A stretch of DNA of 64,000 bases, from positions 1 through 64,000 of the forward strand of contig CAKKQC010000019.1 in NCBI GenBank assembly GCA_919901855.1. The letters are read 5' to 3'. The position numbers and the translations under genes were made by a program. The notes beneath the pieces were generated by a model. The model ran no database searches. It saw only the letters and a list, made by a program, of their open reading frames with translations, and was not told the origin of the DNA. This DNA comes from a bacterium (lineage in GTDB: Bacteria; Oederibacteriota; CAKKQC01). Positions 1-64,000 of the stretch are shown piece by piece (positions within the stretch are counted from its first letter, which is position 1; each line of letters opens with the position of its first letter).

Positions 1-163
1 GCGCGAACGGCGGCGCGAGGGCCTCTCCCGCGACGTAGCTCGTCCGCGAAAGACCGGCATAGGCAGTCGCCCAATCCTGGGCACTGCATGGCGCGGCGAG
101 AAAGACGATGAGGGCCATTGCCAGAACCGACCCGCCGCTGCGAACCTTCTCAGGTGCCATCAT
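1..163 (-). CDS. Secreted protein, N-terminal fragment (gene runs off the window)
   Basis: Reading leftward from two adjacent ATG codons (163-158), 54 codons stay open to the window edge. The start gives a short charged segment, a hydrophobic stretch (LAMALIVFLAAP) and a CSA-QD signal peptidase I type site, so the product is exported. The mature start (QDWATAYAGLSRTSYVAGEA) resembles the first strand of PQQ/YVTN-type beta-propellers, which often begin with W followed by an R-T-x-Y and a proline pair, but this is a weak resemblance. Only the N-terminus is visible; function unknown. Confidence 0.55.
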   Translation of the reverse strand, partial: MMAPEKVRSGGSVLAMALIVFLAAPCSAQDWATAYAGLSRTSYVAGEALAPPFA

Positions 164-260
164 CTTCGTCACTATGCGCGCATCCTAGGCTCCCGCGGCC
201 CTGGATGTCAAGTCCCATCGTGCCCAAAGGCACTCTCAGTCCCGGTGGCGAATCTGGCCA

Positions 261-283
261 CGTGTCCGGCCCTCACGGACACG
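261..283 (-). terminator. Short hairpin downstream of the flavoprotein gene
   Basis: CGTGTCCG (261-268) pairs perfectly with CGGACACG (276-283) around a 7-base loop, in the 170-base gap after the flavoprotein gene. There is no T-run after it on the minus strand, so a classical intrinsic terminator is doubtful. Nothing else recognisable lies in 164-333. Confidence 0.3.
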
Positions 284-333
284 CCTTGCCCCGATCAAAC
301 CGAGAAACACCAGGAGCCGGCGCGCAGGCAGGC

Positions 334-903
334 CTATGCCAGGAGGGATTCCCCGAACTTCCGCGCGCGGCGGGCCAGTTCGACGTCGGCCTTCGTCGCT
401 TCCGGATCGCCGAGGCTTCCCGCCACGAACCGGCCCTGGGACTTGCACCGGGCGAACGCGACGAACTTCTCGTAGGTGATGACGGCCACGTCCGCGCCGT
501 CATACTCGTCGCCCCCGGCCGTCACCACGAGCGCCATCTTCTTCCCCTCGATCAGGACCTTGTGGGGATCGACCTTGAACTTGTGGACGCTGTAGAGCCG
601 GTCGAGCACGCACTTGATCGGGGCCGGCCAGCCCCAGCAGAAGACGGGAAACGCCCAGATCACGAGGTCCGCAGCACGAATCTTGCCGATGACCGGGCCG
701 ACGGCATCCTGCCGGCTGCACCCGGGTTCATCCATGACTTCCTGGCACGCGAAGCACTCGGTGCATCCGTGGAGCGGCAGGTCGCACGCGCGGACTTCCT
801 CGATCGCGTGGCCGGCGGACCGGGCGGGGGCCAGGATGGCTTCGAGCACGCAGGCGGTGTTGCCCTGGGGCCGCGGGGAGCCCTGGATCACGAGGATCTT
901 CAT
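334..903 (-). CDS. NADPH-dependent FMN reductase / iron-sulfur flavoprotein-like protein
   Basis: 189 aa with a flavodoxin-like fold. The FMN phosphate loop GSPRPQGNT is at residues 9-17, and a central FPVFCWGWPAPIK segment corresponds to the family's SP-x-YW flavin-contact loop. A cysteine cluster (HGCTECFACQ, then C) near residues 45-62 resembles the compact cysteine motif of multimeric iron-sulfur flavoproteins, so an added cluster or redox thiols are possible. Soluble oxidoreductase using FMN; substrate cannot be told. A strong Shine-Dalgarno (GAGGAGGT) lies about 8 bases before the ATG. It is divergent from the GT39 gene across a 32-base gap. Confidence 0.8.
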   Translation of the reverse strand: MKILVIQGSPRPQGNTACVLEAILAPARSAGHAIEEVRACDLPLHGCTECFACQEVMDEPGCSRQDAVGPVIGKIRAADLVIWAFPVFCWGWPAPIKCVLDRLYSVHKFKVDPHKVLIEGKKMALVVTAGGDEYDGADVAVITYEKFVAFARCKSQGRFVAGSLGDPEATKADVELARRARKFGESLLA

Positions 904-930
904 CTTCGGTCACCTCCTCTTGGGACCTTC

Positions 931-936
931 ATTGTA
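931..936 (-). promoter_or_regulatory. Possible -10 box (TACAAT) for the flavoprotein gene
   Basis: The minus strand reads TACAAT at 936-931, just upstream of the strong ribosome-binding site of the flavoprotein gene. No convincing -35 box is found 16-18 bases upstream, so this is a weak call. Confidence 0.25.
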
Positions 937-2657
937 TGCTGGCTGGAAGCATGAACGTGCGCCGGTCGTTCTTCCCCGCCGCGCTGGCCGGAGCCCTCGC
1001 GGTGCAGGCCTCCCTGCACGTGTGGTTCGCGGTTTCGCACAGCGCGACCTTCGACGAACCCTCCTATATCGCCGCCGGGATGGCGCTGTGGACGACCGGG
1101 GTCGACCGGCAGATGTTCGTCCACCCGCCGCTGGCCAAGCGGGTGGCGGGATTCGCCGCCCTGGTCGCGGGCGCCGACCCGGCCGGGGCGGGCGATGACC
1201 GGATGGGGGCGGTAGTCCTCTACCGGACCAACGCCGGCCGGGCGGGACGCCTCCTGCTAGCCGCCCGGCTGGCCACCATGCTCGCGGCACTGGCCCTCAC
1301 GATCGCGGTCGCGTCCTGGGCCAGGGAGTGGTGGGGGGACGGCGCGGGAGCGTTGGCGGCGTGGCTCCTGGCCGTCGAGCCGAACACGCTCGCGCACGGG
1401 GGCCTCGCGACCACGGATATCTGGCTGACCTTGTGGCTGATCCTGTACGCCCGCACTCTCTGGTCCTTCCTCGAGGGCTCGGGGCACCGGTGTCCCCGCG
1501 AGACCGGCGGGGCGCTCGCGGGGCTGGCGCTGGGGACCAAGTTCTCGGCGCTGGCTTTCATTCCCGCGATCACGGTGGCGATGGCCGCCGCCGTCGCCGC
1601 CCGCGGACGCACGGTCGCCCCCCTAAAACGGCTCCTGCGCGCGGCCCCCCGCACGCTCTTCGTCGCCGCGCTCGTCCTCTTCGCGATCTACGCCCTCCAG
1701 ATCCGAGTCTTCGAGCCCGGTTACGGCCGGGGAGGCCCCGGGTCCTGGTGGCCGATCGGTCTCACCGAACGGCCGGATCTCTTCCTGCGGCTGGGCCTCG
1801 GCTGGGTCGCCCGGTACGCGCGGACGGGCGTGCCGGCCTTCTTCCTCGGCGCCGTGCGCGAAGGGCGGCTCCCCGCCTACTTCCCCGTCGTCTTCGCGCT
1901 CAAGGTCCCCCTCGGGCTCATCGGCCTCGCGGTGCTCGCCGTCGGCTGGCGGCTCTCCGTCCGCCGTTTCGGGATCCGCGAGCTCGGACTCGCGCTGGCC
2001 TTCCTCGCCATCTTCGCCTCGGTCGCGGCCTCGCGGCTGCACGTGGGACTCCGCCACGTCCATCCGGCCGTCGTCCTCGCCGTCCTGCTGGCGGCCAGCC
2101 TCGTCGGCCCCGGGCTCCCGTCGCCCCGGTGGCGCCGCGCCCTCGCTCTCGCGGGATGGCTATGGAGTGCGACCACCGCAGGGCGCTGCGCGCCGCACTT
2201 CCTCGCCTCGTTCAACGAGCTGGCGGGTGGGCCCGGGGGGGGCTGGCGGTACCTCGCCGACTCGAACCTCGACTGGGGCCAGGACCTGCCGGCACTCGCG
2301 CGCTGGTGCCGGGACCGGGGAGTCACGTCCCTGCCCCTGATCTACTTCGGCGTCGCCGACCCCGGATGGTACGGGGTCCCCGTCTCCGCGGAGAATCCGG
2401 AGTCGCGGGACTGGCGCGGGGGGCTGGTCGCAATCTCGGTGAGCTATCTCGACGGCACGCTGACGAACGATCTCGAGCGGTTCGGCTGGGCCCGCGCCCT
2501 CACCCCGGTGGCGCGGCCGGGCTGGTCGATCCACGTGTATCAGGCCCCCCCGCGCCCCAGGCCGCCGCGTAGCACGCGAGCGCGAGCAGGGACAGCCCCC
2601 GGATCCCGACCGCGAGCGACAGCGCCTCCAGCGCCCCCCCCGCCACCGCGCCGATGA
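936..2657 (+). CDS. GT39-type polytopic membrane glycosyltransferase
   Basis: 573 aa, the only convincing plus-strand gene. Many hydrophobic segments follow an N-terminal TFDEPSY (D40, E41), the first-loop acidic motif of GT-C/GT39 (ArnT/PMT-like) enzymes that move sugars from polyprenyl-phosphate donors to acceptors at the outer face of the inner membrane. An HPPLAKR motif follows near residue 63, and a periplasmic SNLDWGQD segment lies near the end. Acceptor unknown. The recognisable protein ends near VYQAP (about 2550). The remaining roughly 35 residues are a Pro/Arg run overlapping the convergent gene, so the true end may be earlier. ATG 951 is an alternative start. Confidence 0.75.
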   Translation: MLAGSMNVRRSFFPAALAGALAVQASLHVWFAVSHSATFDEPSYIAAGMALWTTGVDRQMFVHPPLAKRVAGFAALVAGADPAGAGDDRMGAVVLYRTNAGRAGRLLLAARLATMLAALALTIAVASWAREWWGDGAGALAAWLLAVEPNTLAHGGLATTDIWLTLWLILYARTLWSFLEGSGHRCPRETGGALAGLALGTKFSALAFIPAITVAMAAAVAARGRTVAPLKRLLRAAPRTLFVAALVLFAIYALQIRVFEPGYGRGGPGSWWPIGLTERPDLFLRLGLGWVARYARTGVPAFFLGAVREGRLPAYFPVVFALKVPLGLIGLAVLAVGWRLSVRRFGIRELGLALAFLAIFASVAASRLHVGLRHVHPAVVLAVLLAASLVGPGLPSPRWRRALALAGWLWSATTAGRCAPHFLASFNELAGGPGGGWRYLADSNLDWGQDLPALARWCRDRGVTSLPLIYFGVADPGWYGVPVSAENPESRDWRGGLVAISVSYLDGTLTNDLERFGWARALTPVARPGWSIHVYQAPPRPRPPRSTRARAGTAPGSRPRATAPPAPPPPPRR

Positions 2658-4689
2658 GGTTGAACCCGAACGCCCGGGTCGGATCGGCGCGCCTCCCGAA
2701 CTCGGAGGAGAACGCTATGCCCGCGAACGCGATGGGCAGCACCGCCAACCCGGTCCCGACGGCGGCCCGGGGCCAGTACGCAAGGGCGCTCAGGCTGGCG
2801 CGCGGGATCAGGAACCAGAACAGGAGCGAGACGCCGATCAGGATGTAGACGCCGTCGAGGCGCTTGCCCGAACCGGCTCGCACGGCGGCATTCGCCGCCA
2901 GCACCATCACGAACACCCCCGCCATCACGAAGGCATTCACGATCCACGTCGACCCGAAGAGGAGCGAAATCTCGGCGATCGCCTTGGTCTCGACGAGGAG
3001 GAATCCGGCCCCGAGGGCCGCCATGTTCCAGTCGGGTCGAGGGAAGCGGCTCCGTGCGCCGGCGTCCGCGGGAGCGGACGTCGGAGTTTCGGCGGACGCC
3101 GAAACTCCGCGCATGGCCCATCCGGCAGACCCGGCCCCGCCTAGGACGAGCAGGACCAGGGCCGTCGTGTAGATCACGGGCCAGCCGTGCGGGTTCGCGT
3201 AAAGGAAAGGCCAGTCGTCGGTCGCCGGGGGCACGTCGGGGGCGTCGTCGGCCATGAGCGTGAACCCGCGCGCCTGGAGGAGGCCGGGCGCCCGCTCGTC
3301 CCGGATGCCGGGCCCGAAGAGTAGATACACCCGGCCGTCATACCGGCCGCCCACGGGCGCGCGCCCGGTCGCCTGCCGGATCGTGTTGTACAACCTGGCC
3401 CCGATCCAGGTGCGGTGCCCCTCCCAGAACGAGATGCACATGACTCCGCCCGGAGCGAGGTGGTTCCAGGCGTCCCGGATGCCCTCCACGGTGTAGACGT
3501 AGTTGTCGAGCCGCAGCGTCGAGAACGACGAGAGCGCCGTGTGCGAGTCCACGAGCCCGAAGACGATGAGGTCATACCGCCCGTCGGTCCTGCGCAGGAA
3601 GGACCGGACGTCGGTCACGACCGGATGCACCTGCGGGGAGTCGTATGGCTTCTCGGGATGGAGCCGCCGGCCCAGCGACAGGATGCCGGGATCGATCTCG
3701 ACCGCCGTGACCGACCCCGCGCCACCCCGCAGGGACGCCGCCACGTCGTTCCCGGAGCCCGCGCCGCCGACGAGCACGGACGGCGGGCTGGGGCGGAACG
3801 ACGTCGGCAGGTCGTACACGAGGCGCCAGACTTGCCACCACTGGCGGCCGTACGAGTTCGGGGCCGTGCTCGACCCGACGCGCTCCGAGAGATCGAGCAT
3901 CGCCTGGTGGAAGTCGTGGTTGACGTCGAGCTGGACGATCGTGGCGCGGGTCCCCTGGCCGCCGAGTTCGCGCATGGACATGTCGATGCGGTAGTACGGG
4001 GACCAGACCAGCTCGCGGTCCGGGGCCACGGGGCGCCGGCTCATCAGCCCGGCGACGCCCGCCAGAACCGCGACCGCCACCGCGACCTCGCGCGCCCGCA
4101 CCCCCGCGAGCCACGCGGCGACGCCCAGTGCCGCCGCCGCGACCACGAGCCAGACCTCGGGCGGCGTCCACGCGAACGTGAGCGCCGCGAACGCGAGCGT
4201 GCCGAGCAGGCTTCCGAGCAGGTCGAGCGAGTACCGCGCCAGGGCCTCCCCCGACGCCAGCCACCGTCCGATCACCTGCCCCGGCCAGACGAAGGCCCAC
4301 GCGGCCAGCCCGAGCAGGATGAATACCGCGACCAGGTTGCCCACCACCCGCGAGGCCATCCCGATGCTGCCCTGGATCAGCCAGCGTCCCCAGACGTCGA
4401 GGTTGGGATCGGGAAAGATCATCTCCCGCCAGCCGAACCGGTCCGCGTAAACGACCAGCGTGAGCAGGACGGCCAGCGACGCGATTCCCGACCGGAATGC
4501 GAGCCGGGGACGACTGGCGAGCAGGCACCCGACCCCCAGCCCGATGAACGCGGCCAGCAGGGGGAAGTTCTTGAAGTACGCGAGCACGGGGATCTCGGTG
4601 CCCAGGTACCGGATCAGGAGCAGCTCGAGGAACAGGGCGGCGAACGACGCGCTGACCAGCCCGGCCGCCGACCGGACTCCGGGGCTCAT
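2500..4689 (-). CDS. Membrane-embedded spermidine synthase-like protein
   Basis: 729 aa. Residues 1-215 form several membrane helices. About 300-450 form a Rossmann methyltransferase-type domain of the spermidine/spermine synthase family (VGGAGSGNDV at 307-316, acidic VEID at 330-333, VFGLVDS at 376-382). About 500-710 are membrane helices again. Such fused proteins are common in environmental bacteria, and true aminopropyl transfer is unproven. The usual GGGEG glycine motif and DSSDP catalytic loop are altered, so another SAM-type activity is possible. The ATG at 4689 overlaps the upstream stop as ATGA, indicating translational coupling to the CsgG-fusion gene. A palindromic element inserts GVSASAETP near residues 528-536. 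Confidence 0.75.
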   Translation of the reverse strand: MSPGVRSAAGLVSASFAALFLELLLIRYLGTEIPVLAYFKNFPLLAAFIGLGVGCLLASRPRLAFRSGIASLAVLLTLVVYADRFGWREMIFPDPNLDVWGRWLIQGSIGMASRVVGNLVAVFILLGLAAWAFVWPGQVIGRWLASGEALARYSLDLLGSLLGTLAFAALTFAWTPPEVWLVVAAAALGVAAWLAGVRAREVAVAVAVLAGVAGLMSRRPVAPDRELVWSPYYRIDMSMRELGGQGTRATIVQLDVNHDFHQAMLDLSERVGSSTAPNSYGRQWWQVWRLVYDLPTSFRPSPPSVLVGGAGSGNDVAASLRGGAGSVTAVEIDPGILSLGRRLHPEKPYDSPQVHPVVTDVRSFLRRTDGRYDLIVFGLVDSHTALSSFSTLRLDNYVYTVEGIRDAWNHLAPGGVMCISFWEGHRTWIGARLYNTIRQATGRAPVGGRYDGRVYLLFGPGIRDERAPGLLQARGFTLMADDAPDVPPATDDWPFLYANPHGWPVIYTTALVLLVLGGAGSAGWAMRGVSASAETPTSAPADAGARSRFPRPDWNMAALGAGFLLVETKAIAEISLLFGSTWIVNAFVMAGVFVMVLAANAAVRAGSGKRLDGVYILIGVSLLFWFLIPRASLSALAYWPRAAVGTGLAVLPIAFAGIAFSSEFGRRADPTRAFGFNLIGAVAGGALEALSLAVGIRGLSLLALACYAAAWGAGGPDTRGSTSPAAPPG
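3082..3109. repeat. In-gene palindrome P1 (28 bp)
   Basis: CGGAGTTTCGGC and GCCGAAACTCCG are perfect 12-base arms around GGAC. It lies in a loop-coding part of the spermidine-synthase-like gene and is read there as V-S-A-S-A-E-T. Nearly the same 28 bases occur at 19822-19849. Confidence 0.8.
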
Positions 4690-6035
4690 CGGACCCGGTT
4701 GACCGCCCCGGCCAGCCTCCGCGCGAGGCCCCGGATGCCCTCCTGGATCTCGGAAAGGCTCTTGCCCTGTGCGGCGTCGGAGTACACGATCCGTCCCGTC
4801 TCGATGTCCACCACGCGCATCCCGACGAGGAAGCTGTCCATGATCTTGCCGAAGCTCCCGACGACGAGGAACCGGACGTTGAGCAGCTTGCCCAGCTTGA
4901 CCGCGCACTCGCTCGTCGTGCACCCGGTCTGCTGGAACGCCTGCTCGGCGAGGACCTTGTCCATGTTCGCCTTCTCGATGACGTTGAACGTCCCCTCGCG
5001 GACGAGCTCGTTGCGGATCAGGTCCGAGATCACGGAGGCGTCCCCGGCCGATACGTTCTGGGGCTCGAACGCCGCGACGGCGAGCGTCTTCTCCTTCGCC
5101 TCCATCGTGAACGCCGCCCGGACCGGCTCGACCCGTTCGGGGCCGAACGAGCAGCCCAGTCCCACGAGGTGCGAGGCGCCGAACGCCCCCGGCACCGCGG
5201 CCTGGAACGCATAGTCGAAGGTCCAGGTCCGCCACGGCACCGTGAACCCGGCCGACAGCACGCCCTCGGTCCTCCGGACGCCGTATCCGGCGCGGACCTC
5301 GAGCATCCTGTGCGCCTTCCACGTGACTCCGCCGCCGCCGTAACCCTTGACGGAGCCCCCGAGTGGCGCCGTCCAGTCACCGCCGATCGCGCCCTCGAAT
5401 GGCCCGTTGAGCTTGTAGGCGGCCCCCGCGCCGACGGCCGAGGTGACGCCGACGCGGCGGAACGACACGCCGGCCTCGATCCGGCCGAGCGTCACGACCG
5501 CCCCGCCGTCCACGGTCACGGCCGATCGGTTCCCGAGGTTGTCGACCTTGACCGTGGTCCCGTAGGACTCGCCCGCGTACCGGGCCGACGCCCCCACGCC
5601 GATCTGATTCCACTGGTACGCGACCGCCAATCCGCCCTGCAGGCCGCCCAGCGTGATCTTCTGTCCCGTCGGCTGTCCCACGATGTCGAAGTCCTCGATC
5701 GGACTGAGCGAGAATCCGGACGCCATGACGGCCGCGGCCCACGAGCCCTGCTCCTTCGGCTGGGCCGCCCACGCGCCCGCGACCGCCCACAGGTTCTGGT
5801 CGCCGCCGAACTGGAGCTGGTTCGCCGCCCCGGCCTCGAAGGCCCTCGGCTGGCGGCCCAGGAGTCCGGGGTTCGAGAACGCCTTGAAGACGTCGCAGGA
5901 GCCGTAGAGCCCGGCCGCGCCCTGCTGGCGTACGCTCAGGGGGACGCGGGAGAACTCGAGGGTGCCGCCGGTCTCGGCGGCGACCGCGGACCCGGCCGCG
6001 AGGAGGGCCGCGAGGTGGACCACCGCGCGGTTCAT
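4686..6035 (-). CDS. Outer-membrane barrel-like protein fused to a CsgG-type domain
   Basis: 449 aa. Signal peptide 1-20 (SAVAA then E). Residues 25-300 are rich in alternating glycine/aromatic strands typical of PorV/UPF0164-like outer-membrane barrels. Residues 316-445 match the CsgG/curli-secretion family (TLAVAAFEPQ; ISDLIRNELVREGTFNVIEK; LNVRFLVVGSF; VVDIETGRIVYSD). CsgG proteins usually stand alone as lipoproteins forming a secretion pore; here the domain is a C-terminal part of a barrel protein. Residues C371 and C377 could form a disulfide. ATGA overlaps join it to both neighbours, so it is made with the secreted propeller protein upstream and the membrane enzyme downstream. Role in export or envelope sensing is inferred. 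Confidence 0.7.
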   Translation of the reverse strand: MNRAVVHLAALLAAGSAVAAETGGTLEFSRVPLSVRQQGAAGLYGSCDVFKAFSNPGLLGRQPRAFEAGAANQLQFGGDQNLWAVAGAWAAQPKEQGSWAAAVMASGFSLSPIEDFDIVGQPTGQKITLGGLQGGLAVAYQWNQIGVGASARYAGESYGTTVKVDNLGNRSAVTVDGGAVVTLGRIEAGVSFRRVGVTSAVGAGAAYKLNGPFEGAIGGDWTAPLGGSVKGYGGGGVTWKAHRMLEVRAGYGVRRTEGVLSAGFTVPWRTWTFDYAFQAAVPGAFGASHLVGLGCSFGPERVEPVRAAFTMEAKEKTLAVAAFEPQNVSAGDASVISDLIRNELVREGTFNVIEKANMDKVLAEQAFQQTGCTTSECAVKLGKLLNVRFLVVGSFGKIMDSFLVGMRVVDIETGRIVYSDAAQGKSLSEIQEGIRGLARRLAGAVNRVR

Positions 6036-7900
6036 TTCGACCCGCCCGCGATCACGATCTTCCGCCGGTCGCTGAGCGCACCGCCGGCCACGATCCAGTA
6101 GACTCCGGGCCGCAGCGTCTTGCCGGCGATAGTGCCGTCGAACTCAATGGCGCCCGCGCCGCTCCCGTCGAGCCGTATTGCGGCCAGGTCGCCCACCGGC
6201 ACTCCGGCCACCGTGAACACCGCGAGCGTGACCTCACCGCCGGGCCGGCCCGACGCCCTGGCCGTGATATACGCCCTCGTGCCCCGCTGGGGGTCCACGA
6301 CCACCTGCCGGACTTGGAGCTGGTTGTCCTTCGGGGGTATCGCGCCGGCCAACTCGATATCGGACATGACCCGGACCGTCGCCGTTACCTCCGAGCCGAA
6401 AGAGGCGATGTAGACCGGGGAGGAGAATCCCCAGGTCTCGTTCCGCTCCGCCCCGAAGACGAGCTGAACAGACCCCGTATGGACGGCCGTGAACGTGACC
6501 TGCGAGACGCCCGTCACCCACCCCCCCGTGAACAGGTCGGGAACCGGCCCCGCGGCGTTCGAGACGAGGTCCGCGCCGGAGACGAGGCGATAGTAGGGCG
6601 ACATCCCCATGCCCGACCAGGTCCGCGAGGTCGTGACCGTCGACGTGCACGTCACGACGTCGCCCGGCCGCGGGTGGGCGGGACTCGTGGCGGCCGACAC
6701 GACTAGGTCGCTGCCCTGGCACGTCGCGGGCTCGGTCACGCGGTAGAAAGACCAGTCCAGGCTGAACGGCGGACTCGGATCCAGGCGCTCGCCGGCCACG
6801 GTCAGCACGCCTCCCGGCCCGGCCGCCACGGCCTTGACCGGATCGCCCCCGCCGCGGATCAGCCAGAGGGGCGTGCCCACCGTGTCGTACTTCACGGTCA
6901 ACGGCTCGCTCGACGCGGTCGAGCTCACCCCGGCGGCGACCGGCAGCCCGGCCGCGTCAATGGTCATGGCGGCGGGCAGCCCGTCGCCCGTGAACGTGGG
7001 CACCCGGAAGTGCCACTCGCCGGCCAGGTTCCCGGCGCTGTCGTATTTCCTTATGAGTCCCGTTGGATTCGCCCTGATCGCGACATAGACGTTCCCCGCC
7101 GCGTCCACGGCCACTCCGGTCGCCTCGTCCACCGTGCTCCCGGGCACGTCGATCGTGCGCCCCCAGAGATCGCCACCCGACGAGTTGAACCGGCGGACGA
7201 AGGCCACGGTCGCTGTGCCCGTCCCGGCCTCGCTCCCGACCACGATAACGTCGTCGCCCGGGCCGATCGCGACCGCGTTCGCCCGGCCCGACACGCCGCC
7301 GGTGGTCACTCCGCTCCGGCTCCAGACCATGGTCCCGCCTGCACCGCTGATCTTCTCGACCCGCCACGCGCACTTGGACTGGCACTGGTACCCCGCGGCG
7401 ATCACGTCGCTGTTCGAATCGATCGCGACGGCGGTCGCCCGCTCGGTGGCAGACGCCGGCCCCTGCGTGTAGAAGTACTGCCACCGATCCGCCCCGGTCG
7501 GACTGTAGCTCATGACCAGCCAGTCCTCGCCTGACGCCGGGTTGGTCATGTACCCGGCGACCGCGCAGTTGCCCCACGATCCGATGGCCACCCCGAAGGC
7601 CTCGTCGACGGCGCCGCCGTTCGCCCCGTCGACCGACCGGGTCCACTGGACGGCGCCCATGGAGTCATACGAAGTGACGCGCCAATCCTTGCCGGTACCC
7701 AGGTCCGTCCGGTTTTCGGAACCCGCCACCACGATCGACCCGTCCGACGGGTGCGCGCACACGCCGTACAGCGAGTCGGCGTTGTTGGCGGGACTGTTGT
7801 AGACCGTGGCGCCCATGTACCAGGGCGGGCAAACGGCCCCGGCCGCGGAGGCCGCCAGCAGGATTCCACACCCCGCCACCAACCGCAGTCGCTTGTTCAC
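6032..7900 (-). CDS. Secreted beta-propeller protein with C-terminal sorting-like domain
   Basis: 622 aa from a GTG at 7900 that overlaps the upstream stop (GTGA); AAGGA lies upstream. Signal peptide about 1-22 (LLAASAAGA). Residues 25-370 hold repeats of the delta-60/SBBP kind ([32 protein letters not shown]), consistent with a seven-bladed-like propeller. An Ig-like segment follows, then a last domain of about 90 residues with [10 protein letters not shown] and [10 protein letters not shown]. This matches the FlgD-Ig/T9SS type A sorting-like domains common in FCB bacteria. Probably cell-surface or released. No enzymatic motif. Coupled to the CsgG-fusion gene by ATGA overlap. Confidence 0.7.
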
Positions 7901-9528
7901 CACGCACCCCCGTCCTTGCGCGTCCCGCAGACGTTGACCTCGAGACCCAGCGCCCGCGCCATCGACGCCTTCGTCAGCATGGTCAGGTCCGCCGCGGCCT
8001 CGCCGTTCGAGTAGACGACCTGGATGTGGTTCGCCTTGTGTTTCGCCATGAACTGGTCGCGGGTCACCCCGTAGAGGACCGCGTGCATGAGGGGCCACTG
8101 CGGCGTCGTCGAGTTCCACCGCCGCTCGGTCTCCGCGAGCGGGAGCGCGATCGACTTCGCCCGGCCCAGGTCCATCTTGAGCCGGTCGTCTTCGAGGTAG
8201 ACCCGGCTCCACACGATCTCCCCGGGCTTCGAGATGCCCTTGACGGTCGCGCCGCCGAGCCGGAAGTACATGGCCGGCTGGCGGCACCCCACGGCGTCCC
8301 GCAATCCCCGGGCGAAGTGCGACGGCGGCACCGACCCGCTGATCTCGAGGACCCAGACGTACTCGGTCGTCGTTCCCGACCGGTCCCAGTCGCCCCAGCG
8401 CACGTCGTGGAGCGTGTTCTCGACCGGTTGCCGCAACGCGGACTGGACGCGGTTCGTCAGGATCGCGTCCAGCCCCGCGCACTCGTCCACCTCGTTGAAG
8501 TGCGGGAGCGCCCGGCCCGCATAGAGCACGCGCTTCCCGTCGGCGCTCCGCACGGGCGGCCGGACGTGGTCGTTGAGGAGGCCCTCGGCGAGGTCCGAGG
8601 CCGGCAGCAGGTCCTTGAGCCCCTGCTGGTACTGGATCCCGATCGCCGCGCACCCGAACTCGTCCGCGATCCGCACCGCCGCGATGTACATCCGCAACTG
8701 CCAGAGGACCTGGTTCAACGTGAGGTCTGCAGCTTCGTGCTTCCCGAACACGAACCGCATCCCCCGGTTCACGAGCCACCGGTACGCAACGCGGGCCTCC
8801 GACTCCTTCACTTGCGTCGCGGCGTAGTAGAGCGCGGATTGGGATAGCCGCTCCTTGAACACCCCGGTCGCCATCAGGAGCCGGTCCGGGATCACGGCGT
8901 TGAACATGCCCATGCAGCCCTCGTCGAAGATCCCCATGATCGCCTTGGTACGCTTGAGCTCGTCCGCCAGCTCCGTCCCCACCGCCCGGGCCTTCGCCGG
9001 CACCTTCACCCGAGACAGGGGCTTCACGTGCGGCGTGGGATGCGAGACCTTGCCCCGGCGGAGCCACGTCCCGAACTGCTCGATGAAGACCTCGCTGGAA
9101 AAATCCTCGGCCCACAGGGCCGAGTACCTGACCCCTGCCGCGGTCATCGACCCGTTGAGGTTGAGCATCCCGACCAGCCCCGGCCACTGACCGGACCAGT
9201 TCGCGACCGTCAGAATGGGGCCCCGATGGGTGGTCAATCCCGGGAGCACGTGGTGCGAATACTGCCAGACCGCCTCGGCGACGATCAGCTTCGCGTCCGG
9301 GTCCAGCCCCGCGAAGACGGAGAGCCCTTCCCGCTGTGAGGAGATGAACCCGTGCCCCTCTTTCGCCTTGAACGGGTGCGCGCGCACGATCCGGTAACCG
9401 CACTCCCTCGCCGCCGCCCCGAGCGCGGCTTCCATCCCGGCCTGCGCCTGCCAGCACTCGCGGTTGGCGGAGAGACGGAGGTCGCCGCTCGCGACCAGGT
9501 ACACCTCCCGGGCCTTCAGCTTCCTCAT
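7897..9528 (-). CDS. L-fucose isomerase-like family protein
   Basis: 543 aa from the ATG at 9528, preceded by GGAGGCG at 7 bases spacing; longer reading-frame extensions upstream lie inside lysA and are not used. It is similar by eye to the large uncharacterised proteins annotated as fucose isomerases: [30 protein letters not shown] and YSALWAEDF occur in that order in the first half. These enzymes interconvert aldoses and ketoses with a Mn ion held by Glu/Asp/His. I cannot name the metal ligands with certainty, so the activity and sugar are inferred. It follows lysA by 13 bases and precedes the propeller gene with a 4-base overlap. Cytoplasmic; no signal peptide. Confidence 0.6.
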
Positions 9529-9541
9529 GACAACGCCTCCC

Positions 9542-10786
9542 TCACCGGTCGTTCCGGACCAGATCCAGATATGTTTCACGGCGGCGCACGAGCATGGCAC
9601 GGCCGCCCTCGACGAGGACCTCCGCCGCCCGGCGCCTGCCGTTGTAGTTCGACGACATCGCCATGCCGTACGCGCCGGCCCCGAGGACGGCCAGCAGGTC
9701 GCCGCCCCGCAGCGGCGGCAGGCGTCGGCCCAACCCGAGGAAGTCAGACGACTCACAGATCGGCCCGACGATGTCAACCCGCCGGGGCGCGCCGCTCCGT
9801 GGTTGGACCGGCACGATCTCGTGGTGCGCCTCGTACAGGCACGGCCGGATGAGGTCGCTCATCCCCGCGTCGACGATCGCGAAGTTCTTGCGAACACCGC
9901 GTTTCACATGGATGACCCGCGTGACGAGCGCGCCTGCCTCGCCCACGAGGAACCGGCCGGGTTCCACGATCAGCCCCATCGGCCGCGCCGCGAGCCGGTG
10001 ATGCAGGAGCGATGCGACGTGCCGGGCATTCAGCCGGTGCTGGCCGGGGCGGTACGCGATCCCAAGCCCTCCGCCGATGTTGCGCCAGCGAAGCACGATG
10101 CCGCGCCGCTCGAGCCGGTCCAGCAGGATCTCGACCCGGCCGAGCGCCGCGGCGAACGGCAGCGGGTCCGTGATCTGCGACCCGATGTGAATGTGGATCC
10201 CCGCCACCTCCAGGCACCGCAGGCGTGCGGCCCGCACGTAGACGGCCTCGGCCATCGTCCAGTCGATCCCGAATTTGTTCTCGTGGGTGCCCGTCGTGAT
10301 GTACCGGTGCGTGTGGGCGTCGACGTGCGGGTTGATCCGGAATTCCACTCGCGCACGGCGGCCCAACCCCCTCGCCACGCGGGCGATGGCGTCCAGCTCC
10401 GGTTCCGACTCGACGTTGAACATGAGGATCCCGGCCCGCAGGCCCGCCCGGATCTCGTCGTCCGTCTTCCCCACTCCGGAGAAGACGATGCGGTCGGGAT
10501 GGGCTCCGGCCCGCAGCGCCCGAAACAGCTCGCCGCCGGATACGACCTCGATGCCGCACCCCTCGGCAACCATGAGGCGCAGGATCGCGAGCGAGGAATT
10601 GGCCTTCATCGAGTAGCAGATCAGGGGACGATGGGCCGCGAACGCCTCCCGGACCTCAGCCACGGCCCCCCGGATCGCGCCGCCGGAATAGACCCAAAGC
10701 GGCGTCCCGTGCCGCCGCGCCAGCAGGTCCAGCGACACGCTCTCGCAATGGAGGCTGCCGCGCCGGTTCCGGAACGCATCGTTCAT
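9542..10786 (-). CDS. lysA: Diaminopimelate decarboxylase
   Basis: 414 aa, normal length. It catalyses the last step of lysine synthesis, meso-diaminopimelate to L-lysine plus CO2, with PLP. The PLP lysine is K61 in [15 protein letters not shown], the phosphate-binding glycine run [17 protein letters not shown] and CESSDFLG are all present in order, covering the alanine racemase-like barrel and the C-terminal beta domain. It heads a minus-strand run with the fucose-isomerase-like gene, which shares no obvious pathway. A clear promoter was not found in the 87-base gap upstream (10787-10873). Confidence 0.93.
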
Positions 10787-10873
10787 GGTGAGAGCTAGGA
10801 TAGCATGCGATCCGGGGTCGAAACCCTCCGAAGACTCGTCAGTCCCACACCGGCGGCCGGGTCTTCAACATGT

Positions 10874-11341
10874 CTATGGCGGATTGGTGATGATATTGGG
10901 GAAGGCCTTCTCGACAACCGGCTCCTTCATCACCGTATTGGCTACGGACTCAAGGTCAGCCCCGGACGGGACTTGGGTCAAGTAGCTATCCAAGAACTCG
11001 CTGCGATTGATGATCGTCAACCCATGCTTCTCAACCGCTGCGTCCCTCACTGGCTGCGGGGTACCCGGCCGAAAGTCGACCACCAACTGCCCCGTCATGG
11101 CATAGAGGGCGACGCCCTTCCAGATAACGCGAGTTGCCCCGAGCTTCTTTGCCCAAGCCTCCATTCGAGCGTCCCGATCGGCTTCCCTGGAACGCGCGAG
11201 TTCCTCTTCCGAGACTGGAGAGATCCGTGTCGACGGCGCAAAGGTCCTCGCGGGAAGAGACCCCTCCCCAGACTGCTGGGCACGGTGGCAACCCGCAACT
11301 ACCATCGCGACCATCGCCAGTGCAATTGTGGCGCCTCGCAT
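10874..11341 (-). CDS. Lipoprotein resembling an orphan subtilase prodomain
   Basis: 155 aa from the ATG at 11341. The signal peptide ends in a lipobox (MVVAGC), so the product should be a lipid-anchored envelope protein. The C-terminal half (LVVDFRPG, VRDAAVEKHGLTIINRS, SYLTQVPSGADLESVANTV, PVVEKAFPN) follows the pattern of fervidolysin/inhibitor-I9-like prodomains that fold subtilases and inhibit them. No protease domain follows and no subtilase is in the window. It may act as a free-standing protease inhibitor, or as a peptide-binding module. Family match is by pattern only. 11342-11474 contains nothing I can name. Confidence 0.55.
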   Translation of the reverse strand: MRGATIALAMVAMVVAGCHRAQQSGEGSLPARTFAPSTRISPVSEEELARSREADRDARMEAWAKKLGATRVIWKGVALYAMTGQLVVDFRPGTPQPVRDAAVEKHGLTIINRSEFLDSYLTQVPSGADLESVANTVMKEPVVEKAFPNIITNPP

Positions 11342-11474
11342 TGCGTCACACGACCGGCCAGCTCCGCCCGCCATCGGTCCGCTGACCTCGACTTGAGGAA
11401 TCCGCCGGCAGCCCATCGTGGCCCCATGATGACACTCCATCCATGGCACCGCAAGAAGATGGAATCTGCCGGAA

Positions 11475-11687
11475 CTACAGGTCTTCCGGCCTGAGGCCCG
11501 TCCGCTTGGCGATGCGCGCGAGCATGTGCGGACCAATCTCGACATCGTCGTGGAAGGCAAAGACGAAGGCCGGCCACCCCGGCCTCGCCAGAATCCTGTG
11601 GGAGTCGGTCTGCCGCTTGAGTTGCCACCCGATTCGGAGAAGCGCCGCGAGAACCCGGCGCGCCTTCTGACTGGGCCAGTCGCTCAC
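11475..11687 (-). CDS. hicA: HicA-type mRNA interferase toxin
   Basis: 70 aa from a GTG at 11687 that overlaps the hicB stop as GTGA. It has the small double-stranded-RNA-binding-like HicA layout: an N-terminal helix (KARRVLAALLRIGW), then QTDSHRIL, which carries the catalytic histidine, then a strand pair (RPGWPAFVFAFH) and the C-terminal helix LARIAKRTGL. HicA toxins cut mRNA and tmRNA when free. Gene order antitoxin first, toxin second is the less common arrangement for hic but known. Confidence 0.85.
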   Translation of the reverse strand: MSDWPSQKARRVLAALLRIGWQLKRQTDSHRILARPGWPAFVFAFHDDVEIGPHMLARIAKRTGLRPEDL

Positions 11688-11890
11688 GCTGGCTGGAAGG
11701 TGATCTCGATCTGCGCGGGAAGGACTTCCCCGTGCTCAATGCGGTCGGCCACGACCCGAAGCGCGAGGGCCTCGACGGCGCCGATGGCCGCATTGCGCGT
11801 CGTCCCGTACGCCATGACCCCCGGCAGATCGCCGATCTCAGCCATCCAGCGCCCGTCCGTCTCCTGCTCGATCTCGATGTTGAACTTCAC
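11684..11890 (-). CDS. hicB: HicB-type antitoxin
   Basis: 68 aa. The short partial-RNase H-like HicB fold is visible as IEIEQETDGRWMAEIGDLPGV, followed by YGTTRNAAIGAVEALALRVV, the hallmark DGxW-A-x-PxLPG-V and AxxAxxxAxxLA pattern. There is no C-terminal DNA-binding domain, so autoregulation would need another partner. Translationally coupled to hicA. Confidence 0.85.
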   Translation of the reverse strand: MKFNIEIEQETDGRWMAEIGDLPGVMAYGTTRNAAIGAVEALALRVVADRIEHGEVLPAQIEITFQPA

Positions 11891-11956
11891 GATTGCAGTA
11901 TACCGCCTCAGCGGACCGGGGGGGTGCCGCCTATCCTCCGGCTTCAGCTCCGTCCG

Positions 11957-12388
11957 CTACGCAGACGAATCACCCGCGGCCTGCTCCTTCAGGAACTCCT
12001 CGGCGCGCAGGGCGCGAAAGGACAGGCCGGCCCGGCCGTGGAAATCGCGGTTCTCCGTGATTACGGCCTCGGCGCCCGCAGCCTCGGCGCAGGCCGCGAT
12101 CGCCGCATCGCCGGTCTTGAGGCCCATGGCCTGGTATTTCTCCCTCAGGCTGAATGAAACATCCCAGTCCTCGAGAACGGTCACGTCGAGAACCGCGATG
12201 ACCGCCCAGAAGTCCTTGAAACGCACCTCGGGAAGGTTGCGGCGCACCTCCTCGACAATCACCCGACTGGCGCAAATATCGAAGCGCTCTGCATTGTCCG
12301 CGAGGAATCGAAGCAGGCGGGAGGGGTGAACGATAGTCAGGTTGTCGAGGCCGAGGATGTACTCGTTGGAGTCAAGAACGAGCCGCAA
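11957..12388 (-). CDS. PIN-domain ribonuclease (VapC-like toxin)
   Basis: 143 aa. The PIN acidic residues are present: D6 in VLDSN, E46 in VIVEEVRR, D94 in KTGDAAIAA and D115 in TENRDF. They would hold Mg2+/Mn2+ for RNA cleavage. It overlaps the small gene upstream by 17 bases, the usual toxin-antitoxin coupling. Confidence 0.8.
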   Translation of the reverse strand: MRLVLDSNEYILGLDNLTIVHPSRLLRFLADNAERFDICASRVIVEEVRRNLPEVRFKDFWAVIAVLDVTVLEDWDVSFSLREKYQAMGLKTGDAAIAACAEAAGAEAVITENRDFHGRAGLSFRALRAEEFLKEQAAGDSSA

Positions 12389-12578
12389 GCTTCTCCTTCC
12401 AGATCTCCTCCCGGGTCCGTTTCACCATCTGGACGATCTCGTCCGCGGTCTTCCCCCGGAGCTCGGGAGTCGGCCCCTCCCGCTGAATACGGTCAAGGAT
12501 CTCCCGTAGGCGCCGCTTCCGCTCTTCCAGCGGCAACCTGCGCAGGTCGGCCATGAGTTGCGGACGGTTACCGCCCAT
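12372..12578 (-). CDS. Putative antitoxin partner of the PIN nuclease
   Basis: 68 aa, highly charged and mainly helical (LRRLPLEERKRRLREILDRI; KTADEIVQMVKRTREEIWKE). It overlaps the PIN gene, precedes it, and has the size of a VapB-like antitoxin, though I see no classical AbrB or RHH motif. An internal ATG (MADLRR, 12554) is an alternative start. 12579-12677 holds nothing recognisable. Confidence 0.65.
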   Translation of the reverse strand: MGGNRPQLMADLRRLPLEERKRRLREILDRIQREGPTPELRGKTADEIVQMVKRTREEIWKEKLAARS

Positions 12579-12677
12579 GCCTGAATTCTAGCACCAGTGG
12601 CGGCTCCCCTGGGAAACGCGGTCAGACCGAGCGCCGGTAATGCTTGGCGGATGCAAGATCGCGGAGCTTGGCGGAGG

Positions 12678-15215
12678 TCAGCGGACCGGGTGGATCACGG
12701 GATGCATCACGCCGTCCCAGCGGTCATAGACCGCCCGCGCGCGCTCGTACAGGCGGTCGCCCTCCTCCGTCTTCCCGGTCATGATCGCCGCGGTCGCCCA
12801 GTCGAGGAGCATGGGATTGGCGCAGTTCAGGAACCCCTCCTCGGTCGCCGCGCGAACGAGGGGGTACGCTTCCCGGTACCGCCGGAGGTCCGTGTAGAGC
12901 TGGCCCAGCGCGGCCTTCGCCTGCGTGACTTCGGGGAGCAGGAGGCAGAGGCGCCGCAACTCCGCCTCCGCGAAGGCGGTGTCGGAGCGGCCCATCGCGA
13001 GCGCGGCCGCGGTCCAGGCGGGATCGGCGCCGGGCAGGACCGGCACCCGGGCGGCGGGGAGCTGCGGACGACTCGTCACCTCGAAGATCCAGTGCATGCC
13101 GTACCCCGCCGTCCGGCAGGCCGTGGACGTCACCGGCCGGAAATGCCGCTTCGCGAACTCCGTGTAGAGCCGGAGCTGGCGGTCGGTCCACGGGTACGAG
13201 GGCGGCACCGTACGGTCCCAGCTCGCGAAGTCCGCGTCGTAGACGATCCACCGGACGCCCATCTGCCGGTACCGCACCACCACCCGCTCCGGCGTGGCGG
13301 CGGCCGCGACCGCGTCCCACGCGGGCCGCAACCCGATCTCGTTCGTCAGGACGCGCGCCGGGATGCCCCACAGGAACTTCGCCCCGACGACGAGCACGGA
13401 GGCCCGGGGCTCCCCGGCACACCGCCCGGCCACCACGGGTTGGACAAGACCCCAGGACCCCATCAATGACCGCCGGTACGCCTCCGCGTCCACCCGCCCG
13501 GCGAGATACGCACGGCCGCGCAGGCCGGGGTCCTCCTCGTTCCAGGTCGTGAACGGACCAAGCCGGCAGGCGAGAGAACCGACGAGGATGGTCAGGGCCA
13601 CGGCGGCGGCGGGGGCCGGCCACCGGGGAGGCGGTCCGGCTGGCACCGGGGGCGGTGCCGGACCACGCTTCCGGCCGCCCAACCGGGCCTGCGGCTCCGC
13701 AGCGCGCGCCCGCGCGGCCGCGGACCTGTGGTTCAGGACCGCCCGCGCGGCAACCGCGACGGCCACCGCGTTCATGAGCGCGCACGCCGGCAGAATGAAC
13801 CGCGGCAGTTGCGCGTGCCCCCCCGGCGTGGCCACCACGAGCGCCATCGACCCCGCCGACGCCGCCGCCACGCCCCACCACCCGGCCGGGCCGGCGCCGG
13901 CCACGAGCACGGGCAGGGCCGCAATCACGGGGTATCCGTCGCGCAGCAGCAGGGCCCCGGCTTCCCGCAAGGACGCGAGCCGCCCGAACCCCTCGTGCAC
14001 GATCCCGCCCAGTTCGACCCGGATGGCCGCCCCGTTGCCGTTGACGCCGAACCACGCCGGCAGAGCCGCGGCGCCGAAGGGATGCACGGGGTCGCCGTAC
14101 TGGAACCACGCGCGCAGCAACCACGGCGCCAGCGGCAGCGCCGCCACTGCCGCCCACGCGGCCGTCGTCCCGGGACCGCGGCCGGTCCGTGCGAGCGCCA
14201 GCGCCCCGGCGGCGGCGACGGCTGGCGCGAGCGAGAGCTTGGCCGCCACGACGCATCCGCCGAGCCAGGCCGCCCACGCCCCCGCGCCGCCCCGCCACCC
14301 GCCGCGCCGCCACACGCCGGCTTCCATCGTTCCCGCGGCGGCCGCGAGCCATGCTCCGCAGACGGCGAGATCGTCCTTCGCCGTGAGCAGGACCCAGTTC
14401 TCGGCGGGGACGAGGAGCGGTACGAGTCCGAGCAATGCGGTCCAACCGCCGCTCAGCCCGGGTGCCAATGACCGCATGCAGGCCATCACGCCGAGCCATG
14501 CCAGCCCGAGCCCGGTCAGCCGCACTGCCGCATCGACGCCGAATGCGACCGCGAATACATTGGGGAAATCGCCGAGGAGCGGCAGACCCCACGCCCAATA
14601 GGCGGGGCGTTCGGGCAGGTGATGGCGCAGGAGCAGTTGCTGGGGCAGGGCGAGGTGGTACATGAGGCAGTCCTCGTTGTGCTCGGGCACGACGAGCCTC
14701 GGAAGGTTCGCGACCACGAGGACGGCGAGCCCCGCCAGGAGGACGGGCGAGGTCCGGGCGGTCTCCCGGACACCGCCCCAACCCCAGGCCGCTAGCGCCG
14801 GGATCCGCCGCCGCGAGGCGAGCGCCGCGGCCGCGCCGAGCACGACGACGACGCCCCGGGTGCAGAGTCCCGTCGACGCGAACCCGAAGACGGCCAGCGA
14901 GAGAACCGCGTACCCGCCGAATGCGGCGGTCATGGCGAGCGCCCGGGAGGGTTTCCGAATCCCGCAGAAGCCGAGCAGGCGCCTCCCCCACGCGTCGCTC
15001 ACGGCGAGCAGGGCCACGGCCAGCCCGACGGCCCCGGCGGAGCGGAGGGCGTTGGGGACGAGCCAGGGACCGACCGGCCACCAGCCCGTGGCCGCCAGCC
15101 GCAGCCCCTCGACCGCGCCGCGCGCGCCCTCGCCAAACTCGGCGCGTCCGAGGACGGCCACGGCGGCCACCCCCCAGACCCAGGCGAGGAACGCGAAGAC
15201 GGAGGCCCAGCTCAT
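12678..15215 (-). CDS. Large polytopic membrane protein, GT-C-like, with TPR-like tail
   Basis: 845 aa. About the first 560 residues are many hydrophobic helices. Between early helices lies NEDCLMYHLALPQQLL, a D-x-x-x-YHL segment like the first-loop acidic motif of GT39/GT-C glycosyltransferases. A soluble segment follows (about 560-720) with VGAKFLWGIP and GVRWIVYDADFASW, typical of the periplasmic C-terminal parts of such enzymes. The last 110 residues (AMGRSDTAFAEAELRRLC; AKAALGQLYTDLRRYREAY) are TPR-like. Likely an inner-membrane sugar transferase or related polymer enzyme; substrate unknown. It lies 31 bases downstream of flhX, with no clear terminator between. Confidence 0.55.
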   Translation of the reverse strand: MSWASVFAFLAWVWGVAAVAVLGRAEFGEGARGAVEGLRLAATGWWPVGPWLVPNALRSAGAVGLAVALLAVSDAWGRRLLGFCGIRKPSRALAMTAAFGGYAVLSLAVFGFASTGLCTRGVVVVLGAAAALASRRRIPALAAWGWGGVRETARTSPVLLAGLAVLVVANLPRLVVPEHNEDCLMYHLALPQQLLLRHHLPERPAYWAWGLPLLGDFPNVFAVAFGVDAAVRLTGLGLAWLGVMACMRSLAPGLSGGWTALLGLVPLLVPAENWVLLTAKDDLAVCGAWLAAAAGTMEAGVWRRGGWRGGAGAWAAWLGGCVVAAKLSLAPAVAAAGALALARTGRGPGTTAAWAAVAALPLAPWLLRAWFQYGDPVHPFGAAALPAWFGVNGNGAAIRVELGGIVHEGFGRLASLREAGALLLRDGYPVIAALPVLVAGAGPAGWWGVAAASAGSMALVVATPGGHAQLPRFILPACALMNAVAVAVAARAVLNHRSAAARARAAEPQARLGGRKRGPAPPPVPAGPPPRWPAPAAAVALTILVGSLACRLGPFTTWNEEDPGLRGRAYLAGRVDAEAYRRSLMGSWGLVQPVVAGRCAGEPRASVLVVGAKFLWGIPARVLTNEIGLRPAWDAVAAAATPERVVVRYRQMGVRWIVYDADFASWDRTVPPSYPWTDRQLRLYTEFAKRHFRPVTSTACRTAGYGMHWIFEVTSRPQLPAARVPVLPGADPAWTAAALAMGRSDTAFAEAELRRLCLLLPEVTQAKAALGQLYTDLRRYREAYPLVRAATEEGFLNCANPMLLDWATAAIMTGKTEEGDRLYERARAVYDRWDGVMHPVIHPVR

Positions 15216-15246
15216 CTCAGAGGCATCATAGCGAGCCGAGGGCCCG

Positions 15247-15540
15247 TCAGTGCGGCAGCTGAGCAGCTCTCTTCTTGTTGGCGCGGTAAATGAAGGTGAG
15301 CACTTCGGCCATGACCTGGTAAAGCTCGGCCGGAATCTCCTGCTGGACGTCGAGCTTCGCGAGCGCCTCGAGCAGTTCGGGGTCCTCCTGGACCGGGATG
15401 CCGTGCTCGTGCGCGATCGCGAGGATGCGCTCCGCCACCTCCCCCTTCCCCTTCGCCACCACCTTGGGGGCGTGATCCTTGGCGAGATCGTATCGCATCG
15501 CGATGGCGGACCGGGGACCCCGGCGGGGCGTGGCCGCCAC
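15247..15540 (-). CDS. FlhB C-terminal-domain homologue (FlhX-type)
   Basis: 97 aa matching only the cytoplasmic domain of FlhB/YscU (AIAMRYD; HEHGIPVQEDPELLEAL; EIPAELYQVMAEVLTFIYRANK). There are no membrane helices and no NPTH-like cleavage loop; the protein begins where cleaved FlhB-CC would begin. Such FlhX/FlhB2 proteins occur at the ends of flagellar loci in several phyla and can partly replace the FlhB C-fragment in the export gate. Two bases separate it from the FliK-like gene, a natural FlhB partner. Confidence 0.8.
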   Translation of the reverse strand: MAATPRRGPRSAIAMRYDLAKDHAPKVVAKGKGEVAERILAIAHEHGIPVQEDPELLEALAKLDVQQEIPAELYQVMAEVLTFIYRANKKRAAQLPH

Positions 15541-15542
15541 GG

Positions 15543-18500
15543 TCAGGCCTTGATATCCAGCGACGAGGTCGTCGGCACGGGGCGCGTCGGGATCGGGGCC
15601 GCCGCCGCGGGGACCGGCAGGGGCTCGTCGAGCTCACACACGCACTGGTTCAACGTGAACTTGTACCCCGTCAGCTTGGCCACGAGATCGGGCATCTCCC
15701 CGGTGAGGAACTCGCGCACCCCGTCCTCGTAGACCCGGAAGATGAGCGAGAGCGCCTGGCCGAGCATCTGCATGTGCACGCCGACGGGACCCAGCGACCG
15801 CGTCTCCACTTCCATCGTCATCCGCGCCGGCACCCGGGGGTCGCGCTTCTTACCTTCCTTCTCGCGCTTCCACGACACGCGCACATCCCCGCCCTGGATC
15901 CCGCCCCCGATCGCGAGCGGAATCTGCACCTGGATGATGTTCATCTGGTCGCGCCCGCCAGAGGAGCCGATCTGCTGGGCGCTCACGACCTGCACGATTT
16001 CGGAGGCCGCCTCCCGCAGGGCGGAGAGGTGCGACCGCGCCTCGCCGGCTGGCAGTAACGACTGCGCCTCTCTCGCCCGCTGCTGCACCTCTATGGCCGT
16101 GGATTTCACCGTGTCCCGGACGGCCTCGGCCAGCTCCTGCCGCAACCGGACATCCGGCGCCCGCCTGTCCGGCGCGGCGGGGGCGGGCCGGTCCGGCGCC
16201 CCGGCGGGGTCCGACGCCCGGGCGAGCTTCACCTCGTGATCGAGCCCGAGGGATTCGATCGCATCCTTGAGCTGGGCGTGAAGCTCGCCTCCCTCGGGGC
16301 TCACCTGGATGCGCCGGGCCAGCGAGACCAGCCGCTCGATGGCGACCCGGAGGCCCTGGGAGATCGGGCGAGCGCCCGGGGTGGAGGCGTCGCGGAGCAC
16401 GGCAGTGGCGGCGGCCTGGAATTGCTCGAGGACCTGCGGCAGGCGCGGCGTCCCGTAAAGGTACTCGTAGGAGGCACCCGCGGACTCCGGCGTCGCCGGC
16501 AGGCCGCGGGCCTGCATGAACGTGGCCGTCTCGATCATGTCCACGCCGATCGAGGTTGGGATCACGGAGGAGGCAGCGATGGGAGCCGGCGTCTGGACCG
16601 GGATCGGCACCCGGACCGGGACCGGACGGACGGGCACGGGCGCCGGCGCCACGGCCGGAGCAGTCGAGTCGTCGGATGCGCCGGCCACGGGCGGCGGCAG
16701 CGGACGCGGAGCCACCGGAACCGCCGCGGGCGCCGCCTGTGCAGGCGCGGCGGGAAGCCGGACGGACTGCGGCGCGGGAGCGGTAACGGGCGTCGCCTCG
16801 AGACGCGCGGCGAGCGCGGCGGTAAAGGTCCCGAGGGGCACCGGCTCGGGCATCGCCGCCGCCGCAGTGGCGACGGCGGGTTCTGTCCGGCCTTGGGCCT
16901 GAGGAGGCACCAGAGCCACCGCGGGCGCGGCAGAAACGGACGCGCGCGAGGCGGAGGCCGGAGCAGGCGCCGGCACGGCCGCGACGGTCGCCGCCGGCAC
17001 GGGAGTGGGCTGTCCCGGAGTCGCTGTAACCACGACCGGAGTGGCCGGAGGCGGAACGGGAGACGGTGGCGGCACCGGGGCCGGCTGTGCTTGAGGTTCG
17101 ACGGGCGCCTGCGCCACGGGCGCCGGGGCGGCCAGCCTGGCCGCGGCGGGCCCCGTCCCGGCCGTGGCGACAGCAGGTGACAACTGTGCGGTGGAAACGG
17201 CAGGTTCTGTCCAGCCCTGGGCTTGCGGCAGCACTCGAACTGCCGCCGGGATCGTCTCCCCCGCCAGCACACGCGCCGCGACGGCCGGCGTGACCGGCGG
17301 AGCCGCCGGAGCCTGCGGAGCGGTCGGCTGGATCGGAACCGCCGCAGCCCGGGTCTCGCCGATGAAGGCGCGAGCGGCCGAGGCGATCGCGTTCATCGTC
17401 CGGGACACGTCGGCTTGCGCCGAGGCTGGCGTGGCCGGGATCGCGGGTCGAGCGGGGGCCGCCGGGCCCGCCGACATGCCCAGGCCCCCCCCAGCCGCAC
17501 GCGTCGGAGACGGCTCCGTCCGCGGAGCCGCGAGGTCAGCCGGAGAGGCGGGGGCGGCAGGCGTGGCCCTCGTCGCCGCCACCGCGGGGGCTGCCGCCAC
17601 GGACGGCGCCGTTCCTTCCACCTGGCCGGCGGTCGCGCCGCGGGGCGGGACCGCGGGGGCCGGCGCCGCCGGTGCCACGGGAAGTGTCGGCGCGGACGCC
17701 GCCGCCGGCTGAACCGGTGCGGACACCTGGGCCGTCGCCGACACGCCTGCGGGCTCCGCCGGAACGGATGCGGCCGCCACGGGCGCGCGCGGCATCCCGG
17801 CGTCCGACGCGGCCAACGGCGCCGGAGTGGACACCGGCGGCCCGGACTCGACCGGCGGACGCGCGGAGGCCAGCGATGGATCCGCCGCCGCGCGGGCGGC
17901 GGCCTCGTGCACGACGCCCGCGAGCAGGCCGCCGAGCTCGGCGGCGGCAAGCACGAGTGTCGGGACGGCTGCGGGCGTCGCCGGCATCCCCAACCCGGGC
18001 ATCGGCGCCACCGGTACGGGCGCCGGCGCCGCGGGCGCGGACGGAACGGCGGCGCCCCGGGTCATCGCCGGAGCCCCGCCGCCAGGGATTCCGGCGTCCG
18101 CGGGGACCCCGGCGGCCACAACCGGGGCCGCGGCGGCCGCGCTCACCGAAGCGGTCTCGAGTCTGGTCAGTGCCGCCGCCACCTGGTCCGCGAGCCGGCC
18201 GGCGGCCTGAAGGGACTGGGCCGGCGTCTGCGCCGCCGCGAGCTGAGTCCGAGCGGCTGCCGCCACGGCGGCCAGGTCTCGTATCGCGCCCTGCACGGCC
18301 GCGGGCGCCGACGCCGGGACCTGCGCCGAGAGACGGGCCGCGGTCTCCGCGATCAGCGAGAGCGTTGCGCCGAGGGCCGGAGGCGGCGTCCCGGGCCCCG
18401 TCGCCGCGATCGCCGGCGATGAGGGCACGGCCGCTTCGGCCGCGGACACGTCCCAGGTCCCGGACGCGACCACGCGACCCACGACATACCCACTAGTCTG

Positions 18501-19208
18501 GGCGGCCGGGAATGGCGCCGGGGCGGCCTGAGGGCCCGCCGGCAGCGTGGGTGCGCCCGGAGCCCCGGCGCTCGCCGGAAGGGTCAACGACGCCACCGAC
18601 TGCCAGATGAGGGCGATCGGCGCCGCCGTGAGGCTGGACGGAGCGAACGGGGCGAGATTCGGAACCGCCGAGGTCCACGGGACCGAGACCGAGACGGGGG
18701 TGCCCGGCCCGAACGCTCCGGCGGAGGACGCCGGCGCCATCGCCTCCGAAGTCAGCAGGACCGGCAGGCGCACGGCGAGGTCCTTGACCGCCAGCGCCGA
18801 TTCCCGGGTGGCGGGAAGCCCATAGGCCTCGAGCAATTGCACGATTGCCGCATGGAAGCCGTCGCGCGGCAGGCCCAGCCGGTCCAGCGTCGCGTCGATG
18901 GCCATCTGGACCGGAACCGACATCGAAACGGCGGGAGCGGCCGGAGGCTGGAGGCGGAGGACGGGCGTACCGCTCAGGTCCGACACCGACACCGTGATGA
19001 TCTCGCCGCGCGTCAGGGCCACGTTGCGCAACTCCGCCGTCACGGCGATTCCGCGGAAGTTGACGACCGCGCGGCCGTCGCCGAGCACTTCGGTAACGCG
19101 GCCGCGGAGGGTCATGCCCGGCGAAAGCTGGGCCGTGAGCTCGGCGACGTTGCGGTCCGGCTGGAGGATGAGCTGGACCGGCAATCCCTGGGCGTTGAGG
19201 AGGCCCAC
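15543..19208 (-). CDS. Second FliK-like hook-length/export-switch protein
   Basis: 1221 aa from a GTG at 19208, with GGGAG 7 bases upstream and only two bases after the preceding stop. The first 130 residues form a small beta domain (LRGRVTEVLGDGRAVVNFRG; GEIITVSVSDLSGTPVLRL). Residues about 250-880 are a low-complexity Ala/Pro/Val linker containing two 48-bp palindromic repeat units. The last 250 residues are structured (NIIQVQIPLAIGGG; MTMEVETRSLGPVGVHMQML; YEDGVREFLTGEMPDLVAKL) and resemble the FliK C-terminal substrate-specificity-switch domain. In FliK this part touches FlhB when the hook is finished. Paired with flhX and distinct from the fliK at 40-43 kb. Soluble, probably exported or export-gate associated. 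Confidence 0.65.
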   Translation of the reverse strand: MGLLNAQGLPVQLILQPDRNVAELTAQLSPGMTLRGRVTEVLGDGRAVVNFRGIAVTAELRNVALTRGEIITVSVSDLSGTPVLRLQPPAAPAVSMSVPVQMAIDATLDRLGLPRDGFHAAIVQLLEAYGLPATRESALAVKDLAVRLPVLLTSEAMAPASSAGAFGPGTPVSVSVPWTSAVPNLAPFAPSSLTAAPIALIWQSVASLTLPASAGAPGAPTLPAGPQAAPAPFPAAQTSGYVVGRVVASGTWDVSAAEAAVPSSPAIAATGPGTPPPALGATLSLIAETAARLSAQVPASAPAAVQGAIRDLAAVAAAARTQLAAAQTPAQSLQAAGRLADQVAAALTRLETASVSAAAAAPVVAAGVPADAGIPGGGAPAMTRGAAVPSAPAAPAPVPVAPMPGLGMPATPAAVPTLVLAAAELGGLLAGVVHEAAARAAADPSLASARPPVESGPPVSTPAPLAASDAGMPRAPVAAASVPAEPAGVSATAQVSAPVQPAAASAPTLPVAPAAPAPAVPPRGATAGQVEGTAPSVAAAPAVAATRATPAAPASPADLAAPRTEPSPTRAAGGGLGMSAGPAAPARPAIPATPASAQADVSRTMNAIASAARAFIGETRAAAVPIQPTAPQAPAAPPVTPAVAARVLAGETIPAAVRVLPQAQGWTEPAVSTAQLSPAVATAGTGPAAARLAAPAPVAQAPVEPQAQPAPVPPPSPVPPPATPVVVTATPGQPTPVPAATVAAVPAPAPASASRASVSAAPAVALVPPQAQGRTEPAVATAAAAMPEPVPLGTFTAALAARLEATPVTAPAPQSVRLPAAPAQAAPAAVPVAPRPLPPPVAGASDDSTAPAVAPAPVPVRPVPVRVPIPVQTPAPIAASSVIPTSIGVDMIETATFMQARGLPATPESAGASYEYLYGTPRLPQVLEQFQAAATAVLRDASTPGARPISQGLRVAIERLVSLARRIQVSPEGGELHAQLKDAIESLGLDHEVKLARASDPAGAPDRPAPAAPDRRAPDVRLRQELAEAVRDTVKSTAIEVQQRAREAQSLLPAGEARSHLSALREAASEIVQVVSAQQIGSSGGRDQMNIIQVQIPLAIGGGIQGGDVRVSWKREKEGKKRDPRVPARMTMEVETRSLGPVGVHMQMLGQALSLIFRVYEDGVREFLTGEMPDLVAKLTGYKFTLNQCVCELDEPLPVPAAAAPIPTRPVPTTSSLDIKA
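16874..16921. repeat. 48-bp FliK palindromic unit, degenerate copy
   Basis: Left arm CGGCGGGTTC is clear; the right arm is decayed (CCACCG). Read on the minus strand as AVALVPPQAQGRTEPAV. Confidence 0.6.
17198..17245. repeat. 48-bp FliK palindromic unit
   Basis: Begins CGGCAGGTTC and ends GAACTGCCG, arms that are reverse complements apart from one extra G. Read on the minus strand as AAVRVLPQAQGWTEPAV. Confidence 0.8.
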
Positions 19209-19210
19209 CG

Positions 19211-19774
19211 TCAGACTCCCGGGCCTTTGGTGCGGACCAGGAGCTCCACCTCGCCGCGGGGCAGTCTGGTGTGACGGACGATCTCGCCCACGTCCCATCC
19301 CTTGCGGGCGAAGTCGAGCGCCTGCCGGTACTTCTCCCGCCGCTCGTCGTCGTCCATCTCCCCGGACTCGTCCGCCGGGGGCGGCGGCGCCGGCTGCGGC
19401 CCCGGCCGCGAGCCACCGGGCCGGACGGCCCGGTGGCTGGCGTCGTCCGCCGGAATCCGGACAGCCGCCGGGCCGCCGGCATCCAGCGGGGCGGCCTTGA
19501 GCATGGCCGCCTCGAGCTGCTGGAGCCGGATGTCCGCCGACGCCACGGCCTGCGCGACCTCCGCGTGGCGGGATTCGAGCTGGCGGTCCATCTCCGCCGC
19601 GCCCTCCTTCATCTCCCGGATCAGGGCGCTCAGCGTCGAGATCATCTCCCGGTAGGTCTCCTGGTCCGCCGACGCCCCCGTCCCGCGCCGCCAGGATCGT
19701 CCCACGAGGAGGAGGAGGATCAGGAAGCAGAACGCGACGTCGACCAGCAGTTGGAAGTAGCCGAAGGCTCCCAT
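19211..19774 (-). CDS. Membrane-anchored coiled-coil protein of flagellar loci (DUF2802/DUF6115-like)
   Basis: 187 aa. One membrane helix (about residues 7-24), a charged coiled coil (about 40-95: ISTLSALIREMKEGAAEMDR, then EVAQAVASADIRLQQLEAA), a Pro-rich linker, and a C-terminal helix-turn-helix-like motif (KYRQALDFARKGWDVGEIVR, then LPRGEVELLV). That last motif is the signature of small proteins found beside fapA/flhG in many flagellar operons; their role is unknown. Shares one base with the preceding stop (TGATG). The 4-gene neighbourhood suggests a motor- or export-assembly accessory. Confidence 0.6.
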   Translation of the reverse strand: MGAFGYFQLLVDVAFCFLILLLLVGRSWRRGTGASADQETYREMISTLSALIREMKEGAAEMDRQLESRHAEVAQAVASADIRLQQLEAAMLKAAPLDAGGPAAVRIPADDASHRAVRPGGSRPGPQPAPPPPADESGEMDDDERREKYRQALDFARKGWDVGEIVRHTRLPRGEVELLVRTKGPGV

Positions 19775-20109
19775 CAGATCACGACGTCGATGCGGCCGCC
19801 CGCCGCCCCGGACGGGGCGGTCGGAGTTTCTCCGGACGTCGAAACTCCGGGGCCGGCCGCCGCGGTCCGCCTCTTCCGCGGCATCCGGCGCGCGCGCTTT
19901 TCCCCGTGTTCCTCCGGCTTGACCTCGGCGGACTGGGCGCCCTGCTGGGCCTCGGCCGCCTGCACCTGGTCGGGGCGCTCGGCCGCCCGCCGCTGGAGTT
20001 CGGCGGCGAAGGCGGCCTGGGCCGTCTGGGGGTTCGCGACGTTCTGCTGCCCGGACCGCTCGACGTTGGGCGTCTGGAGGATGGCCGGCTGAAGCTCGAC
20101 TGGTCTCAC
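19774..20109 (-). CDS. Small hydrophilic protein of flagellar loci
   Basis: 111 aa. The N-terminus (MRPVELQPAILQTPNVERSG) followed by a Gln/Ala-rich helix (QAAFAAELQRRAAERPDQVQ) has the layout of short uncharacterised proteins found in many flagellar operons. The C-terminal part is Lys/Arg- then Pro/Gly-rich and contains GVSTSGETPT, encoded by palindrome P2. No catalytic motif. Function unknown; lies 18 bases after fapA. Confidence 0.55.
   Translation of the reverse strand: MRPVELQPAILQTPNVERSGQQNVANPQTAQAAFAAELQRRAAERPDQVQAAEAQQGAQSAEVKPEEHGEKRARRMPRKRRTAAAGPGVSTSGETPTAPSGAAGGRIDVVI
19822..19849. repeat. In-gene palindrome P2 (28 bp)
   Basis: CGGAGTTTC and GAAACTCCG form perfect 9-base arms around TCCGGACGTC. 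Same length, arms and reading phase as P1 (3082-3109), in an unrelated gene. Confidence 0.8.
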
Positions 20110-20127
20110 GGCGCGACCGCCATCGGG

Positions 20128-21927
20128 TTATTTATAGGGCCCGACTTTGACGTCTGACCCCTTCTCGGTGAGGGTGCAGTAGCGCAGCTCCTCGACGACG
20201 TGCTTCTTCGCGTTCCGGATCGTGATCTTGACGCCGGGGTACATGGTGCCCGCCACCGAGATCTTGGCCTGGTGATGCTTCCGCTGCTCCTCGTCCTCGG
20301 CCACGATCTGCTGGAGCCGCTCCTGCAGGGGCTTGAGATCCGTGTTGATCTTGAGGGAGGCACGCGTGAACTTCGCCAGCATCTCGCTCTTGTCCGGCGC
20401 CAGCGTGCCCGTGCGCTCGCGCTGGGCCTTGAGGACGACCATACCCTTCTGCGCCTTGTCGAGCTCCTCCTCCATGGCCTTCACCCGCTCGGTCAGCCCG
20501 TTGATCTCCGCGCGGCGGGCCGGGTTCTCGCCGACGACCAGGACGGTCGGCGTCGCCATCGTGTTCGACCCGATCGTGCTCGCGATGATGTCCACCTCGG
20601 CGAAGATCTCGCCGCCCACGATCTGGCCGCGCTTGCCCGTGAGCTTGACGGACTTGGCCGACACCTTGCTGTGCAGGATGCCCTCGTGCGCGGTCAGAGT
20701 CCCCTTGCTCTCGATCGCGGCGTTACGGATGTACTTCGCGGTCACGTCCCCGCCGGCCACGATCTTGGCCTTGCCGCCCTGCCCGAGCACGCCACCCTTG
20801 ACCGTGACCTTTCCGGCAGCGTGGATCTCGGCGTCGTCCACGACGCCTTCGACGATCACGTCCTCGCCCGCCATGATCTTGAACCCGGGCTGGACATTGT
20901 TCTTGACGATGACGGTCCCGATGAAATCGATCGAACCCGTCGAGAGGTCCACGTCGCCCTCGATCTCGTAGAGCGCCTGGACCGTGAGCTTGCCGTCCGC
21001 GAACTTGGGCTGGCCGTCGATCGCGGCCACGAAGATGTTGTCGTTCCCCAGGGCCCGCTCGACCCCGCCGCCGATCTCGACCGCGGCGTCGGTACCGTCC
21101 CGGGCCGGGATCTCCTCGCCGCGGACGGACTTCCCCGACGTGCCCTGCGTGGGCGGGATGCGCCGGGCGATCGCCTGCCCGCGCTTGGTGTTCTCGATGT
21201 CCTTGACCGCGAAATAGTCGACACGGCCATCGGCGGACTCCCCCATGGGTTTGCGAACCCCGCCCTCGGTCATCTGCTCGAAGAGCGGCTCGAACTGGGC
21301 GTCCTGCCCGTGGACCGGGTCGACGCCGTGGGCGATCTCCATCTCGACGGGCTCCGTCCAGTCGCCGTCCCGGATGCGGTCGCAGATGTCCTGGACCTCC
21401 GCCATCCGGTCCTCGAGGATGCCGAACGAGACGCTCTGCGTGGTCAGCGCCTTCTGGACGTCGTCCATCGTGATCTCGATCCGCCGGTCCTCCGGCGGCA
21501 CGAGCGTGAGCTTGGCCGAGGTCTGGTCCTCGGACACGGTCACGAACACGTACGTGGACTTGTCCACTTCCTTGGGCATCGCGGCCTCGAGCGCGGCCTG
21601 CTCGGCGGCCCGGCGCGCCTCCTCTTCGGGGTCGACGCCGTTCAGAATCCAGGCGCCCTTGCCGGACTGCTCCTTCAGCGCCTTCCGGACCAAGTCCCAA
21701 TTCACGTTCTCGAGGTTCTTGGCGCGCAGCTCGCGTTCGACCTTCTCGGAATCCTCCGGTTTGCCGTCACCCGCCGGCGGCTGGACCACAAGCCAGTCCC
21801 CGCGCTTGTCGCGATAATGGTACGCGAAGCCGTCAAGGTTCCGAACCGGTCCCGCCTGGACCTGTTCCTCGCCTTCCTGGACTTCGGCTTGCGCGTCGGC
21901 TTCGGTTTCGGTATCGATGGGCGCCAT
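20128..21927 (-). CDS. fapA: FapA-family flagellar assembly protein (DUF342)
   Basis: 599 aa. After an N-terminal region of about 200 residues comes the DUF342 core (ARRIPPTQGTSGKSVRGEEI; then glycine-rich right-handed beta-helix repeats such as FIGTVIVKNNVQPGFKIMAG, KVTVKGGVLGQGGKAKI, TLTAHEGILHSKVSAKSVKL, GQIVGGEIFAEVDIIAS). A coiled coil (about 480-560) and a short end domain follow. FapA proteins are polymer-like cytoplasmic factors linked to polar flagellar placement or number, often next to flhF/flhG as here. One-base overlap (TGATG) with the upstream membrane gene. Confidence 0.88.
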   Translation of the reverse strand: MAPIDTETEADAQAEVQEGEEQVQAGPVRNLDGFAYHYRDKRGDWLVVQPPAGDGKPEDSEKVERELRAKNLENVNWDLVRKALKEQSGKGAWILNGVDPEEEARRAAEQAALEAAMPKEVDKSTYVFVTVSEDQTSAKLTLVPPEDRRIEITMDDVQKALTTQSVSFGILEDRMAEVQDICDRIRDGDWTEPVEMEIAHGVDPVHGQDAQFEPLFEQMTEGGVRKPMGESADGRVDYFAVKDIENTKRGQAIARRIPPTQGTSGKSVRGEEIPARDGTDAAVEIGGGVERALGNDNIFVAAIDGQPKFADGKLTVQALYEIEGDVDLSTGSIDFIGTVIVKNNVQPGFKIMAGEDVIVEGVVDDAEIHAAGKVTVKGGVLGQGGKAKIVAGGDVTAKYIRNAAIESKGTLTAHEGILHSKVSAKSVKLTGKRGQIVGGEIFAEVDIIASTIGSNTMATPTVLVVGENPARRAEINGLTERVKAMEEELDKAQKGMVVLKAQRERTGTLAPDKSEMLAKFTRASLKINTDLKPLQERLQQIVAEDEEQRKHHQAKISVAGTMYPGVKITIRNAKKHVVEELRYCTLTEKGSDVKVGPYK

Positions 21928-22532
21928 CAGGTCTTTCCCCCCGTCCCGGGCAATCCCTCACCTACATTGTTGCTCGCACCCGGGATTTCCTCAAGGCCGA
22001 TGCCCGCTTTCAGGAAGGCCTCGTCGATCCCCTCCCGCTCCTTCAGTATCTCTTCCGGGGTCAGCTCCGCCAGCGCATACTGCATGTCCGGCTGGTCCAG
22101 CCGAACCGTCTGGTGGAGATCCTGGGCCTTGACCACGTCGTCCACGGTGAGCGTGGACGTGTCATGGGGCGAGGTGGCGGCCCCGGAGGGAGGCATCCCC
22201 GGGATGCCGGCCGGCAACCCTTCCGGTGCCTTGGCCGCCGGGGGCCGCGCCCCCAGCGCCGCAGCAAGCGAAGCTCCGATGTCGGGCGGCGGCAGCGGCT
22301 CGGCGGGTTCCCCCACCATCGCCGACACGCGTGGGGAGGGACGCACGACCGGGCGCGAGAGCAGCGCGACGGAGCCCGCCAAGCCCACGCCGAGGCCCAC
22401 GGCGAGCCCCGAGAGAAGGGCGGCCAGCAGGGCGCGGCCCGGCTCGGCGAAGGCGAGCAGGAGCAGAACGGTCAGCACGAAGGCGCCGATCCCGGCGACC
22501 GCGCTCGCGCGTTTGACGTCGTCGCCGTTCAT
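21927..22532 (-). CDS. Membrane protein of unknown function between flhG and fapA
   Basis: 201 aa. Two membrane helices (about residues 10-30 and 33-58), a long Pro/Ala/Gly linker, then an acidic C-terminal helical stretch (TLTVDDVVKAQDLHQTV; LAELTPEEILKEREGIDEA) that could bind a soluble partner. It starts directly after flhG and shares one base with fapA. In many flagellar loci this slot holds the sigma factor FliA; no sigma-factor motif is present here. Function unknown. Confidence 0.55.
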   Translation of the reverse strand: MNGDDVKRASAVAGIGAFVLTVLLLLAFAEPGRALLAALLSGLAVGLGVGLAGSVALLSRPVVRPSPRVSAMVGEPAEPLPPPDIGASLAAALGARPPAAKAPEGLPAGIPGMPPSGAATSPHDTSTLTVDDVVKAQDLHQTVRLDQPDMQYALAELTPEEILKEREGIDEAFLKAGIGLEEIPGASNNVGEGLPGTGGKT

Positions 22533-23423
22533 CTAAGGTTTCAGGAGGTCCACGACCCGGGAGAAGAATCCCCGCAGGTCGGACCGGGGGGCGGTCAACC
22601 GGCCGTTCGTGAGGTGCGCCGCCAACGAGTGGATGCACCGCGCCGCGGGAGACGCCGGGTAGAGGATGAGGAGCGGCGTCTGCTCGCGAACGGCCTCGCC
22701 GACGCGGTCGTCCCGGAGGACGTACCCGAGCGGCGTGATGGCGGCCCCGAGCAGGCGATGAACCAGCACCGTGAGCTTGTCGGCCACGTCGCGCGCCTCC
22801 GTTTCGTTCAGGACCATGTTGAGGACCAGGTTCACCCGGGCCCGCGGGTTCTCCTGGAAGATCACCTTGATCATACTGTACGCGTCGACGAAGGCGGTCG
22901 GCTCGGGCGTCGTCACCACCAGGACCTCGTCGGCCGCCAGCACGAACCCGAGGACGTTGCGGCCCAGCCCCGCCGACGTGTCGATGAGCAGGAAGTCGTA
23001 GTCGGCCTTGAGAGACGCCAGGGACTCCAGCAGGCGGGCCCGAGCGGAGTCGGACAGGTTGGCGAGCTCGCGCACGCCGGACCCGCTGGCGATGATCGAG
23101 ACGCCGAGGGGCCCGGTCGTGATGATCTCCTCGAGCTCCATCTCGCCCCTAAGGACGTGCGAGAGGTTGTACCGGGGCAGCATCCCCATCGCGACGTCGA
23201 CATTCGCGAGCCCCAGGTCCGCGTCGAGGATGAGGACCCGCTGCTTGCGCTGGGCGAGGGCGAGCGCCAGGTTGGTGGTGACGTTAGTCTTGCCCACCCC
23301 GCCCTTGCCCGACGTGACGGCGATGACCCGCGTCGGAACGAGCGTCCGTGTGATGCGGGCTGTCGAGCGCCCCGAGCGGAGCTCGGAGACGAGCTTACGA
23401 AGCCGGGCGGCCTGGTCGTCCAT
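22533..23423 (-). CDS. flhG: FlhG, MinD-type ATPase controlling flagellar number
   Basis: 296 aa from the ATG at 23423, chosen because it gives the family's N-terminal DQAxxLR motif (DDQAARLRKL) that activates FlhF. A slightly longer start at 23435 adds four residues. Deviant Walker A SGKGGVGKTNVTTNLA, switch segment LILDADLGLANVD and LLIDTSAG are intact, so it should bind ATP, dimerise on the membrane and limit flagella with FlhF. Reading overlaps the end of flhF by about 29 bases. Confidence 0.93.
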   Translation of the reverse strand: MDDQAARLRKLVSELRSGRSTARITRTLVPTRVIAVTSGKGGVGKTNVTTNLALALAQRKQRVLILDADLGLANVDVAMGMLPRYNLSHVLRGEMELEEIITTGPLGVSIIASGSGVRELANLSDSARARLLESLASLKADYDFLLIDTSAGLGRNVLGFVLAADEVLVVTTPEPTAFVDAYSMIKVIFQENPRARVNLVLNMVLNETEARDVADKLTVLVHRLLGAAITPLGYVLRDDRVGEAVREQTPLLILYPASPAARCIHSLAAHLTNGRLTAPRSDLRGFFSRVVDLLKP

Positions 23424-24804
23424 TATCGCCACCATATCCCGCCAGCACGAGCTTCGCCAGCTTCCCCTGGTCCGCCGGCTCGATATCGTCGGGGACCTGC
23501 TGCCCGTTCGTCAGGTACGCCACTTCCATGTTGAACTTCATCGACAGGTTCAGGATGAGCCCGTAGGTCCGCGTTTCGTCCGCCTTGGTCACGATCACGC
23601 GATTCACGCCCACGATGCCGAACCGCGCGACGATCTGGAGGACATCCACGTACTTCGTGGTCAGGCTCACGACGAGATGGATTTCGTCCGGCCGGGCCGC
23701 CTCCACGAGGTCCCGCATCTGCTTCATGTGTTCCTTGTGCTGGGGACTCCGCCCCGCCGTGTCCACGAGCACGAGGTCGTACCCGGAAAGCCGGATCATG
23801 GCCTGCTCCATGTCCTCCGCCGATTCCGCGACGTGCACGGGGATGCCCAGGATCTGACCGTACCGCTTCATCTGGTCCGTCGCGGCCATCCGGTACGTGT
23901 CGGCGGTCACGATCGCGACCTTGCGGTGCTCCACGAGCGAGAAAAGCGAGGCGATCTTGGCGATCGTCGTGGTCTTGCCCACGCCGGTGGGCCCGATGAA
24001 CATCGCCACGTGGGGCCGGTGGCCCGCGCGGAGCTGAATGCCGGGCGTCGCACGGATGAGGCCGGCGAGGAAGCGCTCGAAGCGGGGCTGGGCCCGGGTC
24101 CAATCCTCGCCCAGCAACGAGAGCTGCTCGTCGAAGATCCGGAGCAGGGAGCGCGCGATGTCCATCTCGACCTGGTTGCGGACCAGGATCCGGTAGACGC
24201 GCTCGAGGTCCTCGGACATCCCCAGGGAAGCCGGTGGAGGCTCCCCCATCGGGGCGGCCATGCCTCCCCCGCGGGGCTTGACGCGCAGTTCGTTCAGCTC
24301 GCGGCGGGCGGTGAGCATGGGGTCTTCGGCCGAGGCCCTAACGACACGCGGCAGCGGATCGCGCGGGAGAGGCGCGGGCTCGTACGGCTCGGACTCCGGG
24401 GGCCGCGCGAACGAGGGGGCCGGGCGGCCCCGCGCGCGGCCGCGCGACTCCGCTACCCCTCCGGCAGGGCCGCCCCCGGCGCTGCCGGAACGGCGAGCGA
24501 GGGCCGAGGGCAGGACCCGGGCCCTCGGCTCGGCGGGCGCCGGAGCCGCCCCCCAAGTCCCCGGTCCGCCGTCGCCGGCGTCCGCGGCCCCGCCGGCCGC
24601 CGCGCTCCCGTCGGGGCCGGACTGCCCCGACGTTCCGTCGTAGTCGACGGCCACCGTTACCTCTACGGCCGGTCGCCCCAGGATACCGAACAGGCCCTGG
24701 TGCACCTTGCGCGTGTTGATGATGGCCGCGTGCGGCCCCAGCTCCCGCTGGATGCGCTGGAGCACCTCGCCGAGCTCGGCGCCCGTGTAGCGCCTAATTT
24801 GCAT
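23395..24804 (-). CDS. flhF: FlhF, SRP-type GTPase for flagellar placement
   Basis: 469 aa. The short N-terminal B domain (MQIRRYTGAELGEVLQRIQ; AAIINTRKV) is followed by a Gly/Pro-rich linker, then SRP-like N and G domains. The G1 loop GPTGVGKTTTIAK, G3 DTAGRSP and G4-like VTKADET are present. FlhF recruits the first basal-body parts to the pole and is stimulated by FlhG, coded next. Overlaps flhA by 11 bases. Confidence 0.94.
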   Translation of the reverse strand: MQIRRYTGAELGEVLQRIQRELGPHAAIINTRKVHQGLFGILGRPAVEVTVAVDYDGTSGQSGPDGSAAAGGAADAGDGGPGTWGAAPAPAEPRARVLPSALARRSGSAGGGPAGGVAESRGRARGRPAPSFARPPESEPYEPAPLPRDPLPRVVRASAEDPMLTARRELNELRVKPRGGGMAAPMGEPPPASLGMSEDLERVYRILVRNQVEMDIARSLLRIFDEQLSLLGEDWTRAQPRFERFLAGLIRATPGIQLRAGHRPHVAMFIGPTGVGKTTTIAKIASLFSLVEHRKVAIVTADTYRMAATDQMKRYGQILGIPVHVAESAEDMEQAMIRLSGYDLVLVDTAGRSPQHKEHMKQMRDLVEAARPDEIHLVVSLTTKYVDVLQIVARFGIVGVNRVIVTKADETRTYGLILNLSMKFNMEVAYLTNGQQVPDDIEPADQGKLAKLVLAGYGGDNGRPGRPAS

Positions 24805-26923
24805 CCGGCACGCTCACTATCCCGACGGACTGGACCTCGACCCGGGGCAGCAGCTCGTTGTAGGAGACGATCGCGAGCTGGGGCAGGGCCTTCTCCAGCA
24901 GGCGGCGCAGAAACGGCCGGAGGGCGGGCGAGCAGAGCACGAGCGGCGTTACGCCCTGCGCGAGCACCTTCTCGATCTCGCGCGACAGCGCGGCGAAGAG
25001 CTGCTGGCCCACGCGAGGCTCCAGGGCGAGCACCGCGCCCCGCTCCGTCCGCTGGATCGACTCCATGATGCGGGTCTCCAGGCGGGGGTCGAGCGTCAGC
25101 GCGCGGACCACGTTGGTCTCCCCCGCGTACTGGCGCGTGATCTGGCGGCGCAGGGACTGCCGGACCGCCTCGACCAGGGTGTCGATGTCCCGGGACCCGC
25201 GCGCCGCGTCCGCCAGCGCCTCGAAGATGGTCACGAGGTCCCGGATGGGAATCCGTTCGCGCAACAGGCCCTGGAGCACCTTCTGGATGTCCCCCAGCCC
25301 GAGCAGGTGCGGCACGAGCTCGTCGACCACCGCCGGGTGGGTGCCCTTCACCGAATCGAGCAGGCGCTGGACGTCCTGCCGGCCGAGCAGCTCGTCGGCG
25401 TGGGACCGCACGATTTCCGAAAGATGGGTCGCGATCACGGACGCCAGGTCCACGACCGTGTACCCCAGCGACTCCGCCTTCTCCCGCGCCTCGGGCCCGA
25501 CCCAGTACGCCGGCAGGCCGAACGCGGGATCCTTGACCGGCTCTCCCTCGACCGGGGTCTCGACGCGGGCCGCGTTGATGGCGAGGTAGCGCCCCATGCG
25601 AACGGAGCCGCGCGCGACCTCGACGCCCTTGATCTTGACCGCATACCCTTCCCCGCCGAGCTGGACGTTGTCCCGAACCCGGATCGGGGGCACCACGAGT
25701 CCCAGCTCGACGGCGGCGCTTCGCCGGAGCGTCGCGATCCGCTCGAGCAGGTCCCCGCCCTGCTTCTCCTCCACGAGGGGAATCAGCCCGTAGCCGATCT
25801 CGAGTTCCACGGGGTCTACTTGAAGAAGGGGGATCACGTTCTCCGGCTCCCGCGGCCCCGCCTTGGCGGCCGCCGCCGAGGCCGCCACCGCCGGCGCCGC
25901 CGCCTCGGCCGCCCTCCGGCTCTCCCCCAGCGCGTAAGCCATGGCCCCGAGGCCGCCCGCGAGCATGAACGAGAGCAGGAAGGCGGCGGGCCCCGCGGCG
26001 ACGCCGAGGACGAGGCCGAACATGCCGACCACGCCCGCCGCGATCCACAGCGGGCGGTCCTGCCCGAGCATCTGGCGGGCCATGTCCTGGCCCAGGTGGG
26101 TCTCGGAGGCCGCCCGGGTCACGATCAGCCCGGTGGCCGTCGAGAGGACGAGCGCGGGAATCTGGGTCACGAGCCCCTCGCCGATCGTGAGCAGCGTGTA
26201 CCGCGCGAGCGCCTCGCCGAACTGCATGTTGCGCTGGACGACCCCGACCACGAACCCGCCGATGATGTTCACGAGCAGGATGATGATGGCCGCGATCGCG
26301 TCGCCGCGCACGAACTTGCTGGCACCGTCCATGGCGCCGTAGAAGTCCGCCTCGCGCTCGATGTTCCGGCGCCTCGCCCGCGCCTCGTCCTCGGTGCACA
26401 ACCCGGAGTTGAGGTCGGCATCGATGGCCATCTGCTTGCCGGGCATCGCGTCCAGCGTGAACCGGGCGGCCACCTCGGCGACCCGCTGGGCGCCCGAGGT
26501 GATGACCACGAACTGGATGACGATGAGGATGATGAACACGACCGCGCCGACGAGGTAATTGCCTCCCACGACGAACTGGCCGAAAGTCTCGATGACGTGC
26601 CCCGCGGACGCCTCCCCCTCGTGCCCGTGCAGGAGGATGAGCTTGGTCGCCGACACGTTCAGGGCCAACCGGAACAGGGTCCCCAGGAGCAGCATGGCCG
26701 GGAACACGGCGAAGTCCAGCGGCTGCATCGTGTACATGGTGACCAGCAGAACGAGAATCGCGAGCGCCATGTTGAAGATGAGCAGGAGGTCCAGCGCCCA
26801 GCGCGGGATGGGCACGACGAGCATGCCGAGCACGAGCAGGCCCGCCGCGGCCAGCAGGAGGTCCGAGTAGCGGGCGAGGGCCCGGTGGAACGGAAGGTTG
26901 CCGGGCGAGGCCGCGTCAGCCAC
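24794..26923 (-). CDS. flhA: FlhA, flagellar type III export gate protein
   Basis: 709 aa, normal length. Eight hydrophobic helices in the first about 320 residues, including the FHIPEP-family signature region EADFYGAMDGASKFVRGDAI. A linker and a large cytoplasmic domain (about 350-700) follow, which in homologues forms a nonameric ring that docks chaperone-substrate complexes. Acts in the inner membrane inside the MS ring. Overlaps flhB by 8 bases. Confidence 0.96.
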   Translation of the reverse strand: MADAASPGNLPFHRALARYSDLLLAAAGLLVLGMLVVPIPRWALDLLLIFNMALAILVLLVTMYTMQPLDFAVFPAMLLLGTLFRLALNVSATKLILLHGHEGEASAGHVIETFGQFVVGGNYLVGAVVFIILIVIQFVVITSGAQRVAEVAARFTLDAMPGKQMAIDADLNSGLCTEDEARARRRNIEREADFYGAMDGASKFVRGDAIAAIIILLVNIIGGFVVGVVQRNMQFGEALARYTLLTIGEGLVTQIPALVLSTATGLIVTRAASETHLGQDMARQMLGQDRPLWIAAGVVGMFGLVLGVAAGPAAFLLSFMLAGGLGAMAYALGESRRAAEAAAPAVAASAAAAKAGPREPENVIPLLQVDPVELEIGYGLIPLVEEKQGGDLLERIATLRRSAAVELGLVVPPIRVRDNVQLGGEGYAVKIKGVEVARGSVRMGRYLAINAARVETPVEGEPVKDPAFGLPAYWVGPEAREKAESLGYTVVDLASVIATHLSEIVRSHADELLGRQDVQRLLDSVKGTHPAVVDELVPHLLGLGDIQKVLQGLLRERIPIRDLVTIFEALADAARGSRDIDTLVEAVRQSLRRQITRQYAGETNVVRALTLDPRLETRIMESIQRTERGAVLALEPRVGQQLFAALSREIEKVLAQGVTPLVLCSPALRPFLRRLLEKALPQLAIVSYNELLPRVEVQSVGIVSVPDAN

Positions 26924-28073
26924 GGGTCACCTCCGCGGCCCCCAGGCCGGGGCCCCCGAACGCCGCCCGCGCGGACTCGCGGGCCCTACGCTCGAGCACG
27001 TCGGCCAGCACCCGCTCCTCCTTGTCCCCCCGGCCCGAGTGGTAGACCAGGGCCAGGACGTGCGCCACGGCCTGGTACAGCGCGGGCGGCAGATCGGTGC
27101 CCGCGGGCACGGCGTACAGAGCCCGGGCCAGCGGTGGATCCTCGTGCACGGGGACGCCGGCCTCCCGCGCGACGGTCTTGATCCGCTCGGCCATGAGCCG
27201 GGCGCCCCGGGCCACGATCGCGGGGGCCTTGGAGACGCCCGGCTCGTACTTGATCGCAACCGCCACGTGAACGGGGTTCGTGATGACGACGTCCGCGCCG
27301 GGCACCTCCGCGATCATGCGCCGCCGGGACGCCTCGCGCTGGAGCTGCCGGATGCGGGCCTTGATGAGCGGATCGCCCTCGAGCTGGCGGTACTCGTCCT
27401 TGATCTCCTGCCGGCTCATTCGCAGGCTGCGTTCCCATGCGTAGCGCTGGTAGGCGTAGTCCAGAATCGCGAGGGCGAGCAGCACCATGACGACCCGGAG
27501 CCCGACGCGCCAGGTCAGCTCGGCGGCGGTCGCGAGGGCGGCCGGCACGGGCTGGACCGACATGAGCATGATGGCGTCGAAAGCGCCGCGCACCGACGCC
27601 CAAACCACCCAACTGATGAGCACGATCTTGACCAGGCCCTTGACCAGCTCCACCGCCGTGCGCTGCGAGAAGATGCGCTGGAAGCCCTGCACCGGATTCA
27701 GATGATCGAAGTTCGGCGTGAGGGTCTCGGTCGTGAACAGGACCCCGATCTGCCCGATATTGCCCGCGATCGCCACGATCGCGACGAGCAGGAGCAGGGG
27801 GCCCAGGATCGCGCCCATCCGCCAGAGGAGCGCCACGCCGGCCAGGGACACCCCTTCCGTCGTCGGATCCTGCGGGGTCAGGTGCCCCCACCACGACGCC
27901 GCCTCCCCGCCCACCTTCGCCAGAAAGCCGGCGCCCGCGATCCGGAAGAAGATGAGAATCGCGAGCAGCACCAGGGCCGCCGTCAGCTCGCCGCTGCGGG
28001 CCACCTGTCCCCGCTTGCGCGCTTCCTCCTTGCGGCGGGGTGTCGCCGGTTCCGACTTGGAGGGATCAGCCAT
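26916..28073 (-). CDS. flhB: FlhB, export gate and substrate-specificity switch
   Basis: 385 aa. It has the N-terminal TPRRKEEARKRGQVARSGE motif, four membrane helices and a cytoplasmic domain. The self-cleavage loop reads N266-P267-V268-H269 in VVITNPVHVAVAIKYEPG. Nearly all FlhB/YscU homologues have NPTH. The cleavage asparagine and proline remain, so cleavage is probably retained but may be slower. The C-terminal part matches flhX at 15.2 kb. In the locus it works with fliK and the second FliK-like gene. Overlaps fliR by 8 bases. Confidence 0.95.
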   Translation of the reverse strand: MADPSKSEPATPRRKEEARKRGQVARSGELTAALVLLAILIFFRIAGAGFLAKVGGEAASWWGHLTPQDPTTEGVSLAGVALLWRMGAILGPLLLLVAIVAIAGNIGQIGVLFTTETLTPNFDHLNPVQGFQRIFSQRTAVELVKGLVKIVLISWVVWASVRGAFDAIMLMSVQPVPAALATAAELTWRVGLRVVMVLLALAILDYAYQRYAWERSLRMSRQEIKDEYRQLEGDPLIKARIRQLQREASRRRMIAEVPGADVVITNPVHVAVAIKYEPGVSKAPAIVARGARLMAERIKTVAREAGVPVHEDPPLARALYAVPAGTDLPPALYQAVAHVLALVYHSGRGDKEERVLADVLERRARESARAAFGGPGLGAAEVTRG

Positions 28074-28878
28074 GGGCGCCCGGCGTCCGGAGCACGGCGA
28101 CCAGCCCGGCGAGCTGGCTTTCGAGCCCGCCCATCGCGCCGCGCCAGACCGAGGTGAATATCGACAGGCTCGCCGCCAGCGCCAGGAGCCCGACGAAGAT
28201 GTTGACCGGCATCCCCACGAGGAAGATGTTCATCTGCGGAAGCATGCGCGAAACGAGGCCCAGCGCGAAGTTCGCGAGGAAGAGGGCGGTGAGCGCGGGA
28301 GCCGCGATCTGGACCGCGAGGACGAACAGGATGCGGCCACCGCGCTGCACCACGAGAGCCAGGGGCGCCTCCATCCCGGCCGCGAAGGGGCTCCCGAGCG
28401 GCGCGGCGCCGAAGGTCGCGGCCAGCCCGCTCAGGAGCAGGTGGTGGCCGTCCAGCAGGAGGAAGACCAGCAGGGCCGCCAAGTACTGGAGCTGGCCAAT
28501 GAGCGTCACCTGCGCCGAGGACAGCGGATCGATGACGTTCGCGATCCCGAATCCGACCTGGATGTCGATGAGCTGGCCCGCCAACTGAGCCGCGGAAAAC
28601 ATGAGCAGGGCCAGGTACGCCACCAGGAAGCCCAGGAGGAGCTCCTGGGCCACGGCTATGGCCAGCGGGAATACGGACCCCGCCAGTCCGGGCGGCAATG
28701 GCCCGCGCACCACCGGCAGGAGGAGGCCGGCCACCAGCAGCGAAATGAAGATCCGGACCTGTGCGGGCACCAGCGGACTCCCCCAGATGGGGGCCGTCAT
28801 CATGAGGGGCGAGACCCGCACGACGATCAGGAGGTAGCGAAGGAGTTCCGCCTGCGACGCCGCGAACAGCGCATTCAC
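28066..28878 (-). CDS. fliR: FliR, export gate membrane protein
   Basis: 270 aa from a GTG at 28878 that overlaps the fliQ stop as GTGA; an upstream ATG in frame would run through fliQ. Six or so hydrophobic segments, with IWGSPLVPAQVRIFISLLVA near the N-terminus and AQLAGQLIDIQVGFGIANVI in the middle, both typical of FliR. With FliP5 and FliQ4 it forms the export-gate helix. Confidence 0.94.
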   Translation of the reverse strand: MNALFAASQAELLRYLLIVVRVSPLMMTAPIWGSPLVPAQVRIFISLLVAGLLLPVVRGPLPPGLAGSVFPLAIAVAQELLLGFLVAYLALLMFSAAQLAGQLIDIQVGFGIANVIDPLSSAQVTLIGQLQYLAALLVFLLLDGHHLLLSGLAATFGAAPLGSPFAAGMEAPLALVVQRGGRILFVLAVQIAAPALTALFLANFALGLVSRMLPQMNIFLVGMPVNIFVGLLALAASLSIFTSVWRGAMGGLESQLAGLVAVLRTPGAHG

Positions 28879-29144
28879 CGGATCGCCTGCGGGAGGAGCG
28901 TGAAGATCTCGTGCGTGAAGCTCAGCATCGAGACCAGGATCCACTGGCCGAAGATGAAGAGGGCGGCCACGATCGCGATCATCTTGGGAATGAACGTGAG
29001 CGTCATCTCCTGGACCTGGGTCACCGCCTGCAGGACGCTTATCAGGAGGCCCGCGACGAGCCCGAACAGGAGCATGGGCGCCGACAGGAGTAGCGCGAGC
29101 AGGAGGGCCCGCTGCACGAGCGCCACCGCGGTTTCGGGAGTCAC
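28875..29144 (-). CDS. fliQ: FliQ, export gate membrane protein
   Basis: 89 aa with two membrane hairpin helices (ALLLALLLSAPMLLFGLVAG; MIAIVAALFIFGQWILVSML) joined by LQAVTQVQEMTLTFIPK, the conserved FliQ loop. Part of the FliPQR gate. Confidence 0.95.
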   Translation of the reverse strand: MTPETAVALVQRALLLALLLSAPMLLFGLVAGLLISVLQAVTQVQEMTLTFIPKMIAIVAALFIFGQWILVSMLSFTHEIFTLLPQAIR

Positions 29145-29157
29145 GGGCCGGTCTCCG

Positions 29158-29928
29158 TCACCACGGCCGGAAGCTGGCCGCCAGGGATCCGGCGATCAGG
29201 TTCCAGCCGTCCACGAGCACGAAGAGCAGCAGCTTGAACGGGAGGGAGATCGTGATGGGCGGCAGCATGAGCATGCCCATGGCCATTAGCGTGCTGGCCA
29301 CCACCATGTCGATCACGAGGAACGGGATGAACAATTGGAATCCCATCGTGAAGGCGGTCTTCAGCTCCGAGATCACGAAGGCCGGGATCAGGACCAGCGT
29401 GTCGATGCCGTCCTGGTTCTTCGGTCGCGGCGACTTCGACAACCGGATGAAGAGCGCCAGATCCCGCTCCCGCGTCTGCGCGAACATGAACTTCCGGACC
29501 GGGCGGACCGCCCGGGCCAGGGCCTCCTCGTGGCCGATCTTTCCGTCCATGTAGGGCTTGACCGCGGTCTTCATGATCTCGTCCCCGACGGGACGCATGA
29601 GGAAGAACGTCATGAAGAGCGCCAGGCCGACGAGCACCTGGTTCGGCGGAATCGACTGGGTGCCGAGCGCCTGCCGCAGGAAGGAGAGCACGATCACGAT
29701 CCGCGTGAACGGCGTCATGAGCAGGAGGATCGCGGGAGCGAGCGAAAGGACGGTCAGCAGGAACAGGATCTGGAGGGTGACCGACACGTCCTGCGGGCCC
29801 TGGGCGGCCGAGGCCCCGATCGAGATCTTCGGGAACGGCACGGCGGCGGCTCGCGCGGGCTCCGGAAGAAACGCCGCGACGCAGCACGCCGCGAGGACGA
29901 TCGCGCCCAGCCGTCCGCGAAGCGTCAT
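29158..29928 (-). CDS. fliP: FliP, export gate membrane protein
   Basis: 256 aa from the ATG at 29928 (ATGA overlap with fliO). It begins with a cleavable signal peptide ([17 protein letters not shown]), as in other FliP proteins. Conserved segments [57 protein letters not shown] and [18 protein letters not shown] are all present. Forms the pentameric core of the gate. Confidence 0.96.
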
Positions 29929-30521
29929 GCGCCTCCGTCCTCGGAGGGGCCCTCGGGCGGATGCTCGCGCTGCTTCTTCATGCGCTCGAGCCGCTCGGAC
30001 AGGAAGTCCTTCCCCGCCTTGAGCTGGCCCTGGGTCTCCCCGCCGGACACCCGGGCCGCCCAGGTCGAGAGGTAGGACGTGAACCGGCTCCCTGAGTCCC
30101 GCAGGGTCTCGCGGACGGCCGCGCGCTCCACCGGCGACGTGATCTCGGCGAGCAGGGAGACCGACCCGCCGCCGCCGCCGACGACGAGCATGCGTTCCCC
30201 GACCTCGAGGATCCACACCGCATGCCGCGCATCGAGGTGCCGGCTGGCGAGCACGCGGATCGGGCCGCCGGACGCGGGCGCGGCCGGGCCGGTGCCGAGG
30301 AAACGGCGAAGGAGCCAGATGGTGATCCAGATGAGGAGGACGACGAGGGCAAGCTTCCAGAGCACACCGAAGAACAAAGCGAGGCCGCTGGGTTCCCGGG
30401 TGGCCGCCTTGCCGCGATCATCGAGTGCGGCAAGCGCGTCCCCCAGGAATTCCGTGGCCCCCGGCGCGGCGGCGGTGTACCGCCCGAGGAGCAGCCAGGT
30501 GGCCAGGTAAATGGGGGTCAA
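29925..30521 (-). CDS. fliO: FliO, assembly factor for the FliP ring
   Basis: 198 aa. A periplasmic N-terminal part, one strong membrane helix (about 48-70, [20 protein letters not shown]), then a small cytoplasmic beta domain ([26 protein letters not shown]) and a charged helical tail. FliO is poorly conserved; position before fliP and this topology carry the call. Confidence 0.88.
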
Positions 30522-30539
30522 TTCGCTATGAAACCGGCG

Positions 30540-31475
30540 TTACAGCCCTCCCGCAAGACGTTCGTCGCGCGAAAGAATCTCGATGATCCTGACCGCGAAG
30601 TTCTCGTCGATGACGACGACCTCGCCCTTGGCGATCAGCTTCCCGTTCACGAGCATGTCGACGGGCTCGCCCGCCAGCTTGTTCAGCTCAACGATCGAAC
30701 CCGGACCGAGCGCGAGCACGTCGCGCACTTTGCGTGTCGCACGCCCGAGCTCGACCGTCACCTCGAGAGGCACGTCGAGGAGCAGGTCCAGGTTCGACGG
30801 CATCTGGGCCTCGGCCGCCGCCGGAGCCTGGACCGTCCCGAACTGGACCGGCTGCACGCGCTGGGCGCCCGAGGCCCCGCCGGCCTGCGCCGCTCCGAGC
30901 ACGAGGTCGGGGCCGGCAGAGGCCGCGGCCGGCGCGGATCCCAGCACGTCGCCCTGGGAACCGCCGAGCACGACGGCCAGGCGGCACGGGGGCAGCGCCC
31001 CGACCTTGAGCTCGCAGTCGGCCACCACGATCCGGTCCTCGGCGATCACGCCGCGAGCGGCCGACGCGCCGTCACCGGGCAGGATCGCGAGCTCGCCGGC
31101 GCCGGCATGCACCTTGCGCCGCGACGCCCGCGCCATCCCCTCGCCCATCGCCCCGATCATCTGGGACAGGGCTTCGGCCGCGGCGTCCTTGAGCGCCGGA
31201 GCCAGCTCCGCCGGCAGTTCCGCGGGATCGTTGCCCAGCATGAGCTCCGCGATGAGCGCGCCATGGCGGGCATCGAGAAGCCAGATGCCGCTCCCGGAGA
31301 GATCCTGCCCGAAGGACACCGGACAAGCGAGGGTGAAGCTCTTGAGGCCCGAAGCCAGATCCCAGCCGCCCGCCTGGGTGTTCCGGAGGGTAATCTCGAC
31401 CGGCTTGCCCAGGAGCTCCGAGCCCGTGGCCGAAGCCCCCTGCAGTCCCGCCGCGATGACGTCGTTCAGAGCCAT
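30540..31475 (-). CDS. fliN: FliN/FliY-type switch protein with CheC-like front half
   Basis: 311 aa from the ATG at 31475, with GGGGGA 6 bases upstream. Residues 227-305 are the SpoA/FliN domain (VPLEVTVELGRATRKVRDVL; GEPVDMLVNGKLIAKGEVVV). The first 175 residues look like a CheC/FliM-middle domain, as in FliY of Firmicutes. The phosphatase motif D-x3-E-x2-N reads D97-AAA-E101-AL-S104, with serine for the catalytic asparagine, so CheY-P phosphatase activity is doubtful. An Ala/Gly/Pro linker (175-226) joins the halves. C-ring component under FliM. Confidence 0.85.
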   Translation of the reverse strand: MALNDVIAAGLQGASATGSELLGKPVEITLRNTQAGGWDLASGLKSFTLACPVSFGQDLSGSGIWLLDARHGALIAELMLGNDPAELPAELAPALKDAAAEALSQMIGAMGEGMARASRRKVHAGAGELAILPGDGASAARGVIAEDRIVVADCELKVGALPPCRLAVVLGGSQGDVLGSAPAAASAGPDLVLGAAQAGGASGAQRVQPVQFGTVQAPAAAEAQMPSNLDLLLDVPLEVTVELGRATRKVRDVLALGPGSIVELNKLAGEPVDMLVNGKLIAKGEVVVIDENFAVRIIEILSRDERLAGGL

Positions 31476-31550
31476 GCCTGTCCCCCTATCGTAGCGCGAG
31501 CGCGGCGTTCCGGGCAACCCCGCCTTTGGTTGCGGTCAACGTGCGATCCA

Positions 31551-32582
31551 TCAGAACATATCCTCGGGGGGCACGATGATCTGGGCCACGACCCCCCCCT
31601 TCTTCCGGTTCACGATGCACGGCCGAATCCGGTATTTCTCGCGCCCCTCGACCTCGAGCACGAGGTCCTCCCGGACATTGCGGTCCAGCCGGATCACGTC
31701 GCCAGCCTTCAAGCCCATGAGCTCGTCCACGGTCAGCCGGGTGCGCCCCAGGATGACCGTCACGCGGAGGTTGGTGTCCCCCAGGCCGCGCTTGAGGTTC
31801 AGGAGGCTCTCCGACGTCGGCCCTCCCTTCTGCCCGCTCGCGATCCACTCCCGCGCGAGGAGGCGGGGCACGATCGGCTCCAGGAGGACGTATGGCAGGC
31901 AGAGGTGCATGCGCCCGGCCTGGTCGCGGACCTTGATGTCCATGGCGATCAGGGCGACGATCTCGCTCGGCGCGGCGATCTGAACGAAGTGCGGGTTGGA
32001 CTCGAGCTGCTCGAGCTTCGGCACGATCGGCGCGACCTTCTGCCACGCCTCCCGGAGGTTGTCCAGCGCGCGCACGACAATTCGCTCGGCCACGGGAATC
32101 TCGATCGCGGTCAGCTCGCGGATCTTCTTCGGCACGATCCCGGGACCGCCCAGGACCCGGTCGATCATGGCGAACATGAGCTCCGCGTTGACGTCGAAGA
32201 CGGCATTCCCCTTGAGCGGCTCCATCGTGAAGATGTTGATGCTCGTCGGGTTGGACAGCGAGGAGATGAACTCCTCGTAGGTCATCTGCTGGACGCTGGA
32301 CACCTTCGCCTCGACCACGCTGCGCAGGTAGGTCGACAACGAAGCCTGGAGGAAGCGCGCGAAGGAATCGTGAACCATCTCAAGCGTGCGGATGTGGTCC
32401 TTGGAGAACCGGTCGGGACGCCGGAAGTCGTAGAGCTTGACCTTCCCCGCCTTCCCCGGCCCGCGGGAGGCCGCGCCCGCCGGCGCGGCTTCGTCGCCCG
32501 CCGCGGCGCCGCCCGGCTTCTCGCCGAGCGCGCCCAGCAGTTCGTCGAGTTCCTGCTGGCTGAGTTGTCCCTCGTCCGCCAT
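31551..32582 (-). CDS. fliM: FliM, flagellar switch protein
   Basis: 343 aa. The N-terminal CheY-P-binding peptide is present (LSQQELDELLGAL), followed by a linker, the CheC-like middle domain (FTMEPLKGNAVFDVNAELMF; MIDRVLGGPG) and the C-terminal SpoA domain (LRVTVILGRTRLTVDELMGL). Joins FliG to FliN in the C-ring. The intact CheY peptide implies the motor is chemotactically controlled although no che gene is in the window. Confidence 0.95.
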   Translation of the reverse strand: MADEGQLSQQELDELLGALGEKPGGAAAGDEAAPAGAASRGPGKAGKVKLYDFRRPDRFSKDHIRTLEMVHDSFARFLQASLSTYLRSVVEAKVSSVQQMTYEEFISSLSNPTSINIFTMEPLKGNAVFDVNAELMFAMIDRVLGGPGIVPKKIRELTAIEIPVAERIVVRALDNLREAWQKVAPIVPKLEQLESNPHFVQIAAPSEIVALIAMDIKVRDQAGRMHLCLPYVLLEPIVPRLLAREWIASGQKGGPTSESLLNLKRGLGDTNLRVTVILGRTRLTVDELMGLKAGDVIRLDRNVREDLVLEVEGREKYRIRPCIVNRKKGGVVAQIIVPPEDMF

Positions 32583-32593
32583 GCCCTTGGGCC

Positions 32594-33061
32594 CTATTGC
32601 ATCGCGAAGGTCGTGAAGAGGACCGACTTGATCTCTCCACGCGCGAGCACTTCGTTTACTTTCTTCCGGATGGTCTCCTTCAGGGTCGATTTCCCGTGGG
32701 GCGAGTTGACCTCCAGGAAGGTCACCCCGTTCATGACCCGGATGACGATGTCCCGGATCTGGGAATCGCGCTTCTTCATCTCCTCGACGAACGCCGCGGC
32801 TTCCTTCGTGCTCTTGCCCTCCGTGGCCAGCTCGAAGACGATCGTGGCTTTCACGAAACGCAGAGGCTCCGCGAGGTTGTAGACCTGGTCCCGGATGACG
32901 GCCAGCGGGCCCGGCAGGGGCTGAAGCACCTTCGGCGGCTTCTTGGGATGCAGCCGCTCGTTGAGCGCCACACCGCCCAGACCCAGCATCACTCCGAACA
33001 GCACCATGGTCACGGCGCTGACGATCATGGCCATCATGGCCATCCGGTTTATCGCTGCCAT
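32594..33061 (-). CDS. fliL: FliL paralogue 3 (closest to fliM)
   Basis: 155 aa. N-terminal membrane helix (about 12-33), then the FliL periplasmic domain (VYNLAEPLRFVKATIVFELA; RDSQIRDIVIRVMNGVTFLE; TLKETIRKKVNEVLARGEI; VLFTTFAMQ). FliL rings surround stator units and stabilise them. Differs clearly from the two paralogues beside it. Confidence 0.9.
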   Translation of the reverse strand: MAAINRMAMMAMIVSAVTMVLFGVMLGLGGVALNERLHPKKPPKVLQPLPGPLAVIRDQVYNLAEPLRFVKATIVFELATEGKSTKEAAAFVEEMKKRDSQIRDIVIRVMNGVTFLEVNSPHGKSTLKETIRKKVNEVLARGEIKSVLFTTFAMQ

Positions 33062-33071
33062 GTTTCCTCCA

Positions 33072-33557
33072 TCATTGCACCGCGAAGGACGTGAACATGA
33101 TCCGCTTCAACTCGCCCCGCGTCAGCAAACCGTTGATCTTCTGCCGGAGCTCGTCCTTGAGCATCTCCTTGCCCTGGGGCGAGTTGACCTCGCGGAAGGT
33201 CTTGCTGCTCACCTCCCGGATTATGAGATCGCGGATCTGCGGCTCGCGGCGCTTGACCTCCTCCAGAAGGGACGCGTTCTGCTTCTCGGACCGGTTGTCC
33301 GCGTTCAGCTCCAGCAGGATCGTCGCCTTGAGGTAGTGATTGGCCTCGCCGAGGTTGTACACCTGATCGCTGATCGTGATCGTCGGTCCCGGCAGGGGCA
33401 CCTCGCCCGGCTTCTTCTTCTGGGGATTCACCTTGGCCATCACCGAGGCCGTCCCGACCGCGAAACCGAACGCGAGGACGACGAGGGCGAAGACGCTGAG
33501 CCCGACCGCCGTCTGCAGCAGGCGGTAGAGCGCTCCGCGGGAACCTGGGGTCGCCAT
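33072..33557 (-). CDS. FliL paralogue 2
   Basis: 161 aa with one membrane helix (about 15-37) and the FliL domain (VYNLGEANHYLKATILLELN; PQIRDLIIREVSSKTFREVN; MLKDELRQKINGLLTRGEL; IMFTSFAVQ). Middle gene of a three-gene array; spacing of 10-13 bases on each side. Confidence 0.88.
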   Translation of the reverse strand: MATPGSRGALYRLLQTAVGLSVFALVVLAFGFAVGTASVMAKVNPQKKKPGEVPLPGPTITISDQVYNLGEANHYLKATILLELNADNRSEKQNASLLEEVKRREPQIRDLIIREVSSKTFREVNSPQGKEMLKDELRQKINGLLTRGELKRIMFTSFAVQ

Positions 33558-33570
33558 GCCCGGTAGCCGG

Positions 33571-34086
33571 TCATTGGGCCGCGAAACTCGTGAAGATGAC
33601 TTCCTTCACCTGGCCGCGGTCCAGCAGTGCGTTGATCTTCACCCTCAGCTCTTCCTTGAGCTGTTCCTTCCCCTCCGGCGTGCTCACGTCCCGGAAGGTC
33701 TTCCCGGACATCTCGCTGATGACGAGGTCCTCGATGAAGGGCATGCGCGCCTTCGCCTCGGTGACGAAGTCGCCGAGCTCCTTCTCCTCGAGCCCCTCGG
33801 TGCTCAACTCCACCGTGATGGCGGCCTTGACGTAGTGGTTCATCTCGCCCAGGTTGTAGACCTGGTCCGTCAGCACCATCGCCGGCCCGGGCATCTTCCC
33901 CTTGTCCTCGACGGGCTTGGGGGCCCTGACGTTCAGCTTCGTCATCATCAGCATGACGCCGACCCCGATCGAGGCCAGCAGGAGAACGGCGCTGATGCTG
34001 TTGATCGTGATCAGCGAGGTCAGGACGCGCCGGGCTCGCTTCTCCTCGGGCGAGACCTGCTGGGCGGCGGCGACCGGCGGCGGCAC
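33571..34086 (-). CDS. FliL paralogue 1 (next to motB)
   Basis: 171 aa with a basic front (EEKRARRVLTSL), a membrane helix (about 25-47) and the FliL domain (VYNLGEMNHYVKAAITVELS; MPFIEDLVISEMSGKTFRDV; QLKEELRVKINALLDRGQV; VIFTSFAAQ). It lies 3 bases after motB. Confidence 0.88.
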   Translation of the reverse strand: MPPPVAAAQQVSPEEKRARRVLTSLITINSISAVLLLASIGVGVMLMMTKLNVRAPKPVEDKGKMPGPAMVLTDQVYNLGEMNHYVKAAITVELSTEGLEEKELGDFVTEAKARMPFIEDLVISEMSGKTFRDVSTPEGKEQLKEELRVKINALLDRGQVKEVIFTSFAAQ

Positions 34087-34089
34087 GGG

Positions 34090-34980
34090 TTACTTCCCCC
34101 CCGGCAGCGGCGGAGCGGAGGGAACCGGCGGCGCTCCCGGAAGCGGCGGAGCAGCACGACCCGGCACCGGCGGCGCCGGCGGCGCGGACGCCGACGGAAC
34201 CGCAGGCAAGGCGGATGGAGCCGCAGGGATCGCGGGGGTTCCGGCTTCCGCCGTAACCCCTCCCGCAGGAGCCGCCTTCTCGCCCACGCCCTCGAGGATG
34301 ACGATGTCGATCCGGCGGTTGCGGGTGCGGGAAGCTGCCCCAGTGTTGGGCACGACGGGGTGAAACTCGGCGTACCCTGCCGCGGAGAGCGAGGCCGGCG
34401 GCACCCGACCCTTCTCGATCAGGTACCTGACCACCTGGGTCGCGCGCTCGCTCGAAAGCTCCCAGTTGCTCACGTACCGGCCACCCCCGCGCATGCGGAG
34501 GTCGTCCGTGTGACCCTCGACCGCGACCGGACGCCCGGCGTCGCGCAGGGGCCCCGCCAGGGCGTCCAGGATCGACTTCATCTCGGGCTTGAGCTCCGTA
34601 CTCGCCGGATCGAACAACACGTTGTCCGTCATGAGGCGCACGACGATCCCCCGCTCGTTGCGGAACACTTTCGCCACCTCACGACCGCCCCCGGCGCCCT
34701 CGACGGCCGCCGCGAGCCTCGGAACGAGATCCGGAATGAGCTGGTCCCCGCTGCCCTGCAGGAACGTCGGGCCCTGCGTGAGCACGCCGCCAAACGCGGC
34801 GCGCAGGAGCTGGGCCAGCTCCTTGAACTTCGCGGCGTCGATCTTGCTCATCGAGTAGAGCATGATGAACAGGATCAGGAGCAGGGTGACGAGGTCGGAG
34901 TAGGTCAGCAACCATCGCATCCCGCCGGCCGCATCGTGGCCGCCGCCCCCTCCATGATCGCCGCCCTTCTTCCTCGCCAT
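34090..34980 (-). CDS. motB: MotB, stator subunit
   Basis: 296 aa. A cytoplasmic Gly-rich front, one membrane helix with the ion-carrying aspartate D29 (WLLTYSDLVTLLLILFIMLY), a linker, and an OmpA-like peptidoglycan-binding domain (LFDPASTELKPEMKSILDAL; AVEGHTDD; NWELSSERATQVVRYL). The C-terminal about 70 residues are an unusual Pro/Ala-rich tail. Ion specificity (H+ or Na+) cannot be told from sequence. Confidence 0.94.
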   Translation of the reverse strand: MARKKGGDHGGGGGHDAAGGMRWLLTYSDLVTLLLILFIMLYSMSKIDAAKFKELAQLLRAAFGGVLTQGPTFLQGSGDQLIPDLVPRLAAAVEGAGGGREVAKVFRNERGIVVRLMTDNVLFDPASTELKPEMKSILDALAGPLRDAGRPVAVEGHTDDLRMRGGGRYVSNWELSSERATQVVRYLIEKGRVPPASLSAAGYAEFHPVVPNTGAASRTRNRRIDIVILEGVGEKAAPAGGVTAEAGTPAIPAAPSALPAVPSASAPPAPPVPGRAAPPLPGAPPVPSAPPLPGGK

Positions 34981-34991
34981 GACGATTCAAC

Positions 34992-35828
34992 CTACTTCTT
35001 CGCCGCAGCGGCGGGAGCGGCAGGAGCCGCTTCCTTCTCGTCGCGTCCACCGCCGGCGATGGCCACCGCCCGCAGCTTGGGCGGCAGGAACGCCTTGAGC
35101 TTCTCTTCCACGATGCGCGGGTTGTCTCCCGCGGAGATCGAACAGACCCCCTCGATCATCATCTCGCGGAGGAGGATCTCCTCCTCGCTCCGGACCTTGA
35201 GCTTGCCCGCCAGGGGCAGCCAGACCAGGTTCGCCGTCCCGATGCCCAGCAGGGTCGCGCCGAACGCGGTCGAGATACCCTTGACCATCGCCGCCGGGTC
35301 GTCGAGCCCGCGGGCGAGCAGGTCGATGAGTCCCATGACGGTGCCGACGATGCCCAGCGTCGGAGAGTAGCCGCCCATCGCGGTGAAGATGTCGCCCCCC
35401 TGCTTGTGCCGCGACTGCAGGAAGCTGAGGTCCGTCTCCATGATGTGGCGGACCAGCTCGATGTCGGTTCCGTCGACCACGAGCTGCATGCCCTTCTGGA
35501 GGAACTTGTCCTCGAGCTGGTTGACGTCCTCTTCCAGGCCCAGCAGACCCTCGCGACGGGCCTTGCTCGCGAAGTTGACCAGCGTGCCGATCGTGCCCGT
35601 ATAGTCGACCTCGCCGCGGCTGAAGAACGCGTTGCGCATCACGCTGGTGAACCCGTTGATGAAGACCGGCATCGGGAACGAGAACATCGTGGCGCCGATC
35701 GTGCCGCCGAAGATGATGAACATGGCGTCCAGATGGAAGAACGCCCTGACGTCGCCGCCCACGAGCAGCACGGCGATGAGCAGGGATCCGAACGAGATGG
35801 CCAGACCGCCGATCGATGCGATATCCAT
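34992..35828 (-). CDS. motA: MotA, stator subunit
   Basis: 278 aa, four membrane helices. The cytoplasmic loop carries the charged FliG-contacting segment, and the helix-3/4 region reads GGYSPTLGIVGTVMGLIDLL and ISTAFGATLLGIGTANLVWL, hallmarks of MotA/PomA. Ala/Lys-rich C-terminus. Directly upstream of motB. Confidence 0.95.
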   Translation of the reverse strand: MDIASIGGLAISFGSLLIAVLLVGGDVRAFFHLDAMFIIFGGTIGATMFSFPMPVFINGFTSVMRNAFFSRGEVDYTGTIGTLVNFASKARREGLLGLEEDVNQLEDKFLQKGMQLVVDGTDIELVRHIMETDLSFLQSRHKQGGDIFTAMGGYSPTLGIVGTVMGLIDLLARGLDDPAAMVKGISTAFGATLLGIGTANLVWLPLAGKLKVRSEEEILLREMMIEGVCSISAGDNPRIVEEKLKAFLPPKLRAVAIAGGGRDEKEAAPAAPAAAAKK

Positions 35829-35855
35829 GTCTGCCTTACGTCCTCCCTCGAGTCG

Positions 35856-36065
35856 TCATGAGGCGTTCGCCGCCGTCTTGATCAGTGGTAGCGCGCGCCT
35901 CCGGTACTCCAGGGCGCGCCGGATGACCTCGTCCACTGACTCCCGAATCACGAGCTTCTTGCCGGTGGTCGTGGAGATGATCGTCTCCGGCGTGGCTTCC
36001 ACGAACTCGACGAGATCGGCATTCACCACCACTTCCCGATTGTCCAGCCGGGTCACCTTGATCAC
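35856..36065 (-). CDS. flbD: FlbD-type small flagellar protein
   Basis: 69 aa from a GTG at 36065, chosen because GGAG lies 8 bases upstream and the family starts at (M)IKVTRL; an in-frame ATG at 36104 would add 13 unlike residues. Conserved VIKVTRLDNREVVVNADLVE and TTGKKLVIRESVDEVI. FlbD/SwrD proteins sit before motA in many flagellar operons; in Bacillus SwrD raises motor power. This is not the Caulobacter regulator of the same name. Confidence 0.88.
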   Translation of the reverse strand: MIKVTRLDNREVVVNADLVEFVEATPETIISTTTGKKLVIRESVDEVIRRALEYRRRALPLIKTAANAS

Positions 36066-36171
36066 CGGAGTGTCTCCACATTCTACATTCAACCACAGCT
36101 TCATCTATTTCTCAACCCCTGTGCAATCCGTTGTCAGACCCTTGATAGAACCCCCGCCCCGGACAGACGGA

Positions 36172-36201
36172 GCCCGGGGCGCCGTATGAGGCGCCCCGGG
36201 C
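36172..36201 (-). terminator. Strong GC hairpin between flgE and flbD
   Basis: GCCCGGGGCGCC (36172-36183) pairs over 12 bases with GGCGCCCCGGGC (36190-36201) around a 6-base loop, 20 bases after the flgE stop. No T-run follows on the minus strand (TCCGTCTGTCC), so it may be a partial terminator, pause or mRNA-stabilising stem rather than a strict intrinsic terminator. Confidence 0.5.
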
Positions 36202-36220
36202 CCGTCATTGGTCACCCGCC

Positions 36221-38842
36221 TTAGCGAGCCAGGTTAACCAGCGTGTCCAGAATCCGGTCGGAGGTGGTCACGAGCCGCGCGTTCACCTCGAAGCCCCGCT
36301 GAGCCACGATCATGTTCGTGAGCTCCTCGGAAAGGTCCACGTTGCTCTGCTCCAGCACTCCGCTGATCACCGCGCCGCGGCCCTGCGACAGGGCTTCACC
36401 CTTGACGGCCGACCCCGAGTTCGAGGTCTCCGTCCAATGGGTGTCACCCGCCTTGGCCAGGCCGGCCGGGTTGGTGAAGTTCGCCACGGCGATCCGGGCC
36501 AGCTCCTGGTAAATGGTGCTGCCGTCCGTCGTATTGAACGTCCCGATCACCGTCCCGTCGGTCGTCACGCTGACGCCAGAGAGGGTTCCCTCCCCGTAGC
36601 CGTCCTGCGACTCCATACGGGCCGCGAACTTGGGGGTGTAGATCGTGTGCTCCGCATTCCAAGTACCCGTCGCGTCCTGGGTCAGCCCGTCGCGCAGTCC
36701 GTATGTAGTCCGGACCACCCGCGGATCCCAGGGCATCTCGAGGTCGGAGGCGCGGTCGCCGAAGGCGGCACCCGATCCACCCGGAACGGTGATATCCGTG
36801 CCGTCGAAGTTCGAGCCGTCGAGGTGCGCTCCGTCCATGACCCCGTCGCCCGTTCCGACAGGAGTCGAGTAGGCCGTAAGCGAAACCAGATGCGCCTCCT
36901 CGTACTCCGTGTTCGTCCCGGTCGCTGGCCCGTCGGGAGGCACGGGAGCGTTCAACTGGCCCTGCGTGGTCGGAAGTCCGCCGGTCGCCCAGTTAGCCGA
37001 AACCATGCTGGCGGCATCGTCGGCCCGGTCGAAGTCGGCCTGCGTGATCACGCTCACCGTCCCCCAATCGATATTGAAGGACTGCACGTACCACTGCTGG
37101 ACTGAGTTGATCGTGTTCCCGACCCCGCTCCCCGCCAGAAGCGTGGGTGACGCCTGGGTCGAAGACTGCATCCCGGCAACGTCCAGATTCACCAGCCGGC
37201 CCGGGGTGTCGAACGCCGGCGGAACCGGCGACCCCGCGGGAACGTTCTGGTACACGAGGACGATCGAGTTCTTGTTCAGCTCGAATGCGTCCCGGGCCGG
37301 CGTTGTCGCCGGCGCCACGGTACCAACCACGCCCGTTATTGAACCGCTGTCGCCGGTTCCCGCACCGGGGATCGCCCCGATATTCGGCTCGTTCATCCAG
37401 AGCATGACGGGCACGCCCGGGTTGTCGAACGGCACATTGTCAATGGCACCGTCCAGAAGCGGCAGCCCCGCCACGGTGTCGACGCTGTCCTGGCTGAACG
37501 GCGCGACCGACGCGGACGCATCCCCCCTGAAGTCTCCTGCCGCAACCGTCGCACCCTCGAACCCGATCGTCGTCGAGTTGTGCGGATCCAGGTCGGCGAT
37601 GTCCGCCCAGAGGTCGTTGTTGAACGCCGCGGTGTTGATCGGATTCTGCACCAGGAGCGGATCGTTCACCGTATCGTTCGGGCCCTCGGGCAGGTTCACG
37701 AACCCGGCGGTCGGCGGCATCATCGCCGTCGTCGGCAGGTCGTTCCCCCCCGGAATGTTCGGGTCGTTCGCGGCAAGCTGGTCGTACCGGGTGCCGAAGT
37801 GCTCGGCGTTCCGGTCCGCGTACGTAACCCAGTCCAGCGACCCGTTCGTGTTGAAGTGGATGAGCCCGCTGGAAGACGCCCGCACGAACGCCCCCGTGAT
37901 CGGGTCCGTGTAGGTCGAGTTGTCCAGCGCGAGGTGCACGGTCGTGTCGGCTTGGTCCGTGTCAACCGTCCACGCCCACGTGTTGTTGTCGTAGTTCTCG
38001 CCCAACGCCGCCTCCGGAATCTGGGTCCCGCTGAGGTTCGTCAGCGTCGCCGTCATCTGGTGCGCGTTGCCAAGCGAGTCGTACACGGTGAACGCCATCT
38101 GCGTCTGCCCCACCGTGTACTGGTGTGCTCCCTCTGTCGGAGCCGTCGGCACCGGCCCGGGGGGGTTGGGTGTCCCCGGCGTGTAGTCGTACGCCGTGAG
38201 CTGCGTGGTTCCGTCCACGCCGGCCGAGTTGATCAGGTTCGCCGCGTTCGCCCCCGCGTCCAGGTTGCCCACGAGGTTGACCTGCGTCGTCTCGTGCGCC
38301 TGAAGCGTGGACCCCGACGGGATCCTGATGTTCCCGATCTCGGTCGTCTTCGTGGAATCGACCTGGAGAATCCCGAGGGTATCGACCACTCCAATGGTCG
38401 AGGTCGGCAAGCTTGCCGACCACCCCTGGACGATGCCCCCGCTCGGATCGACGAGGTTCCCGTTGCCGTCGAACCGGAAGTTGCCCGCCCGTGTGTAGAG
38501 GGTGGACGTCCCGGTCTTCGTGATGAAGAACCCGTCTCCGTTGATTGCCATGTCCGTGGCGATCCCCGTCGTCTGCAGGGTTCCCTGAGTGAACCTTGTA
38601 TCGACTGATGCCACGGCCACTCCCGTGCCCGACTGGACGGGGTTCATACCCCCCACGTTCGTCGAGCCGTTGTAGCCGCTTGCGCCCGCAATCGTCTGGG
38701 AGAGCAAGTCCCTGAACATGACACGCCCGGACTTGAATCCGATCGTGTTCACGTTCGCAACGTTGTTGGAAATGACATCCAACATCGTCTGGTGGTTGCG
38801 CATCCCAGTGATCGCGGTGAACAGACTGCTCACCAGCGCCAT
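36221..38842 (-). CDS. flgE: FlgE, flagellar hook protein (very long)
   Basis: 873 aa, about twice the usual 400-450. N-terminal rod-hook signature SLFTAITGMRNHQTMLDVIS and NNVANVNTIGFK; C-terminal D0 helix NVDLSEELTNMIVAQRGFEV and LVTTSDRILDTLVNLAR. The extra length lies in the central surface-exposed D2/D3-type region, rich in Gly, Thr, Asn and Pro. Hook monomers polymerise outside the cell, with length set by FliK. A strong AAGGAGGT lies before the ATG. The last flagellar gene before the 36.17-kb hairpin. Confidence 0.93.
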   Translation of the reverse strand: MALVSSLFTAITGMRNHQTMLDVISNNVANVNTIGFKSGRVMFRDLLSQTIAGASGYNGSTNVGGMNPVQSGTGVAVASVDTRFTQGTLQTTGIATDMAINGDGFFITKTGTSTLYTRAGNFRFDGNGNLVDPSGGIVQGWSASLPTSTIGVVDTLGILQVDSTKTTEIGNIRIPSGSTLQAHETTQVNLVGNLDAGANAANLINSAGVDGTTQLTAYDYTPGTPNPPGPVPTAPTEGAHQYTVGQTQMAFTVYDSLGNAHQMTATLTNLSGTQIPEAALGENYDNNTWAWTVDTDQADTTVHLALDNSTYTDPITGAFVRASSSGLIHFNTNGSLDWVTYADRNAEHFGTRYDQLAANDPNIPGGNDLPTTAMMPPTAGFVNLPEGPNDTVNDPLLVQNPINTAAFNNDLWADIADLDPHNSTTIGFEGATVAAGDFRGDASASVAPFSQDSVDTVAGLPLLDGAIDNVPFDNPGVPVMLWMNEPNIGAIPGAGTGDSGSITGVVGTVAPATTPARDAFELNKNSIVLVYQNVPAGSPVPPAFDTPGRLVNLDVAGMQSSTQASPTLLAGSGVGNTINSVQQWYVQSFNIDWGTVSVITQADFDRADDAASMVSANWATGGLPTTQGQLNAPVPPDGPATGTNTEYEEAHLVSLTAYSTPVGTGDGVMDGAHLDGSNFDGTDITVPGGSGAAFGDRASDLEMPWDPRVVRTTYGLRDGLTQDATGTWNAEHTIYTPKFAARMESQDGYGEGTLSGVSVTTDGTVIGTFNTTDGSTIYQELARIAVANFTNPAGLAKAGDTHWTETSNSGSAVKGEALSQGRGAVISGVLEQSNVDLSEELTNMIVAQRGFEVNARLVTTSDRILDTLVNLAR

Positions 38843-38888
38843 GGTTGACCTCCTTGATTAGCTTCCGCCTGGTACCTGGCGAAAGGTT

Positions 38889-38919
38889 CAAGGCCCCCCC
38901 GAAACGGGGTCCGGCCTTG
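38889..38919 (-). promoter_or_regulatory. Hairpin in the flgE leader
   Basis: CAAGGCC (38889-38895) pairs with GGCCTTG (38913-38919), enclosing an inner CCCCG-AAA-CGGGG stem (38897-38909). It lies 47 bases before the flgE start in the 178-base gap 38843-39020. It could end the upstream transcript or tune flgE translation; no T-run is present. Confidence 0.4.
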
Positions 38920-39020
38920 TGAAACTCCCACGGCCTCACCGAGGAATGCCTGCCGGCAGCCGAACTTCACTTCCTGGCAGCGGTGACCCCAGTGCGATCC
39001 GTGTATACCTACAATACCGT

Positions 39021-39422
39021 TCATAGAATCACCGCACTGTCGATGTTGGTGAACACGTTTTCCTTCATGTGAGCCGGATCCACCACCGTGATGACCGTGC
39101 GGTTCCTGATACTGACTACGAACGCGGCCTTGTTGCTGAGCAACAGGGATTCCTGCGAGCCCTTGGCGGCCGCCCGGCGGACGCCGTCGTCGATCTGGGC
39201 CATGTCGCCCGGCGTCAGATTGATCGAACGCATCCGGAGACGGTCCTGCGCGTGTGCCGAGAACTTGACGCCCTCGGCCGTCGTCAGGAGCTGCTGCTGG
39301 AGGATCTCGGCGAACGACGGGGCGCCGGGGACCGCGGCCTGCGGCCGCGTCCCGCGAGCCACTCCCGGTTGCCCCGGTCCCTGGACCGGAGGCAGACCCG
39401 CCGGATTCAGTGGTTCAACCAT
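39021..39422 (-). CDS. Flagellar operon protein, TIGR02530 type
   Basis: 133 aa from the ATG at 39422, one base after the flgD stop. A Pro-rich front is followed by the conserved block VKFSAHAQDRLRMRSINLTP, GDMAQIDDGVRRAAAKGSQE, AFVVSIRNRTVITVVD and FTNIDSAVIL, which defines this family found between flgD and flgE in Firmicutes and other phyla. Its role is not established; its position suggests hook assembly. Confidence 0.85.
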   Translation of the reverse strand: MVEPLNPAGLPPVQGPGQPGVARGTRPQAAVPGAPSFAEILQQQLLTTAEGVKFSAHAQDRLRMRSINLTPGDMAQIDDGVRRAAAKGSQESLLLSNKAAFVVSIRNRTVITVVDPAHMKENVFTNIDSAVIL

Positions 39423-39423
39423 G

Positions 39424-39993
39424 TCAGATACTGACCTCCAGGATGTCCCACATGCCAATCTTGGAGCCGTCTTCCAGGGTCAAGACCGGGTTGGCGCCCG
39501 TCGAGACCGACGCGACCTGGTGCGACACGATAGTGCCATCGGCCGCCGCGAATCTGACGCGCCGCCCGAGCATCGAGATCGAGTCGATCGTGCTGTAAGT
39601 ATTCGCATCCGTAACCCGCTGAACGTCCTTTAGCGCGACAAGAGAGCCGTCCTCCAGCGTCAACACCGGATCCTGACCGGTCGAGACGCCCGTAACCCGC
39701 CCCGTGATCAGCGAGCCGTCGGTGGCGGTCGCGGACACGACCTTCCCCACCATCGAGATCGACTGCATGCCGGTAAACGCCTCCGACATCTGGAGCGACT
39801 GCTCGAGCTGCGAGAACTGGGCCATCTGCGCGATCATCTCCGTGTTGTCCATCGGGTTGAGGGGATCCTGGTACTTCATCTGCGCCACCAGCATCGCCAG
39901 GAAGTCGCTCTTCCCGAGTCTTCCGTTGGCTTCCGTCGTCACCTTCCCGGTCGACTGCGCGTACAGCCCGACCGGATCGACTGTCAATGACAT
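39424..39993 (-). CDS. flgD: FlgD, hook cap/scaffold protein
   Basis: 189 aa from the ATG at 39993, with AAGGAG 8-9 bases upstream. N-terminal FlgD motif LGKSDFLAMLVAQMKYQDPL and DNTEMIAQMAQFSQLEQ. The C-terminal part has two near-identical modules (VVSATATDGSLITGRVTGVS ... PVLTLEDGS and VRFAAADGTIVSHQVASVS ... PVLTLEDGS), so it looks like an internal duplication of a small beta unit rather than the usual FlgD Ig/tudor pair. Caps the growing hook. Confidence 0.92.
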   Translation of the reverse strand: MSLTVDPVGLYAQSTGKVTTEANGRLGKSDFLAMLVAQMKYQDPLNPMDNTEMIAQMAQFSQLEQSLQMSEAFTGMQSISMVGKVVSATATDGSLITGRVTGVSTGQDPVLTLEDGSLVALKDVQRVTDANTYSTIDSISMLGRRVRFAAADGTIVSHQVASVSTGANPVLTLEDGSKIGMWDILEVSI

Positions 39994-40009
39994 TGTCCCT
40001 GCTCCTTTC

Positions 40010-42961
40010 TCACGCCAGAAGGTCCACGGCCTGCCACCGCCGCCCGTAGGCGCCGACGGCCGCCAGGCCTTCCAGCCCGTCCGGCGTCCCGGCATTCCGC
40101 CGCGACGCCCGGTGCTCAAACCACCGCGGCCCCTGCCGCGACTGGCCCGAACTTCCGTTCCCCATGAATTGTCCGACCGGCGCCACGAGCACTTGCGGGT
40201 GATCCAGCATCGTCCCGCGTCCTTCGAGTGTCTGCGCCAGTTGCGGGAGGTCCTGTCTGAGCACCTGCGCCGCCCGCTCCGTCGGCGTCGTGAACTCAAT
40301 GGCCACGGCGCCGGTGTCGAGCAGCTTCAGGCGGACCCTCACCCGCCCCAGCTCTTCCGAGTTCAACCTTAGCTCGATTTCCCTGATTCCGCCGGGGGGG
40401 GTCCTCGGGATCTCCTCCGCCAGTTGGGTCAGGGCCGCCTGGAGCGCCGGATTACCCATGGCCGGGGAGGGGGTCCCCGGGGCCCCCGCCGGCCGGGAGG
40501 CCCCCCCGGCCATCGCAAGCCCCCCCTGGGCCCGGATCAGGCCGGCATCGGGGGTCTCGTCGTGCCGCCGGGCCTCCGGCGCGCCGCCGGGTACTTCCGT
40601 CCCCCCGGCAACGGCATTCCCGGCCACCGGGCCGGGTTGGACCACGGCCCCGGGGGTCCCGGGCGCCGCGGGCGTCGCCCCAATCTGGCCAGCCGAGGCT
40701 CCCGGGCCGGCCGGCAGGGCGTTCGGCCCGGCCGGCTGAATGGCGGAGTCCTGGTTCCCGGAGGGCGCCGGTACTGCCAGATCCGCCGCCGGGACGGCCA
40801 CCGCCGCGGCCACGGGGCCGGTTGCCACCGCAACGGCCGGGGCGGCCTCGGCGACTGCCGCAGGCGCCGGGATGCCGGCCTGGAGCGTGGGAACCCGTTC
40901 CGGGAGGACGGACGCCCCGCCAGCGGATGCCGGAGCGGCAGGAGTGCCCGGGATGACCGGAGAACCCACTGGACCCGGGACCGCAGGGGCGGTTTCCTGC
41001 GGGAGCCCGGCGTCCGTGGGGTAAATCCTTTCAACGACTGAACGAAGCCCGGTGTCGGAGAAAACGCTTGCGGGCACGACCGGAGCGCCGATCGCGGCCG
41101 CCGCCGGCTGGCCAGCCACCGTGTTCACCGGCACCGGAGCCGCGAACCCGGCCTCGATGAACCGCACAGGCTCGGCATGCCACTGGGGCAGAACGGACGC
41201 CATCGCGGTCGGGACGGCAGGTTCCGACCAGCCTTGAGGCGTCAACGGCACTTGAACTGCCGCAGGAACAGCCGCGGTGACGCCCTCGACCACCAACCCA
41301 TCCCCGGCCGGCGAGAAGGAGGCCGGAGCGGCGCCGGCCTGGATGGCAGCCCGGTCAACGGGTGTCGCCATAGCGGGCGTCAGGGCTCCCGGCATCACCG
41401 TCGCGGACATCGACAACGCGGGCACCGGCGTAGCAGACACCGACGGTGCAGCCATCGACATCTCTGGCACCCGCACCGCAGCCACGGGCGTTCCACTTGC
41501 CGCTCGCGCCGGGGGGGGGAATGCGGGCAGGTCCGGCAATACGGCGGTCATCCCGGCCGGCAAGGCCGGTACGGCCGAGATGGCAGGTTCCGAAGGGGTC
41601 GAGACGGAGGGTGCCGATCCGTTCGCGACGGCGGATTCCGTGGCAGTCGAATCGGCAGGCTCCGTCCGGCCCGGGGCCTGCGGCGGCGCGGGAACTGCCG
41701 CCGGAACCGCCGCCTGGAATGCCGCACGGGCAAACGCGACTGGGCCGGTCGGGGACGTTGCAGGCAAGTGCGCGGGATGGGTCGGGGGGGCGGCCGAAAT
41801 GGGCCCGGACACCTCCCGCCCCGGCCTCCCCTCGGCGCTCTCGGCAGGCGCGGAAACCTGCACCTGCCGAACACCGGGTTGCGCGGGCAGCGCGGCGGCC
41901 TCCGGCGATTCAGCCCCCATCACGGGGAGACCGGATCCGGCCGGAGCAGCGGCAAGCAGTGGCGCCTGAAGAACCGGCACGGGGGCAGTCTGTCCCGGTT
42001 CCGCCGGGACTGGTGCGATGGCCTGCTGAATGATCACCTGCGCCATCGCGACGAGCTCGGGAACCGGCATCGTCCGGACGCGCCGCACGAGGGCGTCGAA
42101 CCCGGACTCCCCCGTTGATGCGGTACCGCCGGATCGCGGAGTTGCGGCTTCCGCCTGAACACCCGGTGCAGTCGAAACGGCAGTTCCCGTCGCGACAGCG
42201 GTGGCGACGGCAGGTTCCGTCCAGCCCTGGGCCTGCGGCAGCGCGGGAACTGCCGCAGGTTCCGACCAGCCGTCGAGTGTCGGCGGCACTTGAACTGCCG
42301 CCGGAACGCCGGCATTCACCAAAGGCCCGGCAAGCGGAGCGCCTCCCATCATCGCCCGGAGCACTTCGCGCCGCAGTAGCGGCGTGGCCGGATTGGCCAT
42401 CAGCCCGCCCGCCGTCACGGCCGAGAGCGCCTCGCCAAGCCGGAACAGCGATCCGACCGGGCGGACACCGCGTACGGGTGCGGGGAGGGGGATGGCGTCG
42501 GGACGTGCCTTCCCGCTCGATGAACCGATCAGGTCCATCTCGGGCTGGCCGGGACGTTGCGCCCCATCCGCCAGCGGGGTTCCGGCCTGGCCGGACCCCG
42601 GGGGCGGCGCCGTGGGTGGCGCCGCCCCTGGCGCAATCCATGGCGGAGCCGTCGCCGGAACGGTCGGTGCGGTCGAGACGGCAGGTTCCGTCCAGCCCTG
42701 GGCCTGCGGCATCGCTTGAACTGCCGCCGGAACCTCGGGACCTCCCGATCGCGCGAGGAGGGATGCGAGCTGGCCGAGCACGGCCTGGGAGAACCCCGCC
42801 ATCCCGCCGTTTCCGTCCGCCGGCATACCCGTCGCCGCCGGGAACGCCGGGATCGCGGGCAGGGGCAGGGCCGAGACGAGCCGTTCCGCCGCGGCCGACT
42901 GGATCCCGAGGAGGGTCCCGAAGACCGGCGGCAACTGATTGCTCCCCGCGCCGGTGATCAT
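40010..42961 (-). CDS. fliK: FliK, hook-length control protein
   Basis: 983 aa. Most of the protein is an Ala/Pro/Val-rich unfolded ruler-like region carrying five 48-bp palindromic repeat units (peptide AAVQVxPQAQGWTEPAV and variants). The C-terminal domain (about 850-950: IREIELRLNSEELGRVRVRL; GAVAIEFTTPTERAAQVLRQ; LPQLAQTLEGRG) is the FliK switch domain, close to the usual LxPexLGxvxvxl pattern. It measures hook length and flips FlhB specificity. ATG shares one base with the fliJ stop. Confidence 0.88.
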   Translation of the reverse strand: MITGAGSNQLPPVFGTLLGIQSAAAERLVSALPLPAIPAFPAATGMPADGNGGMAGFSQAVLGQLASLLARSGGPEVPAAVQAMPQAQGWTEPAVSTAPTVPATAPPWIAPGAAPPTAPPPGSGQAGTPLADGAQRPGQPEMDLIGSSSGKARPDAIPLPAPVRGVRPVGSLFRLGEALSAVTAGGLMANPATPLLRREVLRAMMGGAPLAGPLVNAGVPAAVQVPPTLDGWSEPAAVPALPQAQGWTEPAVATAVATGTAVSTAPGVQAEAATPRSGGTASTGESGFDALVRRVRTMPVPELVAMAQVIIQQAIAPVPAEPGQTAPVPVLQAPLLAAAPAGSGLPVMGAESPEAAALPAQPGVRQVQVSAPAESAEGRPGREVSGPISAAPPTHPAHLPATSPTGPVAFARAAFQAAVPAAVPAPPQAPGRTEPADSTATESAVANGSAPSVSTPSEPAISAVPALPAGMTAVLPDLPAFPPPARAASGTPVAAVRVPEMSMAAPSVSATPVPALSMSATVMPGALTPAMATPVDRAAIQAGAAPASFSPAGDGLVVEGVTAAVPAAVQVPLTPQGWSEPAVPTAMASVLPQWHAEPVRFIEAGFAAPVPVNTVAGQPAAAAIGAPVVPASVFSDTGLRSVVERIYPTDAGLPQETAPAVPGPVGSPVIPGTPAAPASAGGASVLPERVPTLQAGIPAPAAVAEAAPAVAVATGPVAAAVAVPAADLAVPAPSGNQDSAIQPAGPNALPAGPGASAGQIGATPAAPGTPGAVVQPGPVAGNAVAGGTEVPGGAPEARRHDETPDAGLIRAQGGLAMAGGASRPAGAPGTPSPAMGNPALQAALTQLAEEIPRTPPGGIREIELRLNSEELGRVRVRLKLLDTGAVAIEFTTPTERAAQVLRQDLPQLAQTLEGRGTMLDHPQVLVAPVGQFMGNGSSGQSRQGPRWFEHRASRRNAGTPDGLEGLAAVGAYGRRWQAVDLLA
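41215..41262. repeat. 48-bp FliK palindromic unit
   Basis: CGGCAGGTTC to GAACTGCCG. Read on the minus strand as AAVQVPLTPQGWSEPAV; the middle has diverged while both arms are kept. Confidence 0.8.
41653..41700. repeat. 48-bp FliK palindromic unit
   Basis: CGGCAGGCTC to GAACTGCCG. Read as AAVPAPPQAPGRTEPAD. Confidence 0.75.
42208..42255. repeat. 48-bp FliK palindromic unit
   Basis: CGGCAGGTTC to GAACTGCCG. Read as AAVPALPQAQGWTEPAV. Tandem with the next unit, sharing 3 bases. Confidence 0.8.
42253..42300. repeat. 48-bp FliK palindromic unit
   Basis: CCGCAGGTTC to GAACTGCCG. Read as AAVQVPPTLDGWSEPAA. A lone half-arm (ACGGCAGTTC) also lies just beyond the preceding unit near 42177. Confidence 0.75.
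42679..42726. repeat. 48-bp FliK palindromic unit
   Basis: CGGCAGGTTC to GAACTGCCG. Read as AAVQAMPQAQGWTEPAV, nearly identical to the unit at 17198 in the other FliK-like gene. Confidence 0.8.
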
Positions 42962-43440
42962 CAGCCGTTCCCCTTCCGCACGTCGCCGGCCTCGCGCAAC
43001 AGCCGCGCGAAGGCGGTGCCGGCCACCTCGTCGAGCTCGCCCTGTTCCGCCCGGGCGAGATCCTGGAGGTAGGTGCCGTGCTGGCGCTCCTTCAGGCGCT
43101 CGACGATCTTGTGATCCTGCTGGGCGCCGACGAGCTCGGCCCGCTTCGCGTCCGCGAGCGCCTCGAGGTCCGAGATCGCGCGCACCTCGCGTGCCTGCTC
43201 CTCACCGAGCCAGTCGAGGTAATGCTGGTAGAGGTCGCGCTCCTCGCGGACGAACTCGCCCGCCTGCAGGTTCGCCAGTTCGGCGAGCACCTCGGCCTTG
43301 AGCTCGAGGAGGCCGCCCAGGACCTGGCGCTCGCGCACGAGCTGCGCCTGGACCTCGGCGAGGGCCCGCTCCTTCAGCTCCAGCAGGTTGGCGCGGTGGC
43401 GCAACACCTGCTCGAGGCGGAACTGGAACTTCTTGATCAT
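42961..43440 (-). CDS. fliJ: FliJ, export chaperone-escort protein
   Basis: 159 aa, one long antiparallel coiled coil (FQFRLEQVLRHRANLLELKE; AKRAELVGAQQDHKIVERLK). It inserts in the FliI ring and links it to FlhA. Sits between fliI and fliK as usual. Confidence 0.92.
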   Translation of the reverse strand: MIKKFQFRLEQVLRHRANLLELKERALAEVQAQLVRERQVLGGLLELKAEVLAELANLQAGEFVREERDLYQHYLDWLGEEQAREVRAISDLEALADAKRAELVGAQQDHKIVERLKERQHGTYLQDLARAEQGELDEVAGTAFARLLREAGDVRKGNG

Positions 43441-43453
43441 TGCTTCACCCGGG

Positions 43454-44851
43454 TCATGGCTTGCCCCCGCCCGCGGGCTTCCCGCTCACGATGGCCCCGG
43501 CCGCGGGCAGCAGCTCGACCAGCCGGCGCGCGGTCTCCTCGTAGGTCGTGTGCTCGTTCATGTCCTGCTTGAGGTATGCGTTCACCCGTTCGAGGTGCTC
43601 GAGGGCCCAGTCGATACGGCCGTTGCTTCCCTTCACGTAGGCGCCGATGTTCACGAGGTCCCGGGCGTCCCGGTAGGTCGCGAGCAGTTCCCGCAGCTTC
43701 CCCGCCGCGTCCTGCTGGGCCTTCGGCGCGATATCGATCATGAGGCGCGAGATGCTCTGGAGGACGTCGATCGACGGGTAGTGGTTCTGCGCCGCGAGGT
43801 CGCGGGAGAGCACCACGTGCCCGTCCAGGATCGCGCGCACGGCGTCCGCGATCGGCTCGTTCATGTCGTCGGCCTCGACAAGAACAGTGTAGAGCCCCGT
43901 GACCGAGCCCCGCTTGGGCGAAGTCCCCGCGCGCTCGAGGAGGCGCGGCAGGTGCGCGAAGACCGAGGGCGTGTACCCCCGCGTCGTCGGCGGCTCGCCC
44001 ACGGCCAGCCCGATCTCGCGCTGGGCCTGGGCGAACCGCGTGACCGAGTCCATCATGAACATGACGTCGAAGCCGAGGTCCCGGAAGTATTCGGCGATCG
44101 CGCACGCGACCCAGGCCGCCTGCCGGCGCACGAGCGCGGGCTGGTCGGACGTAGCCGCGATCACGACCGAGCGCGCGAGCCCGCCCTTGAGGTCGCGCTC
44201 GATGAAGTCCCGGACCTCGCGGCCCCGCTCGCCGACGAGCGCGATAACGTTCACGTCCGCGCGCGTGTAGCGCGCGATCATGCCCAGCAGGACGCTTTTG
44301 CCCACGCCGCTGCCGGCGAAGATCCCCATGCGCTGGCCCCGGCCCACCGTCATGAGCCCGTCGATGGCGCGCACGCCCGTCGGCAGAATCTCGCGGATGC
44401 GCCGGCGGCGCAGGGCGTCAGGCGGCGCCTGGTGCACGGCCGCCTTCGCTTCCCACCGCAGGGGACCGAGGCCGTCCTGCGGCCGGCCCAGTCCGTCCAG
44501 CACCCGGCCCAGCAGGCCGCGGCCCACGGCGACTTCGAGCGGACGGCCGGTGGGCACGATCTCGCTCTCGGGACCCACGCCCGCCATGTCGGCGAGCGGC
44601 ATGAGCAGGACCCGGCCTTCCCGGAACCCGACCACCTCGGCCAGGATCTCGGGTTTCCCGCGACCCGTCGTGATGCGGCAGATCTCGCCCAGGCCGGACA
44701 CGCGCGCGGAGCCGTCGATCACGAGCCCGACGGCCTGAATGACGCGGCCGTTCACGCGCACGGGGTCCGCTCCGCGGACCCTTACCTCGGCCTCGCGCAG
44801 GGCCGCCTTCAGCCCGTCGCGCTTCGTGAGTTCCTCGAGCTGCAGGCTCAC
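43454..44851 (-). CDS. fliI: FliI, flagellar export ATPase
   Basis: 465 aa. Walker A GIFAGSGVGKSVLLG, Walker B region DVMFMMDSVTRFAQAQREIG, and the F1-beta-like C-terminal domain are complete. Hexamerises with FliJ inside; FliH holds it at the gate. ATGA overlap with fliH. Confidence 0.96.
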   Translation of the reverse strand: MSLQLEELTKRDGLKAALREAEVRVRGADPVRVNGRVIQAVGLVIDGSARVSGLGEICRITTGRGKPEILAEVVGFREGRVLLMPLADMAGVGPESEIVPTGRPLEVAVGRGLLGRVLDGLGRPQDGLGPLRWEAKAAVHQAPPDALRRRRIREILPTGVRAIDGLMTVGRGQRMGIFAGSGVGKSVLLGMIARYTRADVNVIALVGERGREVRDFIERDLKGGLARSVVIAATSDQPALVRRQAAWVACAIAEYFRDLGFDVMFMMDSVTRFAQAQREIGLAVGEPPTTRGYTPSVFAHLPRLLERAGTSPKRGSVTGLYTVLVEADDMNEPIADAVRAILDGHVVLSRDLAAQNHYPSIDVLQSISRLMIDIAPKAQQDAAGKLRELLATYRDARDLVNIGAYVKGSNGRIDWALEHLERVNAYLKQDMNEHTTYEETARRLVELLPAAGAIVSGKPAGGGKP

Positions 44852-45642
44852 GAATGGGCCTCCCGCGCGGCGTCCTTGAGCCCCTCGAGCCGGGTGGCCC
44901 GGGTCGCGTCGATGACCTGCGTCTTGGTCTCCACGAGACAGCTCCCGGCCTCGACCTTGGGCTCCTCGAGGATCTCGAACCGGCCGGTCCCCTTGAGCAA
45001 CCCGGCAAGCTCGTCGCGGTGGGCGCGCACGAGCGCCACGTCCTTGGGGGCCACGAGCACGGTCACGAGGTCGGCCTCCGCCGCCCGGCGCAGGCAGTCC
45101 TTGACGACCGCGAGGACGGCCTCGGGCGCGAGGGCGAGATGGCCCTGGACGAGCTGTTCGGCCGCGGCAACCGCGACCCCCGTCGCCTCCGTCTCAACCC
45201 CGTCGAACCGCGCCTTCCAGGCTTCCGCGAGCGCATCCCCCATGGAGAGCCAGCGCTCGAGCGCGTCCTTGAGCTCCTTGAGCCCTTCCTCACGGCCCTC
45301 GGCGCGGCCCTGGTCCATGCCCTCTTTCAGGCCGTCCGCGTATCCCTGCTCGCGGCCCTGGCGCTTGAGATCCTCGGCCTCCGTACGCGCCGCGGCCAGG
45401 ATCCGGTCCGCCTCGATCCGCGCCAGCTCCTCGGGGGTCGGGATCGCGGCAGCCGCGGCAGCCGCCGCGGCAGCTTCCGCCGACTCCGCTGCCACCCGGT
45501 TCTCGTCCTCGAGGCGCTGGGTCTCCCCGGCCTCCAGGTCGACCTTGACGCCGGACGGGGGCCGAACCCACACGGGTTCCCGGTCGAGGCGGTATGACCC
45601 CCCCGACACGACGGGAGACTTGCGGGATTTCTTCTCCTCCAT
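44848..45642 (-). CDS. fliH: FliH, regulator of the export ATPase
   Basis: 264 aa. Middle region has helical GxxxG-like spacing (GREQGYADGLKEGMDQGRAE, then GREEGLKEL), typical of FliH, followed by the C-terminal domain that binds FliI (LALAPEAVLAVVKDCLRRAA; AGSCLVETKTQVIDATRATR). It shares one base with the fliG stop. Confidence 0.93.
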   Translation of the reverse strand: MEEKKSRKSPVVSGGSYRLDREPVWVRPPSGVKVDLEAGETQRLEDENRVAAESAEAAAAAAAAAAIPTPEELARIEADRILAAARTEAEDLKRQGREQGYADGLKEGMDQGRAEGREEGLKELKDALERWLSMGDALAEAWKARFDGVETEATGVAVAAAEQLVQGHLALAPEAVLAVVKDCLRRAAEADLVTVLVAPKDVALVRAHRDELAGLLKGTGRFEILEEPKVEAGSCLVETKTQVIDATRATRLEGLKDAAREAHS

Positions 45643-46643
45643 CAGACGAGAACCTCCGCTTCGCCGCCGCGGGCCACGGTGATTTCACCCGTTTCCTCGA
45701 GCCGGCGGATGACATTGACGATCTTCTGCTGGGCTTCCTCGGAGTTCTTGAGCCGCACGGGGCCCATGACCTCCATGTCCTCCAGCACCATCTGCCGGGC
45801 GCGCTGGGACATGTTCTTCAGGATCTTGGACTTGACCTGGTCGCTCGCGCCCTTGAGCGCCAGCACGATGTCCTTCTGATCGACGTCGCGCAGGACCATC
45901 TGGATCGCGCGGTCGTCGATGAGCATGATGTCGTCGAACACGAACATCAGCCGCTTGATGTCGTCGGCCAGCTCGGGGGATTCCTCCTCGAGCTTTTCCA
46001 TGACGGCCTTCTCCGTCGAGCGGTCCATCCGGTTCATGATCTCGGCGACGGCGCGCACGCCGCCGGCCGCCGCGTACTCCTGCGTGAATACGCTCGAGAT
46101 CTTGCGCTCGAGGACGCGCTCGACCTCCATGATGACGTCCGGGGTCGCGCGTTCCATGACCGCGATCCGGCGCGTCACGTCGATCTGGACCTCGGCCGGA
46201 AGCTGGCGCAGGACGTTCGCCGCGTGGTCCGGCGACAGGTGCGCCAGGATCAGGGAAATCGTCTGCGGCCCCTCGTTCTGGATGAAGGTCAGGAGCTGGT
46301 GGGGATCCGCCCGCTTGATGAAGTCGAACGGGACGGTCTGGAGGGCCCCCTGCAGCCGGTTCAGGATCTCGATCGCCTTGTGCGACCCGACGCTCTTCTC
46401 GAGGAGGTCCCGGGCGTAGTCGACGCCGCCCTGGACGAGGGCATCCTCGGCCAGCGACATCTGGTAGCAGTCCTCCATCACGATCTCTTTTTCCGCCGGC
46501 GTGATCTTGCGCATGTTCGCGATCTGGAGCGTCAACTGCTCGACCGTCTCTTCCTTCAGGTGCTTGAGCACCTGCGACGACAGGTCCGGGCCCAGCGCCA
46601 CCATCAGGATCGCCGCCTTCTGTTCCGCACTCATCCCAGCCAT
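45642..46643 (-). CDS. fliG: FliG, rotor/switch protein
   Basis: 333 aa. N-terminal FliF-binding domain (KAAILMVALGPDLSSQVLKH), middle EHPQTISLILAHL-equivalent (GPQTISLILAHLSPDHAANV), and C-terminal torque domain (MFVFDDIMLIDDRAIQMVLR). ATG for MSAEQK three residues in is an alternative start. It follows a small gene whose end resembles the FliF peptide that binds FliG-N. Confidence 0.95.
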   Translation of the reverse strand: MAGMSAEQKAAILMVALGPDLSSQVLKHLKEETVEQLTLQIANMRKITPAEKEIVMEDCYQMSLAEDALVQGGVDYARDLLEKSVGSHKAIEILNRLQGALQTVPFDFIKRADPHQLLTFIQNEGPQTISLILAHLSPDHAANVLRQLPAEVQIDVTRRIAVMERATPDVIMEVERVLERKISSVFTQEYAAAGGVRAVAEIMNRMDRSTEKAVMEKLEEESPELADDIKRLMFVFDDIMLIDDRAIQMVLRDVDQKDIVLALKGASDQVKSKILKNMSQRARQMVLEDMEVMGPVRLKNSEEAQQKIVNVIRRLEETGEITVARGGEAEVLV

Positions 46644-46650
46644 GGTGTCC

Positions 46651-46926
46651 TCACCTCCCCTTGAAGCGTTCTTCTTTGAGCCAATGCGTGATGATCTTCG
46701 CCAGGAACTCGGGCCGCTCGGCCGCGAGCTGCTTGACGCGCGAACGAATCTCCTTCTTGCCCGCCGTGAAGGCCGCGGCCGGATCGGCCGGGCCTTCCGC
46801 CGCCAACGCGGCCATAGCTCCGTCTTCGCCCAGCAACGCCATCAACAGGTCGGCGGACATATCGGCGTCCGCCGATATGTCATGGGCCGCTGCGGCCCCG
46901 GGCGCGGCGGGCATCGGGTCCGTCAC
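46651..46926 (-). CDS. Small protein with a FliF-tail-like FliG-binding end
   Basis: 91 aa from a GTG at 46926 that overlaps the fliF stop as GTGA. The last 25 residues (KQLAAERPEFLAKIITHWLK) closely follow the last 22 of FliF next door (RMARQRPEMIASIIKRWILE): the same RPE, a hydrophobic i/i+4 pattern, the same Trp and a basic/acidic end. In FliF this helix binds the FliG N-domain. No membrane or ring-building part is present. The first 50 residues are Ala/Asp-rich and include DISADADMSAD, encoded by palindrome P3. Likely a fliF-tail duplicate that could bind FliG; function inferred. Confidence 0.65.
   Translation of the reverse strand: MTDPMPAAPGAAAAHDISADADMSADLLMALLGEDGAMAALAAEGPADPAAAFTAGKKEIRSRVKQLAAERPEFLAKIITHWLKEERFKGR
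46856..46881. repeat. In-gene palindrome P3 (26 bp)
   Basis: GACATATCGGC and GCCGATATGTC are perfect 11-base arms around GTCC. The inner CGGC-GTCC-GCCG equals the core of P1 (CGGC-GGAC-GCCG) in opposite orientation, and the reading phase is the same. Confidence 0.75.
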
Positions 46927-48608
46927 CGCTTCTCCTCCAGGATCCACCGCTTGATGATGGACGCGATCATTTCGGGCCGCTGCCGGGCCATTCTGGTGAC
47001 GTGCTGGCGGATCTGCTGGCGGCGCTGGCGCTCGAGGGCCGCCGTGGGCTCGGGCTCCATGAGCAGGGGCGGCGGCGGCGCGATCTCCTCGGACGGAGGA
47101 GGCGGCGGAGGAGGTGGCGGCGGCGCGGCCGGCGCCACCTCTTCCACGATGGGCGCGCCGGCGACTTCCACCAGCACGCGTTCCCGCACGATCCTCGGGC
47201 GCACGAGCGCGCGCACGAAGACGAGCGTCAGCAGCACCACCCCCACGATCGTCCCGAATTTCGCCACGTCCAGCCACACCTGTTCCTGCTCCTTCCGGTC
47301 GACAGCCGACCGCTCGGCCGCGATTTGATCCATGAGGGTCTTGTCGAACGGCAAATTCTCGACGGCCACCTGGTCACCGCGCACCGGGTCCAGCCCGACC
47401 GCGGCCGCGACGGCCCGCTCGATCGCGGTCTTCTGCTGCACTTGCACGTTGTCCACGAAGACCGCGATCGAGAGCCGCTTGATCGCCCCCGGCGCCTTGA
47501 TCACTTCCTCGACCTTCTCGTTGATCTCGTAGTTCCTGGTGTCCTCGTTCTTGGCATAGGACAGGTTGCCGCCCACGACCGCCTGGTACCCGGGGATGTT
47601 GCTCTCGACGCCGGGAACGCCGCCCGGGATGCCGCCCACACCCGTGTAGGTCTCGGTCTTGTGCTGGGTGCTGCGCGCGATGCCGACAGGGCCGACCACG
47701 GGCTCGAAGCTCTTGCTCGTGGACCTGACCTGGTCGAAGTTCAGCTCCGCGGTCACCTTGACCTCGGCCCGGCCCTCGCCGAGCACCTTGGTCAGGATGT
47801 CCCGGACCCGGCGCTCGAGGTCCCGCTCGACGGCCGCCTGCACCGCGAGTTGGCCCTGCGCGAGCTTGGCCTGCCGCGAGAGCTGGCTGGTCGTCGCCTC
47901 GGGGTTCGCCTCCTCCAGCAGTTCGTCGCGGACGAGGTCCGAGAGGACGTTGCCGAAGACGTCGACGACCTTGACGTTCTGGGGCTTGAGCCCCTCGACG
48001 CCCATGGCGACGAGGTGAATGATGCCCCGGACCTGGCCGGGTTCCAGCTTGTACCCCCGCTTGAGATCGAGGAGCACGGACGCCGTGGCGTCCTGCGCCT
48101 TGTCGCTGTAGAGCGAGGGCTGCGGCAGCGCCAGGTTTACCTTGGCGCTCCGGATCTCGCTGAGGGACATGATCGTGCGCGTGAGCTCCCCCTGCAGGGC
48201 CCGCTGCCACGCGACCCGCTGCTGGGCGTCCGTCGTCCCGAGCACCTGCGTCTTGTCGAACAGCTCGAACCCGACACCGGGCCCCTTGGGGAGCCCCGCG
48301 CTCGCGACGGACAACCGAAGATCGTAGACATCCTTGATCGGCACCTCGATCGTGGCCCCGTCGTCCTTGAGGCGGTACGGCACCCCCGCGGACTTGAGCC
48401 TCGAGACGATGGCCGAGGCATCCTCGCGCGGCAGTTCCGCGAAAAGGACGCCGTAGGCCTCGGGCGGACGCGATACCGCCGCCAGGAGGAACGCCAGCAC
48501 GACGAACAGCACCACGGGCACGACGGTCACGACCGCCTTCTGCAGGGGCGTCAAGCGCCCCCACAGCTCCCGGAACCGCTCCAGCATCTGCCGCAGATAC
48601 TCGCTCAT
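46923..48608 (-). CDS. fliF: FliF, MS-ring protein
   Basis: 561 aa. Two membrane helices (about 25-46 and 445-463), with ring-building motifs between (YGVLFAELPREDASAIVSRL; VNLALPQPSLYSD; KVTAELNFDQVRSTSKSF). The cytoplasmic tail contains a run of ten prolines (47094-47123), which would need EF-P for smooth translation. It ends in the FliG-binding helix RPEMIASIIKRW. Housing for the export gate. Confidence 0.95.
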   Translation of the reverse strand: MSEYLRQMLERFRELWGRLTPLQKAVVTVVPVVLFVVLAFLLAAVSRPPEAYGVLFAELPREDASAIVSRLKSAGVPYRLKDDGATIEVPIKDVYDLRLSVASAGLPKGPGVGFELFDKTQVLGTTDAQQRVAWQRALQGELTRTIMSLSEIRSAKVNLALPQPSLYSDKAQDATASVLLDLKRGYKLEPGQVRGIIHLVAMGVEGLKPQNVKVVDVFGNVLSDLVRDELLEEANPEATTSQLSRQAKLAQGQLAVQAAVERDLERRVRDILTKVLGEGRAEVKVTAELNFDQVRSTSKSFEPVVGPVGIARSTQHKTETYTGVGGIPGGVPGVESNIPGYQAVVGGNLSYAKNEDTRNYEINEKVEEVIKAPGAIKRLSIAVFVDNVQVQQKTAIERAVAAAVGLDPVRGDQVAVENLPFDKTLMDQIAAERSAVDRKEQEQVWLDVAKFGTIVGVVLLTLVFVRALVRPRIVRERVLVEVAGAPIVEEVAPAAPPPPPPPPPPSEEIAPPPPLLMEPEPTAALERQRRQQIRQHVTRMARQRPEMIASIIKRWILEEKR

Positions 48609-48631
48609 CGCGTGTTACCCCCGGCTCCCCA

Positions 48632-48943
48632 TCAGATCTGCATCCTCGTCACGTCCTGGTACGCCTCGACGAGCTTGTTGCGGATCGAGGACGTGAGCTG
48701 GAGCGCCAACTCCGCCTTCTGCATCGCCAGCATGACTTCGTCGATACCGACGTTCTCGCCGGCGGCCAGCCGCACGGACGCCGTGTCGGCGTTCTGCTGC
48801 AACTGGTTCACTTGCGCGAGCGCGTCGCCCAGCAGGGACTTGAAACTCACGGACCCGGCGCTTTGCGCGGCGTCCGCACCCGTGACCGCACTCGGTGCGA
48901 GAGCGCCTGCGAGGTCGGCCGGTCGAATCGGATTGATTTCCAT
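48632..48943 (-). CDS. fliE: FliE, MS-ring/rod junction protein
   Basis: 103 aa from the ATG at 48943, with AAGGAGG 10 bases upstream. Contains VSFKSLLGDALAQVNQLQQN, VGIDEVMLAMQKAELALQLT and IRNKLVEAYQDVTRMQI, all FliE hallmarks. Confidence 0.94.
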   Translation of the reverse strand: MEINPIRPADLAGALAPSAVTGADAAQSAGSVSFKSLLGDALAQVNQLQQNADTASVRLAAGENVGIDEVMLAMQKAELALQLTSSIRNKLVEAYQDVTRMQI

Positions 48944-48959
48944 CTTGTCTATTCCTCCT

Positions 48960-49400
48960 TCAGCGCCCGATGTCGAGCGCGCTTGTCGCCATGGCCTTGG
49001 CCGCGCCAATCGCCGCCACGTTCGCCTCGTAGGCGCGGGTGGCCGCCATGAGATCAACCATTTCCGTCACCACGTTCACGTTAGGCATCGAAACATACCC
49101 CGTCGCGTCCGCGTCCGGATGCCCCGGATCGTATACGCGCTTGAAAGCGGAGGGATCCCCCTGGATTCCCACCACCCGGACACCGCGCCCGCGGAACGGC
49201 GGGTCGGATTCGATGCCCGGATACATCCACTGCACCTGCTCGCCCCGCGGCGCGAACACGACTTCCTGCCGGCGGTAGGGGCCGCCCTCGGCGGTCCGCG
49301 TCGTGTTCACGTTCGCGAGGTTGTTCGCGATCACGTCGAGCCGCAGCCGCTCGGCGGTGAGCGCCGATCCCGAGATCGCCATCGTGCGGAACAGTTCCAT
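48960..49400 (-). CDS. flgC: FlgC, proximal rod protein
   Basis: 146 aa. N-terminal rod motif LRLDVIANNLANVNTTRTAE; C-terminal helix NVVTEMVDLMAATRAYEANV. Follows flgB by 3 bases. Confidence 0.95.
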   Translation of the reverse strand: MELFRTMAISGSALTAERLRLDVIANNLANVNTTRTAEGGPYRRQEVVFAPRGEQVQWMYPGIESDPPFRGRGVRVVGIQGDPSAFKRVYDPGHPDADATGYVSMPNVNVVTEMVDLMAATRAYEANVAAIGAAKAMATSALDIGR

Positions 49401-49403
49401 GCG

Positions 49404-49832
49404 TTACGCTCCTGTGATCGCGGTGCGCAGTTGCGCCAGTTGCATGCGCACGATCTGCGCCAGCGACTGGTAGAGCACCGTGTTCTCGGTTAGTTTGACC
49501 ATCTCGGCATCCAGATCCACGTTGTTCCCGTCCGGCCGCAGCGACGTCTCCGCTCGGACGACGGTGCCCGCCTGCACGTCCTCGAGCCGCGGGACGTCCC
49601 CGATCGCGATGTGTTTGGGGTCCGTCACCGCGCCGGAGAGCGCGTCACGGGCGCCGCCCTGCGCCCGGAGCGCGGCCGCGAGCCGGTCGGAGAACAAGAC
49701 CTCGGTCCGCTTGAACCCCGGGGTGTCCACGTTCGCCAGGTTGTGCGCCGTCACCTCCGCCTGGAGCCGCGAGGCGGCCAGCGCGTTGGTGATGACGGAC
49801 ATCGAGGTCGAGGAGAAGAGCCGGTCGATCAT
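49404..49832 (-). CDS. flgB: FlgB, proximal rod protein
   Basis: 142 aa from the ATG at 49832 (ATGA overlap with the MerR-like gene). Rod motif VTAHNLANVDTPGFKRTEV and C-terminal NVDLDAEMVKLTENTVLYQS. First structural gene of the flagellar locus. Confidence 0.94.
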   Translation of the reverse strand: MIDRLFSSTSMSVITNALAASRLQAEVTAHNLANVDTPGFKRTEVLFSDRLAAALRAQGGARDALSGAVTDPKHIAIGDVPRLEDVQAGTVVRAETSLRPDGNNVDLDAEMVKLTENTVLYQSLAQIVRMQLAQLRTAITGA

Positions 49833-50083
49833 GTATGCCCTCCGTTCAACTGGCGGTTCATGACGAGCAGGGCCTTGACCCCGCGCAGGCTGATCCCGCG
49901 ACCCGAGTACCGCTGGATCCACCGGCACCGTTCGAGGTCGGCGGGACGGAAGAGCCGGGAGCGGTTCTTCCCGAAGCGCTGAAGCTTGATGATCCCGGCG
50001 CGCTCCCAATTCCGGAGCGTCTGCTCGTGGAGGTGGAGCTTCCGGGCGGCTTCCTTGATGGTGTAGATCACTTCTGTAGCCAT
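49829..50083 (-). CDS. MerR-family regulator at the head of the flagellar locus
   Basis: 84 aa from the ATG at 50083; no strong Shine-Dalgarno directly before it, so the exact start is less sure. Winged-helix MerR DNA-binding domain: YTIKEAARKLHLHEQTLRNW, ERAGIIKL, RSRLFRPADLERCRWIQRYS. There is almost no effector-binding region, only a short C-terminal helix. It is translationally coupled to flgB, so it is made with the operon and may control it by feedback (inference). Cytoplasmic. Confidence 0.85.
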   Translation of the reverse strand: MATEVIYTIKEAARKLHLHEQTLRNWERAGIIKLQRFGKNRSRLFRPADLERCRWIQRYSGRGISLRGVKALLVMNRQLNGGHT

Positions 50084-50119
50084 CTCGCGCTGTGGTCGAG
50101 ACTCCTTCCCCTTCGAGAA

Positions 50120-50148
50120 ATTGTAGCAACCGTCAATCGGTTCTGTAA
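50120..50148 (-). promoter_or_regulatory. Sigma-70-type promoter of the flagellar operon
   Basis: On the minus strand, TTACAG (50148-50143) and TACAAT (50125-50120) stand 17 bases apart. They lie 37 bases before the MerR-like gene, whose transcription would start near 50113. No FliA-type or sigma-54-type box is seen. Confidence 0.6.
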
Positions 50149-50368
50149 AACAGCTACGAAAACCATTATCAAGGCGCCTCCGTCGAACAGCGCGTTTTGC
50201 GAGGGCTCCCCCGGCAGGTGGCCTGGCCCTCCTTGTTGAATGGAACCACGCGTTTGGCCATCCCGCAAGGCCCCCCCGGAACCGAAAAGCTTGCTGGAGG
50301 CTCATTTCGTGGCCCGAAAGGGGTGTCCTGCTCGATTTTGCAGCGCTCCCCCGCTTACGGGCAGAGGC

Positions 50369-51646
50369 TCAGCCTCGGCGGCTGAGGATCTCCCGTTCGT
50401 AGGTGCGGATGGCCGCAATCCAGTCCTGGCCCGCGGGGACACCCTGAAGCTCGCAATGGCGGTCCCAGACGGCCCCAAACGGCATCGTTTTGGCCGTTTC
50501 GAGGAGCGCGAGCCGGCCGAACATGTCGCCAGCGGCCTCGCACTCACGAATGCGAGCTCCGGGCTCGAGGAGCGCCAGCAGGAGGCCCTGCTGGACGGCC
50601 CTTGCTCCGGTCACCCAGGCGCCCACTCGATTGAGACTCGCGTCGAAGTAGTCGAGCGCGAGCACGACGCGGTCCAGTGCCCGCGCGCGTACGACTTCCT
50701 CCATGACGGCCCGGATCTCGTCGTTCAACACGACCACGTGGTCGCTGTCCCACCGCACACCGCGGCTCAGGTGCAGGAGCACCTTCGGAGAGAATTGGAG
50801 GACGGCCGAGATCTTGTCCGCCACGGACTCCGTCGGATGGTAATGCCCTAGGTCGAGGGTCGGCAGGAGGCCGTGCTGGAGCGCGTAGGCGAGGTAGAAC
50901 TCGTGCGACCCCACAACGAAGGCCTCGGAGCCGATGCCGAAGAGCTTGCCCTCGATCGCATCGACCAGGAGCTTCGCGTCCTGGCGGTCCGCGTAGATCG
51001 CGTCGAGTGATTCCTTCAACCAGGCCCGCCGCTGAAACCGGTCCGCGGGATGATCCTTGCTCCCATCCGGAATCCAGAGGTTGTGCACACACGCGCTCCC
51101 CAGCTCGCGCCCCATCGCGGCCCCGATCGTCCGGCAACGGCGCACGTGCTCGACCCAGAAGGCACGTATCTTGGGATCGGCGTTCGCGAGCGTGAACCCG
51201 TCGGCCGCCTCCGGGTGGGAGAAGCAGGTGGCGTTGAAGTCGAGCCCGTACTTCTTCGCCTTCGCCCACGCGATCCAGCCCGCGAAATGCTCGGGGCTGA
51301 TGGCGTCACGGTCAACGGCCTTCCCTCCGAACTCGCCGTACATGGCGTGGAGGTTGACCCGGTGCGGACCCGGGATCAGCGAGAGCGCGCGGTCGAGGTC
51401 GGCCCGGAGCTCGTCCGGCGTCCGCGCGCGGCCGGGATAGTTGCCGGTTACCGCGAGCCCGCCGCCGCCGTCGAGCGTCGCGCCCGCCCGCTCGAACCCG
51501 CCCACGTCGTCGCCCTGCCAACAGTGAATCGAGAGCGGGAGGCGGGCGAGCGCGGCGAGGGCGGCGTCGGTGTCGACGCCCATCTCGGCGGCGTACCGGT
51601 CTCGAGCCTCCGCGTGTCGGCGCCCGACTTCCCCTGCATCCTTCAT
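50369..51646 (-). CDS. rhaA: L-rhamnose isomerase
   Basis: 425 aa, close to the 419 of E. coli RhaA, and matching it along its whole length: [115 protein letters not shown] and the end REILSRRG. Interconverts L-rhamnose and L-rhamnulose using Mn2+. The kinase and aldolase (rhaB, rhaD) are not beside it. 50084-50368 contains the flagellar promoter and nothing else certain. Confidence 0.96.
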
Positions 51647-51672
51647 TTCCCTGCCCGCCAGCGCAAGGGCCG

Positions 51673-51897
51673 CTAGGCCAGCGGCTTCGCGGGAACGAGC
51701 CCCTGGGGAAGGGCCTGAGCCTCTATGCGCGTAAGGTCGACGATCTTGCTTGCATGGTCGATGTCGATGCCGACGATCAGTCCATTCTCGTCAAAGTCCA
51801 CGGCGACTCCGGGGGCGACATCCACGGTCGTTGCGCTGGCTCGCTCCGACAAATCAATGTAGAGCGAATCCGTTTCCGCGTAGTAGTTGAAGGTCAT
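51673..51897 (-). CDS. DUF2283-family small protein
   Basis: 74 aa. [34 protein letters not shown] and DIDHASKI are the DUF2283 pattern, found as a partner in small two-gene modules. It overlaps the preceding gene by 4 bases (ATGA). Probably the antitoxin-like member; not proven. Confidence 0.75.
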
Positions 51898-52142
51898 CGT
51901 CCCACCCCCTTGAAGTCGCGGTCAGCGAAGGCATTGTGCACCGTCTCCCCATCCTCCAGCGTGACCACACGTATATGCTTGCCGATCTCGGAGATGAATG
52001 TCCAGTGCCGAATACGGCCATCCTGCTGGACTTCCCTGCGCAATGGCTGCTGAATGGCCCGCTGGCAGTACTCCTTTCGCAGATAGGGGCGCTTCCGCAG
52101 AACCTGTTCTTCGAAGTACCTGGTCGTCTTCAGCGACGCCAC
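51894..52142 (-). CDS. Small toxin-like partner of the DUF2283 gene
   Basis: 82 aa: RYFEEQVLRKRPYLRKEYCQ, IRHWTFISEIGKHIRVVTLE, NAFADRDFK. A basic, RelE/DUF4258-like small fold is suggested. Genes of this type commonly precede DUF2283 genes. No activity can be assigned. Confidence 0.6.
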   Translation of the reverse strand: MASLKTTRYFEEQVLRKRPYLRKEYCQRAIQQPLRREVQQDGRIRHWTFISEIGKHIRVVTLEDGETVHNAFADRDFKGVGR

Positions 52143-52197
52143 CGCGTTCCAGTCCTCCCGACGAACCTCACCGCAGCCTCACGACCCGTCACAGCCC

Positions 52198-52449
52198 TTA
52201 CGCATTCATCTCCCTGGCAAGATCCCCCGGCTCATACTGGAAGGGGCTGACCTTGAGCCGGTTGAGGGCCTCGAGGAACTCCACCCGGCTCAGGCCGGCC
52301 AGCTCGGTCGCCTTGGCCTGCGACAGCATACCGGCCTCGAACCACTTGGCGGCCGCCGCCACCTTCATGTCGCGCGCGAGATCCTTCGGCCGCCGCCGCA
52401 TGGCGGAAAATGCCGAATCCGGCAGCGATATCGTCACTTGAACGCTCAT
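52198..52449 (-). CDS. UPF0175-family protein (antitoxin-like)
   Basis: 83 aa from the ATG at 52449. VQVTISLPDSAFSAMRR, AAAAKWFEAGMLSQAKATEL and AGLSRVEFLEALNRLKVSPF are UPF0175 features: a ribbon-like front and a HTH-like segment. These usually precede a PIN-type toxin, but here no such gene follows, so it may be a remnant. 52143-52197 holds nothing visible. Confidence 0.75.
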   Translation of the reverse strand: MSVQVTISLPDSAFSAMRRRPKDLARDMKVAAAAKWFEAGMLSQAKATELAGLSRVEFLEALNRLKVSPFQYEPGDLAREMNA

Positions 52450-52652
52450 GGATTCCTTGTGTCTCCTCTTCAGAGGGTACCACAACCGCGCCGGATCGCG
52501 CGCCCTTATCGCAGCCCCGTTCGAAGCCCCCGCACCTGCCGACACATCCAGAATCCAATGGGAATGACGGAAGGTAGGCTGCTTCCCGACGCCCCGGCCA
52601 GTCGTCACCCCCCAGACGTACCGTTAGTGTCCCGTCGTGGCTCGTGGGGGTC

Positions 52653-52717
52653 GTTTACCCGGGGTTGGGGTGGGCGCGCGCGCCCCAAGGCGTAGGCCCC
52701 GCCCCCGGCGGGTAAAC
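52653..52717. repeat. Nested palindromes in the bamA-UPF0175 gap
   Basis: GTTTACCC (52653-52660) and GGGTAAAC (52710-52717) are perfect inverted repeats. They enclose TTGGGG/CCCCAA and a perfect 14-base palindrome GGGCGCGCGCGCCC (52672-52685). The 447-base region 52450-52896 otherwise has no gene. Confidence 0.6.
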
Positions 52718-52815
52718 ACTGTGGACCCTACATTGAACCCTACACCCCCGACGCGTCGTGGCCCCGGGTGTCCTCAGCTGGCCGACGGCCTCGCGGTCGT
52801 CCCGCCACAAACACA

Positions 52816-52851
52816 AGGGCTGCACGAGCCGGATACAGCCCATGCAGCCCT
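52816..52851 (-). terminator. Probable terminator of bamA
   Basis: AGGGCTGCA (52816-52824) and TGCAGCCCT (52843-52851) form a 9-base stem with an 18-base loop, 46 bases after the bamA stop. The minus strand continues TTGTGTTTGTGG, a moderately T-rich tail. Confidence 0.5.
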
Positions 52852-52896
52852 AAGCACCTTTCCGTTGTCGTCTGCAAAACCCTAGCGTTCTACGGC

Positions 52897-55515
52897 TTAG
52901 AAAATATTGCCGATGTTGAAGTGGAGCTTGCCGTTCGGCGGGGGGTTGTACTCTTTCGTGAGCCCCCAGCCGTAGTCGAGCCGGATCACGATGATCGTGC
53001 CGGGCACCGTGAGCCGAATGCCGAACCCCGCGCTCGTCGCGAGCGAGTTGAACCGGTCCTTGAAGCCCTGCTGCGTCATCGGGAAGTCCGGCCACGTGTA
53101 GCCCGCATCGTAGAACGGCGCGGCGATGGTGAGGACGCGCGAGACGAGGGGCCACTTGACCTCGGCGTTGAACTGGACCTCCGCGCGTCCGCCCGTCGGC
53201 CGCAGGATGCCCTGCGAGTCCGCCGCCCTCGGCCCCAGCTCCCGTTCCGGGTAGCCCCGGATCGAGTCGGTCCCGCCGAGGAAGAACCGCTCGAATATGG
53301 GCACGTCCTGGCCGTCGAATCCCCACCCGCGGCCCACGAGTCCGTGCAGGGCCAGGCTCGGCCGCAGGAGGAGCTTCACGGGCGAGGGCTGGAAGTAGCT
53401 CACGTCGTACGTGACCTTGTAGAACTTCGTGTCGCCGCCCAGGAACTTCATCCCCGCGCCCGGCCACGGGCCGCCCGCGACCTGCCCCACCAGCCGCTGC
53501 CACACACCGGAGAGCGGGTCGAAGATGTTGTCCCGCGTGTCGTAGGTCACCGTCATGCTCGGCGAGCTCGTGGCCTGGGCCTTCGGGGACACCCCGAGGG
53601 CGACGAGATCCGCCTCCGTCTGTCCCGGCAGCGGGCTGACCTTGTGAACCTCGTATTTGTATCCCAGCGCGACCTTCCAGCGCTTGTTCGGGAACCGGTA
53701 GCCGAACTCCATCGACCCGCCCGTGGACTGGTCCTCGAACGTGTTCGGGAGCTCCCGGTTCGTATCCCAGAAGCCCAGCCCCAGCGAAATCTTCGTGTCG
53801 AGGAACCAGGGGTCGAAGTAGTCGAGCTGGAGGTTCCGGCGCTTCTGCCCGATCTCCCACTCCGCGCTGATCCGGATGCCGAGCCCGAACAGGTTCGCCT
53901 TCGTGAGCTGGAGGAAGCCCACGAAGCCGTACTGCGAGCTGTAGCCGCCGCCGAGGCTGACGGTTCCCGTCTGGCGCTCCTTGACCTCGAAGATCAGGTT
54001 CTCGCGTCCCGCCTTGAACGACGGCTCGGTGTAGACCCGGACGTCCTCGAAGAAGCCCAGGTTGTATATGTTCTCCTGGCTGCGCCGGATGAGCTTCGTG
54101 TCGAAGGTCTTGCCCGGCTCGAGGCCCGGCTCGAGCTCGCGCAGGATGATCTTCTCCTTCGTCTCCTCGTTACCCCGGATCAGGATCCGGTCGACGATGG
54201 CCTGGTCGCCCTCGTGGAACCGGAGCACGACGTCGGCCTCCCCCTTGGCGTCGTCGAAGACGAAGTCGGGGATGATGTTGGCGTATATGTACCCCCGGCT
54301 GGTGTACATTTCCCGCATTCCCGCGATCCCGGCGTCCAGCCTGCGCTGGGACAGCTTGGCGCCCGGCTCGAGATCGAGCTTGTCCTTCAGCTCGGCCTCC
54401 GTGAACATCGCGTTCCCGTCGAGCCGGATCGACTTGACCGTGTAGGGCACCCCCTCCACGACCGTGAACTTGAGGATCACCTTCTCGGGCTTGGCGCCCG
54501 GCAGGACCTCCACCGAGATGACGCGGGCCTTCTGGTAGCCCTCGTCCTTGTAGTACTCGAGCAGGCGCCCCTTGTCCCCCTCCAACTCGTCCTTGAGGTA
54601 CAGTCCGCTCTGGAAAAAAAAGGCCGCTTCCTTGTTCTTGAGCACCTTGCGGAGCGCGCTGTCAGGGAAGGTCTTGTTGCCCGTGAAAAGGATCTTCTCC
54701 ACGTGCATCTTCTTGCCTTCGTTCACGGTGATGACGAGGTCCATCTTGCCCCGTTCCTTCTCCGCGGGCACGAGCTCGCTCCGAACCGTCGCGTCGGGGT
54801 ACCCCTTCTCCCGGTACCCGCGCAGGAGGCGGTCCTCGCTGTCGTGCACGCGCACGGGATCGTAGCACTCCCCCTCCTTGACCGTGACCTTCTCCTTGAG
54901 ATCCTTGTCCCCGAACTCGCGGGCGCCGACGTACCGGACCGCCCGCACGATCGGCCTTTCCTTGACCACGAACGTCACCCGGGCCCCGCCCTCGACGTCC
55001 GTCATCTCCACGGTGACGTCGTCGAACAACCCCATCTCCCAGATCGCCCTGAGATCCTCGCGGAGCCCCTCGCGGGTGGCCAGTGTCCCGATCCGGGTCT
55101 TGAGCCGCGCCGAGATGTCCGAGGGTTTCACGTTCACGGTCCCCTCGATCTGGATGGAGCGGACGATCCGCTCCTGGATAGGCATGCCGGAGGTCTCGTC
55201 CGTCCCCGACGGGACCCCGGTGGTCGCCGAGCCGGCGCGATCCGCTGCCACTCGCGCCACGGGCTGATTCGCCGGCTTCCCGGTGGTTGTCGCGGTCATC
55301 GGCGTCGTCTTCGACGTTGCCACCGGCTTCGTGGCAGTCGGAGCTTTCGGCGTCACCGTTGCCGGTGCAGGAGCCGCGGCAGGTTGGACCGGGGCAGGCT
55401 CAGCCGCCGGGGCTTCGTCGGTCGCAAGCGGGAGGTCGGGCTCGGACGCGGCGAAGCCCGGCGGGGCCCAGAGGACCCACCCGCAGGCGAGGAGGAGGCG
55501 GCCTGTATGGCTCAG
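52897..55515 (-). CDS. bamA: BamA, outer-membrane protein assembly factor
   Basis: 872 aa if started at the CTG at 55515, the only start-like codon that includes the signal peptide (LLLACGWVLWAPPGFAA). The first standard start, GTG 55356, would give 819 aa with no export signal. A Pro/Ala/Thr linker is followed by five POTRA repeats (RSIQIEGTVNVK; VRAVRYVGAREF; VEKILFTGNKTF; VKSIRLDGNAMF; VDRILIRGNEET), then a 16-strand-type barrel with the RFFLGGTDSIRGYPERELGP motif (the VRGF/Y loop) and a C-terminal phenylalanine. It inserts barrel proteins into the outer membrane, showing the cell is diderm. Confidence 0.92.
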   Translation of the reverse strand: MSHTGRLLLACGWVLWAPPGFAASEPDLPLATDEAPAAEPAPVQPAAAPAPATVTPKAPTATKPVATSKTTPMTATTTGKPANQPVARVAADRAGSATTGVPSGTDETSGMPIQERIVRSIQIEGTVNVKPSDISARLKTRIGTLATREGLREDLRAIWEMGLFDDVTVEMTDVEGGARVTFVVKERPIVRAVRYVGAREFGDKDLKEKVTVKEGECYDPVRVHDSEDRLLRGYREKGYPDATVRSELVPAEKERGKMDLVITVNEGKKMHVEKILFTGNKTFPDSALRKVLKNKEAAFFFQSGLYLKDELEGDKGRLLEYYKDEGYQKARVISVEVLPGAKPEKVILKFTVVEGVPYTVKSIRLDGNAMFTEAELKDKLDLEPGAKLSQRRLDAGIAGMREMYTSRGYIYANIIPDFVFDDAKGEADVVLRFHEGDQAIVDRILIRGNEETKEKIILRELEPGLEPGKTFDTKLIRRSQENIYNLGFFEDVRVYTEPSFKAGRENLIFEVKERQTGTVSLGGGYSSQYGFVGFLQLTKANLFGLGIRISAEWEIGQKRRNLQLDYFDPWFLDTKISLGLGFWDTNRELPNTFEDQSTGGSMEFGYRFPNKRWKVALGYKYEVHKVSPLPGQTEADLVALGVSPKAQATSSPSMTVTYDTRDNIFDPLSGVWQRLVGQVAGGPWPGAGMKFLGGDTKFYKVTYDVSYFQPSPVKLLLRPSLALHGLVGRGWGFDGQDVPIFERFFLGGTDSIRGYPERELGPRAADSQGILRPTGGRAEVQFNAEVKWPLVSRVLTIAAPFYDAGYTWPDFPMTQQGFKDRFNSLATSAGFGIRLTVPGTIIVIRLDYGWGLTKEYNPPPNGKLHFNIGNIF

Positions 55516-55522
55516 GGGCGCG

Positions 55523-56314
55523 CTACCTGGCCGGGAAGCCCTTGATGATCAGGTCGACGAGGGAGGCGACCTGGGCGTCGGTGAGCGGTCCGCCGTAGGC
55601 TTTCGCGTAGCCCGGCATCCGGGGATGACCGGTCCCCGCCGCGATCACCTGCGTGATGCCGGCCGGCGTCTTCACGGTCGTCGAGACCAGCCGCAGGGGA
55701 GGACCGATGATCTCCCGGTCGATCGCGATCCCCTGGCCCGAGGCGCCGTGACAGGCCGAGCAGGCCGATGCGAAGAGCTTCGCGCCCTTCTGGGACGGCG
55801 ATCCCGGCCCGTGGCACTTGAGGCAGGCCGCCTTCAACTCCAGCTTGGCCTCGGGCGGATGCGCCCGCTTCACGGGCGCCGGCGCCTTGGTCGACTCCCC
55901 CGGCACGGCCACCTGGGCCGAGATCTTGATCGGCAGGGTCGGCCGCTCCGGATCGTTCGAGTGGATCGTGACGGTGCGGGTCACGGATTGCTTCTGGCCA
56001 TGGGGGTTGAACGAGACGCGGAGGCGGCCGGTCTGCCCGGGATCGATCACGGAAGATTCCATCATGGCGGCCGTGCACCCGCAGGAGGTCGAGACGCGGG
56101 TGATCACGAGCGGCTTCGTGCCCGTATTCAGGACCTTGAACACGTGCTCCACCGCACGATCCTGCGGTACCTGGCCGAACTGGTAGTCCACCTCGTCAAC
56201 CGTGATCCGGGGTCCAGCCGCAGCGGCGGGCTCCGCGGCGCCCGTCCCGGCCGGAACCAGGGCCGACAGACCCATGGTCAGCCCCAAGGCGGCGATAAGT
56301 CTCATGGGGCGCAT
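55523..56314 (-). CDS. DUF1573 domain fused to cytochrome c
   Basis: 263 aa. Signal peptide about 1-27. Residues 36-136 are a DUF1573/ASPM-SPD-2-like Ig domain (YQFGQVPQDRAVEHVFKVLN; VSTSCGCTAA; TVTIHSNDPERPTLPIKIS). A charged linker leads to a cytochrome c part with two heme-attachment motifs, CLKCH (164-168) and CSACH (185-189), and a likely axial Met in RMPGY (233). Two CxxCH only 16 residues apart with one Met is odd: one full domain plus an extra site. Periplasmic, electron-carrying role inferred. Confidence 0.8.
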   Translation of the reverse strand: MRPMRLIAALGLTMGLSALVPAGTGAAEPAAAAGPRITVDEVDYQFGQVPQDRAVEHVFKVLNTGTKPLVITRVSTSCGCTAAMMESSVIDPGQTGRLRVSFNPHGQKQSVTRTVTIHSNDPERPTLPIKISAQVAVPGESTKAPAPVKRAHPPEAKLELKAACLKCHGPGSPSQKGAKLFASACSACHGASGQGIAIDREIIGPPLRLVSTTVKTPAGITQVIAAGTGHPRMPGYAKAYGGPLTDAQVASLVDLIIKGFPAR

Positions 56315-56329
56315 TGTAACACGCGGGCT

Positions 56330-57658
56330 TTACCCGGCGCGGCCGGTCTTCTCGATCCTGACCCGGAGGGGCAGGCCGGCAGGATCGACCTCGAGCACGG
56401 CGAAGATCAGCCCGGCGTGCGGCACGCGCTCGCCCGCCGCCAGGGGGTGGCCGGCCTGGGTGCGCAGGAACTCGCCCAGCGATCCGCCGGCCCACACCGG
56501 GGTTGCCACCCCGAGGAGGTGCAGGCAGGCCCGCGCCTCCGCCCGCCCCGAGGCGAGGTAGTTGCCCTCCCGGTCGAGCTTCATCAGGCGTTCCGTAAGG
56601 TCGAACTCGTCCCGGATCTCGCCCACGATCTCCTCCAGCAGGTCCTCGATCGTGACCAGCCCGGCCAGCTCCCCGAAGTCGTCGATGACGAAGGCGACGT
56701 GCTGTTCCCCGCGCTGGAAGTCCCGCAGGAGGTCCAGCACCCGGGTGCCCGTCCGCACGAACTGGGGCTGTCGCATGACGTCCTGGAACACGACGAGATC
56801 CCGCTCGCCCTCGGCCAGGAGGTGGAGCAGATCCTTCGTGTGCAGGACGCCCACCACGTCGTCTGGACCGCTCCCGATCACGGGCAGGCGGGAATATCCG
56901 CTCTCGAGCGCCGCCTGCAGGATCCTGTCCACGCTGTCCCCCTGCCGCACGCTCACGATGTCCTCCCGCGGCGTCATCACCTGGCGCACGGTGAGGTCCC
57001 CGATCGCGAGAATGCCCTGCATCATCTCGCGCTCCTGGCGCTCGAGCACCCCACCCTCCTCGGACGCCTTCACCAGAAGACCCAGCTCATTCAGGGAGTG
57101 GACCTGTCCGCTGATCCCGCCGGTCACGCTGAATCCGAAGAGCCCGACGACCATCGCACCCGCGCGGTTGAGCAGCCAGATGAAGGGGCGAAACACCCGC
57201 TCGAAGAGCATGAGCGGGCGCACCACCCACAGGCCGACGCGATCCGGCACCTGGAGGGCCACGGTCTTGGGAGCCAGTTCCCCCAGCACGACGTGCAGAA
57301 ACGAGATCAGGAGGAAGGAAAGGGCGAACGCAATGGAATGCGCCGCGATGCCCGAGAGCACGGGACCGAACACGCCCAGGATGGGAAGCATCAATCCCGC
57401 CAGCGCAGGCTCGCCGAGCCACCCAAGCCCGATGGACGCGAGCGTGATCCCGAGCTGGGTGGCGGCGATGTAGCGGTCCAGCTCCGCCACCATGGCGTCG
57501 AGGCGACGCGCCCCACGCACCCCCTGCGCCACCAGCTCCTTGACCCTGGTTCGCCGCACCGACACGAGGGCGAACTCCGCCGCCACGAAGAGGGCGTTGG
57601 CGAAGATCAGCGCGGGGATGGCAACCAGGCCCGCAATCAGCCACACGGGGGATTCCAT
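56330..57658 (-). CDS. CNNM/CorC (HlyC) family transporter-like protein
   Basis: 442 aa from the ATG at 57658. The N-terminal DUF21 membrane domain has about four helices (IFANALFVAAEFALVSVRRT; ITLASIGLGWLGEPALAGLM; LGELAPKTVALQ). It is followed by two CBS domains (RQVMTPREDIVSVRQGDSVD; YSRLPVIG; VAFVIDDFGELAGLVTIEDL) and a CorC_HlyC C-terminal domain. Family members include Mg2+/Na+ exporters. It follows ybeY/phoH, a common neighbourhood. Confidence 0.88.
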   Translation of the reverse strand: MESPVWLIAGLVAIPALIFANALFVAAEFALVSVRRTRVKELVAQGVRGARRLDAMVAELDRYIAATQLGITLASIGLGWLGEPALAGLMLPILGVFGPVLSGIAAHSIAFALSFLLISFLHVVLGELAPKTVALQVPDRVGLWVVRPLMLFERVFRPFIWLLNRAGAMVVGLFGFSVTGGISGQVHSLNELGLLVKASEEGGVLERQEREMMQGILAIGDLTVRQVMTPREDIVSVRQGDSVDRILQAALESGYSRLPVIGSGPDDVVGVLHTKDLLHLLAEGERDLVVFQDVMRQPQFVRTGTRVLDLLRDFQRGEQHVAFVIDDFGELAGLVTIEDLLEEIVGEIRDEFDLTERLMKLDREGNYLASGRAEARACLHLLGVATPVWAGGSLGEFLRTQAGHPLAAGERVPHAGLIFAVLEVDPAGLPLRVRIEKTGRAG

Positions 57659-57674
57659 CCAGCCCCCGGCCACG

Positions 57675-58109
57675 TTATGCACGCGGACCCCGCGCCACGA
57701 GCGCCCGCTGTACGGCCCCCATGAGGTCCGCCGCCGCCGGATCCCCGTGGTGGAACCCCATGAGGTGCAGCATGCCGTGCACGACAAGTTCGGCGAGCCA
57801 GCGGCGGTACGGCAGGCCCAGGCGCCGCGACCGGCGGCGGACGAGCGGGGGGCAGACGTACACCTCGCCCAGCTCGCCGCCCGGCTCGTCCCCCGGCGCG
57901 GCGAACGACAGCACGTCGGCGGGACCCCGGTGACGCCGCCATGCGCGGTTCAGCCGCCCGGACTCGGCGGTTGACACGGCGCAGACACTCACCCCCAGCC
58001 GCTCGCACCTGAGGATGCGCCGGGCCGCGCGAACCGCGCGATCGACCTCACGGCCAGCCGGGTCCCCGTCGAAACCGCAGACCTCGATGGCTCCCTCCGC
58101 GCGGCTCAC
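57675..58109 (-). CDS. ybeY: YbeY endoribonuclease
   Basis: 144 aa from a GTG at 58109 that overlaps the phoH stop as GTGA. The zinc motif H3xH5xH is intact: H111, H115, H121 in HGMLHLMGFHHG. PADVLSFA and the LNRAWR segment also match. Acts in 16S rRNA 3'-end processing and ribosome quality control. Confidence 0.92.
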   Translation of the reverse strand: MSRAEGAIEVCGFDGDPAGREVDRAVRAARRILRCERLGVSVCAVSTAESGRLNRAWRRHRGPADVLSFAAPGDEPGGELGEVYVCPPLVRRRSRRLGLPYRRWLAELVVHGMLHLMGFHHGDPAAADLMGAVQRALVARGPRA

Positions 58110-59089
58110 CCGCGCGGACGCGGCTTCGCGTGGCCGCCGGTCCCCGCATACCGCGCGCCCCCATCGCCTTCGTACGCCGTCAGGATCCGCTGGACGAGTT
58201 CGTGCCGGACGACGTCGGCGGGCGTGAATCGCACGATCGAAAGGCCCTCCACCTTCTCCAGCAGGTCCACGGCGTGGACGAGCCCGGAGGGCAGGTCCTT
58301 GGGCAGGTCGATCTGGGTGACGTCGCCGGTCACGACAACGCGGGACCCCACGCCGAGGCGGGTAAGGAACATCTTCATCTGCTCCGTCGTCGTGTTCTGG
58401 GCCTCGTCCAGGATGATGAAGGCCTTGTTCAACGTCCGGCCGCGCATGTACGCGAGCGGCGCTATCTCGATCGTTTCCTGCTGCAGCAACCGGCGCAGCG
58501 TGACGGGCTCCAGCATGTCCGAGAGCGCGTCGTAGAGGGGTCGCATGTAGGGGTTGACCTTCTCCTGGACGTCGCCGGGGAGGAACCCGAGCCGCTCCCC
58601 CGCCTCCACGACCGGCCGTACGAGGATGATCCGGTCGGCCGTCTGGGCGGCGTAGGCCTGGAGCGCGCAGCCCACGGCGAGGTAGGTCTTTCCGGTCCCC
58701 GCCGGCCCGACCCCGAACACGACGTCGCAAGCCCGGATCGCGCGGACGTACTCGGCCTGGTGCTCGCCCCGCGGCTGGATGATCTGCCGGGGCGTCCGGA
58801 TCGACAGGTCGGCCGGGCTCCCGGGGCGCGCCACCGGCGCCACGTGCCCCCGGCCTCCGGCGAGCGCCCGGATCGTCTCCGGTGTGACCGGCGCGGTCGC
58901 CGAGCGCAGGCGATCCAGGACCCGCAGCGCGGTGCCGACCGCCGCCTTCGGTCCCTTCACGTTCACCTCGTTCCCGTGGGCGATCACGCGCACGCCCAGC
59001 GAGACCTCGAGCTGGCGGAGGTTCTCCTCGCGGTAGCCGAAGAGCAGTGCGAGCGCCGGGCCGGACGGGAACAGGACCTTGCCGGTCAC
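58106..59089 (-). CDS. phoH: PhoH-family ATPase
   Basis: 327 aa. KH-like front (about 1-75), then a P-loop domain with Walker A GVGPAGTGKTYLAVG, Walker B IILDEAQNTT, and VVTGDVTQIDLP. Predicted RNA helicase/ATPase acting with YbeY. ATGA overlaps with aspS. Confidence 0.93.
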   Translation of the reverse strand: MTGKVLFPSGPALALLFGYREENLRQLEVSLGVRVIAHGNEVNVKGPKAAVGTALRVLDRLRSATAPVTPETIRALAGGRGHVAPVARPGSPADLSIRTPRQIIQPRGEHQAEYVRAIRACDVVFGVGPAGTGKTYLAVGCALQAYAAQTADRIILVRPVVEAGERLGFLPGDVQEKVNPYMRPLYDALSDMLEPVTLRRLLQQETIEIAPLAYMRGRTLNKAFIILDEAQNTTTEQMKMFLTRLGVGSRVVVTGDVTQIDLPKDLPSGLVHAVDLLEKVEGLSIVRFTPADVVRHELVQRILTAYEGDGGARYAGTGGHAKPRPRG

Positions 59090-60873
59090 TTCGGCGCACC
59101 CGGCTCCGGTTCCTCGACGATCCGGATGTGCAGGTCCTTGAGCTGGCGGGCGGTGACCCGGCCGGGGGCGCCCATCAGGAGGTCCTGCGCCTTCTGATTC
59201 AGCGGGAAGGCTATTGTTTCCCGCAGGTTCTCCTCGCCCGTCAGGAGCATGACGATGCGGTCGATGCCCGGCGCGATCCCGCCGTGGGGCGGCGGCCCGT
59301 ACTTGAACGCGGTGGCCAGCGCCGGGAACTTCTCGTCCACGGTCTCCTTCGGGTACCCGGCGATCTCGAACGCCCGGTACAGGATGTCGGACCGGTGGTT
59401 CCGGATCGCGCCGGAGGACAGCTCGATGCCGTTGCAGACGATGTCGTACTGCCAGGCCTTGACCGCCAGCGGGTCCCCGGCGTTGAGCGCATCCATGCCC
59501 CCCTGCGGCATCGAGAAGGGGTTGTGGTTGAACACGATCTGGCGGGTCTCCGGGTCCTTCGCGTACATCGGGAAGTCCGTGATCCAGCAGAACCGGAACG
59601 CGTCCTTCTCCGCGAGCCCCAGCCCTTCCCCGATGTGGCGACGCAGGGGCGCGACGATCGCGTGCAGGGCGTCTTCGTCGGCCGAGGCGTAGAAGAACGC
59701 GGCGTCACCCTCCCCGATCCCGCACTGCTCGCGCACCTTCCCGTGGAGTTCCGCAGGGATGAACTTCGCGAGCGGACCGGACAAGCCGGCACCGGGCTTC
59801 ACCGCGAGGTAGCCGAGCCCGTCCGCGCCGGCCTGCGTGGCCCGCGCGACGACGCCGTCGAAGAATGACCGGGGCCTCGACGCCCCACCCGGGGCGGGCA
59901 GGGCCCGCACCCGCTTGCCCCCAAAGAATGGAATCACGCCGGCCAGAAGCTCCGTCGCGTCGCGCATCTCGATCGGGATCCTGAGGTCTGGTTTGTCGGT
60001 GCCGAACTTGACCATCGCCTCGGCGTACGTGAGCCGCGGAAACGGCGCCGGGGTCACGGCACGGGAGCCCGCGAACGCGCCGAACACGTTCGGCAGGACG
60101 GTCTCCACGACGGCGAAGACGTCCTCCTGCGTCACGAAGCTCATCTCGAGGTCGAGCTGGTAGAACTCCCCGGGGCTTCGGTCGGCGCGGCTGTCCTCAT
60201 CCCGAAAGCACGGCGCGATCTGGAAATAGCGGTCGAAGCCCGCGACCATGAAGAGCTGCTTGAACTGCTGGGGCGCCTGCGGCAGGGCGTAGAACTGGCC
60301 TGGATGAAGCCGGGACGGCACGAGGAAGTCCCGGGCCCCCTCGGGGCTGGAGTTCGTGAGGATGGGCGTCGCCAGCTCGGTGAAGCCCAGCCGCCGCATC
60401 TCGTCCCGGATGAAGGCCACGACCTTCGTCCTGAGCATGACGTTCGCGTGCATCCTGGGCCGCCGCAGGTCCAGGTACCTGTACTGGAGCCGCAGTTCTT
60501 CGGGCGTGTCCTGCTCGGGGAAGACGCTGAACGGCAGGGCCTCGGCCCGGCTGAGCACCTCGCAGACCTCCACGCGGACCTCGATCTCGCCGGTCTCGAT
60601 CGCGGCGTTGACCGTAGCCGGATCCCGCCGGGCCACCGCTCCGTCCACCCGGATCACGGACTCCTTGGGCAGGTGGCTCAGTAGCCCGTGGCAGGACGAC
60701 CCCGGCGCGACGACTAGCTGGACCAGCCCGTAGTGGTCGCGCAGGTCGAGGAAGAGTACCCCGCCCAGGTCGCGCCGGTTGTGCAGCCAGCCGGACAGGC
60801 GGACCGCGGTGCCCGCCTGGGCACCCCTGAGCTCGCCACACGTGTGGGTACGGTATTCGGGGGACAGCGACAT
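59086..60873 (-). CDS. aspS: Aspartyl-tRNA synthetase
   Basis: 595 aa, bacterial type with a GAD insertion. OB-fold anticodon domain (LSGWLHNRRDLGGVLFLDLR); motif 2 FRDEDSRADRSPGEFYQLD; motif 3 GIAPGIDRIVMLLTGEENLR. Attaches aspartate to tRNA-Asp. Whether it also charges tRNA-Asn is not clear from sequence. Confidence 0.97.
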   Translation of the reverse strand: MSLSPEYRTHTCGELRGAQAGTAVRLSGWLHNRRDLGGVLFLDLRDHYGLVQLVVAPGSSCHGLLSHLPKESVIRVDGAVARRDPATVNAAIETGEIEVRVEVCEVLSRAEALPFSVFPEQDTPEELRLQYRYLDLRRPRMHANVMLRTKVVAFIRDEMRRLGFTELATPILTNSSPEGARDFLVPSRLHPGQFYALPQAPQQFKQLFMVAGFDRYFQIAPCFRDEDSRADRSPGEFYQLDLEMSFVTQEDVFAVVETVLPNVFGAFAGSRAVTPAPFPRLTYAEAMVKFGTDKPDLRIPIEMRDATELLAGVIPFFGGKRVRALPAPGGASRPRSFFDGVVARATQAGADGLGYLAVKPGAGLSGPLAKFIPAELHGKVREQCGIGEGDAAFFYASADEDALHAIVAPLRRHIGEGLGLAEKDAFRFCWITDFPMYAKDPETRQIVFNHNPFSMPQGGMDALNAGDPLAVKAWQYDIVCNGIELSSGAIRNHRSDILYRAFEIAGYPKETVDEKFPALATAFKYGPPPHGGIAPGIDRIVMLLTGEENLRETIAFPLNQKAQDLLMGAPGRVTARQLKDLHIRIVEEPEPGAPK

Positions 60874-60909
60874 GGGAACTAGCCTAGCATCCCTTGGGGG
60901 GGTCGGGGT

Positions 60910-62157
60910 TCAGGGCTTGGCCGGAGCCAGCCGCCCAGCCACCTCGCCTTCGGCGACGTCCTCCTGGACGTGCGTGGCAAGGTTCTTGAGCCCGACGGAG
61001 CCGGTTCCCGGCGCGACAAACACGGCCCAGCCGGCGCCGGAAGAACCCGACGCCCGCAACTGGCTGTTGAGGCTCTTGCCCTCCTGCCCGAGCTCGCACG
61101 CGACCCCCGCCCGCCGAAGCGCCTGCGCCAGCCGGAACGCGCGCGGGTACGCGTCGACGCTCGTCGACAGCACGAAGGCAGCGAGTGACGGCGCCGCGGG
61201 CTCACGGGGAGCCGCGTCGAGTACCCGCTCGAGACCCATGCCAAACCCGACGCCCGGCGTCGGTGGGCCGCCGAGGAGTTCCACCAGCCCGTCGTAACGC
61301 CCCCCGCCCAGCAGGGTCCCCTGCTGGCCGGCATCCTTCGGCACATACTCGAAGCACGTGCGCGTGTAGTAATCGAGGCCCCGCACCAGCCGCGGGTCGG
61401 GCACGACGTCCAGCCCGAGCGTCCTCAAATGGGCAAGGACGGTCTCGTGGTGAGCCCGGCAGGCGTCGCAGAGATGGTCCACGAGCTTCGGCGCGTCCGC
61501 CGTAGCGGCGCGGCACGCCTCGACTTTGCAGTCGAGGACCCGCAGAACGTTGTGCTCGAGCCGGTAACCCGCGCAGTCCTTGCAGAACCGGTCCTTCCGC
61601 CCCTCGACGAAAGCGCGCAGGGCGGCTTCGTACGCCGGCCGGCAGGCCGGATCGCCGTTGCTGTTGATCCGCCGCTCAAAGCCGCTCACGCCGAGCGCGC
61701 CGAGGATCGCGTCGCCCAGGTCCATGACTTCGACGTCCTGCGACGGCGCGGGATTCCCGAACACCTCGACGCCCACCTGGTGGTGCTCGCGGAACCGCCC
61801 CTTCTGCGGGCGGTCGTACCGGAAAACGGGACACACGTAGTAGAGCTTGTGGCGACCGCCCTTCTGGGGGAGGGAGTGCTCGATGAAAGCGCGGACGACG
61901 GACGCGGTACCTTCCGGCCGCAGGGCGAGCTGACGGTCGCCCTTGTCCGTGAACTCGTACATCTCCTTGGCGACCACGTCGGAGCCCAGCCCGAGTGAGC
62001 GGCGGAAGAGCTCGGCATGCTCGAAGACGGGGGTCCGGATCTCCCCGAACCCGTACCGGGTCAGGACATCACGGATCCTTCGTTCGGCTTCCTGCCAGCG
62101 GGCCGTGTCCTCGGGGAGAAGGTCCTGCGTCCCCCGAACGGCCTCGATCCGGCTCAA
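60910..62157 (-). CDS. hisS: Histidyl-tRNA synthetase
   Basis: 415 aa. Motif 2 RPEGTASVVRAFIEH and VFRYDRPQKGRFREHHQVGV; histidine A loop LVRGLDYYTRTCFEY; GGGRYDGLVELLGG and GFGMGLERVL; anticodon-binding domain at the end. Located 36 bases before aspS. Confidence 0.97.
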   Translation of the reverse strand: MSRIEAVRGTQDLLPEDTARWQEAERRIRDVLTRYGFGEIRTPVFEHAELFRRSLGLGSDVVAKEMYEFTDKGDRQLALRPEGTASVVRAFIEHSLPQKGGRHKLYYVCPVFRYDRPQKGRFREHHQVGVEVFGNPAPSQDVEVMDLGDAILGALGVSGFERRINSNGDPACRPAYEAALRAFVEGRKDRFCKDCAGYRLEHNVLRVLDCKVEACRAATADAPKLVDHLCDACRAHHETVLAHLRTLGLDVVPDPRLVRGLDYYTRTCFEYVPKDAGQQGTLLGGGRYDGLVELLGGPPTPGVGFGMGLERVLDAAPREPAAPSLAAFVLSTSVDAYPRAFRLAQALRRAGVACELGQEGKSLNSQLRASGSSGAGWAVFVAPGTGSVGLKNLATHVQEDVAEGEVAGRLAPAKP

Positions 62158-62167
62158 GTGGATTCCG

Positions 62168-62599
62168 TTACTTGGCGGCGGCCCCCGCCTGCTCTTTGGC
62201 CGCCTTCTTGATGACAGGCTTCCCCGGCGGGGGGCCGAGCTTCTCGCGGTCGACGAGCTCGAGGACGGCGACTTCGGCCCCGTCTCCGGGACGGCGACCC
62301 AGGCGCACGATCCGCGTATAGCCGCCCGCCCGCTCCGCGAAGTGGGGCCCCAGCTTCTCGAAGAGGGCCTTGTACGCCATCTTGTCGTGGATGGTCCGCT
62401 GGACCTGCCGCTGGGACTGGGGATCTCCCTTGCGCGCCAGCGTGATGAGCGGCTCCGCGAAGGCCCGGGCCTCTTTCGCCTTCTCCACGGTCGTCACGAT
62501 CATCCAGTTGCGGAAAAGCCCCTCAGAGAGGTGCTGGAGCATCCGGAGACGATGCTCGGTAGTCCGGTTGAAGCGGCGGTGCGACCGGCGGTGTTTCAC
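62168..62599 (-). CDS. rplQ: 50S ribosomal protein L17
   Basis: 143 aa. Standard start MKHRRSHRRFNRTTEHR and GGYTRIVRLGRRPGDGAEVA; Lys/Ala-rich tail beyond the usual about 125 residues. The ATG overlaps the rpoA stop (ATGA). Confidence 0.97.
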   Translation of the reverse strand: MKHRRSHRRFNRTTEHRLRMLQHLSEGLFRNWMIVTTVEKAKEARAFAEPLITLARKGDPQSQRQVQRTIHDKMAYKALFEKLGPHFAERAGGYTRIVRLGRRPGDGAEVAVLELVDREKLGPPPGKPVIKKAAKEQAGAAAK

Positions 62600-63660
62600 G
62601 GCTTCTCCGGCTCCTTCGGCTCCATCGGTTCCGCCGCGGCTGCCGGCTCGTCTACTGCTGGCTCCGGAACCGTCTCGACTGTTGGATCCCCGGAAGAGAC
62701 CTGGTAGGAGGAGACATCCATGCCGAGCGACAACCCCATCGCGGCCAGGGCGGCCTTGATTTCCTCGAGCGACTTGCGTCCGAAGTTCTTGAACCGGAGC
62801 AGGTCCTCGTCGGTCTTGGAAACCAGGTCCCCGATGGTCTTGATGTTCTCATTGTGCAGCGAGTTCAGCGCCCGCACCGAGAGCTCGAGCTCCTCGAGCC
62901 CCTTGTGGACGAGCTCCTTCAGCCGCTCGCTCTCCTTGATCTGCTGGGCCCCCGCCACCTCACCCCCGTCCTTGACCAGGATGGCGAAGTGTTCACGCAG
63001 GAGGAAGCCCGCCTCGTCAAGAGCCTTCTCGGGTGACACGCGGCCGTCGGTCCAGATCTCGAGGATCAGGCGTTCGAAGTCCGTAACCTGTCCCACCCGC
63101 GTGTTCTCGACGTCGTAACGGACCCGGGCGACCGGGCTGAAGCTGGAGTCGAGGGGGATCACGCCGATCGGGGCCTCCGCGCGTTTGTTCCGCTCGGACG
63201 GCACGAAACCGCGACCCACGTCGATGTCCACCTCGAGGGAGAGTTTCGCGCTCTTCTCCGTGAGCGTAGCCAGATGCTGGTCGGGGTTCAGGATTTCCAC
63301 CTCCGGGTTCGGCTCGAGGAGCGCGGCGGTCACCGTCACCTCGCCGGACACGCTCAGCCGCAGCGTCTTGGGCGGAGCGCCGTGCACGCGCAGCTTCATC
63401 TGCCGCAGGTTCAGGAGGATGTCCATGACGTCCTCGAGGACCCCGGGAATCGTCCCGAACTCGTGGTGCACGCCGTCGATCCGGGCGGCCGTCACCGCGG
63501 CGCCCTCGACACTCGAGAGCAGCGCGCGGCGCAGGGCGTTCCCCACCGTCAGGGCGTACCCGCGCTCGAACGGCTCCATGATGAACTTGCCGTACGTGGG
63601 CGTCAGGCTCGCCGCATCGAACTCCGACCGGGTCGGCATCGCGAACTCTTTCCATCGCAT
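62596..63660 (-). CDS. rpoA: RNA polymerase alpha subunit
   Basis: 354 aa from the ATG at 63660, with AAGGAGG 7 bases upstream. N-terminal dimerisation domain (GYALTVGNALRRALLSSVEG) and C-terminal domain (LSVRALNSLHNENIKTIGDL; FGRKSLEEIKAALAAMG) that contacts UP elements and activators. An acidic Pro/Ala tail ends it. Confidence 0.97.
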   Translation of the reverse strand: MRWKEFAMPTRSEFDAASLTPTYGKFIMEPFERGYALTVGNALRRALLSSVEGAAVTAARIDGVHHEFGTIPGVLEDVMDILLNLRQMKLRVHGAPPKTLRLSVSGEVTVTAALLEPNPEVEILNPDQHLATLTEKSAKLSLEVDIDVGRGFVPSERNKRAEAPIGVIPLDSSFSPVARVRYDVENTRVGQVTDFERLILEIWTDGRVSPEKALDEAGFLLREHFAILVKDGGEVAGAQQIKESERLKELVHKGLEELELSVRALNSLHNENIKTIGDLVSKTDEDLLRFKNFGRKSLEEIKAALAAMGLSLGMDVSSYQVSSGDPTVETVPEPAVDEPAAAAEPMEPKEPEKP

Positions 63661-63727
63661 CGTTGTTCCTCCTTCAGCCCGGCGCCCATTCACTCGGAAC
63701 GCCGGGGCCAGAAACCCCAGACAGATG

Positions 63728-64000
63728 TTACTTCGAGTAGTACGTGACCACCAGGTTCTCGTCCACGGGGATCGAGATGTCATCGCGGGTCGGGAGCATG
63801 CGGACGGTTCCCTTGAGCTCGCCGTCGCTGACCTCGACCCAGCCGGGAATGGCGCCGCGGTCGCGGGCGGACTTGACCCACCCTTCGACCTGCTCCTTCA
63901 CCTTCGGGGAGGCGATCCGCACCTCGTCGCCGGCCCGCACCACGTACGACGCGACGTCGACGCGATGACCGTTGACCTGGACGTGACCGTGGCCCACGAG
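63728..64000 (-). CDS. rpsD: 30S ribosomal protein S4, C-terminal part (runs off the window)
   Basis: The visible 90 codons hold the S4 RNA-binding fold (GHGHVQVNGHRVDVASYVVR, then AGDEV) and the normal S4 ending (DDISIPVDENLVVTYYSK). The 5' part lies beyond 64000. rpsD-rpoA-rplQ is the conserved end of the alpha ribosomal operon. Confidence 0.93.
   Translation of the reverse strand, partial: LVGHGHVQVNGHRVDVASYVVRAGDEVRIASPKVKEQVEGWVKSARDRGAIPGWVEVSDGELKGTVRMLPTRDDISIPVDENLVVTYYSK

Follow-up and report, generated by a model that had tools for sequence, protein, structure and literature searches.

Palindromic repeats translated in frame within proteins have been described in Rickettsia, Wolbachia and Methanocaldococcus jannaschii (PMC10969869, PMC2229807, PMC2996958). 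The Rickettsia palindromic elements (RPE; Ogata 2000, 2002) are the best comparison for the repeat described here: they are spread over one genome and lie in frame in many unrelated, often conserved genes, at sites where they are tolerated (PMC10969869, PMC2229807, PMC3733652). RPEs are lineage-specific, and these sources identify no mobilising enzyme for them. The CGTC type of REP sequences also includes Rickettsia RPE-4 and RPE-6 (PMC3733652). Additionally, template switching is a known process by which the two arms of short inverted repeats within coding sequence are homogenised (PMC8604942).

The initial annotation of the 64-kb window, the whole stretch of DNA analysed here, described a 48-bp palindromic unit occurring seven times, only inside two fliK-type genes, in a shared reading frame, with kept arms, diverged middles and two copies in tandem. 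We recovered all seven units where they had been placed, with 37-45 of 48 positions agreeing with the seven-copy consensus, while the best non-unit place in the window on either strand agrees at 29 of 48. All of them share one reading frame within two minus-strand genes (table below). Relative to the consensus, the arms show substitution rates of 0-0.20 and the middle rates of 0.20-0.25, and the units at 42208 and 42253 are indeed in tandem, with a 3 bp overlap. In the alignment, the right end of unit 2 overlaps the left arm of unit 3, and in unit 7, at 16874, the left arm has been lost in part. The proposed length requires correction: the conserved block is nearer to 66 bp (columns -4 to 62), and the core arms are internal to it and not terminal. 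Similarly, the assignment of the hosts is clear by Pfam for the first gene but weaker for the second, whose Flg_hook score of 25.2 bits is below the Pfam curated cut-off of 29.8 bits. The region around both hosts is flagellar, with FapA, a ParA-type ATPase, a FlgE-type hook gene, a FliI-type ATPase, FliG and an SRP54-type GTPase, FlhF-like by context. It encodes two very long FliK-type proteins (1251 and 983 aa), and the gene for the longer one adjoins FapA.

Palindromic units and their host genes in the window (positions counted from the first letter of the window).
Feature	Position	Strand	Details
Unit 1 in fliK, 57-nt model block	42674..42730	-	Best model match, E 4.5e-16; encodes PAAVQAMPQAQGWTEPAVS
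Unit 1 core arms	42721-42726; 42679-42684		CGGCAG (sense) at 42721-42726; CTGCCG at 42679-42684
Unit 2 in fliK, tandem with unit 3	42248..42304	-	E 1.4e-11 for 42255-42304; alignment
Unit 3 in fliK, tandem with unit 2	42203..42259	-	E 2.9e-14
Unit 4 in fliK	41648..41704	-	E 9.4e-12
Unit 5 in fliK	41210..41266	-	E 4.2e-11
Unit 6 in FliK-like gene	17193..17249	-	E 5.7e-16
Unit 7 in FliK-like gene	16869..16925	-	E 2.1e-12; G-C state at variable core pair
Host gene 1, fliK, 983 aa, Ala/Pro-rich	40010..42961	-	C-terminal Flg_hook domain, Pfam PF02120 E 1.7e-12, above cut-off
Host gene 2, FliK-like, 1251 aa, Ala/Pro-rich	15543..19298	-	Pfam PF02120 E 1.5e-5, below cut-off

The restriction to two fliK-type genes holds within the window but not genome-wide. 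In a search of the rest of the genome, a 100-base query matched many places on other contigs, and a model (R1) based on sequence alone, for which 27 copies from the window units and genome-wide BLAST matches were used, retrieved 35 strong copies (E <= 5e-8), the next match reaching only E 0.002. Twenty-eight of these lie outside the window on many contigs, with E down to 8e-16, and rule out a fliK-specific repeat. Right arms fitting a strict pattern are confined to unit loci. The closest pair of copies is 89% identical and near-identical copies are absent, so there is no sign of recent movement. A single strong copy out of 35 falls between genes, and an ordinary intergenic REP is therefore unsupported and was rejected. 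Beyond this genome, 58 relatives, including one of the same family, gave at best partial weak matches (E about 0.01). An exact degenerate pattern, which fits 24 of 37 copies of the element, found four scattered chance-level matches in about 85,000 other genomes, with no Rickettsia genome among them, although more diverged relatives of the element could escape an exact pattern; in viral contigs the same pattern had no match.

Placement within genes is far from random. Thirty-two of the 35 strong copies, spread over 23 genes, are in sense and in a single frame, against an expectation of one sixth (p 5e-22), and yield the peptide PAAVxVxPQAQGx-T/S-EPAVxTA. This frame is backed by the GC content per codon position around most copies, more weakly in the most Ala/Pro-rich stretches. 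The hosts are unrelated by Pfam, and include FliK, IF-2, T2SSF (GspF-type), TPR with Roadblock, FlgA, OmpA (two), M23, FecR, TamB, CsgG (two), QueT, DUF1573 and others. They are Ala/Pro-rich around the unit, which sits in Ala/Pro-rich linkers, directly after signal peptides or in C-terminal tails, its position within the gene differing widely between copies; some units are followed by extra TEPAV repeats. Three strong copies are atypical, one being located between genes and two read antisense, in frame, in other genes. Of the latter, one comes after the signal peptide in an outer-membrane protein judged LptD-like by inspection alone, while the other, at the start of a frame that is YidD-like, again by inspection only (L060:3034-3090), appears to encode all or part of the signal peptide.

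Two loci deserve closer description. In a CsgG/LpoB-type protein (L051:2839-2895), a sense unit appears to form the signal peptide itself. The copy between genes (L072:2360-2440; genome C1:145359-145439), an antisense unit, comes after the gspF stop and takes up most of the space before a pseudopilin-like frame that runs on the gspF strand; the ATG of that frame appears to be located within the unit. The dispersed element may in this way have supplied the start codon of the pseudopilin-like frame.

What is conserved in these copies is the DNA and not the peptide. Codon 4 specifies V, A, D or S, yet its third base is T in 30 of the 32 sense copies, and codon 13, which specifies R, W or G, always ends in GG. 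Mid-unit differences from the consensus fall on codon positions 1, 2 and 3 at 25%, 24% and 20%, respectively, a similarity that gives no sign of purifying selection on the peptide. Most copies also have in common the rare codons GCA, CCT and GTT (usage 6%, 8% and 13%), whose recurrence points to common descent of the DNA.

The unit had been called palindromic. A palindrome is present, but in the strict sense it is limited to a core with a 6-bp stem and a 36-nt loop (CGGCRG-36 nt-CYGCCG). Core columns 5-10 and 47-52 are paired in 98.6% of cells, compared with 23-80% when the partner is slid by 1-3 columns. Self-complementarity exceeds chance over the 35 copies, with a mean folding z of -1.5 (RNA) and -1.8 (DNA) against -0.2 in same-gene flanks; single units do fold better than their shuffles, but weakly so (z -0.15 to -2.4). 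The only appreciably variable core pair joins columns 9 and 48, both silent third positions, 39 nt apart. Over 37 copies this pair is A-T in 21, G-C in 15, A-C in one and G-T in none (p = 2e-9); compared with shuffled data the coupling reaches a z of 24, and no third column is coupled to either of the two.

We considered several sources for this coupling. Descent of subfamilies was rejected on nearest-neighbour and tree tests: nearest neighbours agree in state in 20 of 35 cases (expected 16.9), opposite states are found in pairs that are 89% identical, and the tree of copies, itself poorly resolved, implies 10 changes of state against 10.6-10.8 with shuffled labels, although no more than two independent double changes are required by the branches with support. 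Local homogenisation among adjacent arms was similarly rejected, given that extra right arms beside units carry T in 15 of 16 cases, also next to G-C units; it is thus the inverted partner, and not the neighbourhood, that changes along. A stem longer than the 6-bp core found no support, since columns 11 and 12 do not covary with 45 and 44, nor did a pairing of the left arm with columns 19-25 into an internal hairpin, as columns 9 and 20 do not covary. At one locus (L066:2840-3092; genome C8:28936-29191) the right arm alone is repeated downstream of the unit at 24-27 nt spacing, forming a TEPAVATP-type array that is almost always CCT, although its unit is in the G-C state. We tentatively propose, as a reading that falls somewhat short of evenly balanced, that the hairpin core is kept paired in place by a process changing both arms together, with the encoded peptide drifting freely.

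Orthologues provide some clues on how the units arrived. In the only genome of the same family (G001), the corresponding stretch is shorter in all four judgeable relatives, which are of TamB, LptD, FlgA and CsgG type. Such linkers vary in length anyway, so these are not clean empty sites; they would fit an insertion in the present lineage. Neither the G001 orthologues nor the surroundings of the Y1 genes yielded a precise empty site or a mobilising enzyme, and an unsystematic look for target duplications found none.

We regard the unit as, quite probably, a dispersed palindromic DNA element living inside genes, of the protein-coding palindromic repeat kind. Of the two origins offered in the initial annotation, a small self-complementary element spreading within disordered coding regions is the one supported. 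Whole units would have been repeatedly inserted or copied into sites where about 20 extra residues are harmless, such as Ala/Pro linkers, the stretch after signal peptides and C-terminal tails. Through purifying selection, nearly all surviving copies would then be in the frame that reads as a bland linker, a scenario that is well supported up to this point; microhomology with Ala/Pro codons already in place perhaps contributed. The core hairpin might either be needed by the copying machinery or be continually restored in place via arm-to-arm templating. FliK is the hook-length ruler; each unit lengthens its disordered part by about 16-19 residues and could be expected to give a longer hook.

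The other suggested origin, in which gene conversion or duplication was confined to the two FliK rulers, had in its favour the seven copies in two genes and the tandem pair. It is refuted by the 28 strong copies elsewhere: most copies reside in unrelated genes, and the nearest relatives of the fliK copies are often found outside fliK genes, which leaves it practically no credence. A selected short peptide motif, for instance an EPAV-type docking segment or linker shuffled among proteins that need it, would account for the single frame of 32 of the 35 copies, for the envelope or exported nature of several hosts and for the additional TEPAV repeats. Nevertheless, the hosts span cytoplasmic IF-2, outer-membrane and exported proteins, the two antisense copies give a different peptide, codon positions 1 and 2 are substituted no less than position 3, third bases are kept while residues change, and silent sites covary; we thus judge this scenario very improbable. 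It is also improbable, if less severely so, that the hairpin functions where it stands, in mRNA or DNA (e.g., in protein binding or transcript control), with selection in each host keeping the arms paired. The pairing retained in diverged copies and the shared direction of unit and host gene in 32 of 35 copies speak for such a role, whereas the hosts lack a common pathway, positions within the gene differ widely, and the G-T (G-U) pair that RNA would tolerate is not seen.

Any single way of copying the element must be considered doubtful. One route compatible with the dispersed element is a REP- or MITE-type sequence whose single-stranded hairpin is recognised by a transposase acting in trans, either a Y1 (IS200/RAYT-like) enzyme or another one. 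Three Y1_Tnp genes are present in the genome, pairing of the core stem is maintained, and CGTC, the tag of CGTC REPs (PMC3733652), follows the right arm in 27 of 35 copies. However, neither units nor exact arms occur in the vicinity of the Y1 genes, intergenic copies are few, and CGTC REPs combine 8-9 bp stems with 4-5 nt loops (PMC3733652), against 6 bp and 36 nt here; we consider this route unlikely on balance. The Y1_Tnp proteins themselves (L077, L078 and L079, with an IS200/RAYT-type domain) have frames of 340-360 aa with long C-terminal parts. In an alternative scenario without a transposase, template switching at replication homogenises the arms, and the number of units grows by replication slippage and through microhomology of Ala/Pro codon tracts. 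A coupled switch without a G-T step, the known action of this process on short coding inverted repeats (PMC8604942), the tandem units and local extra right arms, and the Ala/Pro-rich surroundings would all be in line with it. Against this, the outer arm columns 11 and 12 versus 45 and 44 are not homogenised, a 36-nt spacer is long for the process (PMC8604942), and copies occur on many contigs and not merely close together, so that template switching too is a rather doubtful candidate.

A family of coding palindromes in a GC-rich flagellated bacterium suggests that the phenomenon is wider than Rickettsia, Wolbachia and one archaeon. Its many diverged copies allow one to ask what is tolerated, which reading frame wins, and whether selection or arm-to-arm copying is at work. 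Dispersed DNA of this sort would offer a route for linkers, rulers and even signal peptides to gain length. If the arms are truly kept paired in place, silent coding sites would be governed genome-wide by a repeated DNA or RNA structure.

Among known systems, the palindromic amphipathic repeat coding elements (PARCEL; PMC2996958) are likewise dyad-symmetric coding repeats shuffled within genomes. They are, however, amphipathic repeats of 25 residues arranged in tandem, lie in ORFs without a known function and have become widespread through horizontal transfer (PMC2996958), whereas the present units of about 19-22 residues are Ala/Pro-rich, mostly single, and found in known unrelated genes of one genome, and we do not assign them to PARCEL. 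GTAG and CGTC REPs (PMC3733652) are also small palindromes, some of them inside genes, and most of our copies have CGTC after the core arm. Nonetheless, REPs are mainly intergenic while the unit is nearly all coding; the stem and loop set it outside the CGTC type despite that tag, and the Y1_Tnp genes, without flanking units or exact arms, do not match a GTAG REP with its RAYT. The inverted repeats subject to template switching (PMC8604942) resemble the unit in that the mechanism would change both arms together, but have shorter spacers, and in the unit the outer arm bases have escaped homogenisation. The palindromes of Wolbachia (WPE) and Methanocaldococcus jannaschii (PMC2996958) are similarly in-frame repeats in unrelated proteins, here compared by description across different lineages. 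The closest likeness is with RPEs. Both are short palindromes found across one genome, in frame in unrelated genes, lineage-specific and with no mobilising enzyme identified. On our side this corresponds to related copies dispersed over many contigs, to 32 sense copies in 23 genes plus two antisense copies in frame, and to an above-chance palindrome, short as its stem is. The unit thus behaves like an RPE and can be counted among the same kind of element, a likeness of description and not a claim of sequence kinship. The RPEs described mostly span 100-150 bp, have long stems and in nearly half of cases lie inside ORFs, while the unit measures about 60 bp, has a 6-bp core with its 36-nt loop, and lies within genes in 34 of 35 cases. 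What sets it apart from RPEs is that its core stem is very short, that it hardly occurs between genes and that its arms are documented to be coupled at silent sites.

Follow-up and report, generated by a model that had tools for sequence, protein, structure and literature searches.

The C-terminal tail of FliF normally co-folds with the N-terminal domain of FliG (FliG_N), which fixes one FliG per FliF. In current accounts of the rotor, this joint sets a 1:1 ratio and the MS ring serves as the template of the C ring (PMC7355467, PMC12222027). Model motors disagree on a possible mismatch between FliF and FliG, 33-mer MS rings in 34-mer C rings being described on one side (PMC11087270) and a 34:34 stoichiometry on the other (PMC11528121). 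In Salmonella, FliF-FliG fusion and deletion-fusion mutants illustrate that a changed joint is compatible with a turning motor (PMC6445934). FlgV, described in Campylobacterota and spirochaetes (PMC10655999, PMC11607428), is a small accessory protein at the junction of the MS and C rings. It carries two transmembrane helices with a cytoplasmic tail (PMC11607428), and its cytoplasmic portion is coplanar with FliF_C and FliG_N. Descriptions of FlgV mention no FliF tail, and its gene is found with the sigma-28 module.

A search of the open literature did not return any stand-alone FliF tail. Within these bounds, an initial reading of the locus made from the sequence alone was right in stating that no flagellar protein of this kind is known to have been described. 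The window, i.e. the whole 64,000-nucleotide stretch analysed here, contains a natural second copy of one half of the tail/FliG_N joint, whereas the Salmonella laboratory fusions remove this joint.

The small gene between fliF and fliG

The copy is encoded by a gene of 91 codons plus stop (46651..46926; this and all other features of the window given below are on the minus strand). Its open frame (46654-46926 without the stop) is read from a GTG start at 46926 to a TGA stop at 46651-46653, between fliF (46923..48608, 561 aa) and fliG (45642..46643, 333 aa). Both neighbours are intact and Pfam-confirmed, and this fliG is the sole complete one in the genome. The position between the two genes, proposed by the sequence-only reading, was thus confirmed, as was the coupling to fliF: the fliF stop TGA (46925-46923) overlaps the GTG start as GTGA. 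A Shine-Dalgarno sequence GGAGGAG (46932..46938) lies 5 nt upstream of the GTG, still within fliF; another, 10 nt ahead of the fliG ATG, overlaps the stop codon of the small gene. The GC content by codon position (0.68/0.52/0.83) is that of a real gene in this window of 69% GC. A programmed frameshift joining FliF to the small gene was rejected, the overlap GAG AAG CGG TGA having no slippery heptamer. As both frames have their own starts and Shine-Dalgarno sites, two separate proteins are likelier than a frameshift product.

The initial reading had the last 25 residues of the small protein track the FliF tail. The homology holds but its extent does not: the FliF-tail-like segment covers about 40 residues (48-87; 46666..46785) and ends four residues before the C-terminus. 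The parent module is the FliG-binding tail at the C-terminus of FliF itself (46926..47042). The two were matched by blastp (E 8e-6, 46% over 24 aa) with a local score of 82, which was reached by none of 5000 shuffles (best 45). A profile built from FliF tails only gave the small protein 34 bits, whereas none of 6000 shuffles exceeded 14.1 bits. Both tests led to the rejection of a chance match. Three small proteins and nine FliF tails all share five residues (A68, P72, W82, E85 and E86). The FliF-tail profile also aligned, weakly (E 1.2), with the Thermotoga maritima FliF peptide crystallised with FliG_N (5tdy_A); a PDB search with the profile of the small proteins alone returned chance matches only. 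The window protein has no match in Pfam, NCBIfam or PHROG. The curated NCBIfam fliF model, built by others, does match two of its counterparts described below at the extreme C-terminus of the model: the copy of the FCPU426 genome at model positions 514-554 of 555 (E 6.5e-5) and the small protein of genome G227, from a different phylum, at 503-551.

The remainder of the protein is of another nature. Residues 1-47 (46786..46926) begin Pro/Ala-rich and include a short amphipathic stretch of acidic character; they have a relative only in the copy of genome G001. No transmembrane helix was detected (highest 19-residue hydropathy 1.27), which, together with the tail homology, supports the view of a soluble copy of the FliG-binding tail. 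FliF has two membrane helices and the ring-building domains YscJ_FliF and FliF_C (PF01514 and PF08345, both identified by Pfam in the FliF of the window). The small protein has neither; it retains the tail alone, recognised by sequence, behind a different N-terminus, and cannot be classed as a FliF. It would work like the FliF tail without being FliF. Nor is it a FlgV. It resembles FlgV by its small size and its putative accessory role at the same ring junction but is devoid of the two transmembrane helices, and its gene lies between fliF and fliG, not beside the sigma-28 module.

Relatives in the phylum and detached tails elsewhere

The phylum was sampled with 45 genomes, about 26 of them flagellated. 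The spacing between fliF and fliG is 3-15 bp in the 21 other genomes in which both genes were readable and 279 bp in the window. The small gene was found in only three genomes of the phylum: that of the window (G000), the FCPU426 genome G005 and G001. In G005 (JAUXIB010000046), it likewise lies between fliF and fliG and codes for 62-72 aa depending on the start. G001 is the sole other member of the family of the window, and its copy is located on JAHFSL010000169 amid unrelated genes. This assembly is incomplete, with low contig coverage and no readable fliF-fliG junction; it contains an FlhA fragment and G001 is therefore probably flagellated. Absence from relatives, named by the initial reading as a refutation of its proposal, is thus observed for most of them (three of about 26 flagellated genomes carry it), but the identical place in G005 and the persistence in G001 point the other way. 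The identical place is also occupied by a membrane-anchored counterpart in another phylum (G227).

This patchy distribution, with two of about 26 flagellated genomes carrying the gene at the fliF-fliG place, could reflect a functionless, dead-end duplication of the end of fliF. We consider this highly improbable. The gene has its own start and Shine-Dalgarno sites, and it is intact in three divergent genomes with synonymous change well above non-synonymous change. Between the window and G001, identities by codon position are 0.64/0.71/0.39, and dN is 0.41 for a saturated dS of 2.1, a pattern that holds in both halves of the protein and suggests purifying selection. In a tree of the tails, G000 and G001 are united in one clade with 100/100 support. 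A single clade for the three small proteins of the phylum was neither supported nor rejected (AU p 0.41). Parallel conserved families exist elsewhere, as described below.

The location of the G001 copy away from flagellar genes could also mean that the small protein binds another armadillo-like protein and adjoins fliG by descent only. FliG-like and MgtE_N-like domains do occur in other proteins of these genomes. This is the least probable of the explanations weighed here, as the protein retains the Pro and Trp of the FliG-binding tail, the gene occupies the same position in two families and again in another phylum, and G001 encodes FlhA and is probably flagellated.

Outside the phylum, the tail profile was searched against about 340 genomes, complemented by a second search. 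FliF itself accounted for most matches, the others being a few short proteins. Compared with the FliF of their own genome, the short proteins of G324, G187, G227, G405 and G099 scored 100, 110, 111, 112 and 177, respectively, for shuffle maxima of 48-59, and by these alignments they are real copies of the FliF tail. Each has one transmembrane helix. The same tail module is thus found on separate small proteins in the G187 phylum, G227, G099/G428 and G405, but these are membrane-anchored, unlike the window protein. Those of the G187 phylum and of G227 copy the last helix of FliF plus the tail. At least nine of the 14 genomes of the G187 phylum have this 'mini-FliF'; its gene adjoins purF and a queuosine-transporter-like gene (neighbours named by eye) in family f159 and lies elsewhere in f261. 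G428 has a protein of the G099 type with 59% identity (dN 0.34, dS 1.42). In G227, the gene for the membrane-anchored tail is situated exactly between fliF and fliG. The fliF beside it (L090:2125-3303) is short, about 389 aa, with YscJ_FliF_C only, the N-terminal YscJ_FliF domain being missing. Two further candidates were not retained: a small membrane protein of G336 (L066:3121-3456), encoded beside a DnaJ-like gene (named by eye) and with a FliF-tail-like segment followed by 24 more residues, is borderline with three of 5000 shuffles equally good, and the G347 match is probably due to chance.

In the tail tree, the G187-phylum mini-FliF proteins cluster with their own FliF and apart from the window group, and a single clade for all detached tails was weakly rejected (AU p 0.04). 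The FliF tail was therefore probably set free more than once.

Predicted docking on FliG_N and possible roles

The proposed binding partner is the N-terminal domain of the FliG of the window (46326..46634, Pfam). Structural models were built from the G005 locus (L053), where the FliF tail, the small gene and fliG share a frame: the DNA was read with stops as residues, giving read-through chains with artificial linkers. The AlphaFold model of the small tail with FliG_N had a pLDDT of 69.7 and a pTM of 0.59, and that of the FliF tail, small protein and FliG_N a pLDDT of 64.6 and a pTM of 0.51, both from four aligned rows, which cover the small tail and FliG_N and carry no information on the FliF tail. 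Viral-contig relatives of FliG were sought in order to deepen the alignment and none was found. The best structural matches of both models were FliG chains of C-ring structures. Overall, the models matched the FliG_M domain of these structures with Z 6.3-7.3 over 62-75 residues at 1.8-2.6 Å, Z values below 8 being able to arise from a common arrangement. In the two-part chain, the small tail and the first half of FliG_N were superposed on FliG_M with Z 7.3 (64 residues, 2.6 Å); the three-part chain gave Z 6.4 (75 residues, 2.0 Å). FliG_N co-folded with the FliF tail closely resembles FliG_M (PMC7355467). In the three-part model the matched range includes the small tail and leaves the FliF tail outside, which is no fair contest between the two tails as the aligned rows favour the small one. 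For the first model, Foldseek returned nothing but weak matches, the top one being FliG_N of Helicobacter pylori (5wuj_B). Compared with the FliF tail bound to FliG_N (PDB 5TDY, 5WUJ), the tail module is alike by sequence and the co-folded arrangement alike in these low-confidence models. They are compatible with docking of the small tail in the FliF-tail site of FliG_N, where they tentatively place it, in line with the initial reading.

We favour, at about even odds, the interpretation of the small protein as a soluble second ligand of FliG_N that most likely holds FliG for assembly or fills the FliG subunits without FliF. Coupled translation between FliF and FliG would make it at a near-equal dose. 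It would then occupy the FliF-tail site of new FliG subunits, according to the low-confidence models, and keep FliG_N folded until the MS ring is ready. Later, it would yield to FliF or stay on those FliG subunits that have no FliF partner. FliF and FliG of Campylobacter jejuni are mutually dependent for stability (PMC6946799), which makes the holding of FliG_N the simplest role for a soluble tail without anchor. We infer that this role most likely comes first and the filling of FliF-less FliG subunits second. The initial reading, partly supported overall, had suggested that a second FliG ligand could raise the number of FliG copies, bridge mismatches of the FliF and FliG rings or store FliG ahead of assembly, all of them putative functions. 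The location of the G001 copy outside the flagellar operon and the absence of the gene from most relatives stand against this interpretation.

The small protein could instead be a permanent component of the ring, filling each FliG that faces no FliF and so allowing a C ring with more copies of FliG than there are FliF subunits in the MS ring. The 33-mer MS ring seen inside 34-mer C rings of Salmonella (PMC11087270) would leave room for it, and detached tails recur in several lineages, mostly membrane-anchored as an extra anchoring point would require. The window protein has no such anchor and would be unable to transmit torque by itself, and other studies report 34:34 or, for a wide ring, take 1:1 as given; a permanent place in the ring is accordingly unlikely. 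Alternatively, a soluble protein that is co-expressed in near-equal dose and that, in the models, uses the same binding surface could be an antagonist, competing with FliF for FliG_N and limiting the number or timing of C rings. This is very unlikely, an inhibitor on the same message as its target leaving little room for regulation.

The FliF tail as a possible portable dock for FliG

Two clusters of other genomes bear on an anchor other than FliF. The gene order in G387:C82 (L097:9895-14274) is that of a complete FliG paralogue, a 265-aa membrane protein whose C-terminus is a FliF tail, an unknown protein and FliM. In G388:C120 (L098:2789-6561), a membrane protein that carries its FliF tail internally stands between MotA and FliM. 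Both genomes also have a normal FliF. These clusters look like a FliG/FliM rotor on a non-FliF anchor, and their gene order, together with the homology, suggests that the tail is able to dock FliG on such an anchor.

Stray FliG domains were also encountered. In the window's own genome, G000:C88:1486-1782 (L055) is a 98-aa open frame with FliG_C only. Soluble-looking proteins of G000:C54 (L054:4174-5112) and G001:C277 (L056:3-1067) join the C-terminal, stator-facing domain of FliG to matches of the MotA cytoplasmic region (blastp against the MotA of the window, E 8e-7 and 5e-9, respectively) and, judged by these matches, are rotor and stator contact domains on a single chain. Small proteins of G039 (L061:2107-2517) and G023 (L063:1953-2381), from the phylum of the window, have an AbrB/MazE-like DNA-binding N-terminus followed by FliG_C, the MazE match in L061 being just under the cut-off. 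A second and divergent FliF/FliG set appears to be represented in G004:C110 (L059) by a 1005-aa open frame with the N and C domains of FliG next to fliF-like sequence. In genomes that lack FlhA, G003:C74 (L060) and also G026:C24 have two large FliG_C-bearing open frames (532-748 aa) in tandem.

The recurrence of detached tails in several lineages, like the FliG paralogue of G387 followed by a tail-bearing membrane protein, suggests that FliG has a portable dock in the FliF tail. Tentatively, detached tails may form a recurrent, undescribed class of FliG-docking proteins that uncouple the copy number of FliG from that of FliF or, an idea raised by the G387 cluster of FliG, tail-bearing membrane protein and FliM, allow a FliG-FliM rotor to be anchored elsewhere than at the MS ring. 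A separate protein with a FliF tail is a natural candidate for breaking the 1:1 rule of FliF and FliG, and we know of no earlier one. One FliF hook per ring subunit may not hold everywhere, and the old question of how ring sizes are matched becomes testable with a 91-residue protein and a peptide.
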